Origin: Microtetraspora sp. NBRC 16547
GTDB lineage: Bacteria; Actinomycetota; Actinomycetes; Streptosporangiales; Streptosporangiaceae
Assembly: GCF_030268965.1 (NCBI RefSeq)
Contig: NZ_BSSE01000037.1
Span: 1 to 58,848 of the forward strand
Reading direction: 5' to 3'
DNA length: 58,848 nucleotides
Shown here: piece by piece, positions 1 to 58,848 of the stretch
Layout: each line of letters starts with the position of its first letter
Position numbering within the stretch: the first letter of the stretch is position 1
The notes under the pieces: generated by a model
The model's input: only the letters and a program-made list of their open reading frames with translations
What the model was told of the DNA's origin: nothing
Database searches by the model: none
Translations under genes and position numbers: made by a program

Positions 1-83
1 CCGGGGGCCGTCCCGGTGACCGAAGCGGCGGGCGACCAGCGAAGATCGCTGCACGCGCCCTTCCCTGCGCCACAACATCCTCC

Positions 84-1078
<995 letters not shown>

Positions 1079-1460
1079 ACGAAACTCGGGTTGGCTCAGT
1101 CAGGCGTTCTGCCCACCAGCGGGCGTTGCGGGATTGGCGGTCGAGGATCGCATCAACGACGGCAGCACGGCGCGCGGCGGTGAGACCGTAGGCGTCGGCG
1201 AGCACCCGCACCTGGGCGGCTTGCGCGGTGGCCGGCGGCCAGGTGGTCTTGGAGGAGATGCACCACGGCCAGGCCATGTATCCGATGTCCTCGAGCGGAT
1301 CACCGGGGGCGGCGGTGTCGAAGTCGATGAAGGCGACTGGTAGCCCTGCGCGGAACACCGTGTTGTTCGGTCCGGGGTCGTGATGGCAGACGACGTGGTG
1401 CTCCCCGGTGAGTCCGCTATCGCGGGTGGCGTCGTGCAACGAGCGATGGCTGGCAGGGGA
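1079..1460 (-). pseudogene. Phosphotransferase (APH family) fragment
   Basis: This is the C-terminal half of an aminoglycoside/choline-kinase-like phosphotransferase. The catalytic-loop motif VVCHHDPGPNN and the metal-binding FIDFDTAAPGDPLEDIGY are clear, and the helical end ARWWAERLTEPT follows. The N-lobe is absent: upstream of about 1460 the sequence changes to a TniQ-like frame. The last residues (RVSWRP) are encoded by the IS3 terminus. The gene was therefore cut on both sides, probably at the 3' side by the insertion sequence. It makes no functional kinase. Confidence 0.7.
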
Positions 1461-1464
1461 GTTG

Positions 1465-1716
1465 GGCGAGTTGCTGCCGGCAGTTGCGGGCGCCGACGAT
1501 GCGCCCCTGCGGGCCGAACGGTCCGTTGCATTCGCGCCGATAGCGTGGGGTGTCGCCGACGCTGATCCGGGTGTGGCAGCTCGGACACCAGCCGGTCAGA
1601 TAGACGCGATGCTGGGGGCAGATCACGCAGGGCAGCAGGTGCCAGGTGATGCGCCAGATCGGTTCTGGGGCTACGGCGGCGTTGTACGCGCCCCGGACGG
1701 GACGCCATGAATTCAT
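1465..1716 (-). pseudogene. TniQ-like transposition protein fragment
   Basis: The minus-strand frame encodes WRITWHLLPCVICPQHRVYL, then GWCPSCHTRISVG. Paired CxxC/CxxH-type residues after a W...LP element are characteristic of the central zinc-binding part of TniQ proteins, which act in Tn7/Tn5053-like transposition. Both ends are missing: the 5' side begins at the operator zone before the next gene and the 3' side fuses into the phosphotransferase fragment. It is a relic only. The assignment rests on the motif pattern, not on a search. Confidence 0.5.
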
Positions 1717-1792
1717 TCCGCCAATTCGTGAATCATTTCCAGCGTGCTAGGTTCAGGGCATTGCAGCAAATAAATCGGCATGAATTCATTCC
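1704..1792. promoter_or_regulatory. Two operator palindromes upstream of the enolase-superfamily gene
   Basis: GCCATGAATTCATTCC lies at 1704-1719 and GGCATGAATTCATTCC at 1777-1792. Both match the inferred consensus GGAATGAATTCATTCC (13 and 15 of 16 positions), and their centres are 73 bp apart, about seven helical turns. The second ends 12 bp before the start codon of the next gene, so a bound repressor would block initiation. The same palindrome recurs at the regulator gene (13060-13075, 13159-13174) and at the secreted hydrolase gene (15558-15573, 15647-15662). Confidence 0.75.
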
Positions 1793-1804
1793 GGTGGGAG
1801 AACC

Positions 1805-2950
1805 ATGAAGTCGCTGGTCGTCGAGCGCGTGGAAACATTCGTCGTGGAATTGCCGTCCATCCGGTCGTTCAGCATTTCCGGGGGGAGTGTGACCACGGCG
1901 GGAAAGCCCGCTGAGCGGGTTCTCGTCAAGGTGACCGCCGGCGGGCTGACCGGCTGGGGGGAGGCGACGCCGACGCCCGCCTGGACCTACGAGACCGTGG
2001 AGTCGATCTCGACGACGATCCACCACTACCTCGCCCCCGCGCTGCTCGGACGGCCGGCGTGGGATCTGGACGGCGCCTGCGCGACCTACGAGAAGGTGAT
2101 CAACCGCGGTCTGACGATCGGCTCCCCCATCGCCAAGTCCGCGCTCGACATCGCGCTGCACGACCTGCTCGGCCGGGCGCTCGGGGTCTCCGTCGGCGTG
2201 GTCTGGGGCCAGCGCCGCGTCGACCGGATCAAGCTCGGCTGGATCGTGGCCGGCCAGACCCCGGCCGAGGTACGGCAGGCGGTCGAGGAGGGACGGGCGC
2301 AGGGCTATCAGGCGTACAAGGTGAAGGTGGGCCTGCACGACGAGGCGACGGACGTCTCGGTCGTGGCGGCGGTCAGGGAGGCGGCGCCGGACGCGCCCAT
2401 CTGGGTGGACGCGAACCAGGCCTACACCGTGGACGGCGCGCTGCGCATGGCGCGCAGGCTGGTCGACCTGGACGTGTCGGCGTTCGAGCAGCCGCTGCCC
2501 GCCAACGACATCACCGGCCTGCGCCGGCTGCGCGACCACAGCCCGCTTCCGGTCGCGCTGGACGAGAGCCTGCGTCACCCCTCCGACATGGCCACGTTCG
2601 TGAAGCTCGACGCGGTCGACATCGCCATCGCCAAGGTCCAGCGTTCGGGTGGTCTCACGCTCTCCCGCAGGCTGTGCCAGCTCGCGGAGGACGCGGGGCT
2701 GCGCATCATGGGATCGGGACTGACCGACACCGATCTCGGGTTCGCCGCCTCGCTGCACCTGTTCGCCGCCTTCGGCGTGGACACCCCCGTCGACCTCAAC
2801 GGCCGGCAGTTCGTCCACTCGGCCTACGTCGGGGGGAGCACGGTAGAGGTCGTCGACGGCACGGCTCTGGTGCCCACGGGTCCCGGCCTCGGCGTCGAGG
2901 TGGACGAGGACGCGGTCCGCGCCCTCTCCACGGCGCACTGGAGCCTCTGA
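1805..2950 (+). CDS. Enolase-superfamily (mandelate racemase/muconate cycloisomerase-like) enzyme
   Basis: The 381-residue protein has the N-terminal capping domain (about 1-125) and a barrel with all superfamily catalytic positions: K172 and K174 in YKVKVG, metal ligands D202 (VDANQ), E228 (EQPLP) and D253 (LDES), and K277 (AKVQRSGG). The two-lysine arrangement is the muconate cycloisomerase/dipeptide-epimerase type rather than the acid-sugar dehydratase type with a His-Asp dyad. Its substrate is therefore open: sugar-acid lactone, dehydration or epimerisation chemistry are all possible. RBS GTGGGAG lies before the ATG. Two copies of the local operator precede it and a strong hairpin follows, so it is a single-gene unit co-regulated with the divergent sugar operon. 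Confidence 0.85.
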   Translation: MKSLVVERVETFVVELPSIRSFSISGGSVTTAGKPAERVLVKVTAGGLTGWGEATPTPAWTYETVESISTTIHHYLAPALLGRPAWDLDGACATYEKVINRGLTIGSPIAKSALDIALHDLLGRALGVSVGVVWGQRRVDRIKLGWIVAGQTPAEVRQAVEEGRAQGYQAYKVKVGLHDEATDVSVVAAVREAAPDAPIWVDANQAYTVDGALRMARRLVDLDVSAFEQPLPANDITGLRRLRDHSPLPVALDESLRHPSDMATFVKLDAVDIAIAKVQRSGGLTLSRRLCQLAEDAGLRIMGSGLTDTDLGFAASLHLFAAFGVDTPVDLNGRQFVHSAYVGGSTVEVVDGTALVPTGPGLGVEVDEDAVRALSTAHWSL

Positions 2951-3000
2951 CGTACCCGACGCGTAAGTCCGAGTCCGCGGGCCAGGGCGAGGTAGTGTGA

Positions 3001-3043
3001 CTGAGCGTTTCAGTTGGTGGGAATCGCCCACTGAAACGCTCAG
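3001..3043 (+). terminator. Hairpin terminator after the enolase-superfamily gene
   Basis: CTGAGCGTTTCAG (3001-3013) pairs perfectly with CTGAAACGCTCAG (3031-3043), and an inner TGGG/CCCA extends the fold. It begins 50 bp after the stop codon. There is no clear U-tract, as is common in actinomycetes. Confidence 0.8.
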
Positions 3044-3072
3044 TCGCCGCAATTGATCGTTACGAGGCGCCG

Positions 3073-3306
3073 TTAGCCGGCTTCTAGAACGAAGAACAGG
3101 AAGCATAGGAACCTCGTGCCGGTGATCTCGCGGAACTCCTCGGGGAACAGTTCGCGGGCTTCCGGCACGTACGGCGGTTCGCTGATGACGCTGATGCGAA
3201 AGCCGGCCGCGGTGAAGGCTTCGGTCATCGCGTGCAGCGGCCGGTCCCAGAAGCTCATCTGGGCGGTCTGCCCGCCCATGGTCCATTCTTCGGTCCGGCT
3301 GCGGGT
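3073..3306 (-). pseudogene. SAM-dependent methyltransferase C-terminal fragment
   Basis: The minus-strand frame encodes TEEWTMGGQTAQMSFWDRPL followed by HAMTEAFTAAGFRI and a PEARELFPEEF...FLCFLFFVLEAG end. This is the typical last 75 or so residues of class I (UbiE/Methyltransf_11) enzymes: a W-rich strand, a helix after RPL, then the closing beta strands. The SAM-binding N-terminal two thirds are absent, and the frame becomes arginine-rich noise beyond about 3306. It is a relic next to another fragment on the opposite strand. Confidence 0.65.
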
Positions 3307-3311
3307 TCCGC

Positions 3312-3542
3312 GTGGTCGGCGCCCTCTCCCCCGACGACGCGGTCGCCAGCGGCCCATTCGCGACCACGATCCGCGCCAACCTGCAGCGCCTCACCGGAGG
3401 CGACCAACGCGACCTATCCCTCCCTGACGTCCTCGTCGCGGCGCACACCGCTGTCTACGCCGGCCAGCGGGGATGGCGGATCCTCGCCACGACGCCCACC
3501 TGGTACGGCGGGATCGACGTACGGGTCGAGGTCCTGCCCTAG
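3312..3542 (+). pseudogene. Unrecognised fragment, possibly PIN-domain-like
   Basis: The 76-residue frame ends DVLVAAHTAVYAGQRGWRIL, then a short tail DVRVEVLP. The last 40 residues resemble the end of PIN-domain toxins, where an Asp starts a helix and a strand precedes a loop and the final beta strand. The upstream part does not show the expected early acidic residues, and the frame starts directly at the junction with the methyltransferase fragment. I do not recognise it with certainty. It may be a truncated gene or a chance frame. Confidence 0.3.
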
Positions 3543-3603
3543 CGCGGCCCCGGCGACCGGCATCGGCGTCCCCGGCAACCGGCTGGCCGCGGTTCACAGG
3601 TGG

Positions 3604-4611
3604 TCAGCGCAGCCAGTCGTCCAGGTGGGCGGCGACGAAGTCGTCGTCGACCAGCCAGGGATAGGCGGCGCGAACCCGGGCGATCTCCTCGGCCTGTCCC
3701 GGCGACAGGTCCTCCAACGGGTCGAGGCACCACGTGCCGGCCAGGAGGCCCTGCCCGTGCAGCACCTCGTGGACTCCCGCGATGCAGCCGTGGAAGCCGC
3801 CCGCCACGTCGAAGACGGCGCCGTTGGCGTCGGTGAGGTCGGCGGCGCGGCCCAGCAGGGAGCGGACGACCTCGTCGTCCCCGGCCCAGGCCCGCCGTAC
3901 CTCCTCGAACATGTGCACCGCCGCGCGGGTCCACACGGCCCACTGGCCGAGCAGCCCGCCGACGATGCGGCGTCCCGCGACCGGCGTGAGCAGGTCGGCC
4001 AGGATGTTGTCGTCGTTGCCGGTGTAGAGCGCGATGTCGTCACCGCGCCCCGACGCGGCGACGGCCCTGACCACGTCGACCGTACGGTAACGGTCGAAGG
4101 GCGCCATCTTGATCGCCACCACGGACTCCTGCTCGCTCAGCGAGCGCCAGAAGGACGGGCTCAGCCTGCGGCCGCCCACCACCTCCTGGAGGTAGAAGCC
4201 GATGACGGGCAGCACCTCCCCCACGGCCCTGGCCCGCTCCAGCAGCTCCGGCTCATCGGCGCCCGCCACCTTCGGGGACAGCAGCACGGCGTGGTAGCCC
4301 AGTGAGGCCGCGAGCTCCGCCTCGGCGACGGCCTGGGCAGTGTCGCCGCATGCTCCCGCGACCATGACGAACGGCCGGTCCGCCTCCTTCGCCACCACGT
4401 CGGCGGAGATCTCCAGCACCGGCCGGAGCAGCCCCGCCTCGCGGATCTCGAACTGCGTCGTGTGGACCGCGACGGCCGCGCCGCCCGCTCCCGAGGCGAG
4501 GTAGTAGCGGGTGAGCGCCCGCTGGCGACGCTCGTCGAGCGTACGCCGTCCGGTCAGCGCCAGCGGGTGGGCGGGGATGACGGTCCCTTCCCTGAGCAGG
4601 TCGATCGACAT
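3604..4611 (-). CDS. Dihydrodipicolinate synthase-like (DapA-family) aldolase/lyase
   Basis: The 335-residue protein has the class I aldolase (N-acetylneuraminate lyase/DHDPS) barrel. Y140 in PVIGFYLQ and K168 in VVAIKMAPF stand where the catalytic Tyr and Schiff-base Lys lie in the family. The usual GTTGE phosphate/carboxylate loop is not obvious: the strand reads AVAVHTTQFE instead. A role in lysine synthesis is therefore unlikely, and a pyruvate- or 2-oxo-acid-forming cleavage in sugar catabolism is more probable. It is the last gene of the operon. Its ATG is one base after the upstream SDR stop. No downstream hairpin was obvious before the gene relics at 3542. Confidence 0.75.
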   Translation of the reverse strand: MSIDLLREGTVIPAHPLALTGRRTLDERRQRALTRYYLASGAGGAAVAVHTTQFEIREAGLLRPVLEISADVVAKEADRPFVMVAGACGDTAQAVAEAELAASLGYHAVLLSPKVAGADEPELLERARAVGEVLPVIGFYLQEVVGGRRLSPSFWRSLSEQESVVAIKMAPFDRYRTVDVVRAVAASGRGDDIALYTGNDDNILADLLTPVAGRRIVGGLLGQWAVWTRAAVHMFEEVRRAWAGDDEVVRSLLGRAADLTDANGAVFDVAGGFHGCIAGVHEVLHGQGLLAGTWCLDPLEDLSPGQAEEIARVRAAYPWLVDDDFVAAHLDDWLR

Positions 4612-4612
4612 C

Positions 4613-5638
4613 TCAGAACCTCCCGTCGCGCACGGCGAACTTGGTCGGCTTTCCGGAAAGGGGCAGCCCGCGTGACAGCCAGTCGGCCTGCCACGCGATC
4701 AGCGTGTCGAGTGGCACGTCCGGATAGCCGAACAGCCCGTGGCAGCGGGAGGCGTCGTTCAGCAGCGCCGTGCCGCTCTCCTGGCCGGTGAAGGTCGCCT
4801 CGACGCCGAGCGCGGCGGCGATCCGAGTGGCCGTGCGCCGTACCGAGGCGGTCTCGGGACCGGTCAGGTTGAGCGTGAACGCCTCCGGGGCGCGCGCGTG
4901 CCGAAGCGAGCGCAGCGCGACCTCGTTCGCGTACCCCTGCCACACGACGTTGACGTGTCCGGTGGTGACGTCGACTGGCTCGCCCGCCGCCACCGTGGCG
5001 GCGATGTCCGCGATCACGCCGTAGCGCAGGTCCACCGCGTAGTTGAGGCGCAGGATCGCGACCCGGGTGCCGTACGCGGCGGCGGCGTGCTCGAAGATGC
5101 GTTCCCGGCCGAGGCAGCTCATCGCGTACTCGCCCACCGGTCCCGGCGGGTCGTCCTCCGCGCTCCCGCCGGAGGCCACGTCCACCAGGGGGTACACGTT
5201 GCCGGTGGAGAAGGCCGTGATCGCCGAGTCGCGGTAGCGCCGCGCGACGGCGGCGGGCAGCGCCGCGTTGACCGCCCACGCCTGGTACGGCGCGGCCGAC
5301 GTGCCGAACTTGGCGCCGACCATGAAGACGACATCGGCCGCGTCGGGCAGCCCGGCGAGGTCGTCGCCGCCCATCAGGTCGTGGCGCACCACGTCGATGC
5401 CCTCGTCCTTCAAGGCCCGCGCGGCCTCCTCGTCGGACCAGCGCGACACGGCGTACACACGGGCGGAGTGCCGTCCCGCGGCGTCCAGCGCGCGGCGGGC
5501 CAGCCGGACCAGGCTCGGGCCCATCTTGCCGCCGGCGCCGAGCACGACGAGGTCGCCGTCCAGCCGGCCGACGTCGGTGACCAGCGCGGCCGAAGGGGTG
5601 GCCAGCCGGTCCTCGAGCTCCCGCTCAGAGGTGAACAT
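4613..5638 (-). CDS. NAD-dependent epimerase/dehydratase-like extended SDR
   Basis: The 341-residue Rossmann protein has GAGGKMG (34-40) as its dinucleotide loop after LVVLGAGG, and FSTGNVYP (143-150) as the strand carrying the active-site Ser/Thr. The catalytic Tyr is present (Y171), but the Lys of YxxxK is replaced: the motif reads YAMSC (C175). That is unusual for an active SDR and may mark a subfamily with altered proton relay. The C-terminal part (about 210-330) looks like a substrate domain. Its start overlaps the end of the GH20 gene by 14 bp, so it is translationally coupled. It probably oxidises, epimerises or dehydrates an intermediate of the same pathway. Confidence 0.75.
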   Translation of the reverse strand: MFTSERELEDRLATPSAALVTDVGRLDGDLVVLGAGGKMGPSLVRLARRALDAAGRHSARVYAVSRWSDEEAARALKDEGIDVVRHDLMGGDDLAGLPDAADVVFMVGAKFGTSAAPYQAWAVNAALPAAVARRYRDSAITAFSTGNVYPLVDVASGGSAEDDPPGPVGEYAMSCLGRERIFEHAAAAYGTRVAILRLNYAVDLRYGVIADIAATVAAGEPVDVTTGHVNVVWQGYANEVALRSLRHARAPEAFTLNLTGPETASVRRTATRIAAALGVEATFTGQESGTALLNDASRCHGLFGYPDVPLDTLIAWQADWLSRGLPLSGKPTKFAVRDGRF

Positions 5639-7070
5639 GTCGTGCTCCTTCGTCGTGTGGCCGCCGGTAGCCCACGCCCAGCCGGTCGAGCAGCGGCAGG
5701 TGGGCGGTCAGCCGCCGGGTGAAGTCGCCGAGATCCCGGCCGGAGGACCAGGCGGCCTCGGCGACGGCGCAGAGGCGGGGGAAGGCGTTGTAGTCGAAGC
5801 GTTCCCTCGTGGGGAGGTACTCGCCCCAGAGCTGGGCCTGCATGCCGAGGACGCCCTGCCCCGCGTCGAATCCGTAGACGGTTTCCAGCGGGAGCGGTCC
5901 GGCGATGCTGACCGGCTCCCCGGGGGCGTCCGATTCGGCGTAGTCGAGATAGGTGTGCGTGTGGGGGGCGGCGACCACGTCGTGCCCGGCCCGCAGGGCG
6001 GCCTCGATCCGGTCCACGCCCCGCCACGCCATGATCACCATGTCGTCGGGCGGGTCGTGGTCGAGCATGTCGTCCCAGGCCACGGCGCGGCGGCCGAGCC
6101 CGCGCAGGTGGTCGGCGAGGAACCGCCCCCACCAGCCGAGCAGGGCGGCCGAGTCGGCGAGACCTTCGCTCTCCACGCGCCGTGCGGCGTCGGGGCTGGC
6201 GGCCCACTCGCCGCCGCGTACCTCGTCGCCGCCGATGTGGACGTACCGGGACGGGAACACGTCGCTCAGCTCGTCGAGCACGTCGCGGGCGAACCCGGCG
6301 GCGCGGTCGCTCACGTTGAGGACGTGCGACGAGATGCCCCACGATGTCCGCACCTCGACGGGCTCCGCGGCCGGGTGGCCGAGCCACGGGTAGGCCGCGA
6401 TCGCGGCCGTGGAGTGCCCGGGGAACTCGATCTCGGGGACCACGGTCACGCCGCGCGCGGCCGCGTAATCCACCAGGTCGCGCAGCTCCCGCTGGGTGTA
6501 GCAGCCGCCGTGCGGCGTCCCGTCGAACCTGCCCTCCCGCGCGTGACCGGCCGGGGACTCGGCGCGGTGCGCCCCGACCTCGGTGAGCCGCGGGTGCCCG
6601 CGCACCTCGAACCGCCAGCCCTGGTCGTCGGTGAGGTGCAGGTGCAGGACGTTGAACTTGTGCAGCGCCAGCAGGTCGACGTACGCGCGCAGGAAGGAGA
6701 GCGGGCGCCACCAGCGGGCCACGTCGATCATGACGCCGCGCCAGGCGTACCTGGGCACGTCGCGGACGGTGCCGCACGGCACGCCGCCGGGCCCGTCGAG
6801 CTGGCGCAGCGTCTGGACGCCCCAGCGCAGCCCGGCGGCGGTCGCCGCGGCGATCTCGGCCCCTTCCGGGGTGACGGTGAGGGTGTACCCCTCCTCTCCC
6901 AGGGACGCGTCGTCCACGAGGCCCAGCACGATCTCACCAGGGCCGTCGCCGTCCGCGGCGGTGCCGAGCAGCTCGCGCGCCGTCTCGGCGTGCGGGCCGC
7001 TCACCCGCACGCCGCGATCCAGCGGGAACCGCCCCTCTTCCGGAATGAAGGAGGCGACCTGGGGGATCAC
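5625..7070 (-). CDS. GH20 beta-N-acetylhexosaminidase
   Basis: The 481-residue enzyme starts at a GTG that overlaps the preceding stop as GTGA; the longer upstream frame is a shadow. An N-terminal GH20b-like domain (about 1-105) precedes the barrel. Hallmarks are HLHLTDDQGWR (143-153), VPEIEFPGHS (211-220) and VHIGGDEV (277-284) with the catalytic pair D282-E283. Substrate-assisted release of terminal GlcNAc/GalNAc is the family reaction. There is no signal peptide, so it would act on oligosaccharides already imported by the ABC transporter in the same operon. This is the strongest hint that the substrate contains N-acetylhexosamine. Confidence 0.9.
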   Translation of the reverse strand: MIPQVASFIPEEGRFPLDRGVRVSGPHAETARELLGTAADGDGPGEIVLGLVDDASLGEEGYTLTVTPEGAEIAAATAAGLRWGVQTLRQLDGPGGVPCGTVRDVPRYAWRGVMIDVARWWRPLSFLRAYVDLLALHKFNVLHLHLTDDQGWRFEVRGHPRLTEVGAHRAESPAGHAREGRFDGTPHGGCYTQRELRDLVDYAAARGVTVVPEIEFPGHSTAAIAAYPWLGHPAAEPVEVRTSWGISSHVLNVSDRAAGFARDVLDELSDVFPSRYVHIGGDEVRGGEWAASPDAARRVESEGLADSAALLGWWGRFLADHLRGLGRRAVAWDDMLDHDPPDDMVIMAWRGVDRIEAALRAGHDVVAAPHTHTYLDYAESDAPGEPVSIAGPLPLETVYGFDAGQGVLGMQAQLWGEYLPTRERFDYNAFPRLCAVAEAAWSSGRDLGDFTRRLTAHLPLLDRLGVGYRRPHDEGARHVHL

Positions 7071-7837
7071 CGCCCGAGCACCTCGCGGAAGGCGGCGAGT
7101 GCCTCGCCGACGGGCGGCGCGTCGGGGTACCACGCGCGCTCCCATTCGAGCGCGAGATATCCGGAGTAGCCGATGCGGTCGAGCTCAGCGAGCACGCCGG
7201 CCACGCCCACGGTGCCCTGTCCGGGCAGCACCGGCGCCAGCTCGGTGGGCGTCGCCGCGTCCTTGATCTGCACGTGCCGCAGGTACGGCGCGAGCACGTC
7301 CGCGGTGGCCGCGGCGCTCTCCCCCGCGCGCCACGGGTTGACCACGTCCCACAGCGCGCCGACCCGTGGTGAGCCGACCCCGGCGAGGACCCCGGCGATC
7401 GCCTCGCCGGTGAGGAAGACGTCGTGGGTCTCCAGCAGCACGTCGACGCCGTTGTCCGGCAGCCGGTCCGCCACCTCCGCGAGCCTCCGAGTCGCGGTGG
7501 CGGCCGGGTCGGCCTGCCCCTCCACCCCGCCGAAGACCCGCACGTACGGCGAGCCGAGCGCTTCGGCGATCTCGACGTGGCGCAGCACCTCGGCCACGGG
7601 GTCGCCGTCCGGCCGCGCCACGCGCGTGTAGGAGCAGACGGCGACGATCTCGACTCCGGCGGCGGCGAAGGCCCGCGCGACCGCGCGCAGGTCCCCGGGG
7701 GACGTGTCCGGCGACACGATCTCGCCCTCGGCGCAGCGCAGCTCCACTCCGGCGCAGCCGTACCGGGAGGCCACCGCGATCACCTCGTCGGCGGGGGCGC
7801 CCGGCATGCCGAGCGTGCTGAACGCGAGCGGGTTCAC
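7067..7837 (-). CDS. Xylose isomerase-like TIM-barrel sugar isomerase/epimerase
   Basis: The 256-residue AP-endonuclease family 2 barrel starts at a GTG overlapping the upstream stop (ATGTGA). Metal-site segments typical of the family are visible: LLETHD, GALWDVVNPW, HVQIKDA and the terminal LALEWERAW. Such proteins isomerise or epimerise free sugars and keto-sugars, often beside Gfo/Idh dehydrogenases, as here. The gene is sandwiched by 4-bp overlaps on both sides, which implies tight coupling with the oxidoreductase and the hexosaminidase. The exact substrate cannot be deduced. Confidence 0.85.
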   Translation of the reverse strand: MNPLAFSTLGMPGAPADEVIAVASRYGCAGVELRCAEGEIVSPDTSPGDLRAVARAFAAAGVEIVAVCSYTRVARPDGDPVAEVLRHVEIAEALGSPYVRVFGGVEGQADPAATATRRLAEVADRLPDNGVDVLLETHDVFLTGEAIAGVLAGVGSPRVGALWDVVNPWRAGESAAATADVLAPYLRHVQIKDAATPTELAPVLPGQGTVGVAGVLAELDRIGYSGYLALEWERAWYPDAPPVGEALAAFREVLGR

Positions 7838-8841
7838 ATCTGTCCCTTCACTGTGACGGTGGAACCGTGACGGGCGGACTCGTAGACGGCGAGGGCGACG
7901 TCCAGGACGGACAGCGCGTACTCCGGCGTGACCTCGGGCGTGCTCCTGTCCGCGCAGGCCCGCGCGAAGTCGGCGAGTTGCGCGGCGAACGCTCTGGCCA
8001 TCTCGCCGGGTTCGGGAGCGGCCACCTGGGTGGCGACGCCTCCGCGGAAGGACCAGACGCCCTCGCCTCGGCTGATCCGTACCGCACCCTCGCCGCACAC
8101 GATCTCGGCCTCGTCCGTGAACGGCAGGCCGGTGCCGGTGACGGAGATCGTCGAGCGGGTGCCGTCGGCGTGCCGCGCCAGGGCGACCGCCTCCGTCTCG
8201 ACCGACCCGCCCGCGGGCCCGGCGATGTGGCCGGTGACCTCGACGATCGGAGATCCGACGAGCATCTGCAGCTTGTCGATGCTGTGGGTGCCGACGTTGA
8301 GCACGATCCCGCCGCCGGCCATGTCGGCGTCGAGGAACCAGCGGGGCCGCGCGGGGTCGGCGTAGTCGGCGGTACGCCGCTCCGAGGCCACCACGACGCC
8401 GCCGAGTTCGCCGGAGGCGAGGTAGGCGGCCGCGGCGCGCAGTGTCGGGACGAAGCGCAGGACGTGCCCGACCGCGAACACGACGCCCGCCGCGCGGCAG
8501 GCGTCGATCATGCGGATCGCGTCCTCGCGCGTGGTGGCGATCGGCTTCTCCAGCAGGACGTGCAGCCCGGCCGCGGCCGCGTCCAGGGTGATCGGGGCGT
8601 GCAGGGCGTGCGGGACGGTGATCACGACGGCGTCGAGGCCGCCCGCGTCGATCATCGCCTGGTGGTCGGTGAAGGCGCGGGCCCCGGCCTCGGCGGCCAG
8701 CTTCTCCGCCGCCTCGGCCCGGACGTCGCACACCGCGACGACCTTCGCCTGCCCGGCCGTCTGACGGGCGGCGGCCACGTGGAACTCCGCGATGGTGCCC
8801 GCTCCGATGACGCCCAGGCGCAGCCCGGATGATGTGGTCAC
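7834..8841 (-). CDS. Gfo/Idh/MocA-family oxidoreductase
   Basis: The 335-residue protein has the Rossmann start RLGVIGAGTIAEFH (about 8-21) and the conserved catalytic-region segment VLLEKPIATT, with the EKP Lys. NVGTHSIDKLQ contains the His of the C-terminal dimerisation/substrate domain. It is expected to oxidise a pyranose or keto-sugar with NAD(P). Its GTG start follows the permease gene by 30 bp, with AGGAAA as possible SD. Together with the isomerase and SDR it suggests an oxidative, kinase-free sugar route, since no sugar kinase is in the operon. Confidence 0.88.
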   Translation of the reverse strand: MTTSSGLRLGVIGAGTIAEFHVAAARQTAGQAKVVAVCDVRAEAAEKLAAEAGARAFTDHQAMIDAGGLDAVVITVPHALHAPITLDAAAAGLHVLLEKPIATTREDAIRMIDACRAAGVVFAVGHVLRFVPTLRAAAAYLASGELGGVVVASERRTADYADPARPRWFLDADMAGGGIVLNVGTHSIDKLQMLVGSPIVEVTGHIAGPAGGSVETEAVALARHADGTRSTISVTGTGLPFTDEAEIVCGEGAVRISRGEGVWSFRGGVATQVAAPEPGEMARAFAAQLADFARACADRSTPEVTPEYALSVLDVALAVYESARHGSTVTVKGQM

Positions 8842-8871
8842 GATTTCCTTTCCAGTAGGGATGGGGGCGCT

Positions 8872-9684
8872 TCAGCCCTTGAGTCCCGCGGACATGGTTC
8901 CGCGGACGAAATAGCGCTGGGCCAGGATGAACACGACCAGCATCGGCAGCAGGCTCATCATCGCGGCGGCCGTCACGAGCTGGTCGTTCCCGACGAACTG
9001 GCCCTTCAGGCTCAGCACGCCGACCGGCAGCGTGTAGTTCTCCGGTGAGGTGAGGTAGATGGTGGGCTCCAGCACGGCCTTCCACGAGGTGGTGAACGTG
9101 AAGACCGCGAGCGTGGCCAGGGCGGGCTTGGCAAGCGGCAGGTGGATCCGCCAGAACACCTGCCACGGGTTGGCGCCGTCGAGGCCCGCGGCCTCCTCGA
9201 AGTCCTTCGGGATGCCGAGGAAGGTCTGCCGCATCAGGAAGATGCCGATGGGCGTGGCCAGCCAGTACGGCGCGATGAGCGGCAGCAGGGTGTCCAGCCA
9301 GCCCAGCGAGCGGAACAGCAGGAAGTTCGGCACGATCGTGATGACGGTCGGCAGCATCATGGTCCCGAGCGCCATGGTGAGCAGCGCCTGCCTGCCCGGC
9401 AGCCGCATCCGGGCCAGGGCGTGGCCGACCATCGCGCTGGTCAGCACGTTGCCGATGACGGCGAGGATCGCGATCACGAGGCTGTTGGCGAGGTAGAGCC
9501 CGAACGGGGTGCGCCGCCACACCTCCGCGTAGTTGTCCCACTGGATGGGGTCGGGGATCCACGTCGGCGGCACCTGGATGTACTGCGCGAAGCTCTTGAG
9601 CGAGTTGCTGAGCGCGGCCACGAACGGCACCAGCATGACCAGCGCGCCCGCCGTGACCAGGACATACGAGATGGTCTTACGCAT
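8872..9684 (-). CDS. Carbohydrate ABC transporter permease (MalG type)
   Basis: The 270-residue inner-membrane permease of the CUT1 family has about six hydrophobic segments. Its EAA loop reads EAAGLDGANPWQVFWRIHLPLAKP, which contacts the ATPase. The start overlaps the other permease gene by 8 bp. It forms the heterodimeric channel with the upstream permease and receives sugar from the lipoprotein encoded first in the transporter block. No ATPase gene is present in the window for this importer. Actinomycete CUT1 systems commonly share one MsiK-type ATPase encoded elsewhere. Confidence 0.9.
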   Translation of the reverse strand: MRKTISYVLVTAGALVMLVPFVAALSNSLKSFAQYIQVPPTWIPDPIQWDNYAEVWRRTPFGLYLANSLVIAILAVIGNVLTSAMVGHALARMRLPGRQALLTMALGTMMLPTVITIVPNFLLFRSLGWLDTLLPLIAPYWLATPIGIFLMRQTFLGIPKDFEEAAGLDGANPWQVFWRIHLPLAKPALATLAVFTFTTSWKAVLEPTIYLTSPENYTLPVGVLSLKGQFVGNDQLVTAAAMMSLLPMLVVFILAQRYFVRGTMSAGLKG

Positions 9685-10609
9685 AGTGCACCCACCTGCG
9701 CTGGAGCCGGAACTGCACCATGGTGAGCGCGAGCACCAGCACGAACAGCACCCACGCGATGGCCGAGGCGTAGCCCATCTGGAAGAACTGGAAGCCCTGC
9801 CGGTAGAGGTGGAGCACGGTCAGCTCGCTCGCCCCGTGCGGACCGCCGTCGGTCATCACGAAGACCTGCTCGAACGACTGCAGCGTCTCGATCGAGGTGA
9901 GCACCAGCACCAGGAACGTGGTGCCGGAGACGCCGGGCAGCGTGATGTAGCGGAACCGGTTCCACGCCGACGCGCCGTCGATCTTCGCCGCCTCGTAGCG
10001 CTCCTCCGGGATGGCCTGGAGGCCCGCGAGGAAGAGCACCATCATGTAGCCGACGCCCTTCCACACCGCCACCGCCGCGAGCGTGGGGATGACCAGCGCC
10101 GGGTCCTGCAGCCAGTTCTCGGCCGGCAGCCCGAAGAAGTCGAGCACCTGGTTGGCGATGCCGGTCTGCGGGTTGAAGACCGCGTCGGCGACGTACGCGA
10201 CCACGACCCACGAGGAGACGACGGGGACGAAGTAGGCCGCGCGGAACAGGGCCATGCCGCGCAGCCGCTGGTTGAGCGCGATCGCCAGCGCCAGGGCCAG
10301 GACGGTCTGAGTCGGCACGAACAGCACCGCGAAGTACGCCGTGTTGCCGAGCGTCCGCCAGAAGAGGCCGTCGTTGAACATACGGGCGAAGTTGTCGAAC
10401 CCGACGAACTTCGGCGAGGACACCAGGTCGTAGTCGGTCATGCTGAAGAACAGCGAGGCGAGCAGCGGCCAGGCGGCCAGCGCGACCAGGTGGAGCAGGT
10501 AGGGCGAGGCGAAGGCGACCGCCCAGACCCGCTCCCCCGCATGCCGTTTCCGGGCGGGTGGCCGCCGCTCGGCGGCCACCTTTCCGGCTCGTCCGGTGAG
10601 CACCGTCAC
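9677..10609 (-). CDS. Carbohydrate ABC transporter permease (MalF type)
   Basis: The 310-residue permease starts at a GTG overlapping the SBP stop (GTGA). The much longer frame upstream is only the SBP gene's shadow. About six membrane segments are visible, beginning with WAVAFASPYLLHLVALAAWPLL. The EAA loop is EAAKIDGASAWNRFRYITLPGV, near residues 205-230. It pairs with the MalG-type permease next to it. The arrangement SBP-permease-permease without ATPase is the standard actinomycete CUT1 layout. Confidence 0.9.
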   Translation of the reverse strand: MTVLTGRAGKVAAERRPPARKRHAGERVWAVAFASPYLLHLVALAAWPLLASLFFSMTDYDLVSSPKFVGFDNFARMFNDGLFWRTLGNTAYFAVLFVPTQTVLALALAIALNQRLRGMALFRAAYFVPVVSSWVVVAYVADAVFNPQTGIANQVLDFFGLPAENWLQDPALVIPTLAAVAVWKGVGYMMVLFLAGLQAIPEERYEAAKIDGASAWNRFRYITLPGVSGTTFLVLVLTSIETLQSFEQVFVMTDGGPHGASELTVLHLYRQGFQFFQMGYASAIAWVLFVLVLALTMVQFRLQRRWVHYA

Positions 10610-11895
10610 TGCGGCTGCCCCGCGTAGAAGCGGTCGATGACCTCCTGGGCCTCCTTCTGCCCGGTCGCGAGCGCGGTGTCCACGGGAGAGGCGCCGGACA
10701 GCGCCTCGCCCATCCGCTTGGCCAGGGCCTCGGTGTACTCCGACCACACGGCGTTGACGCCGAGGTCGGTGGCCGCGTCGAGCGAGTCGAGGAAGGCGTG
10801 GCGGTCGGCGGACAGGGCCGCGGCGGCGACCTTCTTGTTGATCGGGATCGCCTCGCCGAGCTCGGCCCACTTGCGCTGCGGGCCCTCCCCGGAGAAGAAG
10901 GTGATCCACTTCCACGCCGCGTCGGCCTGCGCCGCCGAGGCCGACTTGTTGACCACCCACGAGTTGACGATCGCGACGTTGCCGCGGCCGGCCGGGCCCT
11001 TCGGCAGCGGCGCCACCCCGAAGTCGACGCCCGCGCTCGTCGCGGGCAGGGTGCGGGCGTAGATGCCGTACGACATGGCGACGCGGCCGGTGGCGAACAG
11101 CGTGTGCACGACGCCCTTGCCGAGGCCCTCGGTGAAGGCGTAGTCGGGAGCGAACCCGTCCTTGCCCATCGCGCCGAGCATCCAGTCGAGCGCGGCCTTC
11201 GACTGCGAGCTGTCCACGACCACCTTGCGGTTGTCGTCGGTGACGATGTCGCCGCCGAACGCCTTGATGATGGGCCACCAGCTCTCGGTGAAGCCCGGCG
11301 AGTAGGCGCGGAAGCCGTACGTGTCGGGCTTGCCGTCGCCGTTCGTGTCCGTGGTGAGCTTCTTGGCCGCGGCCGCGAGGTCGTCGTAGGTCCAGTCGGC
11401 CGTCGGCTCGGCGACCTTGGCGTCGGCGAACAGCTTCTTGTTGTAGAACAGCACCGGCGTCTGGGCGCCCTGCGGGAATCCGTAGACCCGGCCCTTGGCG
11501 TCCCGGTTCAGCTCGATGCCGGAGTAGTCGGCGGCGTTGACCGTCTTGACCCGGTCGCTCAGGTCGGCGAGGGCGCCCCGGGCGGCGAACTCCTGCACGA
11601 GCACGCCGTCGGACAGCCACACCTGCGGCGCCTGGCCGCCGGCGATCTGGGTGCGCAGCTTCTCGAAGAACTTGACGTACGGCGCGACCTCCAGCTGCAC
11701 CTTGATCGACGGGTTGGCGGCCGTGAACTCCTTGACGAGTTCCCGCATGGTCGTGTCGGCGGGGTCTCCCGCCGCGGCGTAGAAGCCGAGCCGCAGGGTG
11801 ACCGCTCCCGAGTCGTCGGCGGAGCCGCCGCACGCGGCCGTGCCGGCCACGGTGAGGACGGCCACCGCTGCGGCGGCGAGCATGCGCACTCTCAT
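10606..11895 (-). CDS. Sugar-binding lipoprotein of a CUT1 ABC importer
   Basis: The 429-residue extracytoplasmic solute-binding protein (family 1) has a lipoprotein signal peptide with lipobox VAGTAAC (C22). The chosen ATG is preceded by a perfect GGAGG. Family features include LRLGFYAAAGDP, the region LSDGVLVQEFAARG and the C-terminal WKWITFFSGEGPQRKWAE. It captures oligosaccharide for the two following permeases. It begins 62 bp after the regulator stop, so the whole block is probably one transcript starting at the regulator promoter. Confidence 0.9.
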   Translation of the reverse strand: MRVRMLAAAAVAVLTVAGTAACGGSADDSGAVTLRLGFYAAAGDPADTTMRELVKEFTAANPSIKVQLEVAPYVKFFEKLRTQIAGGQAPQVWLSDGVLVQEFAARGALADLSDRVKTVNAADYSGIELNRDAKGRVYGFPQGAQTPVLFYNKKLFADAKVAEPTADWTYDDLAAAAKKLTTDTNGDGKPDTYGFRAYSPGFTESWWPIIKAFGGDIVTDDNRKVVVDSSQSKAALDWMLGAMGKDGFAPDYAFTEGLGKGVVHTLFATGRVAMSYGIYARTLPATSAGVDFGVAPLPKGPAGRGNVAIVNSWVVNKSASAAQADAAWKWITFFSGEGPQRKWAELGEAIPINKKVAAAALSADRHAFLDSLDAATDLGVNAVWSEYTEALAKRMGEALSGASPVDTALATGQKEAQEVIDRFYAGQPQ

Positions 11896-11956
11896 TGGGA
11901 CCTCCAACAGGATGGGGGGAAGGGGGGTGAGGATGACGGCCGGCCGACGGCCGGCG

Positions 11957-13090
11957 TCACAGGGGGACGCGGACCTCGACGAGGCTGCCGGAGGCGGCGC
12001 CACAGGAGGCCCGTACGGCCAGGCGGGGCTGCAGCACGACACGGCAGACGGGGGCGACGGGACCGAGCTCGATCCGGCGGAGCAGGAGCTCCGTGGCCAT
12101 GCGGCCGACCTCCGCCTTGGGCGGCGAGACGGCGGTGAGCGGCACCTCGGACAGGTCGGCGACCTCGTCGTCGTAGGCGACGACGGCGACGTCGTCCGGG
12201 ACGTTCAGGCCGACCCGGCGCAGATAGGGCAGGAGCGCGGTCGCCTCGCGGTCGCCGAGGCACACCACCGCACGGACCTTCTCCGTGACGCAGGAGTTGG
12301 CGAACGCGAGCATGTCGTTGCCGGTCCAGACGGGCTGCCGGGCCACGGCCTCCGGGATCTCCGGCAGTCCGAGGTCGGCGATTGCCTGGCGGTACCCGGC
12401 GAAAACCTGCTCGGACGTGGCGGTGCCGATCCGGCCGAGGTAGCCGATCCGGCCGCGGCCGAGCCCGTTCAGGTGCTGCACCGCGGCGTAGCCACCGCCG
12501 TGCACGTCCGTGCAGACGTAGGAGGTGGGGTCGGCCGGGCGGGGGTCGGCCGGCCTCCGTTCCACCAGCACGTACGGCACGGGCAGCTCCCGCAGCTTGG
12601 CCAGGTGCGCGGCGGGGTCGGCGACGAGGTGCAGGTTGGGCACCAGCAGCAAGCCCGCGACCCCGACGTCGACGAGCTGCTGGATCTGCGCGAGCTCGAC
12701 GCCGGGGTCGTAGTTGGAGCACGCGAGCACGAGCTGGACGCCGGCGGCGGTGGCCGCCCGCTCGATGCCCTGGACGACCTGGGGGAAGTAGTAGGTGTTC
12801 GACGGGACGAGCGCACCGATGAGACGTGGCCGGGCTCCGGTGGTGGCGGAGGCGGTCACGAACGTGCCCGACCCCTGCCGGCGCCGGACGAGTCCCTCCT
12901 CGACCAGGAGGTCGACCGCGCGGCGCACCGTGTTCACGCCGACCGAGTAGGTCTGCGCCAGCTCGGCCTCGGTCGGCAGCCTGCCGCCGACCGGCCAGCG
13001 ACCCTGCACGATCTCCTGCCGCAGGCGTGCGGCCAGGGTGCGGAATCGCCGTCCCCTTGGGAGGGAATTCATTCCATCTGGTGGCTCCAT
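11957..13090 (-). CDS. GntR-type regulator with LacI-like sugar-binding domain
   Basis: The 377-residue protein has a winged HTH of the GntR family (about 15-80, with LPTEAELAQTYSVGVNTVRRAV) fused to a periplasmic-binding-like effector domain (about 88-377). This is the AraR-type architecture and normally gives a ligand-released repressor. I chose the ATG at 13090 because it follows a TTGACA box and a GAGAAG element; an ATG at 13072 is an alternative. One GAATTC-centred palindrome lies over the 13072 start region and another lies upstream of the promoter. Autoregulation and control of the sugar operon, the enolase-superfamily gene and the secreted hydrolase are inferred. Confidence 0.88.
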   Translation of the reverse strand: MEPPDGMNSLPRGRRFRTLAARLRQEIVQGRWPVGGRLPTEAELAQTYSVGVNTVRRAVDLLVEEGLVRRRQGSGTFVTASATTGARPRLIGALVPSNTYYFPQVVQGIERAATAAGVQLVLACSNYDPGVELAQIQQLVDVGVAGLLLVPNLHLVADPAAHLAKLRELPVPYVLVERRPADPRPADPTSYVCTDVHGGGYAAVQHLNGLGRGRIGYLGRIGTATSEQVFAGYRQAIADLGLPEIPEAVARQPVWTGNDMLAFANSCVTEKVRAVVCLGDREATALLPYLRRVGLNVPDDVAVVAYDDEVADLSEVPLTAVSPPKAEVGRMATELLLRRIELGPVAPVCRVVLQPRLAVRASCGAASGSLVEVRVPL

Positions 13091-13174
13091 AACGGGATTC
13101 TTCTCGTCATATGTCCGTAATGTCAACCCTAAATTCACCCCATATTTCGCCGCCAAAAGGAATGAATTCGTCCC
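13060..13174. promoter_or_regulatory. Promoter and two operators of the regulator/sugar operon
   Basis: GGAGGGAATTCATTCC (13060-13075) and GGAATGAATTCGTCCC (13159-13174) match the inferred operator at 14 of 16 positions each. Centres are 99 bp apart. Between them, on the minus strand, TTGACA (13126-13121) is a good -35 hexamer; I see no convincing -10. The upstream site would flank the promoter and the downstream site lies in the beginning of the regulator gene. This pair suits repression by looping. Confidence 0.7.
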
Positions 13175-13189
13175 AATAACCGCACGGGA

Positions 13190-13325
13190 AAGGGCCGCCT
13201 CCGGCAGGGAGGCGGCCCTTCGGCGGGCACGGGTCACCGGCGGACGGTCAGGTCCGCACGGGCCCCAGGTGGCGACCCCAGGTCATGGCCCCAGGTCGCG
13301 GCCTCACGGCACGGTGAGGCCGCGA
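13190..13325 (-). terminator. Two strong hairpins after the secreted hydrolase gene
   Basis: TCGCGGCCTCAC (13296-13307) pairs with 13314-13325 (12 bp, 6-nt loop) directly after the hydrolase stop. AAGGGCCGCCTCC (13190-13202) pairs with 13208-13220 (13 bp, 5-nt loop). Three copies of CCCCAGGT lie between them (from 13263 to about 13296). The pair probably ends hydrolase transcription and insulates the regulator promoter. Confidence 0.7.
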
Positions 13326-13333
13326 GAGGCGGA

Positions 13334-15541
13334 TCACCAGCGGGCGGTGACGTCCTTGCCCTGGTCGTAGGCGCCGGCCCAGTAGCGGCCGGGAGCGGTC
13401 AGGCGGTGACCGGCGAAGCCGACCTCGCCCGTCGGCTGCTTCAACGCCTCGGACGTCGCGGTGGCCCAGCCGTCGGCGCCCGCCGTCACCGTCACGTAGC
13501 GCCCCGCGGAGAAGGTGAACCGCCCGCGCACCGTGGCGGCCACCGGCTGCCCGGTCTCCTTGTCCACGACGCGCAGCCGTACCCGCGCGGCACCGCCCTC
13601 CAGCGTGACGGCCATCGACTCCACCACCATGGGACGCAGGTCGGTGGTCCCGGTCGTCACGGCGACCGGGTCGGACACGGGGCCGCGGTGCCCTGCCACG
13701 TCCACGGGCACGATTCTGTAGTGATAGGAGGTATTGGGCAGCAGCCCGGCATCGGTGTAGGTCAGGCCACGCGCCTTGCCCGCGAGGGTGCCCGGTCCGG
13801 GCGTGAAGCCCGGATCCGTCGATCTGTGCACCTCATAGAAGTCCACCTCGGTGTCGTCGTACGCCCGACCGTAGGACAGGTCGACCGTGGCATGGTCGAA
13901 CGCGACGGCCTTCGGCGGCGTGCTGACGCCCGTGGGCGGCCCGGAGTCGGCGGGCGGCGCGGGCCACTGCGCCGACGGGCCCCAGATCGTGGGCAGTTCC
14001 CGGTAGGAGTCGTAGTGGTGGAGCGCCACCCCGGCGAAGGCGGCACTGCCCGAGAACGCCTTGTAGACCTTCACCAGCTCCACCTCCATCGCGTCCCTGC
14101 CCTCCTCCCTGAACGTGATGCTGGAGGGGTCGCCGCTGGTCGCGATGTCCAGCGTCTCCACGCCGACCACCACGGAGAGCGGCTTGCCGATGCGCTCGGC
14201 GTAGGCGATCTCGCCCTCGGCCTGCGCGATGATGCCGGCGGAGCCGTCCGCCTGGTCCCGGTAGTCCATGATCGCGATGTAGTCGGTCATGTCCTGGATG
14301 TGTTCGGACATGGTGCGGGTGGTCCCGGCGTACGGGATGTCCGTGCAGCAGGCGGAGGTATCCAGCCACCGGGGCACCGCGGGGCCGAACAGCAGGGGCT
14401 GCCCGGACGCGTCCCGGCGGGCGATCATCGCTCGCAGCGTGTCCAGCCACTGGATCTGCACGTCGGGCTTGGCGCTCCCGAACCAGGGCAGGATGTACGG
14501 CTCGATGTCCACGTTGATCCCGTCGAAGCGCTCCTCGGGCGCCGACGAGAAGTTGTAGTCGAGCACCCGCTCCATCTCCCCGACGGCGCGGTCGCGATAG
14601 CGGGAGAGCGCGCCGAGATAGGGCGGCCGCGTCCCGCCGGCCACCGTGGCGTGCACCTTCATCCCCCGGCGGTGCGCCCAGGCCACGAGGTCGCGCAGTT
14701 CGGGGCGCGCGTCCTCGATCATGTCGCGCCCCGCGTACGTGTCCACGCCCAGGTACATCGTCGATCCGGGCGCGAAAACGGTCTCCAGCAGGCGGCGCGA
14801 CCCGGAGTTGAGCACCAGGTTGTAGGAGGCCTTCTCCCAGATCCACATCGCCCGGTCCTGCTTGTGCGGTACCGGGCGTTCCTTCTTCGCCGCGCCGAGC
14901 GCGACGTACCGGCTGGCCGACCTGGACACGTGGCCGCGCGCGTCGACCGCCTCGGCCTCCAGGCTCGCCATGACGTCGCCGTACTTCGCCGGATTCACCA
15001 GCGCGACGTAGCGCCCGGCACCGCCGGAGGCGCGCTGCCAGGGGCCGCCGTTGACCCGGACCCGCACCGTACGCACGTCCGCGCCGGCGACGTTCACCCG
15101 CACCGGCGTGGGCCGGGTGAGCCGTACCCCGTCGGCGGGCTCGGCGATCGACACCTTCGGCGCCCTGGCCCGCGGGTTGTCCACCCGCAGCGTGAGCGGC
15201 TGCGACCACGTGCCGTACCGCGTCTCCGCGACCGTCGCCTTGGCGTAGACCTCGACCTCGCCGTCCATCGCGCTGGTGTCCAGGTCGTAGGTCCACGTCC
15301 CGGCGTCGTCGGCCTCCGGGTCGCTCACCCTGGCGCGCTCGATCCGCTCGCCGTTCACCACGACGCTCACGTCGTACGCCGCGGTGAAGCGTCCGGCGAG
15401 CCGGATGACGCCGGGGGCGGCCTCGGAGGAGTCGATCACCACCGACGGCGGCTCCGCCGCGCGGGCGGCGGCCGGGGCGGCCGGCGTGCTCGCCAGGGCG
15501 AGCACGAGCGCGCCGGCGATCCTCAGAAGCCCTACAGGCAT
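13334..15541 (-). CDS. Secreted multidomain glycoside hydrolase, GH18-like barrel
   Basis: The 735-residue exported protein starts at ATG 15541, with GGAGG 8 nt upstream, and has a signal peptide ending near ARAAEP (about residue 30). Two Ig/CBM-like beta domains (about 32-215) precede a TIM barrel (about 228-520). FDGINVDIEPY (339-349) recalls the DxxDxDxE strand of GH18 chitinases but lacks the exact spacing. A fibronectin III domain (about 540-640) and a C-terminal beta module follow. It may cut an extracellular glycan, perhaps GlcNAc-containing, and feed the neighbouring importer and hexosaminidase. Two copies of the local operator precede it. The family is uncertain, and the fold assignment is inference from motif and length. 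Confidence 0.7.
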   Translation of the reverse strand: MPVGLLRIAGALVLALASTPAAPAAARAAEPPSVVIDSSEAAPGVIRLAGRFTAAYDVSVVVNGERIERARVSDPEADDAGTWTYDLDTSAMDGEVEVYAKATVAETRYGTWSQPLTLRVDNPRARAPKVSIAEPADGVRLTRPTPVRVNVAGADVRTVRVRVNGGPWQRASGGAGRYVALVNPAKYGDVMASLEAEAVDARGHVSRSASRYVALGAAKKERPVPHKQDRAMWIWEKASYNLVLNSGSRRLLETVFAPGSTMYLGVDTYAGRDMIEDARPELRDLVAWAHRRGMKVHATVAGGTRPPYLGALSRYRDRAVGEMERVLDYNFSSAPEERFDGINVDIEPYILPWFGSAKPDVQIQWLDTLRAMIARRDASGQPLLFGPAVPRWLDTSACCTDIPYAGTTRTMSEHIQDMTDYIAIMDYRDQADGSAGIIAQAEGEIAYAERIGKPLSVVVGVETLDIATSGDPSSITFREEGRDAMEVELVKVYKAFSGSAAFAGVALHHYDSYRELPTIWGPSAQWPAPPADSGPPTGVSTPPKAVAFDHATVDLSYGRAYDDTEVDFYEVHRSTDPGFTPGPGTLAGKARGLTYTDAGLLPNTSYHYRIVPVDVAGHRGPVSDPVAVTTGTTDLRPMVVESMAVTLEGGAARVRLRVVDKETGQPVAATVRGRFTFSAGRYVTVTAGADGWATATSEALKQPTGEVGFAGHRLTAPGRYWAGAYDQGKDVTARW

Positions 15542-15557
15542 AGAAGCCACCTCCACA

Positions 15558-15662
15558 GGAATGAATTAATGCCGGATTACGAAATATCCAGACATCGGAA
15601 TCCGCGAGATGGCGAAACAATAACCCCGAAAGAATGGGAGAAGAATGGCATGAATTCGCGCC
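15558..15662. promoter_or_regulatory. Two operator palindromes at the secreted hydrolase promoter
   Basis: GGAATGAATTAATGCC (15558-15573) and GGCATGAATTCGCGCC (15647-15662) match the same operator as at 1704-1792 and 13060-13174, and lie between the LacI gene and the hydrolase start. Centres are 89 bp apart, the promoter presumably lying between them. The first site ends 17 bp before the start codon. Confidence 0.65.
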
Positions 15663-15695
15663 CCGTCCTGCCTGGGCGGGAGCGACGCGCGCGGG

Positions 15696-16739
15696 TCAGG
15701 CGTCCCCGGTCGACGCCCGCATCCACAGTTTGGCGGGAAGGATGATCGGCCCCGGCGCCGTCTCACCGTTGAGCCGCGCGATGAGCAGTTCGACCGCGGC
15801 CTTGCCGGAGTCCTCCGGCACGAGATCGAGGGCCGTGATCGCGGGCACGGAGTGGCGGGTCTGCTGCGCGTCCGAGCCGGTCGCGATGAGCAGATCCCGG
15901 GGCACGGAGAAGCCCAGCCGCCGCGCCTCATCGAGGACACCCGCCGCGTGCCGGCCCGTCTGGCAGTAGATCGCGTCCGGCCGCGGGCGCTTCCCCGCCA
16001 GGAACCTCCGGGCGGCGTCACGGCCGCCGTCCTCGCCGTCCGCCTCGGGGATGTGCAGCACCCGCGTCGGCATGTCGTGGCGTCGTGCCCACGACCGGTA
16101 GGCCCGCTCGGAGTCGACGTTCCACGCGTTGTCGTCCGTACCGGCCAGGAGGGCGACGCGTTCGGCGCCGCGTGATCGCAGCAGGTCGAGGACGCGTTGC
16201 GTCTCGTACGTGTCGTCCGGCCCGACCCAGTCGGTGAAGTCCGGCCGCCCCGGGTCGCGGCCGACGGAGACGACCGGCACGCCGGCGTCGAGCAGCCGGG
16301 TGAGGACCGGGTCGTCGCGCACCGGATCGCCGATGACGTAGCCGTCCACCCCGTGGGCGAACTGGGTGATGTCCGAACGGGTCGGGTCCGGCACGAGCAT
16401 GAGCCCGAGGCCGTGGTCGAGCGCTGTCACCGCGGCGGCGCCGGCGAACCGCATGAAGTAGTCCACACCCGCGGGCAGGTACGACCCGATCGCGTCGAGC
16501 GGGCGCATGTCGAGCCCGAGGACGCCGGTGCGCCCGCGGCGCAGCCCGCGCGCCATGGGGTGCGCGCGGTAGGCCAGGCGGTCGGCGACGGCGAGGACGC
16601 GCCGCCGCGTGGCTTCCGAGGCGGTTCCCTTGCCGTTCAGCACGTGGGACACCGTCGTGACGGAGACGCCGGCCTCACGCGCGACGTCGCGGATCGTCGC
16701 ACGGCCGGGTGTTGATCCCTGCTCGGACATACGCATCAT
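15696..16739 (-). CDS. LacI-family transcriptional repressor
   Basis: The 347-residue protein has an N-terminal LacI helix-turn-helix (TIRDVAREAGVSVTTVSHVLNGKG, about 14-37) with the hinge helix ATRRRVLAVADRLAYRAHPMARGLR. An effector-binding domain (about 70-345) ends in the typical LPAKLWMRAST. The ATG at 16739 is chosen; ATGs at 16733 and 16730 are alternatives and no clear RBS is visible. It is divergent from the Dpp-type operon. The AAAACGTTTT palindrome in the shared intergenic region is its likely operator, so it probably represses the peptide importer and itself. Effector unknown. Confidence 0.88.
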   Translation of the reverse strand: MMRMSEQGSTPGRATIRDVAREAGVSVTTVSHVLNGKGTASEATRRRVLAVADRLAYRAHPMARGLRRGRTGVLGLDMRPLDAIGSYLPAGVDYFMRFAGAAAVTALDHGLGLMLVPDPTRSDITQFAHGVDGYVIGDPVRDDPVLTRLLDAGVPVVSVGRDPGRPDFTDWVGPDDTYETQRVLDLLRSRGAERVALLAGTDDNAWNVDSERAYRSWARRHDMPTRVLHIPEADGEDGGRDAARRFLAGKRPRPDAIYCQTGRHAAGVLDEARRLGFSVPRDLLIATGSDAQQTRHSVPAITALDLVPEDSGKAAVELLIARLNGETAPGPIILPAKLWMRASTGDA

Positions 16740-16749
16740 CGTAGGACAC

Positions 16750-16772
16750 AAAACCTTTTACTAAAACGTTTT
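16750..16772. promoter_or_regulatory. LacI-type operator pair
   Basis: AAAACGTTTT (16763-16772) is a perfect palindrome with the central CG that LacI proteins prefer. AAAACCTTTT (16750-16759) is a near copy 13 bp away. They lie between the divergent LacI and solute-binding protein genes. Confidence 0.7.
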
Positions 16773-16858
16773 GTCATGTATGGTCACTGCCTACCACGCC
16801 CCGGGCCTGCCCAAATAGCGCCCGAAGGGATCCAACCCCCCGCAGTTCGGAGGACGAG

Positions 16859-18502
16859 ATGCGCAACTGTGCGAAGGTGATCTTCGCCGCCTCGCTGAGC
16901 CTGGGACTCGCCGCGTGCGGCGGCGCCGCCGGCCCGGCCGGACCCGGTTCGAAGACGGCCGACCGGAAGCTCACCGACCTCCTCGTGACCACCCCCGCCG
17001 CGCAGCGGGAGCTCGACAAGGCGACGTGGAACCTGCCCTTCGGCGAGCCCGCGTCCCTCGATCCGATCAAGGCGTTCAACTACCCGGAGAACACGGTCGT
17101 GGCCAACCTCTGCGAGGGGTTGATGCGGCTGGACCCGGACTACTCGCTGCAGCCGAACCTCGCGGAGAAGGTCGAGACGTCGGACCAGAAGACCTGGGTC
17201 TACACGCTGCGGGACGGCGTGCGCTTCTGGGACGGCGAGCCGATGACCGCCGAGGACGTGCTGTTCAGCCTCCGCCGCCACCTCGACGCGAAGGAGGGCA
17301 GCTACTGGGCGTCCGACCAGATCACGGGCAACATCGCGTCCATCGAGAAGACCGGCGACCGGCAGGTCACGATCACGCTGAAGAAGCCGGACGCCACGCT
17401 CAACTCGTACATGGCCACCCCCATCGGCGTCGTCGTCGAGAAGAAGCAGCGCGCCGAGGCGGGCGCGAAGTACGGCACGCCGGAGGGCGGGGTCATGTGC
17501 ACCGGGCCGTACACGTTCTCATCGTGGGAGAAGGGCGCCACGATCTCGATGCTGCGCAACGACGCGTACTGGGACACGCAGCGGCGCGCGAAGACCAAGC
17601 AGGTCGACCTGCGGTTCATCGTCGACCCGGGCGCGATCGCGAGTGCTCTTGAGACGGGCGCCATCGACGGCTCGTACGACGTGCCCGTGGGCGCGGTCGA
17701 CCAGCTCTCCGCGTCGAGCAACGGCACGCTGTACCTGGGCAAGTCGCTGCAGATGGTGGCCGTCATCAGCACCGGGGACGGCGCGCTCGGCAACCCGGCG
17801 GTGCGGCGGGCGCTCGCGCTCGCCACCGACCGTGAGGCGATCGCGGAGACCGTGTTCGCCGGCACCGCCCAGGTCCCCCGCTCGCTGGTGCCGCGCGGCG
17901 GCTGGACGTACGGCCAGACGGTGTTCGACCCGGCGTACGACGCCCTGCCCGACACGAAGAAGAACCTCGACGAGGCGAAGAAGCTCGTCGCCGGAGCCGG
18001 CGCCGGCAGCGCGCCGATCACCATCGCCTACCCCAGCGAGCGCCAGTTCTACGCCGATATCCTGTCCGAGATGTCCAACGCAGCCCGCGAGCTCGGCCTC
18101 ACCATCCAGCCCAAGGGAGTTCCGAGCGCGCAGTACGGAGCCTTCTTCTCCGACGCCAAGGCCCGCGCCGGTTACGACGGCTTCATGACGACGAACTACA
18201 TGGACATCCCGGACCCGCTCGCCTTCCTGCGCACCATCGCCGCCAAGGGCGGATCGCAGAACTTCGACGGCTCCGAGGACCCGCAGATCCAGAACCTCAT
18301 CGAGCAGGCGGCCGGCACGCTGGACGAGGTGGAACGCGCCACGGCCGTCAGCGACCTCCAGGCCAAGGTCATGGAGCGGATGCCCTGGATCCCGGTCGCG
18401 GCGCCGTCGGTCCGGCTTTTCCTCAACAAGCGCGTGACCGGCGTGCCGGCGTCGTTCGTTTATCTCTACTACCCCTGGGCCGCCGACCTCGGTGCGGCGT
18501 GA
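16859..18502 (+). CDS. Peptide/nickel-type ABC substrate-binding lipoprotein (SBP family 5)
   Basis: The 547-residue protein has a lipoprotein signal with LGLAAC (C20). SBP_bac_5 features are clear: WNLPFGEPASLDPIKAFNYPE, then VYTLRDGVRFWDGEPMTAEDVLFSLRR around residues 118-142. GGAGGACG precedes the ATG. It delivers an oligopeptide or similar solute to the four following transporter proteins. The operon is divergent from the LacI gene and ends with a C45 Ntn-hydrolase, so an amide- or beta-lactam-like substrate is conceivable, but binding specificity cannot be read from sequence. Confidence 0.9.
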   Translation: MRNCAKVIFAASLSLGLAACGGAAGPAGPGSKTADRKLTDLLVTTPAAQRELDKATWNLPFGEPASLDPIKAFNYPENTVVANLCEGLMRLDPDYSLQPNLAEKVETSDQKTWVYTLRDGVRFWDGEPMTAEDVLFSLRRHLDAKEGSYWASDQITGNIASIEKTGDRQVTITLKKPDATLNSYMATPIGVVVEKKQRAEAGAKYGTPEGGVMCTGPYTFSSWEKGATISMLRNDAYWDTQRRAKTKQVDLRFIVDPGAIASALETGAIDGSYDVPVGAVDQLSASSNGTLYLGKSLQMVAVISTGDGALGNPAVRRALALATDREAIAETVFAGTAQVPRSLVPRGGWTYGQTVFDPAYDALPDTKKNLDEAKKLVAGAGAGSAPITIAYPSERQFYADILSEMSNAARELGLTIQPKGVPSAQYGAFFSDAKARAGYDGFMTTNYMDIPDPLAFLRTIAAKGGSQNFDGSEDPQIQNLIEQAAGTLDEVERATAVSDLQAKVMERMPWIPVAAPSVRLFLNKRVTGVPASFVYLYYPWAADLGAA

Positions 18503-18557
18503 CCATGACGGATCCGGGGCGCGGCGACGCGCCCCTGACCTCCTGATCGGAGCCCTT

Positions 18558-19505
18558 GTGCTGCGCTTCATCATCCGGCGGCTCGGTGCGCTGGCCGCCA
18601 CTCTCCTCATTTCGAGCTTCCTCATCTTCGCGGCGATGTACGCCGCTCCCGGCTCGCCCGAGAGCTTCCTCGTCCAGGGCAGGACCGTCAGCCCCGAGGT
18701 CCTCGCCTCCATCCGCGCGCAGTACGGCCTGGACGACCCCTTCCTGGTCCGCTACGGGCACTGGCTCGGCGGCGTGCTCACCGGGGATCTCGGCGAGTCC
18801 CTCACGACCCGCCAGGACGTCGCGTCGCTGCTGGCGTCCCGGATCCCGACGACCCTGTGGCTCACCGCGTACGCCGCCGTGCTGATCGTGGTGTTCGGCG
18901 TGGTCGTGGGAGCGATCGCCGGACTGCGGGGCGGCGCCTTCGACACCGCCGTCCTGCTCGGCTCCAGCGTGGGGTTCGCCATCCCCACGTTCTTCGCGGC
19001 CGTCCTGCTCATGAGCGTCTTCTCCGTGACGCTGGGCTGGTTCCCCGTCTTCGGATCCGGCTCCGGGCTCGCGGACCGCATGTCCCATCTGACGTTGCCG
19101 GCCGTGGCGCTCGCGCTCCCTGCGGTCGCGGTGGTCGCCCGGATCACGCGCACCGCCGTGGTGGAGGAACGCGAGGCCGAGCACGTCCAGATCGCGCTCG
19201 CCCGGGGCGTCCCCTGGCGGATCGTGGCCCGCCGGCACATCGTCCGCAACGCGATGCTGCCCGTGACGACGATCGTCGGGGTGAACATCGCCGCCCTCGT
19301 CGCCGGCGCGGCGGTCGTCGAGCACGCCTTCACCCTCGACGGCATCGGGGCCATGCTCATCAACGCCGTGCAGCAGAAGGACTTCGCCGTCGTGCAGGCC
19401 ATCGCGCTCGTCCTGGTCGCGGTGTTCGGCGTGGTCAACCTGGTGATCGACATCCTCTACGCGGTGATCGACCCGCGCGTCCAACTCGGAGGTGAGAGCG
19501 CGTGA
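18558..19505 (+). CDS. Peptide ABC transporter permease (DppB type)
   Basis: The 315-residue permease starts at GTG 18558 (LRFIIRRLGALAATLLISSFLIF), the usual DppB N-terminus; the longer upstream frame is not conserved. About six membrane segments are present. The binding-protein-dependent loop reads ALARGVPWRIVARRHIVRNAMLPV around residues 212-235. It pairs with the DppC-type permease that overlaps its stop by 4 bp. Confidence 0.9.
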   Translation: MLRFIIRRLGALAATLLISSFLIFAAMYAAPGSPESFLVQGRTVSPEVLASIRAQYGLDDPFLVRYGHWLGGVLTGDLGESLTTRQDVASLLASRIPTTLWLTAYAAVLIVVFGVVVGAIAGLRGGAFDTAVLLGSSVGFAIPTFFAAVLLMSVFSVTLGWFPVFGSGSGLADRMSHLTLPAVALALPAVAVVARITRTAVVEEREAEHVQIALARGVPWRIVARRHIVRNAMLPVTTIVGVNIAALVAGAAVVEHAFTLDGIGAMLINAVQQKDFAVVQAIALVLVAVFGVVNLVIDILYAVIDPRVQLGGESA

Positions 19506-20368
19506 GCGCGGAAACCCTCGCGCGACCGGCGGCCCGGCGACGCGGCGGCGACCTGGCCGTATGGCTGGGCCCGCTGGGCATCGCCGCCGCCGTGATCATC
19601 GCGCTGATCACGCTGGCCGCGCTGTTCGCCCCGCTGATCGCGACACACGATCCCGACATCGGCAGCGTCGTCCAGCGTTACCAGGGCCCCAGCGCCGAGC
19701 ATCTGCTCGGCACCGACCAGTCCGGTCGCGACCTGTTCTCCCGGCTCCTGTACGGCGCGCGGACCAGCCTCTTCGGCGCCGCGGTCGTCGTGCTGCTCGC
19801 GGGCGGGGGCGGCGCCGTGCTGGCGCTCGTCGCCGCGTGGTTCGGCAGGAACGTCGACGCGTTCCTCGGCCGCGTGCTCGACCTGCTGTTCGCCTTCCCG
19901 AACCTGCTGCTCGCCATCCTCGCCGTCGCGGTGTTCGGGACCGGCCTCGCGCAGGTCACGATCGCGCTCGCGATCTCGTACGTCCCGTACACCGCCCGCG
20001 TGCTGCGCAGCGTCGCGCTGCGGGAGCGGCGGCTCGCCTACGTCCAGGCGGCCGAGCTCCAGGGATTGTCCGGGCTCGTCGTCAGCCTGCGGCACATCCT
20101 GCCCAACATCGTGCCGCAGATCCTCACCGGGGCCGCCATCAACTTCGGATACGCGATGATCGATCTCGCCGCGCTGTCGTTCCTCGGCCTCGGCGTCCAG
20201 CCACCCACCGCCGACTGGGGACTGATGGTCTCGCAGGGCAAGGACTCCCTGCTGCAGGGCTACCCCCAGCAGAGCATGCTCGCCGGAACGTGCATCGTCG
20301 TCGCGGTCGCCGCGTTCAGCGTCATCGGCGAGCGGCTCGGCGGCCGGAAGGCGGGTGGCCGGGCGTGA
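19502..20368 (+). CDS. Peptide ABC transporter permease (DppC type)
   Basis: The 288-residue permease has an N-terminal membrane segment, the conserved HLLGTDQSGRDLFSRLLYGARTSL (about 63-86) and the EAA-like loop AAELQGLSGLVVSLRHILPN. The closing LAALSFLGLGVQPPTADWGLMV is diagnostic of DppC/OppC. Its GTG overlaps the DppB stop, and its own stop overlaps the next ATPase start (GTGA), so the four transporter genes are translationally coupled. Confidence 0.9.
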   Translation: MSAETLARPAARRRGGDLAVWLGPLGIAAAVIIALITLAALFAPLIATHDPDIGSVVQRYQGPSAEHLLGTDQSGRDLFSRLLYGARTSLFGAAVVVLLAGGGGAVLALVAAWFGRNVDAFLGRVLDLLFAFPNLLLAILAVAVFGTGLAQVTIALAISYVPYTARVLRSVALRERRLAYVQAAELQGLSGLVVSLRHILPNIVPQILTGAAINFGYAMIDLAALSFLGLGVQPPTADWGLMVSQGKDSLLQGYPQQSMLAGTCIVVAVAAFSVIGERLGGRKAGGRA

Positions 20369-21408
20369 GCGCGAACGTGCTCGAACTCGACGACGTCCGT
20401 CTCGCCCTGCCGTCGCGCCATGGCGACCGGACGCTCCTGCGGGGCGTCTCGCTGTCCCTCGCTCCCGGTGAGGCCCTCGGTCTCGTCGGCGAATCCGGAT
20501 CGGGCAAGTCGATGACGCTGCGCACCGTGCTGCGCACCGAGCCGCCGGGTGCCCGCGTCACGGGCCGGGTGCTGCTCGACGGCGAGGACGTGCGGCTGCT
20601 CGGCGCCGCCGCGCTGCGGCGTGTGCGCGCCGAGCGGCTGACGATGATCAGCCAGAACCCGCGGGCCGCGTTGAACCCGGTGCTGCGCATCTCGCGGTAC
20701 CTCGTCGAGGGGCTCTGCGACGCCCGCGGGGAGAGCCGGGACGAGGCCACCCGCCGGGCGCGCGACCTGCTCGCGCGGGTCGGGATCGCCGACGTGGACC
20801 GGTGCATGGACGCCTACCCCCACCAGCTGTCCGGCGGCATGCTGCAGCGGGTCGTCATCGCCGCCGCCATGGCCAGCTCGCCCCGGCTGCTGCTGGCCGA
20901 CGAACCCACCACGGCGCTCGACGTGACCACGCAGTCCGAGGTCATGGCCATCCTCGACGAGCAACGCCGCGAGCACGGGATGGCCATGCTCTTCGTCACC
21001 CACGACCTCGAACTGGCCTCGGCCGTGTGCGACCGGATCGCGGTGCTGTACGCCGGGGAGATCGTCGAGATCGGGACGCCCGCGCAGCTCCACTCCGCGC
21101 CCCGGCACCCGTACACGCGGCTTCTGCTCGACTCGCGGCCCAGCCTCACCGCGAAGACCGCGGCCCTGCCCGTGATCCCGGGGCGACCCATCGCGGCGTA
21201 CGAGGTGGAGGGCGGTTGCGCCTTCTCGGGCCGCTGCCCGTGGGTCGCGCCCCGCTGCTCGGAGGGCGAGGTCGCGCTCGTCCACGACGCCGGCCGCGCG
21301 ACGCGCTGCCTGCGCGCCGACGAGCTCACCGCCGAGCTGGCCGGCCCCGCGGTGAGCGAACCGGCGGGCGAACCGGTCCAGGCGGGAGAGACGGAGGAGA
21401 CGGCGTGA
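20365..21408 (+). CDS. Peptide ABC transporter ATPase (DppD type)
   Basis: The 347-residue ATPase has Walker A GESGSGKS, signature LSGGMLQR, Walker B LLLADEP and the H-loop FVTHD. The C-terminal oligopeptide-transport extension has the Cys-rich GGCAFSGRCPWVAPRCSEG. It starts at a GTG overlapping the DppC stop; the longer frame on the same strand is a shadow. It energises the importer together with the DppF-type ATPase that follows. Confidence 0.9.
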   Translation: MSANVLELDDVRLALPSRHGDRTLLRGVSLSLAPGEALGLVGESGSGKSMTLRTVLRTEPPGARVTGRVLLDGEDVRLLGAAALRRVRAERLTMISQNPRAALNPVLRISRYLVEGLCDARGESRDEATRRARDLLARVGIADVDRCMDAYPHQLSGGMLQRVVIAAAMASSPRLLLADEPTTALDVTTQSEVMAILDEQRREHGMAMLFVTHDLELASAVCDRIAVLYAGEIVEIGTPAQLHSAPRHPYTRLLLDSRPSLTAKTAALPVIPGRPIAAYEVEGGCAFSGRCPWVAPRCSEGEVALVHDAGRATRCLRADELTAELAGPAVSEPAGEPVQAGETEETA

Positions 21409-22259
21409 GCACCACGGCGGAGAACGTCATCGAGATCAGCGGCCTGTGCAAGCAGTTCACGACCGGCCGGGGGCGCAAGCGCCGGACGGTCCGGGCGCTC
21501 GACGACGTCAGCCTCACCGTCGCCGACGGGAGCTGCCTCGCGGTGGTCGGCGAGTCCGGATCGGGCAAGTCGACCCTCGCGCGGGTTCTCGTCGGCCTCG
21601 AACGCGCCGACGCCGGGGAGGTCGTCCTCGCCGGCCGTCCGGTGGCGCAGCGCCCGCGCCGGGCGGAGCGGCGCGCCCGCGCACGGGACGTCCAGATGGT
21701 TTTCCAGGACCCCAGCGGGTCGCTGAACCGTCGCCGCACGGTCGAGGCGGCGATCGGGGAGGTCCTGGCGGCCCATCACCGGGTCACGGGTTCCGACGCG
21801 CGCCGCCGGATCGACGACCTGCTCGACCAGGTCGGCCTGCGCCCCGCGCACGCCCGGGCGCTGCCCGGCGAGCTCAGCGGCGGGCAGCAGCAGCGGGTCG
21901 CGATCGCGCGGGCTCTCGCCGCCGAACCCCGCGTCCTCGTACTCGACGAGGCCGTCGCCGCTCTCGACGTCTCGGTGCAGGCCCAGGTGCTGAACCTGCT
22001 GGCCGAGATCCGGCGGGCCCGCCGGCTCACCTACCTGTTCATCACCCACGACCTGTCCGTCGTGCGGCAGGTGAGCGACGAGGTCGTCGTCATGCGCCGT
22101 GGCCAGGTCGTCGAGCGTGGAAGCACCGACCAGGTGCTCGACCATCCGCGCCACCCGTACACCGTGCTGCTCCGTGACAGCGCGCCCCGGCCGGGATGGC
22201 GGCCGCGGCTTTCGATCAACAGTGACATCAGCAGTGATACCGCGGAGGCGGAGGCGTGA
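21405..22259 (+). CDS. Peptide ABC transporter ATPase (DppF type)
   Basis: The 284-residue ATPase has Walker A GESGSGKST, Q-loop MVFQDPSGSLN, signature LSGGQQQR and Walker B LVLDEAVAALD. The Walker B follower is EAVAALD rather than the usual EPTSALD, a mild variation that keeps the catalytic Glu. The start GTG overlaps the DppD stop by 4 bp. The Cys-rich C-terminal extension is lacking, as in many DppF proteins. Confidence 0.88.
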   Translation: MSTTAENVIEISGLCKQFTTGRGRKRRTVRALDDVSLTVADGSCLAVVGESGSGKSTLARVLVGLERADAGEVVLAGRPVAQRPRRAERRARARDVQMVFQDPSGSLNRRRTVEAAIGEVLAAHHRVTGSDARRRIDDLLDQVGLRPAHARALPGELSGGQQQRVAIARALAAEPRVLVLDEAVAALDVSVQAQVLNLLAEIRRARRLTYLFITHDLSVVRQVSDEVVVMRRGQVVERGSTDQVLDHPRHPYTVLLRDSAPRPGWRPRLSINSDISSDTAEAEA

Positions 22260-23395
22260 GTCTCCCCGGCCGCAGACAAGAGGATGGTGCAGCAGTGAGC
22301 CTCCGTACGCACCTGCGAGTGGAGGGAACCGACCCGAGGCGGCGCGGCCACGACCGCGGCCGCCGGTCCGGCGCCGAGATCGCGCGGACTTGGCGCACGT
22401 ACTCAGAGCTTTTCGAGGTCGCCGCGGCGCCCCGCGGCGTGACGCTCGACGTCCCCGCGCTCGCCCAACGGTGCCTCGCCGCGACGAGCGCGTGGGCACC
22501 GGAACTCGCCGCGGAGATGGAGGGCGTCGCCGAGGGCGCCGGGGTGCCGCTCTGGACGATCGCCGCGCTCAACGCGCGGACCGAGATCCTCGCCGTGGCC
22601 GGGACGCCGCGCGCGGGCGAGTGCTCCACCGTGGTCCGCACCGGCCCCCGCACCGTGGGCGGTCAGACCTGGGACTGGCACGAGGAGCTGGCCGACGGGT
22701 GGCACATCCAGTCGGTGCACGGCGACAGGGTGGGCTTCGCCGGCATCACCGAGCACGGGATCCTGGCCAAGATCGGACTCAACGAGGCCGGGGTCGGGGT
22801 GCTGTTCAACATCCTCGGCCATGTTGAGGACGGCGTGGATGACGGCACGGACGATGGCGCGGGCGGCGTCCCGGTGCACCTCGTCGCACGCAGGGTGCTC
22901 GGCGGCGCGACGTCGTTCAGCGAGGCGATCGGCATTCTGAGCGAGGCGCCGGTGTCGGCCTCGACCGTGGTGACCGTCGTGACCGCGGAGCAGGCGGCGT
23001 GCGTCGAGCTCAGCCCGGCCGGCGCCGCGGTGGTGCCACCGGATGAGGCGGGCCGGCTCGTGCACACCAACCACTTCGTCGATCCCGCGCTGGCCGAGGG
23101 CGAGTTCCGCGGGCGCGCCGAGCCCGAGACCTACGACCGGTTCCGCCTGCTGAGCGACCGGATGCGGGAACGCGGTGACATCGACGGCGCCGACGACGTC
23201 GCCGCCCTGCTCGACGCCCATCCCGGCGACGGCGCCGAGGTCTGCTGCCACCCGCCGGTGGGCGGGACGCTCGGCACCCGGTGGGCGACGCTGGCCACGG
23301 TCGTGGTGGAGCCCGCGGCCGGCCGCCTCCTGGTCCACGACGGCGGCCCCTGCACCGCCCGGCCGTCGGCATGGACGACGGTCAGCCTGGCCTGA
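22256..23395 (+). CDS. C45-family Ntn-hydrolase (isopenicillin N acyltransferase-like)
   Basis: The 379-residue protein resembles acyl-CoA:6-aminopenicillanic acid acyltransferase-like enzymes. These self-cleave before a Cys that becomes the N-terminal nucleophile; C123 in AGECSTVV is the candidate. VEGTDPRRRGHDRG, GVPLWTIAALNARTE and GGQTWDWHEELADGW match the family pattern. GTG 22256 is coupled to the DppF stop; GTG 22295, preceded by AGAGG, is an alternative that would drop 13 non-conserved residues. It probably hydrolyses or transfers an amide bond of the imported compound. No signal peptide is seen. Confidence 0.75.
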   Translation: MSLPGRRQEDGAAVSLRTHLRVEGTDPRRRGHDRGRRSGAEIARTWRTYSELFEVAAAPRGVTLDVPALAQRCLAATSAWAPELAAEMEGVAEGAGVPLWTIAALNARTEILAVAGTPRAGECSTVVRTGPRTVGGQTWDWHEELADGWHIQSVHGDRVGFAGITEHGILAKIGLNEAGVGVLFNILGHVEDGVDDGTDDGAGGVPVHLVARRVLGGATSFSEAIGILSEAPVSASTVVTVVTAEQAACVELSPAGAAVVPPDEAGRLVHTNHFVDPALAEGEFRGRAEPETYDRFRLLSDRMRERGDIDGADDVAALLDAHPGDGAEVCCHPPVGGTLGTRWATLATVVVEPAAGRLLVHDGGPCTARPSAWTTVSLA

Positions 23396-23401
23396 TCAGC
23401 G

Positions 23402-23436
23402 CGGTGCCCGGCTCGAACTCGACGAGCCGGGCACCG
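23402..23436 (+). terminator. Terminator of the LacI-controlled peptide importer operon
   Basis: CGGTGCCCGGCTCG (23402-23415) pairs perfectly with CGAGCCGGGCACCG (23423-23436) across a 7-nt loop, directly after the C45 gene. Confidence 0.85.
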
Positions 23437-23484
23437 ACCAGGCGGCTGCTGACGGTCGCCGATCATGCGGGTGAAGGTGACCCC

Positions 23485-23643
23485 ATGATTGCTCCCTTCA
23501 CCGCGGGCGCGCTCGCTCCCGTAATGAAAGATGAGGACCTGGACTTCCTGAGAACGCGATACCAGGAACTACGAAATCATTATGCCAATCGCCTCACGGC
23601 CAGGCGAGGAGCTGGAACCAGACGGACTTGCCGCAGGGGGTGA
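23485..23643 (+). CDS. Possible small protein, unrecognised
   Basis: A 52-codon frame starts at ATG 23485 with GAAGGTGA just upstream. Its first 37 residues (beginning MIAPFTAGALAP and including KDEDLDFLRTRYQELRNHYA) look like a normal amphipathic protein. The last part overlaps the end of the convergent ATPase gene and is arginine-rich, as expected of an antisense frame. It could be a small real gene, the remnant of a larger one, or chance. No family recognised. Confidence 0.25.
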   Translation: MIAPFTAGALAPVMKDEDLDFLRTRYQELRNHYANRLTARRGAGTRRTCRRG

Positions 23644-24055
23644 TCCTCCAACCCCAGTCGCGGGAGAAGGTCTCGACGATGGCGAGACCCCGGCCCCGGA
23701 TGTCGAGGTGGCGGGCCCGACACAGGCGCGGGAGGGCGCTGGAGGAGTCGTAGACGTCCACCGCGATCAGCTCCTGCTCCCGGGTGACCACGATGTGGAT
23801 GCCGCTGGCGGCCGAAACGCCCTGGGCCCCGTGGGTGAGCGCATTGGTGACGAGTTCGGAGGCGAGGAGTTCGGCGACCTCGGGGACGTCCTCCGCCGCC
23901 TCCCAGTCGGCGGCCACGTCGCGGACGAACCGCCGGGCGGACGCCAAACATCTCCCCGTGGGCGGGATCCATTTCTCGCCGAGGACGGACGCGGGCCGGC
24001 TCCGCGCGCCGCGCCAGTCGGTGAGTGCCGCGTGGGCCTTGAGTGCGTCATTCAT
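23594..24055 (-). CDS. ATP-binding protein of the RsbW/HATPase_c type
   Basis: The 153-residue protein has a GHKL ATPase fold: ELLASELVTNALTHG is the N-box and RGRGLAIVETFSRDWGWR the G-box region. Cytoplasmic; it resembles anti-sigma-factor kinases but no sigma factor is adjacent. ATG 24055 follows GGAGG by 6 nt. It is divergent from an XRE regulator/DUF397 pair. This three-gene layout is very common in filamentous actinomycetes and is associated with developmental or antibiotic regulation of the WhiJ/AbaA type. Confidence 0.85.
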   Translation of the reverse strand: MNDALKAHAALTDWRGARSRPASVLGEKWIPPTGRCLASARRFVRDVAADWEAAEDVPEVAELLASELVTNALTHGAQGVSAASGIHIVVTREQELIAVDVYDSSSALPRLCRARHLDIRGRGLAIVETFSRDWGWRITPCGKSVWFQLLAWP

Positions 24056-24188
24056 CAACGGCCTCCCGGATCTGGAATTCCCAGCTCCAGGTTGCCGAGA
24101 CGGGACTACTGTCAGTTAGGGATTCGTTACCAAGACCTCGCTTTGCGGGTCGCGGCCATGTAGTTGAACTCCGACAAAGGAGACAATT

Positions 24189-24968
24189 GTGGTCGATCTC
24201 TATTCGCCACAAGCGATATGGGGCAGGGAACTGCGCCATTACCGGCAGGCGGTGCGCCTCACCCAGGCCCAGCTGGCCGAGAAGATCCACTTCAGCGAGT
24301 CCCTGATCAGCGGCGTCGAGACCGGCCAGCTCCCGGCCAGCCCGGAGTTCGCCGAAGCCTGCGACCAGACCCTCGGCACGGGCGGCGCGCTCAGCCGCCT
24401 GCTCGACTGGCGCAAGGGCCAGGTCTTCCCCGCCTGGTTCGGCAAGTGGCGCGACAAGGAACAGGTGGCCACCACGCTGCGGACCTACGAGCCGCTCCTG
24501 ATCCCCGGCCTGCTCCAGACCGAGGCGTACGCGCGGGTGGTGCTGCGCGGCGACGAGGCCGCAGTGGCGGCCCGCCTGCACCGGCAGCTCATCCTCACCC
24601 GGAAAGATCCGCCGCCGCCGATCTTGCGGTGCATGATCGACGAGGCCGTGCTCCATCGGCCGATCGGCGATCCCGAGGTGATGCGTGAGCAGCTCGGCCA
24701 TCTGGTGATGGTGACCGGCCCGCGGCTGAGCGTGCAAGTGGTCCCCAAGGGGATGCACTCCGGCCTGCTCGGAGGCTTCCTGATCGCGACGGTGGAGGGC
24801 GGAGCCGACGTACTGTATGCGGAAACCGCCGTCCGGGGCATTACCACCAGCGATCGTGAGGACGTCGGCACGGCCATCGAGCGCTTCGAGGCCATTCGCA
24901 CCGAGGCGTTGCCGCTGAACATGTCCCTTGAACTCATTGAGAAGACGGTGGAGGAACGATGGACCTGA
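24189..24968 (+). CDS. XRE-family regulator with DUF5753 (WhiJ-like)
   Basis: The 259-residue protein has an N-terminal helix-turn-helix (ELRHYRQAVRLTQAQLAEKIHFSESLISGVETG, about 14-46) followed by the DUF5753 domain (LRTYEPLLIPGLLQTEAYARVVL onward). GTG 24189 is preceded by AAAGGAGA. The next gene, a DUF397 protein, overlaps its end by 10 bp. In known relatives the DUF397 partner modulates the DNA-binding protein; that pairing is established for the family, while the target genes here are unknown. Confidence 0.9.
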   Translation: MVDLYSPQAIWGRELRHYRQAVRLTQAQLAEKIHFSESLISGVETGQLPASPEFAEACDQTLGTGGALSRLLDWRKGQVFPAWFGKWRDKEQVATTLRTYEPLLIPGLLQTEAYARVVLRGDEAAVAARLHRQLILTRKDPPPPILRCMIDEAVLHRPIGDPEVMREQLGHLVMVTGPRLSVQVVPKGMHSGLLGGFLIATVEGGADVLYAETAVRGITTSDREDVGTAIERFEAIRTEALPLNMSLELIEKTVEERWT

Positions 24969-25168
24969 GCAAGGCGCGCTGGCGCAAGGCGAGCTTCTCC
25001 GGCGACAACGGCGGCAACTGCGTCGAGGTCGCGGAGGTGACCGACCACGCCAGGCTGATCGCCGTACGCGACTCGAAGGACCCCGACGGCCCCAAGTTGT
25101 TCTTCACCCCGGCCGAGTGGGACGCCTTCATCGCCGGGGTGAAGGCCGCCGAGTTCGACATCGGCTGA
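24959..25168 (+). CDS. DUF397 small protein
   Basis: The 69-residue protein has the canonical DUF397 pattern: ARWRKASFSGDNGGNCVEVA, VRDSKDPDGPKLFFTPAEW and a terminal FIAGVKAAEF helix. It starts inside the end of the XRE gene and is therefore translationally coupled. It is a probable regulator of its XRE/DUF5753 partner, as in WhiJ-type loci. No membrane segment or signal peptide is seen. Confidence 0.92.
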   Translation: MDLSKARWRKASFSGDNGGNCVEVAEVTDHARLIAVRDSKDPDGPKLFFTPAEWDAFIAGVKAAEFDIG

Positions 25169-25199
25169 CCCATTCAGCGCCCGGCCGCTTCCGGCGCCG

Positions 25200-25835
25200 T
25201 CAGGACGGGTAGCCGTACCGGCCGTAGAGGCGGACGAACCTGGCCAGGGTCAGGAGCCGGCGGCGCTCCAGCCCGGTGGGGACGCGCTCGAACAGCACGA
25301 CCTCCTCCTCCCCACCCGTGCCGATGGGCTGGACAAGGCGGCCGCCGACCCGGAGCTGCTCCACCAGCGGCGCGGGGACCTCGGGGAACGCGGCCGACAC
25401 GAGGACGGCGTCGTACGGGGCCCGTCCGGGCACGCCGCAGGTGCCATCTCCGGTGCGCAGCTCGACGTTGCCGATGCCGTGGAGGGCGAGGCTGCGCCGT
25501 GCCCGCTCGGAGAACTCGGGCCGCAACTCGATGGTCACAACGTCGGCGGCAAGGCGCGCGAGCAGCGCCGTCTGGAAGCCGAGACCCGTGCCGATCTCGA
25601 GCACGTGCTCATCGCCGGACAGGCCCAGCCCTTCGATCATCCGCGCCGACAGCGAGGGCTGGGTGGTCACCTGGCCGTGCCCGATCGGCAGGGGAACGTC
25701 GTCGTAGGCGTCCCAGACCATGTCGGCCCGGACGAAGTCCGCCCGCGGCGTCACCCGTACGGCGTCGAGCAGGCGCTCGTCCCGGACGCCCTCCGCCCGG
25801 AGGATTCGCACGAGGGCCTCGGACGAACCGGCCAC
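25200..25835 (-). CDS. Protein-L-isoaspartate O-methyltransferase-like enzyme
   Basis: The 211-residue protein has the PCMT pattern: VRVTPRADFVRADMVWDAYDD, PLPIGHGQVTTQPSLSARM, SAM-binding motif I VLEIGTGLGFQTALLA and the closing DAVLVSAAFPEVPAPLVEQL. It would repair isoaspartyl residues, or it may modify a peptide, since PCMT homologues also act in peptide tailoring. GTG 25835 lies 2 bp after the CapA stop, so the two genes form one unit; the longer frame upstream is a shadow of capA. Confidence 0.88.
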   Translation of the reverse strand: MAGSSEALVRILRAEGVRDERLLDAVRVTPRADFVRADMVWDAYDDVPLPIGHGQVTTQPSLSARMIEGLGLSGDEHVLEIGTGLGFQTALLARLAADVVTIELRPEFSERARRSLALHGIGNVELRTGDGTCGVPGRAPYDAVLVSAAFPEVPAPLVEQLRVGGRLVQPIGTGGEEEVVLFERVPTGLERRRLLTLARFVRLYGRYGYPS

Positions 25836-25837
25836 GA

Positions 25838-26950
25838 TCAGGCCTCCCGCAGGGCGAGCATGCCGCCGGACTCGCCGCCGACTCGCGTCCCGAAGCCGCG
25901 GCTGACGTCGTCGAGGGTCGCGCGCAGCCACTCGGCGTCCTCGGATGTGGCGTGGCACAGCCGCATGCGCCGGGCCTGTACGGGCGCCATGTGCAGAGCC
26001 GCGAGCGCTCCCGAGCCGGGATCGAGCGAGGCGAAGTACAGCAGCCGCAGGTCGTCGCGGAACTCCTCGTATCCGGTGATGCCCTCGTAGTCGTCGACCA
26101 GGTCGCCGCAGCCGTACAGGACGAGCTTCCCCCGGTGCAGCTCGATCGGGCGCGGATGGTGCGAGGAGTGCCCGTGCACCACATCGACGCCGCCGTCGAT
26201 GAGCACGTGCGCGAAGCGGGTCTGCGCTCTGGAGACCTGGTACCCCCAGTTGGAGCCCCAGTGGATGGAGGCGACCGCGATGTCCCCCGGCCGCTTCGCC
26301 TGCCGTACCCGGTCGGCGATCTCGGCCGCGAGGTCCTCCGACGGCTCGGGCACGAAGTCGACACCGGAGCGGTCGACGGCCGCCGCCCATTCCGACGGGA
26401 TGCCGCTGGACGGCATGCCGAACGAGAACACCAGCACGCGCCCGCCTCCCGCCACCGGCACGATCACCGGCCTGCGCGCCTCGTCCGCGCCCCGCCCCGC
26501 CCCCGCCGCCGGAAGCCCGGCGGCCGCCAGCGCGTCGAGGGTCTCGGCGAGCCCGGCGCGGCCGAAGTCCAGCACATGGTTGTTCGCCAGCGCGCACGCG
26601 TCGGGCCGGGCCGCCGCCAGGCTGGGAAGGTTGTCGGGGGTCATCCGATAGTGGACGGACTTCCCGGAAGCGAACGCGCCGCTCCGGGTCACGCTCGTCT
26701 CCAGGTTGACCACCCGCGCGTCGGGCGCGATCTCGTCAAGGAGCCGGAGGGCGTCACCCCACGGCCAGGGGAAGTCGACCGGGCGCGGGATCCGGCCGTT
26801 CACCGTCTCGGCCAGCTCGACGTAGATCCGGGCATCGTCGACGTACGGCTCGCGCAGGACCGGATCGCCGGGGTGCGGCAGGATCTGGTCCACACCGCGG
26901 CCGAGCATGACATCACCGCAGAGGAACAGGGTCACCAGGCCCGCGCCCAT
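25838..26950 (-). CDS. CapA-family (PGA_cap) metallophosphatase-like protein
   Basis: The 370-residue protein shows the CapA signature: LFLCGDVMLGRGVD (about 8-21), VVNLETSVT, ALANNHVLDFGRAGL, and HWGSNWGYQVSRAQTRFAHVLIDGGVDVVHGHSSH with the metal-binding His. Relatives include the PgsA/CapA subunit of poly-gamma-glutamate synthesis, but many actinomycete members stand alone. No signal peptide or membrane anchor is evident. It is coupled to the isoaspartyl methyltransferase-like gene; the link between the two is unexplained. Confidence 0.85.
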   Translation of the reverse strand: MGAGLVTLFLCGDVMLGRGVDQILPHPGDPVLREPYVDDARIYVELAETVNGRIPRPVDFPWPWGDALRLLDEIAPDARVVNLETSVTRSGAFASGKSVHYRMTPDNLPSLAAARPDACALANNHVLDFGRAGLAETLDALAAAGLPAAGAGRGADEARRPVIVPVAGGGRVLVFSFGMPSSGIPSEWAAAVDRSGVDFVPEPSEDLAAEIADRVRQAKRPGDIAVASIHWGSNWGYQVSRAQTRFAHVLIDGGVDVVHGHSSHHPRPIELHRGKLVLYGCGDLVDDYEGITGYEEFRDDLRLLYFASLDPGSGALAALHMAPVQARRMRLCHATSEDAEWLRATLDDVSRGFGTRVGGESGGMLALREA

Positions 26951-27184
26951 ATCTCCATGCTAAGAATCGCCCTTCCGCGCCCGTCGGGCGGCGCCCGCGG
27001 CACGGAGGCACGTGTCGAAGGCCCTTGGCCGAATGGACGAACAGCCCGGCGCTCTTCGGAAAAACGCACGAATTCCCCGACCCGCCCTTCTCATACCGTT
27101 GCGGTAAACATCGACCGGAGGGCTGGTACGCGTGTCCGTTGGTCTTCATCACCGCGCCGTGATCGTCGAGTCGGGGCGGCCGCG

Positions 27185-28264
27185 GTGAACCTCGACCTGA
27201 TGCTCCAGGACCTGGAGGAGCTCGTCGTCTGCGAGTCGTTCTCCGCCGACCACGAGGCGGTCGCCCGCAGCGCCGCGGTGGTCGCCGAGCAGGCATCCCG
27301 GCGGCTCGGGACCCGCCCGGAGACGATCGTGATCGACGGGGTCAGCCACCTGCGGTGGACCTTCGGCCACCCCCGGGTGCTGCTCGTCGGGCACCACGAC
27401 ACGGTGTGGCCGATCGGGTCGCTGCGCGAGCACCCCTGGTCGGTGGAGGACGGGATCGCCCGGGGGCCGGGCGTGTTCGACATGAAGGCCGGGCTGGTGC
27501 AGGCCTTCCACGCGCTGGCCGCGCTGCCCTCCCCGGAGGGGGTGTGCCTGCTGATCACGGGTGACGAGGAGCTCGGCTCCCCCACCTCGCGGGCGCTGAT
27601 CGAGGACGCGGCGCGCGGCTGCTCGGCCGCGTTCGTGCTGGAGGCGAGCGCCGACGGCGGCGCGCTCAAGACCGCCCGCAAGGGCATCTCGGCCTACGAG
27701 CTCTCCGTGCTGGGGAAGGCCGCGCACGCGGGCCTGGAACCGCACGCGGGGGCCAACGCGGCGGTCGAGCTGGCCCACCAGATCCTCGCGCTGAGCGCGA
27801 TGGGCGACGGCGCGACCACGGTGACGCCGACCCTGGTGTCCGGCGGGAGCACGATGAACACCGTGCCCGCGCAGGCCTCGGTCGCGGTGGACGTGCGGGT
27901 GCCCACCGTCGAAGAGCAGAAGCGGGTGGACGAGCTGGTACGGGCGCTGGCCCCCCGGGTCGCCGGAACCCGGCTGCGAGTGAGCGGCGGACCGAACCGT
28001 CCGCCGCTGGAGGAGGCCTCGTCGGCGGGGCTGTTCGAGCTGGCCCGCCGCATCGCCGACGGCCTGGGCCTGCCCCCGTTGCGGGGAGTGGCCGTGGGCG
28101 GCGCCTCCGACGGCAACATCACCGCGGGCGTCGGCTGCCCCACACTCGACGGGCTCGGCGCGGTCGGCGGCGGCGCGCACGCGGCGCACGAGCACGCGCT
28201 CGCCGCGGAGATGCCCGGCCGCACCCGGCTGCTCGCCGAGTTGATCCGGGCGGTGCTCGCATGA
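27185..28264 (+). CDS. M20-family amidohydrolase (candidate N-succinyl/N-acyl-L-amino acid hydrolase)
   Basis: The 359-residue zinc amidohydrolase of the M20 (ArgE/DapE/CPG2) family has VGHHDTVWP (ligand H71), FDMKAG (bridging D99), GDEELG (catalytic E128 and ligand E129) and E153 as a further ligand candidate. The lid domain (about 180-290) includes VSGGSTMNTVPAQASVAVDVR. GTG 27185 is chosen because the conserved sequence starts there. It overlaps a GNAT gene by 4 bp and is followed by an N-acylamino acid racemase. In the pathway established in Geobacillus kaustophilus, the M20 member removes the N-succinyl group from the L-epimer; that role is inferred here. Confidence 0.88.
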   Translation: MNLDLMLQDLEELVVCESFSADHEAVARSAAVVAEQASRRLGTRPETIVIDGVSHLRWTFGHPRVLLVGHHDTVWPIGSLREHPWSVEDGIARGPGVFDMKAGLVQAFHALAALPSPEGVCLLITGDEELGSPTSRALIEDAARGCSAAFVLEASADGGALKTARKGISAYELSVLGKAAHAGLEPHAGANAAVELAHQILALSAMGDGATTVTPTLVSGGSTMNTVPAQASVAVDVRVPTVEEQKRVDELVRALAPRVAGTRLRVSGGPNRPPLEEASSAGLFELARRIADGLGLPPLRGVAVGGASDGNITAGVGCPTLDGLGAVGGGAHAAHEHALAAEMPGRTRLLAELIRAVLA

Positions 28265-29037
28265 CACCCGCGCCGCGCGAACTCCACAGCATCCAGGAGT
28301 TCGAGGATGTCTACCGGCTCTTCGACGACATCTGGCATCCCGAGCCGGGCGGGGCGCCCATCAGCGTCGAGCTGATGCGGGCCCTGTCCCACGCGGGCAA
28401 CTACGTGGCCGGGGTCTACGAGGACGGCCGGCTGGCCGGCGCCTCGGTCGGCTTCCTGGCGGCCCCGGCGGGCCGGGTCCTGCACTCCCACGTCACCGGC
28501 GCGGCGGCCGGCCGCGGGATCGGGTTCGCGCTCAAGACGCACCAGCGGACCTGGGCGCTCGAACGGGGCATCGAACGGATCACCTGGACCTACGACCCCC
28601 TGGTGCGCCGCAACGCCTACTTCAACCTGGCCAAGCTCGGCGCCCGTCCGGAGGAGTACCTGCCGTCGTTCTACGGCGTCATGGAGGACGCGATCAACGC
28701 CGGCGACGAGTCGGACCGGATGCTCGCCGTCTGGCGGCTGACCGATCCGCGCGTGCTCGCCGCCGTACGGCGGGAGCCGTACGCGCCGCAGGTCCCGCCG
28801 GACGCGGCGGTCGGGCTGGCCGACGCGGACGGACGGCCGGTCCCCGGCCGGACGGACGCGGGGACGGTCCTCGTGGCGGTGCCGGAGGACATCGAGAGCC
28901 TGCGCCGCACGGACCCCGGTCTGGCCAAGGCGTGGCGGCACGCCGCGCGCGAGGTGCTCGGCGGCTTGCTGGAGGAAGGGGCCCGGATCACCGGGTTCCA
29001 CCGGAGAACGTGCTACATCGTGGAACGCACCGTCTGA
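28261..29037 (+). CDS. GNAT-like acyltransferase (candidate D-amino acid N-succinyltransferase)
   Basis: The 258-residue protein is of the COG3375 GNAT type: AGVYEDGRLAGASVGFL, LHSHVTGAAAGRGIGFALKTHQRTWAL with the acyl-CoA pyrophosphate loop AAAGRGIG, and ITWTYDPLVRRNAYFNLAKLGA. Its ATG overlaps the M20 stop (ATGA). In organisms with the N-succinylamino acid racemase pathway a protein of this family succinylates D-amino acids with succinyl-CoA. The same function is inferred here from the three-gene set; acyl specificity cannot be read from sequence. Confidence 0.85.
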   Translation: MTPAPRELHSIQEFEDVYRLFDDIWHPEPGGAPISVELMRALSHAGNYVAGVYEDGRLAGASVGFLAAPAGRVLHSHVTGAAAGRGIGFALKTHQRTWALERGIERITWTYDPLVRRNAYFNLAKLGARPEEYLPSFYGVMEDAINAGDESDRMLAVWRLTDPRVLAAVRREPYAPQVPPDAAVGLADADGRPVPGRTDAGTVLVAVPEDIESLRRTDPGLAKAWRHAAREVLGGLLEEGARITGFHRRTCYIVERTV

Positions 29038-29113
29038 TCGCACCGTCTGATCGCGGCCAAACGCGGCGGCGGTCCTACCGGAAGGAGGCGCGGCGAGACG
29101 CCGCACACCCACC

Positions 29114-30214
29114 ATGAAGATCACTGGAATCGAGCTACGGCGGATCGCGATGCCGCTGGTCGCGCCGTTCCGCACGTCCTTCGGGACGGAGACGGCGCGC
29201 GACGTGCTGCTCGTGCGGGTCGTCACGCCCGAGGCCGAGGGGTGGGGCGAGTGCGTGGCCATGTCGGCGCCGCTCTACTCCTCCGAGTACGCGGACGGCG
29301 CCGCCGAGGCCATGCGCCGCTTCCTCATCCCGGCGCTGCCCGCCCACGCCGACGCCCAGGCCACGGGCCGGGCACTGGCGCCGTTCAAGGGGCACCGGAT
29401 GGCCAAGGCCGCCCTGGAGACCGCGGTCCTGGACGCCCAGCTCCGCGCCCGCGGCGAATCCCTCGCCTCGTTCCTCGGCGCGACCGGGGACCGCGTCCCC
29501 TGCGGGGTGTCGGTCGGCATCATGAACTCCATCCCTGAGCTGCTCGACGCCGTCGAGGGCTACCTGTCCGAGGGCTACATCCGGATCAAGCTGAAGATCG
29601 AGCCCGGCTGGGACCTGGAGCCCGTCCGTGCCGTACGCGAGCGATTCGGCCCCGAGCTGCTGCTCCAGGTCGACGCCAACGCCGCCTACACCCTGGCCGA
29701 CGCCCCCCGCCTGGCCAAGCTCGACGCCTTCGACCTGCTGCTCATCGAGCAGCCGCTGGCCAACGACGACATGGTGCAGCACGCCGCGCTCGCGCGGCGG
29801 ATCTCCACCCCGATCTGCCTGGACGAGTCGATCGAGTCGGCCGAGCACGCCGCCGCCGCCATCACCCTGGGCGCGTGCTCGATCATCAACGTCAAGCCCG
29901 GCCGCATCGGCGGCTACCTGGAGGCCCGCCGCATCCACGACCTGGCCCGCGCCCACGGTGTCGCCCTGTGGTGCGGCGGGATGCTGGAGACAGGTATCGG
30001 CCGCGCCGCCAACGTCGCGCTGGCCGCCCTGCCCGGCTTCACCCTGCCCGGCGACACCTCGGCCTCGCGCCGCTACTTCGCGACCGACATCACTCCGCCG
30101 TTCGAGCTGCGCGACGGCCACCTGGACGTCCCCACCGGCCCCGGCATCGGCGTCGACCCCGTCCAGGACATCCTGGACGAGGTCACCACCTCCACCGAGT
30201 GGATCACCAGGTAG
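29114..30214 (+). CDS. N-acylamino acid racemase/o-succinylbenzoate synthase-family enzyme
   Basis: The 366-residue enolase-superfamily protein of the MenC/NAAAR type has K159 and K161 in IRIKLKIEPG, metal ligands D187 (QVDANA), E212 (EQPL) and D237 (LDES), and K261 in NVKPGRIGG, all at the expected spacing. Racemisation of N-succinyl or N-acyl amino acids fits better than menaquinone synthesis, because no other men genes are nearby while the GNAT and M20 partners are. The ATG follows an AAGGAGG-like stretch (about 29080) at long distance. A 24-bp palindrome after the stop is shared with the convergent operon. Confidence 0.9.
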   Translation: MKITGIELRRIAMPLVAPFRTSFGTETARDVLLVRVVTPEAEGWGECVAMSAPLYSSEYADGAAEAMRRFLIPALPAHADAQATGRALAPFKGHRMAKAALETAVLDAQLRARGESLASFLGATGDRVPCGVSVGIMNSIPELLDAVEGYLSEGYIRIKLKIEPGWDLEPVRAVRERFGPELLLQVDANAAYTLADAPRLAKLDAFDLLLIEQPLANDDMVQHAALARRISTPICLDESIESAEHAAAAITLGACSIINVKPGRIGGYLEARRIHDLARAHGVALWCGGMLETGIGRAANVALAALPGFTLPGDTSASRRYFATDITPPFELRDGHLDVPTGPGIGVDPVQDILDEVTTSTEWITR

Positions 30215-30234
30215 TTGTCGCGCGCACATCTTCA

Positions 30235-30258
30235 GGGCGGGCACCGCGGTGCCCGCCC
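30235..30258. terminator. Bidirectional terminator palindrome
   Basis: GGGCGGGCACC (30235-30245) and its exact complement GGTGCCCGCCC (30248-30258) are separated by GC, a perfect 24-bp palindrome lying between the convergent racemase and peptide-importer ATPase genes. Confidence 0.85.
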
Positions 30259-30267
30259 GGAAGCATG

Positions 30268-30960
30268 TCAGCTCCGGCCGAGGCGGGGGACCGCCTCAAG
30301 GAGGGAGCGGGTGTAGTCGTCCGCCGGCGCGCCCACGACCTCCTCGGTCGGCCCCATCTCGACCAGCCTGCCCCGGTGCATCACCGCCACCACGTCGGAG
30401 ACGTAGCGGACCACGGCCAGGTTGTGTGAGATGAACAGCATCGACAGCCCGATCTCCTCGCGCAGCGAGCGGATCAGGTTGAGCACCGCGCCCTGGACGG
30501 AGACGTCCAGGGCGGAGGTGATCTCGTCGGCGATCAGCAGCGCCGGCCGGACGCCGAGCGCGCGGGCGATCGCCACCCGCTGCCGCTGGCCCCCGGACAG
30601 CTCGCGCGGGTAGCGCTCCGCGAGTGAGACGGGCAGGGACACCAGGGTCAGCAGCCGCTCCACCTCCGCCTGGCGGGCGGCCCGCGGCAGGCGCAGGCCC
30701 TCGGCGACGGACGCGCCGACGGTCATGCGCGGGTCGAGGGAGGTGAGCGGATCCTGGAACACCATCTGCACCCGGCTCGGGTCCACCCCCTCCACGGCCC
30801 CCGTGTACGGCACCAGCCCGCTCACCGCACGCGCGAGCGTGGACTTGCCCGACCCGGACTCGCCCACCAGGCCGACGATCGCGCCGTCGGGGATCTCCAG
30901 GGTGACGTCGTCCACGGCGGTGAAGGCGCCGAACCGGACGGTCAGGTTCTTGATGATCAC
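30268..30960 (-). CDS. Peptide ABC transporter ATPase (DppF type, short)
   Basis: The 230-residue ATPase has Walker A GESGSGKST, Q-loop MVFQDPLTSLDPRM, signature LSGGQRQR, Walker B LLIADE and H-loop FISHN. In the H-loop segment Asn follows the His, where Asp is usual. GTG 30960 overlaps the stop of the fused permease-ATPase gene. At 230 residues it is shorter than typical DppF (about 260-330) and lacks the C-terminal extension. It is the last gene of the minus-strand run and forms the ATPase pair with the fused protein. Confidence 0.9.
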   Translation of the reverse strand: MIIKNLTVRFGAFTAVDDVTLEIPDGAIVGLVGESGSGKSTLARAVSGLVPYTGAVEGVDPSRVQMVFQDPLTSLDPRMTVGASVAEGLRLPRAARQAEVERLLTLVSLPVSLAERYPRELSGGQRQRVAIARALGVRPALLIADEITSALDVSVQGAVLNLIRSLREEIGLSMLFISHNLAVVRYVSDVVAVMHRGRLVEMGPTEEVVGAPADDYTRSLLEAVPRLGRS

Positions 30961-32783
30961 TTGGCCTCCCAGCAGGCGACGCGGTGCCCCGCGCGGTACG
31001 GGATCAGGGGCGGCAGCTCGGCGCACTTGGCGCTCGCCAGCTCGCAGCGGTCCGCGAAGGCGCATCCGTCGGGCACCTCGGCCGGCGAGGGCTGGCGGCC
31101 GGGGATGCTCGCCAGCGGCAGCGACCTGTCGGTCTCCATGTCGGGCAGCGAGGCGACCAGCGCCCGCGTGTAGGGGTGCGCGGCGCCCGAGGCCAGCTCC
31201 TCGACCGGCAGCTCCTCGACCACCCGGCCCGCGTACATGACCACGACGCGGTGGCACAGCTCGCCGATGACGGCGATGTCGTGGGAGATGAACAGGGTGG
31301 CCGCGCCGGTCTCGTCGGTCACCTCGCGCAGCAGCCGGAGGATCTCCCGCTGCACGGTCACGTCGAGAGCGGTGGTCGGCTCGTCGGCGATGATCAGCCG
31401 GGGCGCGCCCATCAGGCCCATGGCGATGACGGCGCGCTGTCGCATGCCGCCGGACAGCTCGTGTGGGTGTTGCCGCGCCCGCGTGGCGGGCTCCGGTATG
31501 CGTACGTGCTCCAGCCGGTCCACCGCGCGGGCGAAGGCGTCGGCCCGGCTCGCGCCCTGGTGGACGGTCGCCACCTCGGCGAGCTGCCCGCCGACCTTCA
31601 GCGCCGGGTTGAGCGCCGCCATCGGGTCCTGGAAGACCATCGCCAGGGACGTGCCGAGCAGCCTGCGGCACTCGGCCTCCGGCAGCTCGCGGACGTCGGC
31701 GCCGCACAGCCGCAGCCGGCCGGCGCTCACCTCTCCCGGGTACGGCACCAGCCCGCCGATCGCCGAGGCGGTCAGGCTCTTGCCGCTGCCGGACTCGCCC
31801 ACCAGGCCGACGATCTCGCCGGGCGCGATGGTCAGCGACAGCCCGCGCACCGGCGTCACGCCGCCGGGGAAGGTGACGGTCAGGTCCCGTACCTCCAGGA
31901 CGGCGTCCGGGTCGGGCTCGCCGAGCTCGCCCGCCTCGGGTACGGCTCGTCCGGCGGCCGCACCGGCCGGCGTGGCACGGCGCGACGCCGCCCGCGCCAG
32001 GACGTCTCCCAGCAGGTTGAAACCGATGCCCGCGAGCGCGATCGCGGCGGCCGGGCCGAGGGCGACGGCCGGGGTGGCGTAGATCCGGGCGAAGCCGTCG
32101 AAGAGCAGCCGCCCCCAGTCGAACGACGGCGGCTGCACGCCGAGACCGAGGAAGGACATCCCGGCGAGCGCGAGAAGAGCGCCGCCCAGCGCCTGGGTGA
32201 GGTGGAGGATGAGCGGCTCGGCGATGTTGGGCAGGACGTGCCTCGTCATGACGCGCCACCGGGAGACGCCGAGCATGCGGGCGACCGCTACGTAGTCGGC
32301 CCCGGCGACGGAGGCCGCGAGCGTCTGGGTGAGCCGGGCGAAGCCGGGGGCGACGGCGGCGCCGATGCCGAGCACGGCGCCGCGCGCGCCGAGCCCCGCG
32401 ATCACCGCGGTGAACATCGCGAGCAGCAGGCCGGGGAACGCGACCAGCGCGTTGACCGTACCGGTGACCAGGCGCGCGGCCCGGCGCGGCAGCACCGAGG
32501 GAAGCGCGCCGAGGATGACGCCGGCCGTCGCGCCGATGAGTGTGGCGATCATGGCGAGGGCGAGCGAGAGCCGCCCGGCGACCAGCACCCGGGCGAGGAT
32601 GTCGCGGCCCAGATTGTCGGTGCCGAGCGGGTGCGCCGCCGAGGTTCCCTGGAGGATGGCCGCGGAGTCGATGCGCTCGGCCTCCGCTCCCCAGATCAGC
32701 GGCCCGGCGATCGCCAGGATCACCATGAGCGCGACCAGGAGGGTCCCGGCGATCCCGGCGGGGGTCCGCGGCAGGTGACGCAT
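30957..32783 (-). CDS. Fused peptide ABC permease-ATPase (DppC-DppD)
   Basis: One 608-residue frame carries two normally separate subunits. Residues 1-265 are a DppC permease with HPLGTDNLGRDILARVLVAG (51-70), the EAA-like loop LGVSRWRVMTRHVLPN and SFLGLGVQPPSFDW. A linker rich in Ala/Gly/Glu (about 266-293) leads to a DppD ATPase with Walker A at 329-336, signature LSGGMRQR, Walker B LIIADEP and the Cys-rich CAFADRCELASAKC tail. The frame is uninterrupted and codon use is uniform, so the fusion looks real. The ATG overlaps the upstream permease stop (TGATG). Confidence 0.92.
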   Translation of the reverse strand: MRHLPRTPAGIAGTLLVALMVILAIAGPLIWGAEAERIDSAAILQGTSAAHPLGTDNLGRDILARVLVAGRLSLALAMIATLIGATAGVILGALPSVLPRRAARLVTGTVNALVAFPGLLLAMFTAVIAGLGARGAVLGIGAAVAPGFARLTQTLAASVAGADYVAVARMLGVSRWRVMTRHVLPNIAEPLILHLTQALGGALLALAGMSFLGLGVQPPSFDWGRLLFDGFARIYATPAVALGPAAAIALAGIGFNLLGDVLARAASRRATPAGAAAGRAVPEAGELGEPDPDAVLEVRDLTVTFPGGVTPVRGLSLTIAPGEIVGLVGESGSGKSLTASAIGGLVPYPGEVSAGRLRLCGADVRELPEAECRRLLGTSLAMVFQDPMAALNPALKVGGQLAEVATVHQGASRADAFARAVDRLEHVRIPEPATRARQHPHELSGGMRQRAVIAMGLMGAPRLIIADEPTTALDVTVQREILRLLREVTDETGAATLFISHDIAVIGELCHRVVVMYAGRVVEELPVEELASGAAHPYTRALVASLPDMETDRSLPLASIPGRQPSPAEVPDGCAFADRCELASAKCAELPPLIPYRAGHRVACWEAK

Positions 32784-33811
32784 CAGGTCTCCTTCAGCTT
32801 GGATGTGGGGTCGAGCACGCCGAGCAGCAGGTCGACGAGCAGGTTCACCACCAGCACGATCGCGCCGTAGACGAGGATCACGCCCTGGGCCACCGGATAG
32901 TCCTTCTGGGTGATGGACTCCACGACCCGCAGTCCCAGGCCCGGCCAGGCGAAGACGTACTCGACGAGCACGCTCCCGGCGATCAGCGCAGCGAGCAGCA
33001 TGCCGCCCACGGTCAGCGTCGCGGTGAGCGTGTTGGGCAGGACGTGCCGGAAGTACAGCCGGGCGGCGGGCAGCCGCTTGGCCCGGGCCAGCCGGACGTA
33101 GTCCATGCCCAGTTCACGCAGGGTCTCCACGCGGCAGATACGGGCGATCATCGCCGTCGGCGAGATGGCCAGGGAGAGGATCGGCAGGACGTAGGACACG
33201 GGTCCCGCCTTGCCCGCGGGAGGGAACCAGCGGAGTCCGATCGCGAACACGGTGACCAGGGCGATCGAGTAGAGGAACTCGGGCACGGCGATTGCCGCGC
33301 CGGTCGCCGAGGTGAAGGTCACCTCGGTGCCCCTGTTGCGGCCGTTCTCGGTGCGGATCGCCGCCCACATGCCGAGCGGTACGGCCACGAGCAGTGCCAC
33401 GACGGTCGCGAGCAGGGCGAGCCCGAGGGTGTTGGGGAGCCGGGAGGCGATGATCTCCCGGACCGGCTCCCCGCTGAGGAACGACGTGCCGAAGTCCCCG
33501 CGGAACACGTTGCTGACGTAGGACAGGAGCTGGGACAGGATCGGCTCGTCCAGCCCGAGCGCCGCACGCCTGGCGGTGACCAGCTCGGCCGGCGCGGCCG
33601 GGCCGAGCGAGGCGCGTACGGGGTCGCCCGGGATCAGGTGCATCATCGCGAAGGACGCGACGAGCAGCACGCCCAGTGAAACGACGAACCGGACGGCGCG
33701 CCGCAGCACGAACCCACTACGGACCCGGCCGAGTGCCCGGCCGAGTGCCCGGCCGGCCCGCCCGCCCTCGGCGGACGGGCCGGCGGCGGACGGGCGCAGA
33801 GACTCCGCCAT
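32783..33811 (-). CDS. Peptide ABC transporter permease (DppB type)
   Basis: The 342-residue permease carries an extra N-terminal cytoplasmic stretch of about 30 Ala/Gly/Arg-rich residues. The usual RRAVRFVVSLGVLLVASFAMMHLIPGDPV follows. About six membrane segments are present, and the EAA-like loop is LARAKRLPAARLYFRHVLPN. The ATG follows the binding-protein stop directly (TGAATG). It forms the channel with the fused permease-ATPase. Confidence 0.9.
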   Translation of the reverse strand: MAESLRPSAAGPSAEGGRAGRALGRALGRVRSGFVLRRAVRFVVSLGVLLVASFAMMHLIPGDPVRASLGPAAPAELVTARRAALGLDEPILSQLLSYVSNVFRGDFGTSFLSGEPVREIIASRLPNTLGLALLATVVALLVAVPLGMWAAIRTENGRNRGTEVTFTSATGAAIAVPEFLYSIALVTVFAIGLRWFPPAGKAGPVSYVLPILSLAISPTAMIARICRVETLRELGMDYVRLARAKRLPAARLYFRHVLPNTLTATLTVGGMLLAALIAGSVLVEYVFAWPGLGLRVVESITQKDYPVAQGVILVYGAIVLVVNLLVDLLLGVLDPTSKLKET

Positions 33812-35398
33812 TCAGCCCGCCTCGGTCATCCGGATCGTGGTCGCCGAGACCGAGCCCGCCACTATGCCGAACTTCGCGTTCTTGGTGGCGACCAGCACGG
33901 TGTTCTCCACGACCGGCACCAGGTCGGCGTCCTCGAACAGCGCGGACTCCGACTCCAGCCAGAGCTTGCAGCCCTCCTCCCCCGGCTTGAGCGCGGCCTC
34001 GGCCACGAGCTTCTGGTAGCGGTCGTTGGCCAGGTGGGCGAAGTTGGCGCCCTTCGGCGCGGCCGGGCCGGACAGGAAACCTTCGAGCTGCGAGGGCAGC
34101 GTGACGCCGATCGGCAGCCAGACGACGTCCCAGTCCTGGGTGACGGTCAGCGACTCCCCCAGCTTGGTGTCGATGACGCCGTTCAGCGCGACGTCGGCGC
34201 CCGCCTTCTTCCACGCCGCCGCGAGGTATTCGGCCGCGGCCTGCACGCCCGCGCCCTTGGTGGTGCCGTAGAGCAGGCGCAGGGTCAGCTTGCGTCCGTC
34301 CTTGACCCGGACACCGTCGGGGCCGGCCTGCCAACCGGCCGCGTCCAGCGCGGCGGACGCGGCGGCCTCGTCGAAGGCCGGGACGTGACCGGTGACGCTG
34401 TCGCCCTGGCAGGGCCGCGGGTCCAGCACCAGCCCGGTGGCGGGGCGGCCTGTGCCGCTCGCGGAGATCCCGGCGAGTTCCTTGAGGTTGACCGCCTGGG
34501 TGAGCGCCTTGCGCACCGCCGGGTCCTTGGCGGGCCGGTCCTCGCCCTGGTGGTAGAAGAACTGCCCGTTGCCCGCCGAGATGATCACCTTGCCGATGCC
34601 CGGGGTCGCCTCGAGCCGCGCGCGGTCCGCGCCGTAGATGACCGCGCCGTTGATGTCACCGGAGATCAGCAGGTTGGCCGAGGTCTGCTCGTTCGGCACG
34701 ACCTTCAGCACGATCTTGTCTGGCTGACCGGCTTCCTTGGTGGTGGCTCCGCCGGGTCCCCAGGTGTAGTCCTTGCGCACCTGGAACGTGTAGTGGTCGC
34801 TGGGCACCGCCTCGGTGAGCGTGTACGGCCCGGAACCCGAGGTGCCGCGGGCGAGCACCGAGCGGTCCTTCACTCCCTTGCCACAGACGACAAAAATCAG
34901 CGGGGTGCTCTCCAGGATGAAGCTGAACGGTTTCGGCGTGGAGAGTTTCACCGTTCCCGCCGCGTCGTCCGCCTCGGCCTTCATGCCGGCGGGGACGGTC
35001 ACACCGTTGAGCGGCGACTTGGTGGCGGGGTCGGTGATGTGGTTGATGCTGTCGGCCACGTCCGCGGGCGTGAGCGGGGACCCGTCGGAGCAGGTGACGT
35101 CCTTGCGGAGGGTGAAGGTGACCGCGTCGCGTTCGACGTCCCACTTCTCGGCCAGTCCAGAGACGATCTTTCCATCGGGCCCATAGTTGACGAGCGTGTC
35201 GTACGCGAACGCCAGCACGTTGTTGGTCACAGAGAGCACGGCCATGGCCGGGTCGAGCGCGCCTGGATCGGCGCCGATCGCGAAGGTGAAGGTGCCGCCG
35301 TCGGCGGTCCGGCCGGACCCGGTGTCCGTGCCACCGCCGCATGCGGCGGTGAGCAGGCTGAGTGCGCCGATCACGGCCGCCGCTCGTGTGTTTCTCAT
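33812..35398 (-). CDS. Peptide ABC substrate-binding lipoprotein (SBP family 5)
   Basis: The 528-residue lipoprotein has lipobox SLLTAAC (C20). Family features are FAIGADPGALDPAMAVLSVT, SGLAEKWDVERDAVTFTLRK and SGPYTLTEAVPSDHYTF. It would bind extracellular peptides for the importer encoded downstream. A 94-bp gap after the PucR stop (35399-35492) could hold its own promoter. The set downstream of this importer is cytoplasmic hydrolases plus a D-to-L amino acid pathway, which suggests that the ligand includes D-residues; that is inference. Confidence 0.9.
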   Translation of the reverse strand: MRNTRAAAVIGALSLLTAACGGGTDTGSGRTADGGTFTFAIGADPGALDPAMAVLSVTNNVLAFAYDTLVNYGPDGKIVSGLAEKWDVERDAVTFTLRKDVTCSDGSPLTPADVADSINHITDPATKSPLNGVTVPAGMKAEADDAAGTVKLSTPKPFSFILESTPLIFVVCGKGVKDRSVLARGTSGSGPYTLTEAVPSDHYTFQVRKDYTWGPGGATTKEAGQPDKIVLKVVPNEQTSANLLISGDINGAVIYGADRARLEATPGIGKVIISAGNGQFFYHQGEDRPAKDPAVRKALTQAVNLKELAGISASGTGRPATGLVLDPRPCQGDSVTGHVPAFDEAAASAALDAAGWQAGPDGVRVKDGRKLTLRLLYGTTKGAGVQAAAEYLAAAWKKAGADVALNGVIDTKLGESLTVTQDWDVVWLPIGVTLPSQLEGFLSGPAAPKGANFAHLANDRYQKLVAEAALKPGEEGCKLWLESESALFEDADLVPVVENTVLVATKNAKFGIVAGSVSATTIRMTEAG

Positions 35399-35492
35399 CG
35401 GGGCTCCTGGAAGCTGGGGAGATGCCCCACATTCGCCGGTTCCGCGCGATCCTTCTTCGTTGCTCCGGACGAAAAGCGGGTGATCTCTCGTG

Positions 35493-37109
35493 CTAACCGC
35501 CGAAGATGCGCATCTGGAGCATCACCGCCAGCCGGGCCTCGGGATCGGCCAGGTCCAGCCCGCTGATCTGGACCAGCCGCTTGAGCCGGTACCGGAATGT
35601 GTTGGCGTGCACGTGGATCTTGGTCGACGCGGCGTTCACGTCGCCGAAGGCGTCCAGGTACGCCCGCAGGGTGCTGACCAGCTCGCTGCCATGCCGGGCG
35701 TCGTGCGCCAGGAGCCGCTCGTACGGCCCGGTGGGCGTCTGCTCCTCGGCCTGGACCAGGTCGGAGAGCTGGAGCAGCAGCGACTCGAAGTGCACGCCGG
35801 TGTAGCCGGCGACCGCCCCCGACGTGCTCCGGGCGCGCAGCACCCGCAGCGCCCGATCGGCGTCGGCCCGCGACCGGGACACCTCGGCGAGGTTGCGCGC
35901 CATGCGTCCCACACCGATGTTGGCCGCGTGCCGGGGTCCGACCCGGGCGAGGAAACTCTCCGCGACCCGGACCGCCCGGGCCTCCTCGTCGCCGCTCCCG
36001 TGCATCGGCAGCACGGCGTAGGCGACCGACCCGACCAGCGCGGCGGCGGCCTTGGGGTGGATGGCTCCGACGTGCAGGGCGAGCGCGTCGCAGAACCGCT
36101 GCCTGTCGCTCTCCCGGCGGGCCGCGTCGGCGTCGGGGCCGTCGCTGAGCTGGGCGGCGAGCACGCACAGGCGCTCGCTGGCGACGCCGAGCCGGCCCGC
36201 GGCTTCCGCGGCGTCCCCGCCGCCCGCCAGCACCGTGGACAGCAGGTCGGCGCGGAGCCGTCGCCGCGTGTCCGCCCCGGCCCGCTGCCGCAGCAACTGC
36301 AGGGCGACGATCTTGGCGGCGTCGGCGAGCGCCTGCCGGCGCTGCCCGCTCAGCGGTTCCCGTACGGCGGCCCAGATGGAGCCGAGAATCTCGTCCCCGG
36401 AGCGAACGGCGACCGCGGCCCGCGCGATGGTCTCGTCGTTCAGTTCGATGTAGATCGGCTCGCGGCTCTGGTAGAGCTGCCGGAAGAACCCGCGCTCCTC
36501 CAGCATCCGCTGGTAGCGTTCCGGCACCTGGCGGCCGAGCACGGTCTCGATCCGCCCCGCGTCGGCCTCGTCCTGCCGCCCCGAGTACGCCAGCACCCGC
36601 GAGGACCGGTCCTCGATGGTGACCGGCGCGTCGAGCAGCGCGCACACGGCGTTGGCCAGCGAGAACAGGTCGTCGATCGGCGCCTCCCCCGGCTCGGTGA
36701 GGTCGCCCTCGGCCAGTAGGGCGCGCAGCAGCGCCGCCACCTGCGCCCAGGAGGCGGCCCGGGTGAGCCCCAGCACCGCCACCCCGGTCTCGCGGACCTT
36801 CGCGTGGACGCAGCCGTCCACGTCCACCGGCTGCTTGACGACGACGCCCGCCGCCGGGCCCGCCGCGTCGAGCAGGGCGCATATCTGCTCGGCGCGATCG
36901 ACCCCGACGGCGAGCACGATGCTCCCGGCGGGCAGGAGCGGCTCGTCGAGCGGATCGTAGATGTGGACTCCGGTGACCTCGGCGTCGAGGAGGTCACCCT
37001 CCGCGGCGGCAACGTCCAGGACGGTGCTGCCGAGGTCCTCCAGGATGCGGCGCAGGCTCGCGCGGGGCCGATCACTCATCCGCTCACGATAGTGAACGTA
37101 AACCGACAT
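35493..37109 (-). CDS. PucR-family transcriptional regulator
   Basis: The 538-residue regulator has an N-terminal PucR-type ligand domain (about 5-150, with ILEDLGSTVLDVAAAEGDL), a middle GAF-like/GGDEF-like part, and a C-terminal HTH_30 (STKIHVHANTFRYRLKRLVQISG). ATG 37109 overlaps the upstream stop (TAATG); an ATG at 37079 is a second option. PucR-type proteins usually activate catabolic genes for the compound they sense (purines, prolines, amino acids). Its place between the hydrolases and the importer makes it the likely regulator of the whole D-peptide locus. Confidence 0.85.
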   Translation of the reverse strand: MSVYVHYRERMSDRPRASLRRILEDLGSTVLDVAAAEGDLLDAEVTGVHIYDPLDEPLLPAGSIVLAVGVDRAEQICALLDAAGPAAGVVVKQPVDVDGCVHAKVRETGVAVLGLTRAASWAQVAALLRALLAEGDLTEPGEAPIDDLFSLANAVCALLDAPVTIEDRSSRVLAYSGRQDEADAGRIETVLGRQVPERYQRMLEERGFFRQLYQSREPIYIELNDETIARAAVAVRSGDEILGSIWAAVREPLSGQRRQALADAAKIVALQLLRQRAGADTRRRLRADLLSTVLAGGGDAAEAAGRLGVASERLCVLAAQLSDGPDADAARRESDRQRFCDALALHVGAIHPKAAAALVGSVAYAVLPMHGSGDEEARAVRVAESFLARVGPRHAANIGVGRMARNLAEVSRSRADADRALRVLRARSTSGAVAGYTGVHFESLLLQLSDLVQAEEQTPTGPYERLLAHDARHGSELVSTLRAYLDAFGDVNAASTKIHVHANTFRYRLKRLVQISGLDLADPEARLAVMLQMRIFGG

Positions 37110-37981
37110 TATTCGCGGAGGCACTCAATTGCCATGTGGGCCGCTCGGCCGATCGCCGCGTCCGCCTGAGGCAGCCGGAACCCGAGCGAATCCGTCCGGA
37201 GGAAAACCGCGGCGGCGTAGCGCCGCCCGTCCGGATATTCCACGACACCGGCCTCGTTGCGCACGCCCGGGAGGGTGCCGGTCTTGCCGGAGACCTTCAC
37301 CTCGTCGCCGAACCCGGAGGAGAGGCGGTGCGGCCAGACCTGGTTGCCCATGATCTTCCGCACCTCCGCGCACGCCTCCGCCGGACCGGCCTCGTCCCGC
37401 CAGATCTTGCTCAGCAGGGTCGTGGTCTCACGAGGCGTCCCCGAAGTCGTCCGCTCCGGGTCGAGCACCGACAGCGCCCGGATCCGCTCCTCGGACACTC
37501 CGGAGAGATCCTCCTCGGAGACATTCTCGACGGAGAGACCGAGCTCGGTCACCATGCTGCCCAGCAGTTCGGCGCAGCCGCCGATCAGGCGGGTACGCCC
37601 GAGGCCGAGCCCGCGCAGCGTGGCGTGTAGGTTGTCCAGCCCGACTCGGCGCAGCAGCACATCGGTGGCCGCGTTGTCGCTCATGGTCATCATGAAGTGG
37701 GCCAGGTCGCGCAAGGTCAGCGAGACATCGTCGGCGCACCCGGAGGTGCCGATGCCACCGTCCTTGTCGGCGGCCGTGACGGTCAGCCGCTCGGTGCGTT
37801 CCAGGGTCCCCGCCGCCGCCTGCCTGGCGTACTCCAGCACGACAGGGATCTTGAAAACGGAGGCGAGGACGACCGGTTCGTCGGGGTTCAGCCCGGTCTC
37901 ATCGGGGCCGTCGACGTCGCGGACGTGGACGAAGCCCTCCACGTCCGCGTCGTCGAACACCTCCTTCAGGAGGTCACGCAC
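37109..37981 (-). CDS. Class A beta-lactamase-fold serine hydrolase, cytoplasmic
   Basis: The 290-residue protein has the three active-site boxes: S41-x-x-K44 (LASVFKIPV), S101-D-N (MSDNAATD) and K233-T-G (VSGKTGTL). I do not see the ExxLN omega-loop motif that provides the deacylating Glu of class A beta-lactamases; the region before PRETTTLL reads SVLDPERTTSG. There is no signal peptide. A D-peptidase or amidase function is thus more likely than resistance. GTG 37981 lies inside the end of the preceding hydrolase gene (8-bp overlap). Confidence 0.82.
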   Translation of the reverse strand: MRDLLKEVFDDADVEGFVHVRDVDGPDETGLNPDEPVVLASVFKIPVVLEYARQAAAGTLERTERLTVTAADKDGGIGTSGCADDVSLTLRDLAHFMMTMSDNAATDVLLRRVGLDNLHATLRGLGLGRTRLIGGCAELLGSMVTELGLSVENVSEEDLSGVSEERIRALSVLDPERTTSGTPRETTTLLSKIWRDEAGPAEACAEVRKIMGNQVWPHRLSSGFGDEVKVSGKTGTLPGVRNEAGVVEYPDGRRYAAAVFLRTDSLGFRLPQADAAIGRAAHMAIECLRE

Positions 37982-39314
37982 GGCGCAGCGCCCGGCCGTT
38001 GTGGACGTAGGCGGCCCGGCCGTCCTCGACGATGAAGGTAACCGTCGGGTACACGCCCTCCTCCGCCTCCGTCGCGATGAAGGTGTCGCCGTCCAAGTGG
38101 ACGTAGCGGGTGGTGACCCGTTCGCCGCCCACCTGCGCCATGAACTCGCCGGGGATCAACGTGACGTCCAGGCCGCCGTCCGCCCCGGCCACCTCGTACG
38201 AGAGCGCCGGGCCGTCGTACCTGCCGGCGTAGGGCGTGAGGTCCACGACCTCGGGCGTCTCGCCCGGAACCGGGAGGTCCGGGACGTCGAGCCCGGTGGC
38301 CTCGCGGATCAGCGGCAGGGCCACGTCGACGAGCAGTCCCATGAAGCCGGGGCCGTTGACGGTCATCGCGATCGCGAAGTCCGCACCGGGCACGACCCGC
38401 CAGAACGTGCTCTGCCCGATCGTCCCGCCGTCGTGACCGAAGACCTCGCCGCCCCAGTCGAACAGCTCGAACCCGAGCCCCCAGCGGTTGGCGAGCAGCC
38501 CGGAGACGCCGGGCACGTCGACCTGCCGGGTCCGCATGGCGGCGACCGACTCCTCCGACAGCAGGCGGGTGCCGTCCTCGGCCACTCCCCCGGCCAGGAA
38601 CATCCGGCCGAAGCGGACCAGCTCGCGCGGGGCCAGGCACATCGTGGAGCCCGCCGGAGCGTTGGAGCGCGGCATCTGCCACGAGGGGAAGATGGTGCCC
38701 TCGGGGCCGACATGTCCGGCCGACGCCCGGAAGAGGACGGCTTCCTCGGCCAGGAGCGCCCAGTTCGTGGCGCCGAGCGGCTTCAGCAGGCGCTCGCGCA
38801 TCGCCTCCTCCCACGTGGTGCCCCGCATCCGCGCGACCAGCGCGCCGAGCACGCAGTAGCCCGCGTTGCAGTACGAGAACAGGGCGCCCGGCTCGTGCAC
38901 GTGACCGGCGCCGTGCAGGAAGGCCACGAACTTGTCCAGGCAGTCGTCGCCGCGCCCGGTGTCCTCGAACAGGTCGCCGTCGAAACCGCCCGTGTGGGTG
39001 AGCAGGTGCCGGACGGTGATGGTCTTCTCGGCGCCGTCGGCGACGGCGAACTCCGGCAGGTAGTCACGGACCGGCCGGTCCAGCTCGACCAGCCCCTCGT
39101 CCACGAGCTGCATGACCAGGGCGGCGGTCCAGACCTTGGTGGTGGAGCCGACCTGGAAGACGCTGTCGGGCGTCGTCTCCACGCCGGTGTTCCGGTTCAC
39201 CACGCCGGTGGCGACCTCGACGAGCTCGCCGCCCGTCCAGACGGCGAGTGCGGCGCCGGGCACTCCGTGCTGGCGGGCCGCCTCATCGAAACGCTTCTGC
39301 AGATCCTCACGCAT
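37974..39314 (-). CDS. Class C beta-lactamase-like (S12 family) serine hydrolase 1
   Basis: The 446-residue S12-type enzyme has S57-x-x-K60 in QVGSTTKVW, Y148-x-N150 in FSYCNAGY and a KTG-equivalent HDGGT in VFGHDGGTIG. A C-terminal lipocalin-like beta domain (about 350-446) follows. No signal peptide is present. S12 includes D-aminopeptidases, D-Ala-D-Ala carboxypeptidases and esterases; a D-amino-peptidase role in the cytoplasm is inferred from the neighbours. It is a close paralogue of the next gene, with the same motifs and a shared TGRGDDCxxK segment, so the two arose by tandem duplication. Confidence 0.85.
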   Translation of the reverse strand: MREDLQKRFDEAARQHGVPGAALAVWTGGELVEVATGVVNRNTGVETTPDSVFQVGSTTKVWTAALVMQLVDEGLVELDRPVRDYLPEFAVADGAEKTITVRHLLTHTGGFDGDLFEDTGRGDDCLDKFVAFLHGAGHVHEPGALFSYCNAGYCVLGALVARMRGTTWEEAMRERLLKPLGATNWALLAEEAVLFRASAGHVGPEGTIFPSWQMPRSNAPAGSTMCLAPRELVRFGRMFLAGGVAEDGTRLLSEESVAAMRTRQVDVPGVSGLLANRWGLGFELFDWGGEVFGHDGGTIGQSTFWRVVPGADFAIAMTVNGPGFMGLLVDVALPLIREATGLDVPDLPVPGETPEVVDLTPYAGRYDGPALSYEVAGADGGLDVTLIPGEFMAQVGGERVTTRYVHLDGDTFIATEAEEGVYPTVTFIVEDGRAAYVHNGRALRRA

Positions 39315-39323
39315 GTCGGCTCC

Positions 39324-40637
39324 TCAGGCGGTCTTGGGCGTGGCGCGCACGCCGAGGTGGATGTACGGCGAGCCGTCGGCGAGTTCGTAGAAGACCGCCG
39401 ACGTCCACTGCGGCTCCCCTTCCGGGCGGCCGACGAAGGTCGTGGCGTCCACCGGGACAAGATCGAACTCCATGGGCGGCTGCACCCCGGCGAGGGCGCC
39501 GGTGGCCTCGCCGTACAGCGAGAGCCTGCCGTCGCGGACCGACAGCGTCATGCGGACGCCCGCCCTCTCGTACACGCCGGCGTACCGCTCGACGTCCGTC
39601 TCGAACGGCTCGGCGGGAGGGCCGAGCACGGGCGGCACGGCCAGGCCGAGCAGCTCGTCGAAGAGCTCGGTGGCCAGGGCGTGGTGGAAGGCGGCGGTGT
39701 GGCCGCCGTTGGCCAGCACGCACACCACCGTCTCCGTCTCGGGGACCATCCAGAGCATGGCGGCCTGGCCGATGGTGTTGCCTCCGTGGGAGACGACCCG
39801 GCGGCCCTGCCACTCGTCCAGGATCCAGCCGATGCCCCACTGCTTCCCGAGGGTGTGCGGGTTGGGGATGTCCACCTGCGGCTCCCACATCACCCGGGGG
39901 TCGGCGAGCAGCCCGGTGCCGAGGTGCGCCCGCGCGAAGGCGACGACGTCGGCCGGCCGGGCGCAGATCAGCCCGGCCGGGCCGCAGGAGCGCATCAGAC
40001 CCCAGGTGGGGGCGGGCTCGCCGCCCAGATGGCCCATGGCGCCGCGGAAGCGCAGCACATCCTCCGGCAGGGTCCAGGTGTGGGTCAGGCCCAGCGGCTC
40101 GATGATCTGCTCGCGCAGCGCGGCGTCCCAGACCTTGCCGGTGAGGCGCTCGACGACGCGCCCGGCGATGATGAACCCGGAGTTGCAGTACGACTGGGTG
40201 GCACCGAGGGGGTGGTTCTGCGCCAGGTCAGCGCACGCCTGCACGTACTTCTCCACGCAGTCGTCACCGCGGCCCGTGTCGAGGAACAGGTCCCCGTCGA
40301 TGCCGGAGGTGTGCGTGAGCAGGTGCCGGATCGTGACGGTCTTGGTCACCTCCGGATCGGCGACCCGGAACTCCGGCAGGACCTCGGCGACCGGGGTGTC
40401 GAGCGTCAGCTCGCCCCGCTCCACGAGCTGCATGATCTGGGTGGCGGTCCACACCTTGGTGACCGAGCCGATCTGGAAGAGGGAGTCGGTGGTCACCTCC
40501 ACCCCGGTTGCCGTGTTGAGCACGCCCGCGGCGAACTCGTGCACCTCACCCTCGTGCAGGAAGGCCAGGTTGGCGCCGGGTACCTCGTATTCGGCGATCA
40601 GCTCGGCGAGACGGGCGTGCCATCGACCGGGATCCAC
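39324..40637 (-). CDS. Class C beta-lactamase-like (S12 family) serine hydrolase 2
   Basis: The 437-residue paralogue of the preceding hydrolase has S58-x-x-K61 in QIGSVTKVW, YCN in TQSYCNSGF and HGGNT in VVSHGGNTIGQ. The C-terminal beta domain begins near residue 345. GTG 40637 is preceded by GGAG and overlaps the end of the S9 peptidase gene by 40 bp; the longer upstream frame is a shadow of that gene. No signal peptide. Divergence between the two copies (HDGGT versus HGGNT) suggests different peptide preferences. Confidence 0.84.
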   Translation of the reverse strand: MDPGRWHARLAELIAEYEVPGANLAFLHEGEVHEFAAGVLNTATGVEVTTDSLFQIGSVTKVWTATQIMQLVERGELTLDTPVAEVLPEFRVADPEVTKTVTIRHLLTHTSGIDGDLFLDTGRGDDCVEKYVQACADLAQNHPLGATQSYCNSGFIIAGRVVERLTGKVWDAALREQIIEPLGLTHTWTLPEDVLRFRGAMGHLGGEPAPTWGLMRSCGPAGLICARPADVVAFARAHLGTGLLADPRVMWEPQVDIPNPHTLGKQWGIGWILDEWQGRRVVSHGGNTIGQAAMLWMVPETETVVCVLANGGHTAAFHHALATELFDELLGLAVPPVLGPPAEPFETDVERYAGVYERAGVRMTLSVRDGRLSLYGEATGALAGVQPPMEFDLVPVDATTFVGRPEGEPQWTSAVFYELADGSPYIHLGVRATPKTA

Positions 40638-42589
40638 TGCTCCAGCCACTCGACGATCCTTTCGTTGTAGTCCACCCGATGGGACGGGCGGCCGTTGAGG
40701 ATGAACAGGTGAGAGCCGCCCGGATAGCGGACCAGCCGCACCGGCACGCCCCGCTCGCGCAGGGCGGCGAACCACTGCTCGGCCTGGCCGACGGGACACC
40801 GATCGTCGGCGTCGCCGTGCAGGAGCAGCGTCGGCGTGGTCACCCGGGCGACATGCGTCATGGGGGACTGCGCCGCGATGTCTGCCGCGATGTCGCCGCG
40901 GCACTCGTGCGTCTTGAGGAAGTGACCCGCGTCGGAGGTGCCGGCCATGCTGACCAGGTCGCTGACGCACCCGCCGGGGATGGCCGCCTTGAACCGGTCG
41001 GTCTGCGTGGGCAGCCAGCACGACACGTAGCCGCCGTAGCTGTAGCCGGTGACCGCGAGCCGTTCGGGATCGGCGACCCCCTCGTCGACCAGCTCGTCGA
41101 TCGGGCTCAGGAAGTCGCCGGTGTCGGCGATGCCCCAGGCACCGAGCGCGGCCGTGTAGAACGCCTCGCCGTACCCGTCGCTGCCGCGCGGGTTGACGGT
41201 CAGCACGGTCCAGCCGCGCGCGACGAGCACCTGGTGATAGAGGTGGACGCCGTCGAACACCGGTGCCCAGGCGTTGTGCGGGCCGCCGTGCGCGTCCAGC
41301 AGGAGCGGTCCCGACTCGGTGAGCGTCTCGTCCCGCAGCACGAACCCCTCCACCGGCGTCCCGTCGGGGGCGGTGAAGGTACGGCTTCGCGGGGTGAACA
41401 GCTCGACGTCGGGGAGCGTGTGGTCGGAGAGCCTCGTCGCGGCCAGTGCCGTGTCCGCCGTGCCGTCCGCCGCCGTGCCGTCCGCCGCCGTGCCATCCGC
41501 TGCCGTGCCGGACACGGCCGGCGTGCCGCCTGACGGACCCTCGGCCCGGGTCGCGGGAAGGTCCGCGATGTAGACGTCTCCGGCGCTGTACGGTGTCGCG
41601 GCGACGTAGGCGATCCTGCCCGCCGCCGCGCTGACACCAGAGATCACCTGGTTCCCACCGACGATCTTCTCGCCGGGGGCGCGATAGAGATGGGTGAATC
41701 CGCCGTCCCGGGCACAGAAGATCAGGTCCTCCCCCGCCAGCTGAGGGACGGCGCCGGGGTAGCCGGGGGCTCCCACCATGATGTTGCGGTCGAGCCCCGT
41801 CTTGACCTCCACGAGACCGTCCGTCCCGAGCTCGAACAGGCGGGCGTGCCCCACCGGCTCACCGGCGTACCCGACGACCAGCAGCCGTTCGCCCAGCCAC
41901 CAGGCGCCCGCGCAGACCACGTCCGCGCCGGTGAGCCGCTCGGGTTCGCCGCCGGAGACGTCCACCGAGTAGACGGCGCCGCCGGCGACCAGGTCGCGAT
42001 CGGCCTCCATACTCGCGGTGAACGCGAGCCGCCGGCCGTCCGGCGACCAGGACGGCTCGCCCGCGTGGAAGTCGCCCGAGGTGACCTGCCGGGTCTCCCC
42101 CGTCTCGACCTCCACCACGAAGACGTGCACGGTCAGACCGCGCAGCAGGCCCGTGCCGTCGGCCTTGTACTCCAGGCGGTCGGCCACGACCGGGGCGTGC
42201 GGATCGAGGTCGCCGCACGGCGCGCTGTACGCGATCGAGCGCCCGTCCGGCGACCAGACCGCGGCGCCCGCGCCCAGCGAGGCGGCGGTGAGGACGCGCG
42301 GCTCGCCGCCGTCCATCGGCAGCAGGTGGAGCTGCGGCTTCCCGTCCACTGGGCGGAGGTAGGCGAGCGAGCGTCCGTCGGGCGACCAGCGCGGGGAGGA
42401 GTCGCGCGGGCCGCCCGTCAGCCGCCGCGGCCCGTCGCCGGGGGCGGCGAGCCAGATCTCGGACCGGTTCTCATCGGACTCCCGGTCGGCAGTGGTGACC
42501 GTGTAGGCCACGGCGCTCCCGTCGGGGCGCAGCCGGGGGTCTCCCGGGACCGCGATGCGGTAGATGTCGCTGAGGGAGAGGCGAGACAT
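40598..42589 (-). CDS. S9 (prolyl oligopeptidase/acylaminoacyl-peptidase-like) serine peptidase
   Basis: The 663-residue protein has a beta-propeller (about 15-370) with repeated WSPDGRSLAY-type blades and an alpha/beta-hydrolase catalytic domain. The nucleophile motif is GYSYGGY, an Asp lies in HGDADDRCP, and the His is in PGGSHLF. There is no signal peptide. It cleaves short peptides, and acyl-peptides are possible. It is the first gene of the minus-strand run of hydrolases. Residues around 360-385 contain an odd DGTAA tandem repeat between the propeller and the catalytic domain. Confidence 0.9.
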   Translation of the reverse strand: MSRLSLSDIYRIAVPGDPRLRPDGSAVAYTVTTADRESDENRSEIWLAAPGDGPRRLTGGPRDSSPRWSPDGRSLAYLRPVDGKPQLHLLPMDGGEPRVLTAASLGAGAAVWSPDGRSIAYSAPCGDLDPHAPVVADRLEYKADGTGLLRGLTVHVFVVEVETGETRQVTSGDFHAGEPSWSPDGRRLAFTASMEADRDLVAGGAVYSVDVSGGEPERLTGADVVCAGAWWLGERLLVVGYAGEPVGHARLFELGTDGLVEVKTGLDRNIMVGAPGYPGAVPQLAGEDLIFCARDGGFTHLYRAPGEKIVGGNQVISGVSAAAGRIAYVAATPYSAGDVYIADLPATRAEGPSGGTPAVSGTAADGTAADGTAADGTADTALAATRLSDHTLPDVELFTPRSRTFTAPDGTPVEGFVLRDETLTESGPLLLDAHGGPHNAWAPVFDGVHLYHQVLVARGWTVLTVNPRGSDGYGEAFYTAALGAWGIADTGDFLSPIDELVDEGVADPERLAVTGYSYGGYVSCWLPTQTDRFKAAIPGGCVSDLVSMAGTSDAGHFLKTHECRGDIAADIAAQSPMTHVARVTTPTLLLHGDADDRCPVGQAEQWFAALRERGVPVRLVRYPGGSHLFILNGRPSHRVDYNERIVEWLEQWIPVDGTPVSPS
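41457..41511. repeat. 15-bp in-frame minisatellite in the S9 peptidase gene
   Basis: Three full 15-bp units close to GCCGTGCCGTCCGCC start at 41457, 41472 and 41487, with a partial fourth at 41502. They encode repeated DGTAA in the linker before the catalytic domain. Confidence 0.9.
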
Positions 42590-42754
42590 GACCGAACCCT
42601 AGGCATCCGCTCGGCCCGCCTTCTTCGGCCTCCGCGACGAATCCGGTCCGATCCGTTGTGCCGTTCTCCAACTCCGTACGGCAGGCCGCCGCCCGACCCA
42701 CCCGGCGCACCTTTACGCTGTAGATCAACAGTGTGAAGACCGGAGGTCGGGGCA

Positions 42755-43318
42755 TCAGACCCGGGGCGCGGGCCCCTGCCCCGGGCACGGCGCACCGACG
42801 CCGATGAGCACCTCATGGGCCGCGCCGCCGTCGACTCGAACGTGGATCGGAAGGCATCCGGCCTCGCGGACGATGTAACCTCCGGCGAAGGCGATCCATT
42901 CGTTCTCGGCGTCGCAGCGGTCCACCACCACACGCGCGCCCGGCGACCCCGGGCTCCCCCATACCAGCCAGAACCGGCCGCTCAGTCCGTCCGGCACCGC
43001 CACCTCGACATGTCGTCCACGCCGCACGAGCAGACCCTGCTTGGCGAACAGCCCCGCACCTCCGCCGGGCACATTCACGTCGGACGCCTGAAGGGCCTGC
43101 GCCCTGGCCTTACTCGTCGGCAGGGCCACCGCGTCGCCGATGACCTCCAGATCGCCAGAGGGAGCGCGTTGCCCGCCGATCACCTCGTCGCACCGCACGG
43201 TCGCAAAGGCAGCGGGAGGGGGCGAGGACGCGGTCACCCGCCTCGCTGCCGGATCGCCGGGCGTACAGGCGGCGATCACACCGGCCAGCATGGCGGCTAC
43301 AGCGATTCGACTTCGCAT
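42755..43318 (-). CDS. Putative lipoprotein, function unknown
   Basis: The 187-residue protein starts at ATG 43318 and has a lipoprotein signal (MRSRIAVAAMLAGVIAAC, C18). The mature part is small and beta-rich. It has four further cysteines (in VRCDEV, DRCDAEN, EAGCLP and GAPCPG), which could form disulfides outside the cell. I do not recognise the family. It is transcribed on the minus strand between the S9 peptidase and the M4 protease without clear operon linkage to either. Confidence 0.65.
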   Translation of the reverse strand: MRSRIAVAAMLAGVIAACTPGDPAARRVTASSPPPAAFATVRCDEVIGGQRAPSGDLEVIGDAVALPTSKARAQALQASDVNVPGGGAGLFAKQGLLVRRGRHVEVAVPDGLSGRFWLVWGSPGSPGARVVVDRCDAENEWIAFAGGYIVREAGCLPIHVRVDGGAAHEVLIGVGAPCPGQGPAPRV

Positions 43319-43388
43319 GTGTCCACTGTGCCCGCCGTACCGCCACAGGCGCATCCCCCTAGCGCCCTGTGGAGTCCTGGACAGGCCG

Positions 43389-43422
43389 ACGGGCCCCGGC
43401 GGGTGACGATGCCGGGGCCCGT
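43389..43422 (-). terminator. Terminator of the M4 protease gene
   Basis: ACGGGCCCCGGC (43389-43400) pairs perfectly with GCCGGGGCCCGT (43411-43422) across a 10-nt loop, 36 bp after the protease stop on the minus strand. Confidence 0.82.
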
Positions 43423-43458
43423 TGGACGCTGTTCCTTTCGTGTTGCGGGGCTTTCTCG

Positions 43459-45633
43459 TTATGGGGCGTCGTACCCGAGGGTGTAGGCGCCGCTGCCGCT
43501 GTAGGAGTAGACGCGGTAGCGGTAGGTGCCGGCGGTGCCGGTGTAGGTGAAGGACTCGTTAGGGCTGGCCGTGGTGCCGCTGGCGACGTTCGTCCAGAGC
43601 CCCAGGCTGTTCTTCTTCTGCAGGTACAGGTCGAAGTCGGCGCCGGTCGGCCCGCTCAGGCAAGCGACGTGGGTTCCCGTTTTGGTGGTCTGGAAGCCGG
43701 AGGTGCTCGGCTGGTAGGCACTCGACCCCGAGCTCAGGGTGCCGGTGGCGGTGTTCTGCCTGCCGCTGCACGGACCGCTGCCGCCGCCCACGGTCAGGGT
43801 GAAGGTCGCGGTGTGGGTGGCCGACCCGCCGGTGCCGGTCACCGTGATCGGGTAGGAGCCCGACGCGGTGGACGCCGACGTCGTGACGGTCATCGTCGAC
43901 GAGCTGCCCGAGGTCACCGACGACGGGTTGAACGCGGCCGTCACACCGGCGGGAAGCCCGGTGGCCGAGAAGGTGACGCCCTGCGCGGTGCCGGACGTGG
44001 TCTGCGTGGCGACCGTGGCGGTCGCCTGCTGGCCGGCCTGGACGCTGGCCGAGGCCGGGTTGAGCGTCAGGGAGAAGTCGTTGCCAGTGGTGTTGCAGCT
44101 GGCCGGCTCGCCGGAGGCCGCCGGCACGCTCACCGCGTCCCACGCCGCCTTGGTCCTGTTGAACTCGGCGCAGGATCCGGGGAACAGCTGGAGCGCGGCC
44201 TCAAGCGACGCCTTGCGCACCAACGAGTGGGTCCAGGTGCTGGTCTTGCGGTTCAGCGTCTCCATGAAGATCTGGCCGGCCTTCTGGATGCCGACTCCGG
44301 TGACCGTGGAGCCGTTGCAGGTCGGGCTGACCGGGTTGCCGTTGGTCGGGTTCGACCCCTCGGCCAGCAGGTAGAACCAGTGGTTCTGGATGCCCGCCCC
44401 GGCGTGAACCTCCATGTTGGGGACCGAGGACGAGTAGCAGTCGGGGTTTCCGGAGATGAGGGACGGCTTGTGCATGTACCTGATCGGGCCGCTGCCGACG
44501 AGGTCGACCATCTCGCCCACGGAGTAGTCCGGGGTGTCGAGGCCCGCGGGCTCGTTGGCGTAGTGCTCGGTCAGTGCGCCGAAGACGTCGCCGGTGGACT
44601 CGTTGAGGATGCCCTTCTCGTTGCTGCCGGTCGATCCGCCGGGCGTGTTCTGGAAGACGGCGTGGCCGTACTCGTGGGCCACGACGTCGATCGGGGTCGC
44701 CTGGCGCTTGTTGTCCTGCGAGTGGCCGAAGTTGGTGTAGCTGCCGTTCCAGTACGCGTTGACGTCGGCGAGACCGACGCGGGCGGGGAAGCCGCCGCCG
44801 GTGCCGTTGATGCCGTTGCGCCCGAGCCAGTCGCGCAGCATGTCCCATTCCTTGCCGACGGCGAAGAGCGCGTCGACGCAGGCGGTCTCCAGGTCGGTGC
44901 CGGAGCCGTTGCCCCAGCTGTCGGTGGCCTTGGTGTAGGTGGAGCCGTTCTGGCCGCCGCAGCGGACGCCGGAACGGGCGGGGTCGGCCATGGAGAACGT
45001 GCTGCCGGACGTGGTGCCGATGGTGACGGGGTTGCCGTTGTAGTAGCTGTTGCCCTGGCCGTCCACGACCTCGTCGGACTTCTCCACGACCTCGCCGGTC
45101 AGCGCGTCGACGAGGACGTGCATCTTGCTCTCGCGGCCGTTGTTCACGCCTTCCGCGACGACCTCGTAGGCCAGCCGTCCGGTGCCCTCCGCCATCACGG
45201 TCAGCTGCGGCGCCGACGTGGTGGTGACCTCGGAGATCTGCGCGCGCGCCACCTCGGTGGCCTGGTCGGCGGTGAGCTTCGGCGTGGTGCCGACGCTCAG
45301 CGTCTTCTCCTGAGCGACGGACGTACTCAGCACGCCGCCCTTGGCGTCGGTGACCACGACGAAGTCTCCGCCGTACACCGGCAGCCCGCCGTAGGTGCGG
45401 GTGTAGGAGACGTAGTTGAGGCCGCCTCGCCCTTCGACGACCTTCTCGCGGCGGAAGCCGTCCTTGGCCGAGGGGCGGAGGGCGGGCGGCTTGGCGTCGA
45501 CCAGACGGTCGGCGCCGCGCGCGGCCTGGCCGGGGTCGACGGCCGGGCTCGCTCCCGCGGAGGATGTGCCGGTCAGGGCCACGAGTAACCCTGCTGTCGT
45601 GGTGATGAGCGCTAACGCTGCGGTGCGTTTCAC
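43459..45633 (-). CDS. Secreted M4-family (thermolysin-like) metalloprotease with PPC-type tail
   Basis: The 724-residue preproprotein starts at GTG 45633 after AAGGAGC. A signal peptide (about 1-30) and FTP/PepSY propeptide (about 40-190) precede the catalytic domain. H320-E321-x-x-H324 (VVAHEYGHAV) and E345 (ILNESTGD) are the zinc ligands and catalytic Glu, and MEVHAGAGIQNHWFYLLAEG holds the second catalytic His region. A cadherin/Ig-like module (about 500-610) and a pre-peptidase C-terminal-like domain (about 620-724) follow. It is an extracellular endoprotease, so it may supply peptides to the two importers. The operon is monocistronic, bounded by a terminator and a regulated promoter region. 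Confidence 0.92.
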   Translation of the reverse strand: MKRTAALALITTTAGLLVALTGTSSAGASPAVDPGQAARGADRLVDAKPPALRPSAKDGFRREKVVEGRGGLNYVSYTRTYGGLPVYGGDFVVVTDAKGGVLSTSVAQEKTLSVGTTPKLTADQATEVARAQISEVTTTSAPQLTVMAEGTGRLAYEVVAEGVNNGRESKMHVLVDALTGEVVEKSDEVVDGQGNSYYNGNPVTIGTTSGSTFSMADPARSGVRCGGQNGSTYTKATDSWGNGSGTDLETACVDALFAVGKEWDMLRDWLGRNGINGTGGGFPARVGLADVNAYWNGSYTNFGHSQDNKRQATPIDVVAHEYGHAVFQNTPGGSTGSNEKGILNESTGDVFGALTEHYANEPAGLDTPDYSVGEMVDLVGSGPIRYMHKPSLISGNPDCYSSSVPNMEVHAGAGIQNHWFYLLAEGSNPTNGNPVSPTCNGSTVTGVGIQKAGQIFMETLNRKTSTWTHSLVRKASLEAALQLFPGSCAEFNRTKAAWDAVSVPAASGEPASCNTTGNDFSLTLNPASASVQAGQQATATVATQTTSGTAQGVTFSATGLPAGVTAAFNPSSVTSGSSSTMTVTTSASTASGSYPITVTGTGGSATHTATFTLTVGGGSGPCSGRQNTATGTLSSGSSAYQPSTSGFQTTKTGTHVACLSGPTGADFDLYLQKKNSLGLWTNVASGTTASPNESFTYTGTAGTYRYRVYSYSGSGAYTLGYDAP

Positions 45634-45670
45634 ACGACGCTCCTTCTGTTGTGTGACGCGTGGGGGGTGC

Positions 45671-45729
45671 ATCACCATGAAGGGTGATTGGACGAGCGAA
45701 GTTTGACTCTCTTTTGACAATGCTGTCAA
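45671..45729. promoter_or_regulatory. Palindromes in the M4 protease promoter region
   Basis: TTGACAATGCTGTCAA (45714-45729) has perfect 6-bp arms, one of them a TTGACA that reads as -35 in either direction. ATCACC-ATGAAG-GGTGAT (45671-45688) is a second dyad 38 bp upstream of the start codon. Both are candidate operators. The rest of 45730-46025 shows no gene I can support. Confidence 0.45.
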
Positions 45730-46025
45730 TAAGATGGCAAACACAAAAATTTCCGGCGACGGGCACATTACGGCGAAGTGTTTTCGGGCGTCGGAAGGAC
45801 GTTCGATGACCGGCCGCAATATCCGCCGGGCGGATGATGGGTCGATCACGTGCGATGACAGTGATCACGAAGGGCGCGCGGGGCGTTCTTTTACGACAAG
45901 AGGAAACCGGCCCCTTATCGGCCCCTTATGACGCCAGACATCGGATCTCTCGCGTGATTTACGGGGAAAGAGAGAACAGCCGGCGCCGTCCCGATTTGTG
46001 ATCTACGCGTGACGGCCGCCGGGCC

Positions 46026-46391
46026 ATGTGGAACTCATCACGGTTAAACGGTCGGCGATTACGGCGCCTACCTGACGACGTGAATTCCGGGGAAGCTTTC
46101 CCGTGGAGCGCCGACTTGTGCGGAGCGCACGTGAGCGAAGCTCATCTCCAGCGCGCTGATCTGTGGAGCGCCGAATCGGACGGCGCCGACCCGGCAACGC
46201 CGTATCGAGCGGAGCGGATGCGAACGACTCAGACTTTACGGGCGCGAGCCCGACCGAGCCGGACCTCGCCTGACGGCGCACATCCGGAAGACGTCGACCT
46301 GTCCGAAACCGGTCTCTTCGGAGCGGATCTCCGCAGCGCGGCAGGCGTCGGTCCCGCCGAGATCCGACGTATCACAAAAACGGACAGCATG
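46026..46391 (+). pseudogene. Decayed pentapeptide-repeat protein gene
   Basis: Pieces of an A(D/N)LxX repeat appear in two frames. One frame reads WSADLCGAHVSEAHLQRADL and later DVDLSETGLFGADLRSAAGV followed by AEIRRITKTD, the usual end of such proteins. Between them, a neighbouring frame carries SGADANDSDFTGASPTEPDL and stops. At least two compensating frameshifts are needed to rejoin them. The relic lies between the M4 promoter and a histidine kinase gene. 46392-46533 holds nothing I can support. Confidence 0.6.
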
Positions 46392-46533
46392 ACCGAATCC
46401 CGAGACGGCGGAACCGTCACTTCGGAAGACTCGACTTCGGCAACGATTCGCGGCGGCCGCCAGGTAGCGCTGGACGCCGTCGCGGACGTACGGCGGAGAG
46501 TCACTTACATATGGAGATCTTCGTCCCTATTCT

Positions 46534-47643
46534 GTGATGATGCGGGCGGGTTTTGCGGTGGACGCGGCGACGGCGGTGATCCTGGCCACGTTCATGGCCC
46601 TGATATCCCAGGTCGCTCGGGTGATCCAGCCAGGGGTCCGTCCCGTGACCGCGCTTGGGCTGGCACTCCTCGTGGTGTGCGGGTTGGCGTTGGCTCTGCG
46701 GCGAGTCAATCCGCTGCTCACCTTCACACTGGCCGTGGGCGCGGCGGTGGCCTACCTGGCGTTGCGGTTCGCCGGCTGGCCCATCTACCTGGGCGCGTTC
46801 GCGGGCCTGCTGGCGCTTGTCTCCGGGGTCGCCGAAGCGCGGGTCTGGGTTCCGTTCGCCACGATCGGCGGGGTAGGGATCGCGGTCGCCACCGGCCCGC
46901 CGGAAGCCTGGCGGCCCGCCCCGATGATCACAATCGCGCTGGTGTGGGCGGCGGTCACGGTCCTGGCCGCCCGGGCCACGCAGGTTCGCCGAAAGCTTTC
47001 CGAGGAGGAGGCCGCCGGCAAGGTGGTCGAGGAGCGGCTCAGGATCGCCCGAGAGTTGCACGACGTGCTCTCCCACAGCCTGGCCACGATCAGCCTGCAG
47101 GCCGGCGTCGGACTGCACCTGGTGGACGACCGGCCGGAACAGGCTCGGGAGGCGCTGCACGCGATCCGCCAGGTCAGCAACGACCCGCTGGCACAGGCGC
47201 GCGCCGCGTTGGCGGTCGTGCGAGGGACAGGTGAGGAGGCGCCGCAGGCAGCGCCCGGCCTGGCCGACCTGGACGCGCTGGTGACGTCGGTGCGCGCGAC
47301 CGGCTTGGGTGTGGATCTGGCCATCGACCTGGAGAGCCGAGCGATCCCGGACGTGATCTCCGCCACCGCCTATCGAATCGTCCAGGAGGCGTTGACCAAC
47401 GTGATGCGCCACGCCGGGCCCGGCGCGCGTGCTCGGGTCCATGTCGCAACCGTCCACGGCTGGCTGGAGATCGACATCCTGGACGACGGCACCGGCGCCG
47501 CCGTACCGGTGCGCGACCCGGGCCACGGGTTGCGTGGGCTGGCTGAACGGGCCGGCGCGGTCGGGGGCGAGTTGCGGGCCGGACCGGCGTCCGGCGGCGG
47601 CTTCACCCTCCACGCCCGCCTGCCGCTGGGGGCGGAGCGATGA
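46534..47643 (+). CDS. Two-component sensor histidine kinase (NarL-partner type)
   Basis: The 369-residue kinase has about five hydrophobic segments in residues 8-145 and no extracellular loop of size, so it is an intramembrane-sensing type. The HisKA_3 dimerisation motif RIARELHDVLSHSLATI has H176. The ATPase part contains EALTNVMRHAG and GHGLRGLAERAGAVGG. The GTG (or the ATG 3 bp later) is not preceded by a clear RBS. The response regulator gene overlaps its stop by 4 bp. The signal may concern membrane stress; the downstream membrane-protein gene is a candidate target. Confidence 0.9.
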   Translation: MMMRAGFAVDAATAVILATFMALISQVARVIQPGVRPVTALGLALLVVCGLALALRRVNPLLTFTLAVGAAVAYLALRFAGWPIYLGAFAGLLALVSGVAEARVWVPFATIGGVGIAVATGPPEAWRPAPMITIALVWAAVTVLAARATQVRRKLSEEEAAGKVVEERLRIARELHDVLSHSLATISLQAGVGLHLVDDRPEQAREALHAIRQVSNDPLAQARAALAVVRGTGEEAPQAAPGLADLDALVTSVRATGLGVDLAIDLESRAIPDVISATAYRIVQEALTNVMRHAGPGARARVHVATVHGWLEIDILDDGTGAAVPVRDPGHGLRGLAERAGAVGGELRAGPASGGGFTLHARLPLGAER

Positions 47644-48314
47644 GTGTGCTGCGGGTTGTGCTCGCCGACGACCAGGTGATGATCCGCTCCGGGTTACGGG
47701 CGCTGCTGGCCGCCGAACCCGGCCTGGAGGTCGTCGCCGAGGCCGGCGACGGGCAGCAGGCGCTCGCCGCCGCTCGTGCCCATCGCCCGGATGTGATCGT
47801 GATGGATATCCGGATGCCGGTGCTGGACGGGCTGGCGGCCACCCGGGCGATCGCCGCCGACCCACGACTGTCCGATGTACGGGTGTTGGTGCTGACGACG
47901 TTCGATGAGGACGCACTGGTCTTCGAGGCGATTCGTGCGGGTGCGGCCGGGTTCCTGCTCAAAGACGCCGAACCCACTGAACTACTGCGCGGCATCCGGG
48001 CGGCCGCCGCCGGTGACGCGTTGCTCTCTCCCCAGGCCGCGCGCCGACTGGTCACGGCGTTCGCCGCCGCCCCCACACCGACCGGGCCCGCCGCGCGGGC
48101 GCTGGATTCCCTCACCCCGCGGGAACGGGAGGTCGTCGCCCTGGTGGCCCGGGGGTTGTCCAACGAGGAGATCGCCGATCGGCTGGTGATCAGCCCAGCG
48201 ACCTCCCGTACCCATGTCTCCCGGGCGATGGTCAAGCTCGCCGCCCGCGATCGCGCGCAACTGGTCGTCTTCGCCTACGAATCCGGCCTGGTCCGCCCCG
48301 GCCGCACCGGCTGA
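47640..48314 (+). CDS. LuxR/NarL-type response regulator
   Basis: The 224-residue regulator has a receiver domain (D10, D11, phospho-acceptor D56 in IVMDIRMP) and a C-terminal LuxR helix-turn-helix (LTPREREVVALVARGLSNEEIADRLVISPATSRTHV, about 155-190). ATGA overlap with the kinase gene shows the pair is co-translated. Probable partner of the upstream kinase. Confidence 0.93.
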   Translation: MSVLRVVLADDQVMIRSGLRALLAAEPGLEVVAEAGDGQQALAAARAHRPDVIVMDIRMPVLDGLAATRAIAADPRLSDVRVLVLTTFDEDALVFEAIRAGAAGFLLKDAEPTELLRGIRAAAAGDALLSPQAARRLVTAFAAAPTPTGPAARALDSLTPREREVVALVARGLSNEEIADRLVISPATSRTHVSRAMVKLAARDRAQLVVFAYESGLVRPGRTG

Positions 48315-48511
48315 CCGGCACCCGGTCCTCGCGGATACGTTCAGCGACGTACGCCGGGGTCCCTGGATACCCGCTCACACGCAGGTGAAGTGCCGCCGGG
48401 CGACCGACGACGTGACCCATGGCCGAGCGGAAAACTGCTGGCAGTACCGCGACGGCGAACCCTCCCAGGCTCGTCGTCCCGACAACGGCGGTTTCCCAGG
48501 AGGTACCGGAA

Positions 48512-49264
48512 ATGATCCTTTCCGCGCTCGGGCGCTCGCCCCGGCCAGTGACCCCGAATGAGCACACATCCGGTTCGTCCACCCCGGACGAGAATTCTTC
48601 CGAGAAAATGCCCGGACATGAGCGGCTGTGGCGGCTTGTCCTGGCGGTGGCGATCGTCGGCGGACCGCTCGGTTACGCCGTCGGTAGCATCCTCATCCCG
48701 GCCGTCCACGAGGACGGAGCGACGAGCATCGCGGCGAACGCCGCCGCGAATCCGATCACCAACGCCATGCACCTGGTCGCGTACGTTCTCGCCTCCTTTC
48801 TGCTCCCTCTCGGAGCGGTCGGCCTCGCGTATCTCGCCTACGCCCGGGCGCCGCGACTGGCCACGATCGGTGGGCTGCTCGCGGTGGTGGGCTGGCTGCC
48901 GTTCTCGGCCCTGACCGCACTGGATGACGTCAGCATGGCCATGGCCGCCCTACCCGACAGCGGTTCGTACGCCACGCTGTTGGACCAGTTCGCGAACGAC
49001 GCGGTGATGGGCGGCTACCTGCTCGTCTACATCGTCGGGCATCTGGTGGCCTATGTGTTGCTCGCTATCGCGCTGCGTCGGGCCAGAGTCATCCCGAGAT
49101 GGGCGGCCTGGTCGATGATCGCCAGCAGCCCTCTGACGGTCGCCGTCTTCGTGTTGCCGGGCCGTCCCCTTGTCCTGGGTGACGTCGCACTGACCCTGCT
49201 CGTGATCGGCAGCATCCCCGCAGCCCGAGTCATGGCTGGTCGCCACCGTCTCTCCAACCCGTGA
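48512..49264 (+). CDS. Integral membrane protein, function unknown
   Basis: The 250-residue protein starts at ATG 48512, which follows an excellent AGGAGG; the longer frame has no RBS. After a polar N-terminus of about 35 residues there are roughly six hydrophobic segments (for example LVLAVAIVGGPLGYAVGSIL, AMHLVAYVLASFLLPLGAVGL, VYIVGHLVAYVLLAIAL). I do not recognise a family with confidence; it has the look of small DUF4386-like membrane proteins. It lies 197 bp downstream of the two-component pair on the same strand and may be its target. Confidence 0.75.
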   Translation: MILSALGRSPRPVTPNEHTSGSSTPDENSSEKMPGHERLWRLVLAVAIVGGPLGYAVGSILIPAVHEDGATSIAANAAANPITNAMHLVAYVLASFLLPLGAVGLAYLAYARAPRLATIGGLLAVVGWLPFSALTALDDVSMAMAALPDSGSYATLLDQFANDAVMGGYLLVYIVGHLVAYVLLAIALRRARVIPRWAAWSMIASSPLTVAVFVLPGRPLVLGDVALTLLVIGSIPAARVMAGRHRLSNP

Positions 49265-49370
49265 CCTCAGTACGGCAGCGGCCGTCCACCGGGTGTTCGC
49301 AGGTCCAGCGAGGCCATGGGGGATCTTCTGCTCGTGACCTTCTTGACCCGTCGCATCCCGGCGCCTCCGC

Positions 49371-49880
49371 TCACGCGTCCAGCTCGAACCAGACGACCTT
49401 GCCCCTGCCCGTACGGCCGGTGCCCCAGGAGCTGGACAGGGCGTCGACGAGGAGCAGGCCGCGGCCGCCCTCGTCGTCCAGGGGCGCGGGGCATGTGCGG
49501 ACAGGGACCGGGCTTTCGTCCTCGACCTCGCAGCGCAGCGTGCCGTCGGCGGAGGTCAGCGTGAGGACCGGCCCCCCGCTCCCATGGCGCAGGGCGTTGG
49601 TGACCAGCTCGCTGACGAGCAGTTCCGCCACCTCGCAGTGCTCGCCGCATCCCCACCCGCCGAGCTGGGCGCGGACGAGATGCCGCGCCGTGGGCGTCGA
49701 GGACGCCTCGGGCTGGAGGGCCCAGGAGGCCCGCCGGGTGGGTGTGGCCGCCTGCTTGGTGCCCGTGGCGTGCCAATTGTGCATGACCTGCTCCGTGCCT
49801 GTGGTGTGCCGCGTGTGCGTGGTCTGGCGATGGCCCGCCGCCTTGACGGCGCGGACCGCGGACTCAGGCCGCCTGCGCAT
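49371..49880 (-). CDS. ATP-binding protein of the RsbW/HATPase_c type
   Basis: The 169-residue GHKL-fold protein has ELLVSELVTNALRHG as its N-box and DDEGGRGLLLVDALSSSWG as the G-box region. The N-terminal 60 residues are polar and non-conserved. ATG 49880 lies within the end of the DUF5999 gene (17-bp overlap); ATG 49785 is an alternative. It is a second member of the family in this window, after the one at 23.6 kb. The anti-sigma kinase fold is clear, but the target is unknown. Confidence 0.85.
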   Translation of the reverse strand: MRRRPESAVRAVKAAGHRQTTHTRHTTGTEQVMHNWHATGTKQAATPTRRASWALQPEASSTPTARHLVRAQLGGWGCGEHCEVAELLVSELVTNALRHGSGGPVLTLTSADGTLRCEVEDESPVPVRTCPAPLDDEGGRGLLLVDALSSSWGTGRTGRGKVVWFELDA

Positions 49881-50067
49881 ATGCGGCCCTGTGGGCGGGG
49901 ATGCTGCGTCCGTCGGGCAGCAGCTCGCCGGTGTCGTCGAACACCACGACGCCGTTGCAGAGCAGACCCCAGCCTTGTTCGGGGTGGAACGCCACGAGAC
50001 AGGCGGCACCGTGATCGGGAGCGTCCGCGGACGGACACGACGGCATATGTCGGCACATAACGATCAT
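49864..50067 (-). CDS. DUF5999-family small protein
   Basis: The 67-residue protein has the motif MCRHMPSCPSADAPDHGAAC, then GWGLLCNGVVVFDDTGELLPDG, which is the actinomycete DUF5999 pattern. Cys and His residues near the N-terminus could bind metal. ATG 50067 is chosen because GGAG lies 6 nt upstream. It starts 11 bp after the alpha/beta hydrolase stop and overlaps the ATPase gene, so the three are probably co-transcribed. Confidence 0.85.
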   Translation of the reverse strand: MIVMCRHMPSCPSADAPDHGAACLVAFHPEQGWGLLCNGVVVFDDTGELLPDGRSIPAHRAAYAQAA

Positions 50068-50078
50068 CTCGCTCCTCA

Positions 50079-51245
50079 TCAAACGTCGGAAAGTTCTTCG
50101 AGAGCCACCGGCTGCGGCCCAGTGACCCGGTCCAGCAACTCCCCGAGCGAGGAGTTGACATTGCAGGGCCTTTCGAGCATCAGGTAGTGCCCGGTACTCG
50201 GGAGCACGACGAAGTCGGCCGCCGGGAGCGTGCACGCGATCAGCTCGCTGTGCTCGACCGGCGTGAGGAGATCGTTCTTGCCGACCAGGATCAGCGTGGG
50301 CACGTCGCGCAGGGCCGCCAGCGCCGCCAGCCGGTCGTGCGCCACCAGGGTCGTGTAGAAGTCTCCGATCACCTCGATCGGAGTGGAATCGATGATCCGG
50401 GCGGCGGCCTGCTGCACCGCCGACGGCACGTCGGACGCGAACGAGTACCGCCGCACGAGCACGTGCAGCAGCTCCGCGAACGCGCGGTGGCCGTACCCTC
50501 GGATGATCGACCGTCCGCCCAGGACCTTGAGCAGTCCGGGGACGAGCGGCTGCAGCAGCCGGGCGCCGTACGCCGGCAGTCCGAGCGTGATGTGGCCCAG
50601 CCCGCCCGCCGAGGTCGAGAGCAGCGCGACCCCCACGACCCTTTCACTGAACAGGTCCGGGTTCGCCTCCGCCAGCGCCATGATCGCCATGCCGCCCATC
50701 GAGTGTCCGACCAGGACCACCGGGCCGGACGGGGCGACCTCTTCCAGGACCCGGTGCAGGTCCCGGCCGAGCTGCGCGATGGTGGCCGACCCCGGCGTGC
50801 CGCGACCCGACCGTCCGTGGCCGCGCTGGTCGTACAGGACCAGCCGGGCCCGGTCGGCGAACGCCGTCCGCTGGCTGGTCCAGCAGTCCAGGTGGAGCGC
50901 CAGACCGTGGCAGAAGACCATGGTCAGCTCGGCGTCGCTGGAACCGCCAACCTCGACGTACAGCTCGAGGCCGTCGTCGGCCTTGACGATGCGCGCGGTT
51001 CCGGCGGCCGACTCCGCGTCTTCAGGCTGGAACGCACCGTCCGAATCACCTGGAACGTCCGGCAGGGCGTCCGGCGTCGTATCCGGCAGTGTGTCCGGCA
51101 GTGTGTCCGGCAAGGCATCCGCCTCCACGTCGACGAGTTCCCGGTGCCTGAGGTCGATGCCGCTGACCACGCGAGGGTCGAGCCCCCGGATGGTGGTGGG
51201 GTCGTACGCGTCAGGCGACGGTTCGTTGGAGCGACTGCTGAGCAT
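50079..51245 (-). CDS. Alpha/beta hydrolase
   Basis: The 388-residue protein has an unusual first 90 residues, with LPDT-type repeats and acidic stretches. Then comes a normal alpha/beta-hydrolase: oxyanion region VFCHGLALHLD, nucleophile VGHSMGGMA, Asp in LVGKNDLLTPVEH and His in STGHYLMLERP. ATG 51245 is chosen because GGAGGG lies 8 nt upstream; GTG 51251 is too close. No signal peptide. The substrate is unknown. The linker repeat looks recently expanded. Confidence 0.85.
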   Translation of the reverse strand: MLSSRSNEPSPDAYDPTTIRGLDPRVVSGIDLRHRELVDVEADALPDTLPDTLPDTTPDALPDVPGDSDGAFQPEDAESAAGTARIVKADDGLELYVEVGGSSDAELTMVFCHGLALHLDCWTSQRTAFADRARLVLYDQRGHGRSGRGTPGSATIAQLGRDLHRVLEEVAPSGPVVLVGHSMGGMAIMALAEANPDLFSERVVGVALLSTSAGGLGHITLGLPAYGARLLQPLVPGLLKVLGGRSIIRGYGHRAFAELLHVLVRRYSFASDVPSAVQQAAARIIDSTPIEVIGDFYTTLVAHDRLAALAALRDVPTLILVGKNDLLTPVEHSELIACTLPAADFVVLPSTGHYLMLERPCNVNSSLGELLDRVTGPQPVALEELSDV

Positions 51246-51310
51246 CTCCACGTCCCTCCGCTCGTCGATTCAGGCTCCTGGGCTTCGTCACCGTTCCGTG
51301 TTCTCAGGTT

Positions 51311-51341
51311 CAAGGTCCGCAAGGTCCGCAAGGTCCGCAAG
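51311..51341. repeat. 9-bp tandem repeat
   Basis: CAAGGTCCG repeats three times (51311, 51320, 51329) and a degenerate fourth follows. It lies between the divergent alpha/beta hydrolase and receiver genes, a 258-bp gap without other visible features. Confidence 0.9.
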
Positions 51342-51503
51342 CTCCTCGAGACCGGTCCGGTGACCTGCTTCGCCATCTACGATCGCGCCGCGAACGCCCG
51401 CCGTCTGCGCTGGCAGCCTCCATCTTGCGGGCATGCCTGCGGCAGTCCCGGCATTCCTGCTAGCTGCAATGACGCGTCGGCGATGGGCTGGGATCCTGGA
51501 TGT

Positions 51504-51884
51504 GTGCCCCTCAGTTGCCTGATCGTGGACGACAGCGATCACTTCAAGGAGGCCGCTCGTCAACTGCTCGAAGCGGACGGCATCGTCGTACTCGGCACCG
51601 TGTCCACGACCGCCGAGGCGCTTCGCCGGTTCGGCGAGCTCCGGCCGGATTTCGTGCTGGTCGACATCGATCTCGGCGAGGAGAGCGGATTCGAGCTGAC
51701 CCTGCGGCTCGTGGACGCGGCCGCCGGGGATCCCCCGATCGTCATCCTGATCTCGACCTACGACGAGACGGACTTCGCGGAGATGATCGCGGCCAGCCCC
51801 GCCGTCGCGTTCCTGCCGAAGCCGAGCCTTTCGGGAAGAGCGATCTACGAGATCCTGCGAGGAGCGGCCGGCACGGGCCGTTGA
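51504..51884 (+). CDS. Receiver-only response regulator
   Basis: The 126-residue protein is a single REC domain: D9 and D10 (LIVDDSDHF), phospho-acceptor D54 (VLVDIDLG), the Thr/Ser region (LISTYDE) and K106 (FLPKPSL). There is no output domain. GTG 51504 is chosen because the domain begins there; ATG 51483 in frame would add 7 residues. It would act as a phosphate relay or sink, and it lies head-to-head with no cognate kinase but close to the DUF4118 kinase at 52.7 kb. Confidence 0.85.
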   Translation: MPLSCLIVDDSDHFKEAARQLLEADGIVVLGTVSTTAEALRRFGELRPDFVLVDIDLGEESGFELTLRLVDAAAGDPPIVILISTYDETDFAEMIAASPAVAFLPKPSLSGRAIYEILRGAAGTGR

Positions 51885-51920
51885 GGCGGTTCTGAGACGG
51901 TTTATGCCTCAACGCCCCGG

Positions 51921-52565
51921 TCAGCGGGCTTCCAGGAACGTGATCACCGCGAGCACGCGACGATGATCGTCTTCGGTCTCCGGCAGTTGCATCCGCGCCA
52001 TGATGCTGCGCACGTGCTTCTCGACCGTGCCCTCGGTGATCCAGAGCTTGTGGGCGATCCCGGCGTTGGAGCGTCCCTCCGCCATCAGGGCGAGCACCTC
52101 CCGCTCGCGCTGCGTCAGGAGTTCGAGGGGGTCGTGCCTGCGGCGGGCGGTGATGAGCTCGGCCACCAGGCTGGGATCGACGACCGAGCCGCCGTGGGCG
52201 ATCCGTTCGAGCGTCTCGACGAAGTCGGCCACACCGGTGACCCGGCTCTTGAGCAGGTAACCGACCCGGTGTCCGGCGGCGAGCAGCTCCATCGCCTGGT
52301 CGACCTCCACGTGCGCCGACAGCAGGAGGATGCCCATCTGGGGGAACTCCTCGCGGATCACCCGTGCTGCGTCGAGGCCTTCCGTCGTGTGCGTCGGAGG
52401 CATCCGGATGTCGACGATGGCGAGATCCGGACGGTGCTCGCGCACGAGAACGAGGAGCTCCTCCGCGTCCCCTGCCTGGCCGACGACCTCAAACCCCGAC
52501 CGTTCCAGGAGACTCGCCAGCCCCTCGCGCAACAGGACGTCATCGTCCGCCAGCACTATCCGCAT
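51921..52565 (-). CDS. LuxR/NarL-type response regulator
   Basis: The 214-residue regulator has a receiver (DDD at residues 7-9, D52 in IVDIRMPP) and a C-terminal LuxR HTH (LTQREREVLALMAEGRSNAGIAHKLWITEGTVEKHV). ATG 52565 is chosen for the GAAGG 5 nt upstream; GTG 52580 is an alternative. It is divergent from the DUF4118 sensor kinase 161 bp away, which is the probable partner. Relatives with the THTTEGLDAA insertion after the receiver strand are typical of this subfamily. Confidence 0.9.
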   Translation of the reverse strand: MRIVLADDDVLLREGLASLLERSGFEVVGQAGDAEELLVLVREHRPDLAIVDIRMPPTHTTEGLDAARVIREEFPQMGILLLSAHVEVDQAMELLAAGHRVGYLLKSRVTGVADFVETLERIAHGGSVVDPSLVAELITARRRHDPLELLTQREREVLALMAEGRSNAGIAHKLWITEGTVEKHVRSIMARMQLPETEDDHRRVLAVITFLEAR

Positions 52566-52726
52566 TCGGCCTTCATCCACCGGTCTGCCGCCGTTTCGCG
52601 CTCGGCCACGCCTGAACGGGAGCGAACGCGGTTCGCGTCAACGCCCCGGGCCGGCCATCCTTACGGCGGTCTGAGCAGCGCGAACGTGGAGCGCGTTCCC
52701 TCGTCACCTCGGAGTAGCGTGGAGGC

Positions 52727-54577
52727 ATGCGCGCGCGGCTACTGTCGTTGCTGCTGCGCCCGACGCGCCTGCCCATCCTGCTGGGCATCTTCGTCAGCGC
52801 CTCGATCGTAGCGGCAGAGACCTTCCTGACATATCCGTTGCAGCGGTACGCACCCGGAAGCTCTCTAGGTGTAGTTTACCTGCTCGGCGTTCTCGTGGTC
52901 TCGTACCTGTGGGGTCTGCCGCTGGGGATGGCGACCGCGGTGGCCAGCGGTTTCGCCTTCGACTACTTCCACCTGCCTCCCGCCGAGACCGTCACGCTCT
53001 TCACCAGTTGGTCGTGGATGCCGACCGTCATCTTCCTCGTCGTCGCGGTGCTGGTCAGCTCGATCGCGGCGCTGGTGCGATCCCTGGTCATCGAGGCCGA
53101 CGACCGCCGCCGCGAGGCCGATACGAACGCCAAGATGGCCCGCCTCCTGCTGCGTACGGAGCAGCTGCGATCCGCGCTCCCGACGGCATCCCAGCGCCTG
53201 GCACGGGCGCTTCGGCTGCCGTTCCTGACGATCGAGGCCGACGCGGTCGCGGGCGACGACCGGCGCACGGCGCTGCCGCTGGTGGAGGGCGACACCAGGC
53301 TCGGCACGCTCGTCGTGCCCGCGGACCTGCCGGAGGCCACCATGCGCCGTCTGAACGAGCGGGTGGTGCCCTCGCTGCAGGCCCTGCTGCACGCTGCCCA
53401 CGATCGTGAGGCGATCAGGCAGGCCCTTGAGACGAGCCGGGACGAGCTCCGCCGGGTCGCCGAGGAACAGGCCGCACTGCGACGCGTCGCGACGCTGGTC
53501 GCACGCGGAGTCTCTCCAACGGCGATCTTCAACGCCGTCGCCAGCGAAATGGGCGTCATTCTCCAGGCGAGTTGCACGGCGATAGGACGCTACGAGCCCG
53601 ATGAGGCGATGGTCGTGGCGGGCTCGTGGAGCAGTCAAGGCCCCGCGAACACGCTGCCCCTCGGCTCACGCTGGCCAATGAAGGGGCAGAGCGTCCCGGC
53701 GATCGTGCTGAGGACCGGGCGGTCTGCGCGGATGACGTACGACGGCCTTGCCACCGGAGAGATCGCCGGGTGGGCCCGGACACGGGAACTCGTCTCCTCG
53801 ATCGGCAGCCCCATCATCGTGGAAGCGCGCCTCTGGGGGGTGATGATCGCTTCTTACGAAGCTTCTGAGCATGCGCCTGGAAACGCGGAGGAGCGCATGC
53901 TGGACCTCATCGAACTCGTCGCGACCGCGATCTCCAACGCGCAGGCCCGCGACGAACTCGCCGCCTCCCGCGCCCGCGTCGTCGCGGCCTCCGACGAGAC
54001 CCGGCATCGCATCGAACGCGACCTGCACGACGGAGCCCAGCAACGCCTCGTCTCCCTCGGGCTCGAACTGCGGACCGTGGAGGCCACCGTGCCGCCTGAA
54101 CTGGCCGAGGTGAGAGAAGGGTTGGCGCACGCCGTCGAAGATCTGACGCTCGTCCTGGAGGACCTGCGGGAGCTCTCCCGCGGCATCCATCCGGCGATCC
54201 TCTCCAAGGGCGGCCTCGGGCCCGCGCTGAAGATGCTCGCCCGCCGCTCGCCCATCCCCGTCGAGCTCGACGTACGCGCCGACCGTCGGCTGCCGGAGCG
54301 GGTCGAGGTCGCCACCTACTACGTCGTGTCCGAGGCGCTGACCAACGTGGCCAAGCACGCCCACGCCTCGGTCGCGTACGTCCAGGTCGGCGTGGAGGAC
54401 GCGAGCATCAGGATCTCGGTCCGCGATGACGGCATCGGCGGCGCCGACCCCCACGCCGGCTCGGGGCTCATCGGTCTCAGTGACCGCGTCCAGGCGCTCG
54501 GCGGCACGATGGAGATCGCCAGTCCCGTGGGCCGCGGCACCACGCTGGCGGCGGTCATCCCGGTCGAGGCCGGATGA
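52727..54577 (+). CDS. Sensor histidine kinase with DUF4118, GAF and HisKA_3 domains
   Basis: The 616-residue kinase has an N-terminal four-helix DUF4118 membrane domain as in KdpD (about 12-125). A coiled-coil region and a GAF domain (about 250-400) follow. The HisKA_3 motif ETRHRIERDLHDGAQQRLVSLG carries the phosphorylated His, and the ATPase domain includes EALTNVAKHAHA and GSGLIGLSDRVQALGG. GGAGG lies very close to the ATG. The partner is probably the divergent LuxR-type regulator. The receiver-only gene nearby may also interact. Confidence 0.92.
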   Translation: MRARLLSLLLRPTRLPILLGIFVSASIVAAETFLTYPLQRYAPGSSLGVVYLLGVLVVSYLWGLPLGMATAVASGFAFDYFHLPPAETVTLFTSWSWMPTVIFLVVAVLVSSIAALVRSLVIEADDRRREADTNAKMARLLLRTEQLRSALPTASQRLARALRLPFLTIEADAVAGDDRRTALPLVEGDTRLGTLVVPADLPEATMRRLNERVVPSLQALLHAAHDREAIRQALETSRDELRRVAEEQAALRRVATLVARGVSPTAIFNAVASEMGVILQASCTAIGRYEPDEAMVVAGSWSSQGPANTLPLGSRWPMKGQSVPAIVLRTGRSARMTYDGLATGEIAGWARTRELVSSIGSPIIVEARLWGVMIASYEASEHAPGNAEERMLDLIELVATAISNAQARDELAASRARVVAASDETRHRIERDLHDGAQQRLVSLGLELRTVEATVPPELAEVREGLAHAVEDLTLVLEDLRELSRGIHPAILSKGGLGPALKMLARRSPIPVELDVRADRRLPERVEVATYYVVSEALTNVAKHAHASVAYVQVGVEDASIRISVRDDGIGGADPHAGSGLIGLSDRVQALGGTMEIASPVGRGTTLAAVIPVEAG

Positions 54578-54602
54578 CGGCCGGATGACGGCCGGATGAC
54601 GG
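54569..54602. repeat. 11-bp tandem repeat across a stop codon
   Basis: CCGGATGACGG repeats three times directly over the stop codon (TGA 54575-54577) of the DUF4118 kinase. Confidence 0.9.
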
Positions 54603-54713
54603 TCCGCATGAGCCCCACCGGCTATATCCGGCCCCATCCGGTACATCCGACGCGACCGGGTCACATCGGGCGCGTGGGCATCAGGTGAGCAGCGCAGGGC
54701 ACACGGGCCGGAC

Positions 54714-54740
54714 GGCCACTACGGCCACTACGGCCACTAC
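54714..54740. repeat. 9-bp tandem repeat across a stop codon
   Basis: GGCCACTAC repeats three times exactly (54714-54740), covering the stop codon of the minus-strand kinase gene that ends at 54737. Confidence 0.9.
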
Positions 54741-55567
54741 GGGCTCGACGGCGAATCGGCGAGCGGCAGGCGGACGACGAAACGCGCCCCACCCCACGCC
54801 GACTCCCCCACTTCGACCGTCCCGCCGTGCGCCTCAGCGGTGTCACGCACGATCGCGAGGCCGAGGCCGGTTCCTCCGCGGCACCGGCTGCGAGCGGTGT
54901 CCACTCGCCTGAACCGCTCGAAGATCCATTCCCGGTCGGCCACGGCGATGCCGTTTCCGTCGTCGGCGACGACCAGTTCGGCGTAGTCGGCGTTCCGGCG
55001 CACTTCGACGTGCAGCACGTGCTTGCTGTGGCGCTGCGCGTTGTCCAGAAGGTTGGCGAGGAGGCGTTGGATCTCGTGGTCGACGACGTCGACCGTCACA
55101 CCCGGGGCGAGCCGCACCAGCACCGGCAGCTTGTCTGCGCGCCGGGAGATCTGCGCCTCGACCAGCGCGGACAGGTCCACCCGTACCAGCTCGTCGGGCA
55201 TGTGCATCCCCACCCTCGCCAGCGCGAGGAGGTCGGAGACGATCGCCTGGAGGCGGTCGACGTCGCGTAGCGCGCACGAGAGAAGCTCGTCCAGATCCGT
55301 CGTGTCGGGGTGCAACTGGGCTTCCTCCAGCTGCGTTCGAAGACCGGCGATCGGGGTGAGCAGTTCGTGCGAGGCGTCGGACACGAACTGCCGCTGCTGG
55401 GCGAGCATCCGGTCCATCCGTCTCCTGGCGTTCTCCGCCGCTTCCGGCGTGCGGTTCACGGCCTGGACTGACCAGGCGCGCTCATCCTCACCCGAAGGGT
55501 CGAGGGACGTGCTCTTCGTGCCGTCAACGTGGACGGGCACGGCGTCGCGCAGACACATAACGCTCAT
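54737..55567 (-). CDS. Histidine kinase core without sensor domain
   Basis: The 276-residue protein has HisKA (FVSDASHELLTPIAGLRTQL, H67) and HATPase_c (LLANLLDNAQRHS, WIFERFRRVD, GTGLGLAIVRDTAEAHGG) domains typical of OmpR-partner kinases. The transmembrane, periplasmic and HAMP parts that precede these in its relatives are absent: the 55 residues before the H-box are polar. It may be cytoplasmic, or the 3' remnant of a larger gene with a recruited start. No response regulator is adjacent. Confidence 0.8.
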   Translation of the reverse strand: MSVMCLRDAVPVHVDGTKSTSLDPSGEDERAWSVQAVNRTPEAAENARRRMDRMLAQQRQFVSDASHELLTPIAGLRTQLEEAQLHPDTTDLDELLSCALRDVDRLQAIVSDLLALARVGMHMPDELVRVDLSALVEAQISRRADKLPVLVRLAPGVTVDVVDHEIQRLLANLLDNAQRHSKHVLHVEVRRNADYAELVVADDGNGIAVADREWIFERFRRVDTARSRCRGGTGLGLAIVRDTAEAHGGTVEVGESAWGGARFVVRLPLADSPSSP

Positions 55568-55932
55568 CTAGATTCTCGTTCGTTGAAGAGAGAGTCCTCG
55601 GCACCTCATCACGTCGTCCATGCCCGTCGGGCTGGTCGTCCGATTCCAAAGAGGTGAGAGCTGCCTTCCCCCTACGATGACGTCCCGCCGCCGCAACGTC
55701 TGCGCGGGCAGCCCCCATTTCCGCCCCCATGCCAGCCGAACTCCCGGGTTCCCGCTAGCCGGTATGCCGCCCTGCGCCGCGGGCCGCGGCCGGCCCTGCT
55801 CACCCCCTCGTACCGAATAGGAGCCGCGTGGGAACGGCGTCGCAGGTCAAGGACCTTCTGCCCTATCGGCTGACCGTCCCCGCGACCGACCCTGACAGCA
55901 GACCGTGCCCGACGCAGGCAGGGGTGGCAGCA
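55568..55932. other. Gene-free stretch before polX
   Basis: About 365 bp with no protein-coding frame I can support. It is GC-rich in its second half and carries the divergent promoter regions of the sensorless kinase and polX. No convincing hairpin, operator or RNA was recognised. Confidence 0.6.
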
Positions 55933-57657
55933 GTGGAACGTTCGAACGACCAGGTCGCGGATCTGCTGCAGGAATACGCGGACCTGATCGCCATCACGGG
56001 CGGCGACGCCTTCAAGGTCAGGGTGTACGAGAAGGCGGCCCGATCAGTCGGCGGCTACGCGCGCGACATCTCGGGCATGGGCCTCGGCGAGCTGCGCGGG
56101 ATCCCCAACGTGGGAGCGTCGATCGCGGCGAAGATCGACGAGTTCCTGCACACCGGGGCGATCCACCAGCTCGAGGAACTGCGTACGAAGATCCCGGCGG
56201 GTGTCCGCATGCTCACCGTGATCCCCTCGCTCGGCCCGAAGAAGGCCGTGACGCTGTACGAGGAGCTGGGGATCGATTCGATCGACTCGCTGGAGGCGGC
56301 GATCAGGGCGGGTCTGCTGCACGGACTGCACGGATTCGGCCCCAAGACGGAGGAGAACCTCCTGCACGGCATCGAACTGATGCACAAGGCGAGCGAGCGG
56401 GTGGATCTCGGCGTCGGCATGGGCATCGCGGAGGAGATCGTCACCGCGCTGCGGCAGGTGCCGGGGTGCGAACGGTGCGTCTACGCGGGGTCGCTGCGCC
56501 GGATGAAGGACACCGTCGGGGACATCGACGTCCTCGCCACGTCGCGGGAGCCGGCGACGCTCATGGAGGCGTTCACCCGGCTTCCCTCGACCGGCGAGGT
56601 GATCGCACACGGAGACACCAAGACCTCGATCCGCACCGTCGCCGGGCTCCAGGTGGACCTGCGGGTCGTGCCCGCCGATTCGTGGGGCGCGGCCCTGCAG
56701 TACTTCACCGGCTCCCGGGCGCACAACATCCGCACGCGGGAGATCGCCGTCCACAAGAAGCTCAAGCTGTCCGAGTACGGCCTGTTCGACGTGGCCACCG
56801 GGGAGAAGATCGCGTCCACCGACGAGGCGGACGTGTACGGCAGGCTCGGGCTGCCCTGGATCCCGCCGACGCTGCGCGAGGACAACGGTGAGATCGAAGC
56901 GGCGCTGCGCGGCGAACTCCCCCCGCTGGTCACCGAGGACGATCTCCGCGGCGACCTGCACACGCACACGAACCTGACCGACGGGCTGGCGCCGCTGGAG
57001 GAGATGGCCGCCGCGGCGGCGGAGCGCGGATACGCCTATCTGGCGGTCACCGACCACGCTCCCGACCTCTACATGCAACGGATGACCGACGAGAAGGCCC
57101 TGGCGCAGCGCGAGCGGATCCGCACCCTGGACGGGAACTTCCGCGGAATGCGGCTGCTGCACGGCACCGAGCTCAACATCGGCCCCGAGGGGACGGTCGA
57201 CTGGCCGCCGGAGTTCCTGGCCGGATTCGACCTGTGCGTGGCTTCGCTGCACTCCTACTTCACGCAGTCGCGCGAGGAGACGACCCGGCGGCTGCTGCGG
57301 GCCTGCGAGAACCCGCACATCAAGATCATCGGCCATCCCACCGCCCGCCTGATCGGCAGGCGCGAGCCGGTGGACGCCGACTGGGACGCGGTGTTCACCG
57401 CCTGCGCCTGCACCGGAACCGCGCTGGAGATCGACGCCTTCCCCGACCGCCTCGACCTGCCCGCCGAGCTGGCCCGGCGCGCCCTGGGCAAGGGCGTCCG
57501 CTTCGCCATCGACAGCGACGCGCACGCCGTGCCGCACCTGGCCAACATGCGGTACGGCGTGGGCACGGCGCAGCGGGGCTGGCTCACCACCGACCAGGTG
57601 ATCAACACCTGGCCGCTCGACCGTCTGCTGCGCTTCCTTCAGGAGGGCCGGCAGTGA
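55933..57657 (+). CDS. polX: PolX-type DNA polymerase/3'-5' exonuclease (pol beta plus PHP)
   Basis: The 574-residue repair polymerase has an N-terminal 8-kDa-like HhH part (about 5-75, with LGELRGIPNVGASIAAKI) and a second HhH (LHGLHGFGPKTEENLL). The pol-X nucleotidyltransferase motif GSLRRMKDTVGDIDVL (186-201, D197 and D199) has a third Asp in VDLRVV (D242). The C-terminal PHP domain has GDLHTHTNLTDG (340-351), TDHAPDLY, GTELNI and SDAHAVPHLANM. GTG 55933 is chosen because the family N-terminus begins at ERSNDQVADLL; the longer upstream frame is not conserved. Role in gap-filling base excision repair is known for the family. Confidence 0.92.
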   Translation: MERSNDQVADLLQEYADLIAITGGDAFKVRVYEKAARSVGGYARDISGMGLGELRGIPNVGASIAAKIDEFLHTGAIHQLEELRTKIPAGVRMLTVIPSLGPKKAVTLYEELGIDSIDSLEAAIRAGLLHGLHGFGPKTEENLLHGIELMHKASERVDLGVGMGIAEEIVTALRQVPGCERCVYAGSLRRMKDTVGDIDVLATSREPATLMEAFTRLPSTGEVIAHGDTKTSIRTVAGLQVDLRVVPADSWGAALQYFTGSRAHNIRTREIAVHKKLKLSEYGLFDVATGEKIASTDEADVYGRLGLPWIPPTLREDNGEIEAALRGELPPLVTEDDLRGDLHTHTNLTDGLAPLEEMAAAAAERGYAYLAVTDHAPDLYMQRMTDEKALAQRERIRTLDGNFRGMRLLHGTELNIGPEGTVDWPPEFLAGFDLCVASLHSYFTQSREETTRRLLRACENPHIKIIGHPTARLIGRREPVDADWDAVFTACACTGTALEIDAFPDRLDLPAELARRALGKGVRFAIDSDAHAVPHLANMRYGVGTAQRGWLTTDQVINTWPLDRLLRFLQEGRQ

Positions 57658-57686
57658 CGGACAGCACCACGCGCGAGCGGGCACCG

Positions 57687-57814
57687 CCTCACGGAGTGAA
57701 CACCACCCGCCTCTGAGCACCACCCCCCTCACGGAGTGAGCACCCACCCGCCTCACGGAGTGAGCACCACCCGCCTCTGAGCACCACCCGCCTCACGGAG
57801 TGAGCACCACACCG
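57687..57814. repeat. 64-bp tandem duplication over the end of the CBS-BON gene
   Basis: 57687-57750 and 57751-57814 are about 93 percent alike by eye. Each holds two copies of CCTCACGGAGTGA(G/A)CACC. That element encodes, on the minus strand, the final codons and stop of the CBS-BON gene (57793), so its last five codons recur three times downstream. Confidence 0.88.
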
Positions 57815-58389
57815 GCCACGCCCGGCACCGTCCGGGCGATGGCCTCGGCGATCCGCGCCGACCGGTCGCCCACGTCACCGCCGTGCAGCTCGACGAGCCC
57901 GTCGCGTACGGTCACCTGCCACGCCGCCGTCTCAGCGGAGTCCTGCAACGCCGCCAGGACGTCGTCGCGGATCCGCTCGTCCCCGTGGGCCAGGATCCCC
58001 ATCAGGTCGCGCCGGCTGGCGATGCCGACCACGTCGTCGCCGCGCAGGACCGGAACGCTCTTCACCCCGGTCGTGATCATCAGATCCACGAGTTCCAGGA
58101 CGTCGGCCTCCTCCTGAACGGTTCCGACCTTGGACGTCATGACCTCCTCGACCCCAACGGACGGCTGCGAACCGGGCAGGGCCGCGGGACGGAGGTAGGA
58201 GCCGGGGTCCGCCTCGAACTCGGCGCGCAGCAGGTCCATCTCGCTGACGATCCCGACCATCCGGCCCTTCTCGTCGACCACCGGCGCGGCCGTGATGTCC
58301 TGCTCATACAGCAGGTGGATGACCTGCTTGACGCTCCACGTCCGCGGCACGGTCACCACCGGGGCCGTCATCATCTCCCGGACCAGCAT
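57793..58389 (-). CDS. CBS-pair and BON domain protein
   Basis: The 198-residue protein carries two CBS motifs (REMMTAPVVTVPRTWSVKQV, about 4-60, and EEVMTSKVGTVQEEADVLEL, about 80-140). A C-terminal BON domain (about 143-198) includes WQVTVRDGLVELHGGDVGDRS. CBS pairs bind adenosine nucleotides and BON binds lipid or membranes. Such proteins are common, single-copy-like and dormancy/stress-linked in actinobacteria; the exact role is unknown. ATG 58389 is chosen with AGGGGTG upstream; the longer frame is not conserved. Confidence 0.88.
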   Translation of the reverse strand: MLVREMMTAPVVTVPRTWSVKQVIHLLYEQDITAAPVVDEKGRMVGIVSEMDLLRAEFEADPGSYLRPAALPGSQPSVGVEEVMTSKVGTVQEEADVLELVDLMITTGVKSVPVLRGDDVVGIASRRDLMGILAHGDERIRDDVLAALQDSAETAAWQVTVRDGLVELHGGDVGDRSARIAEAIARTVPGVAGVVLTP

Positions 58390-58638
58390 CACGATCACCC
58401 CTTGTCTCCATCTCCATCCCATTCCCTGACGACCATCTCCACCCAGAGGCGAAGGTCCTTGCAACGACCGAAAGGAGCGTCACCTCCGCCGCCGGCCCTC
58501 CCCGAACGGCCGGGGCGCAGGTGAGATACGCCAGGTCACGCCGTGGACAGTGGCTATGCAGCCCCACCCGGGCATCCGGTGCCCTCGCATGCTCCAGCGC
58601 GTGCTTCGCGTTGCCCACCTTCAGTCGCGTTCCCGTCT

Positions 58639-58848
58639 TCAGGGCAACGTGGCATTCGCCTTGCTCGCCGTAGCTGTGGGCCGCTGCACTGCGGTGGGTG
58701 GTTGTTCCGGCGCCGTGACTGTGGGCCGCTGCACTGCGGTGGGTGGTTGTTCCGGCGCCGTGACTGTGGGCCGCTGCACTGCGGTGGGTGGTTGTTCCGG
58801 CGCCGTGACTGTGGGCCGCTGCACTGCGGTGGGTGGTTGTTCCGGCGT
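58639..58848 (-). CDS. C-terminus of a Pro/Thr-rich 15-residue-repeat protein (runs off the window)
   Basis: A minus-strand frame entering from the window edge encodes repeated VQRPTVTAPEQPPTA (15 residues, 45 bp) and ends in VQRPTATASKANATLP. The protein, if real, is low-complexity and possibly a cell-surface or intrinsically disordered tail. The repeat length is a multiple of three, so all frames stay open and the coding strand is uncertain. The start lies outside the window. Confidence 0.35.
   Translation of the reverse strand, partial: TPEQPPTAVQRPTVTAPEQPPTAVQRPTVTAPEQPPTAVQRPTVTAPEQPPTAVQRPTATASKANATLP
58675..58848. repeat. 45-bp tandem repeat at the window edge
   Basis: At least three full units and a partial fourth of a 45-bp repeat beginning CTGTGGGCCGCTGCACTGCG reach the end of the window. 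Units are almost identical, which suggests recent amplification or gene-conversion homogenisation. Confidence 0.92.

Follow-up and report, generated by a model that had tools for sequence, protein, structure and literature searches.

Gene content of the locus

The cluster analysed here occupies about 15.4 kb (27185-42589) of contig NZ_BSSE01000037.1 of the soil actinomycete Microtetraspora sp. NBRC 16547, within an analysed stretch of 58,848 nt (hereafter the window). It comprises two convergent units, M20-GNAT-racemase (27185-30214, forward strand) and a peptidase/PucR/importer operon (30268-42589, reverse strand), and the reading frames of M20 and GNAT overlap by 4 bases (Table 1). Every gene of the original prediction was recovered with its coordinates, and the predicted convergence of a three-enzyme set on an operon with an importer, four hydrolases and PucR is borne out by gene calls and domain matches.

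Table 1. Genes and operator-like repeats of the Microtetraspora cluster
Feature	Position	Strand	Match
Operator-like inverted repeat upstream of M20, 1 mismatch	27053..27072	-	
M20 metallo-hydrolase, carboxypeptidase G2-like; predicted N-succinyl-L-amino acid desuccinylase	27185..28264	+	Pfam M20 + M20_dimer
GNAT acyltransferase; predicted D-amino acid N-succinyltransferase	28261..29037	+	Pfam Acetyltransf_1, 22.7 bits
N-succinylamino acid racemase, enolase superfamily (predicted)	29114..30214	+	565.7 bits to 1sja
OppF/DppF-type ATPase	30268..30963	-	Pfam ABC_tran, 92.5 bits
OppC-OppD-type permease-ATPase fusion	30957..32783	-	BPD_transp_1 + ABC_tran + oligo_HPY
OppB-type permease	32783..33811	-	BPD_transp_1, 111.7 bits
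Family-5 solute-binding lipoprotein	33812..35398	-	SBP_bac_5, 183 bits
Operator-like inverted repeat upstream of binding-protein gene, exact	35454..35473	-	
PucR-family regulator, candidate cluster regulator	35493..37124	-	HTH_30 + GGDEF_2
Class A beta-lactamase-like serine hydrolase, signal-less	37109..37981	-	Beta-lactamase2, 200.1 bits
S12 serine hydrolase a (S12a), predicted cytosolic D-stereospecific peptidase	37974..39314	-	PF00144, 224.5 bits
S12 serine hydrolase b (S12b), start approximate	39324..~40649	-	PF00144, 216 bits
S9 prolyl-oligopeptidase-family peptidase	40598..42589	-	Peptidase_S9, 153.8 bits
Operator-like inverted repeat upstream of S9, exact	42622..42641	-	

The Opp/Dpp ABC importer is complete, with a family-5 binding protein, two permeases and two ATPase domains. 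The N-terminus of the binding protein is hydrophobic, with a lipobox-like LTAAC, and the solved relatives of this protein variously bind peptides, nickel, murein peptides or other ligands. For the four hydrolases, predicted earlier to be signal-less, no signal-peptide-like N-terminus was seen; both N-terminal observations rest on a basic hydropathy scan with inspection of the sequences, and not on a dedicated predictor.

The S9 peptidase carries the nucleophile motif GYSYGG, and its relatives include acyl-peptide hydrolases. The SxxK, YxN and HxG motifs of S12 serine peptidases are present in S12a (STTK, YCN, HDG) and S12b (SVTK, YCN, HGG), the S/K, Y/N and H/G residues of S12a being retained in all covering relatives. 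D-aminopeptidases belong to the S12 proteins, as pointed out in the original prediction, but S12b scores 57.7 bits against the D-aminopeptidase model PRK13128, far under the cut-off of 443, and the model is not among the 25 listed for S12a. The nearest solved relative of both is IS11; both also resemble esterases and thioesterase-like cyclases. The S12 family also takes in esterases. The class A-like protein has SVFK, SDN and KTG motifs, but it reaches only 79.1 bits against a class A beta-lactamase cut-off of 200. The Glu166 region of class A enzymes is an ExxLN between SDN and KTG; none occurs here between SDN 101 and KTG 233, the sole ExxLN lying at residue 28, before SxxK.

The racemase matches the solved N-acylamino acid racemase 1sja of Amycolatopsis over nearly its full length. 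The Lys-Lys and Asp-Glu-Asp catalytic set of the NSAR/OSBS group is present, with K159, K161, D187, E212 and D237 kept in 57/57 relatives and K261 and R264 in 57/58. The cluster racemase thus retains the catalytic residues of 1sja together with the equivalent of R266. N-acylamino acid racemases of actinomycetes have long been in industrial use.

The GNAT is homologous to those of racemase loci in Bacillota, Deinococcus and Sulfitobacter (25-40% identity), including the Bacillota M20-GNAT-racemase loci compared, namely Lysinibacillus and Priestia but not Geobacillus (25-31% identity, E 7e-23 and 6e-36). It is longer than a plain GNAT and its predicted structure has a pLDDT of 92.4; a fold search returned generic GNAT structures only, aligned over about 160-190 columns of 258 and without a functional pointer, and a sequence search against solved structures found no relative. 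The best solved relative of the M20 protein is CPG2 (1cg2), and its residues H70, D72 and D99 are kept in 36/36 and E128 in 37/37 covering relatives (38 aligned). It matches the Lysinibacillus M20 at 25.5% over 94 residues (E 0.003) and the Priestia M20 not at all at E<=1. Judged from these comparisons, it belongs to another subfamily than the M20 of the Bacillota loci and is not orthologous to it. Thus the three enzymes, predicted to be of the kinds forming the N-succinylamino acid racemase pathway, hold up in the racemase, the homologous GNAT and M20 family membership, but not in orthology of the M20. A shared M20 subfamily is a trait of the Bacillota loci and not a requirement of the pathway chemistry.

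Conservation and linkage in related genomes

To measure linkage, 75 loci with the GNAT were compared with 40 control windows of 20 kb, which came from six genomes of the same order that carry the racemase. The controls were placed at fixed round coordinates and not drawn at random, related loci do not count as independent observations (L151 and L157 lie on the same contigs as L011 and L045 and overlap them), and many loci end before the position of S9. Near GNAT were found M20 (37/75 loci against 0/40 controls), PucR (36/75 against 0/40), the OppB-type permease (37/75 against 4/40), S12 (31/75 against 1/40) and the binding protein (24/75 against 1/40), with a weak signal for S9 (8/75 against 0/40) and the class A-like protein (6/75 against 0/40). 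The racemase count depends on method, with 54 of the 75 loci against 58 aligned copies.

Among 101 genomes of the order, GNAT (38 genomes) and the binding protein (11) occur, at the E-value limits used, only in the 41 that carry the racemase. Close S12b copies (at least 70% identity) behave likewise, all 15 genomes being among the 41, but the tie to the racemase is limited to such copies, since at E<=1e-80 S12b is found in 26/41 racemase genomes and also in 11/60 others. For M20, 35 of 66 listed places were kept (at least 55% identity, second pieces of two split matches dropped); less similar homologues extend to genomes lacking the racemase (57 genomes in all), many Nonomuraea loci have no M20 beside the racemase, and some genomes have a copy on a separate contig. 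The co-occurrence in 101 genomes and the counts in 75 loci against 40 controls rule out a chance neighbourhood, and the cluster is a real, conserved gene combination.

The genes stand in one co-directional run in some Streptomyces, Actinophytocola and Actinomadura, and in L064, L065 and L077 the order on one strand is SBP-B-CD-F-S9-S12-M20-GNAT-racemase-PucR. Fusion of S9 with its S12b partner into a single protein was seen in 6 of the 22 loci showing both (21 distinct).

A second locus of the Microtetraspora genome (L108) has the order S12-PucR-GNAT-racemase. Its S12 protein scores 144.8 bits against PRK13128, under the cut-off of 443, and has the alkaline D-peptidase 4y7p first and the D-aminopeptidase 1ei5 third among its solved relatives. 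An M19 dipeptidase occurs in 17/75 loci against 0/40 controls and adjoins M20 in 14 of the 17; these proteins are homologous to 3id7, an M19 dipeptidase of the Sco3058 type with D-preference, and the Microtetraspora genome has a homologue at C2. Since the racemase/GNAT module also pairs with a D-aminopeptidase-like S12 and with M19, D-peptides gain support as the food.

A shared inverted repeat and the candidate regulator

The inverted repeat TTCGTC-N8-CGAAGA precedes M20, S9 and the gene for the binding protein, and its presence at all three promoters is new here. With at most one mismatch the window holds these three sites against 0.16 expected and no further copy, and 0/100 shuffles reach three. 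The repeat was spotted by eye on comparing upstream regions and not by automatic scan; a 16-mer scan of these regions gave a weak signal (top sum 97 against 91-94 in 12 shuffles). Because it was recognised from printed sequences, the copies before S9 and the binding-protein gene count as discovery sites, and a fairer test comes from the M20 copy and from the relatives.

The repeat recurs at the equivalent promoters of Streptosporangiaceae relatives, being exact at the M20-equivalent place in L009 and L010 and before GNAT in L011. It lies upstream of 12/16 binding-protein genes examined (14 sites, the per-gene tally counting sites) and 6/11 S9 genes examined. Of the 77 sites found across the 75 loci and the window, 35 lie in the upstream windows of cluster genes, a 15.9-fold excess for windows that make up 5% of the DNA. 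At up to one mismatch it occurs in 45/75 cluster loci against 10/40 control windows, and the exact form also in 2/40 control windows; just one locus of Streptomyces type, L070, carries it in an upstream window, and no copy at this threshold lies in the second racemase locus. The repeat alone is not specific, because 124 sites at this threshold occur genome-wide against 34 for the reversed pattern. Five sites are exact, two of them in the window, the remaining three having been viewed with a gene caller only. It is present in 17/36 loci with PucR against 5/39 without, which is an association only. A sigma-70 scan gave a single promoter-like site where 0.3 were expected, and a terminator scan gave two where 2.5 were expected; neither result entered the interpretation.

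Since the repeat stands at promoters of both units and recurs in relatives, the two convergent units are probably a single regulon, with PucR as its plausible candidate regulator. The genes make up one conserved and apparently co-regulated unit.

Predicted pathway, alternatives and known systems

We favour, with somewhat better than even confidence, the reading that the region is one functional unit for feeding on peptides containing D-amino acids, the enzymes and their reactions being assigned from protein families. The family-5 binding protein and the Opp-type importer would take up short peptides, and the cytosolic S9, S12 and class A-like hydrolases would cleave them, releasing D- and L-residues. 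The GNAT would transfer a succinyl group from succinyl-CoA onto the free D-amino acid, the racemase would turn the N-succinyl-D- into the N-succinyl-L-amino acid, and the M20 hydrolase would strip succinate from the L-form only, making the inversion irreversible. PucR may sense a pathway compound and control both units through the repeat. Weighing against this reading are the non-orthologous M20 and its absence or separate location in some genomes, the likeness of the S12 proteins to esterases, the nickel binders among the relatives of the binding protein, and the low specificity and uneven spread of the repeat.

One alternative, which we consider improbable, is salvage of N-acyl-amino acids, with S9 as acylaminoacyl-peptidase on imported modified peptides, the racemase equalising N-acyl-D- and L-forms, M20 as aminoacylase and GNAT in a side role such as amine protection. 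The acyl-peptide hydrolases among the S9 relatives suit this scheme, and an enzyme of the same racemase family accepts N-acetyl-methionine (PMC8142540). However, S9 was not seen in many GNAT-racemase loci, though many end before its place, and GNAT accompanies the racemase in 38/41 genomes and in other phyla, which argues for GNAT as a central step. Recycling of murein peptides in particular, as in Bacillus dpp-ykf, with inversion of D-Ala and D-Glu, is likewise unlikely. It would account for the weak matches of the binding protein to murein-peptide binders and for a GH20 gene and sugar importer at 5-12 kb of the window, but a domain search found no NlpC/P60-type endopeptidase in the operon, and the best-known substrates of the known N-acylamino acid racemase are N-acylated Met and Phe-like residues. 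The pairing of a peptidase with an epimerising enzyme of the enolase superfamily also follows the ykfB/ykfC logic of B. subtilis (PMC5808125).

Breakdown of, or immunity to, one peptide or beta-lactam-like antibiotic, detoxified by beta-lactamase-fold hydrolases, is very unlikely: three such proteins lie within one operon and the host genera are rich in antibiotics, but no signal peptide was seen on any of the three, all score far under curated beta-lactamase cut-offs, and the cluster is of a general catabolic type retained across many genera. A role of the racemase as o-succinylbenzoate synthase of menaquinone synthesis is ruled out despite a match to TIGR01928 above cut-off (321 bits), as a distinct MenC (C29:35940-36854, 430.6 bits, above cut-off) adjoins MenD (C29:36893) in the same genome, so that the racemase is not required for menaquinone.

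Beyond this genome, the D-peptide reading may extend, on evenly balanced odds, to a dedicated actinomycete regulon with a single PucR-type sensor and a single operator governing import, S9-S12 cleavage (fused in some lineages) and N-succinyl inversion, the inversion cassette being joined to varied D-peptidase partners (S12 with S9, D-aminopeptidase-like S12, M19). If so, the natural role of actinomycete N-acylamino acid racemases would be to complete the use of D-containing peptides as food, for example nonribosomal peptides or murein fragments, and the soil actinomycetes able to use D-peptides could be predicted. The fused S9-S12 peptidase, the candidate operator and the candidate regulator are directly testable. 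A search of titles and abstract openings gave no account of the combination, a weak result with most subscription journals outside its scope.

Among known systems, the M19 dipeptidase 3id7 resembles the homologue that adjoins M20 in relatives, although the window has none. The D-aminopeptidase 1ei5 and the alkaline D-peptidase 4y7p share the three S12 motifs with the cluster proteins, whereas S12b and the S12 of the second locus score far under the PRK13128 cut-off. The dpp-ykf operon of B. subtilis, a murein-peptide system that includes a peptide importer, is alike in import, D-peptide cleavage and enolase-superfamily inversion of a D-residue; there, however, the L-Ala-D-Glu dipeptide is epimerised, whereas single N-succinyl amino acids are the predicted substrates here, and the cluster peptidases come from other families. 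The closest likeness in enzymes is to the N-succinylamino acid racemase pathway of Geobacillus kaustophilus, reportedly described by Sakai et al. in 2006, which also brings together a GNAT, an enolase-superfamily racemase and an M20 hydrolase, the GNATs and racemases of the Lysinibacillus and Priestia loci being homologous to those of the cluster. The Microtetraspora system differs in the subfamily of its M20 and in having a distinct MenC in the genome, and it adds an Opp-type importer, four cytosolic serine hydrolases and PucR.

Gene content and conservation of the cluster

The original prediction, that window 27185-42589 encodes a system for the import, cleavage and inversion of D-amino-acid peptides, proved correct in its coordinates and gene kinds, as judged by the gene and domain content of both transcription units. 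The host genome is 7.8 Mb in size; judged by the GNAT protein, Microtetraspora malaysiensis and M. fusca (95% identity) are its nearest named relatives. The plus-strand unit comprises the genes for an M20 hydrolase, the GNAT and an enolase-superfamily racemase, and the reading frames of the first two overlap by 4 bases, which suggests translational coupling. The minus-strand unit, whose 3' end faces that of the former, carries in order S9, two S12 proteins (S12b, then S12a) and the class A-like hydrolase, next PucR, and last the importer components (a family-5 binding lipoprotein, a permease, a permease-ATPase fusion and a second ATPase).

Cluster components, repeat sites and neighbouring features (window coordinates unless stated)
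Feature	Position	Strand	Remark
M20-GNAT-racemase unit	27185-30214	+	
S9 to OppF-type ATPase unit	30268-42589	-	
Family-5 binding lipoprotein	33812-35398	-	
PucR	35493-37124	-	
Class A-like hydrolase	37109-37981	-	
S12a	37974-39314	-	
S12b	39324-~40649	-	
Repeat	27053		upstream of M20
Repeat	35454		upstream of binding-protein gene
Repeat	42622		upstream of S9
Enolase-superfamily protein	1805-2950	+	
Likely amino-sugar unit	5625-16739	-	
Putative uptake unit	16859-23395	+	
Second family-5 binding protein	16859-18502	+	
Two Opp-type ATPases	20365-22259	+	
Thermolysin-like M4 protease	43459-45678	-	just past S9
DyP peroxidase adjoining encapsulin shell protein	14629-16559 of locus L108		beside second racemase locus

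The gene combination is real. Among the 75 loci of relatives collected with the GNAT as query (L-numbers denote GNAT-bearing loci), the set occurs, whole or in part, in Microtetraspora, Nonomuraea, Streptosporangium, Sphaerisporangium and Planobispora, usually with the two units converging, and as one co-directional run, SBP-OppB-OppCD-OppF-S9-S12-M20-GNAT-racemase-PucR, in Streptomyces, Actinophytocola and Actinomadura (L064, L065, L077; 45-73% identity). Most partners are strongly enriched in these loci as compared with 40 control windows, S9 (8/75 versus 0/40) and the class A-like protein (6/75 versus 0/40) showing no strong enrichment on this count alone. Of the 15 close S12b copies (at least 70% identity) in 101 genomes from the order, 12 lie within 20 kb of a racemase, as do 10 of the 11 binding proteins. 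These counts, like those from the 75 loci, are inflated by relatedness; the shift of layout from one family to another at constant gene content is independent of it. S9 and S12b are fused in one reading frame (L063, L064, L065, L070, L077, L088) in six of the 22 loci where both are visible; a single contig accounts for two of the 22. An annotated protein of 1127 residues is one such fusion, and we know of no earlier description of this two-peptidase architecture.

In many Nonomuraea loci (L017, L021, L033, L035, L040-L043, L045) further Opp-type importers run toward the GNAT(-racemase) genes from upstream, and a close M20 was not found nearby. In Deinococcus/Sulfitobacter loci L085, L086 and L090 an amino-acid-type binding protein or ABC importer accompanies the racemase-GNAT pair in place of the peptide module, and two of these loci also have MurR/RpiR regulators. 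Within the window and not far from the cluster, the putative uptake unit, for peptides or amides, has two genes between its binding protein and ATPases; next after the ATPases comes a C45-family autoproteolytic acyltransferase/hydrolase (240 bits, cut-off 85). The likely amino-sugar catabolic unit encodes a GH20 hexosaminidase, a xylose-isomerase-like barrel, a sugar-type ABC importer and a LacI regulator. M4 and M28 peptidases also occur near the Streptomyces SYP-A7193 cluster.

The racemase, GNAT and M20 proteins

The top solved relatives of the racemase are entries titled N-acylamino acid racemase or N-succinylamino acid racemase, with 565.7 bits for 1sja, the Amycolatopsis enzyme, and about 325 bits for the next group. 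The lysines, the metal-binding Asp-Glu-Asp and one Arg, the counterpart of R266 in the Amycolatopsis enzyme, are kept in 57/57 or 57/58 related copies. Automatic annotation would name the protein o-succinylbenzoate synthase (TIGR01928); a role in menaquinone synthesis is nevertheless unlikely, since a distinct MenC (430.6 bits, above the cut-off) is encoded beside MenD (441.3 bits) and a search of the genome for MqnA found none. The other enolase-superfamily protein of the window is nearest to the muconate cycloisomerase model and falls below the cut-off of all 17 NCBIfam models matched.

A three-enzyme N-succinylamino acid racemase pathway is known from Geobacillus. The GNAT model is confident (pLDDT 92.4). 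In a structure search, generic GNAT structures aligned with its 258 residues over some 160-190 columns; the cluster GNAT is therefore longer than a plain GNAT. A sequence search found no solved relative. It is homologous (25-40% identity) to GNATs beside or near a racemase in Lysinibacillus, Priestia, Deinococcus and Sulfitobacter, a Lysinibacillus plasmid having the order peptide MFS transporter, M20, GNAT, racemase. The window M20 is carboxypeptidase G2-like; it and the M20 of the Bacillota loci are not orthologues, so that the final step, if it is desuccinylation, would be filled by a different M20 branch.

Shared repeat and alternative peptidase partners

Comparison of upstream regions revealed an imperfect inverted repeat, TTCGTC-N8-CGAAGA, with three window sites at no more than one mismatch (0.16 expected; none of 100 shuffles had three). 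M. malaysiensis, M. fusca, M. niveoalba and M. glauca have the exact repeat at one or more of these three promoters; in Nonomuraea cypriaca, Sphaerisporangium perillae, L151, L152 and L157 it precedes S9 or the first peptidase gene (L151 and L157 on contigs already among the 75 loci). Across the 75 relatives and the window, 35 of 77 sites with at most one mismatch fall in 260-bp windows upstream of cluster genes, constituting 5% of the sequence. Sites precede 12/16 binding-protein and 6/11 S9 genes, and only 4/37 M20, 6/71 GNAT and 3/17 M19 genes, many of these internal to operons. Because the one-mismatch pattern is common genome-wide, the argument depends on where the sites lie and how well they are conserved, and not on the pattern by itself. 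Repeat sites occur in 17/36 loci with PucR as against 5/39 without it, and PucR is, we infer, a candidate binder.

A second GNAT-racemase pair of this genome (contig C36, locus L108) is preceded by PucR and a 522-residue S12 protein, whose solved relatives place alkaline D-peptidase first and D-aminopeptidase third; it matches the D-aminopeptidase model over residues 18-453 (144.8 bits, below the cut-off of 443). An M19 dipeptidase is present in 17/75 loci, adjoining M20 in 14 of them; this genome, too, has a close paralogue of M20 that adjoins an M19 gene. An Arthrobacter plasmid has yet another order: S12, dipeptidase, PucR, M20, S12, GNAT, racemase. Both S12 and M19 have members known to act on D-residues. 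That both families are thus paired with one inversion module is the strongest argument so far for D-peptides as substrates, though not proof.

Proposed working and comparison with known systems

Most likely, short peptides would be imported and cleaved in the cytosol by the S9, S12 and class A-like hydrolases; the freed D-amino acids would be succinylated, racemised in the N-succinyl form and desuccinylated L-selectively to an L-amino acid and succinate. Succinyl-CoA use and L-selective hydrolysis would make the inversion irreversible, as is established for the Geobacillus pathway. As the natural peptide, murein fragments and nonribosomal peptides would both fit. The literature searched, with subscription journals mostly outside its coverage, yielded no description of this gene combination. 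The inversion pathway and the peptidase families were already known. So were murein-peptide operons of the dpp-ykf type, with ykfB/ykfC covered in PMC5808125.
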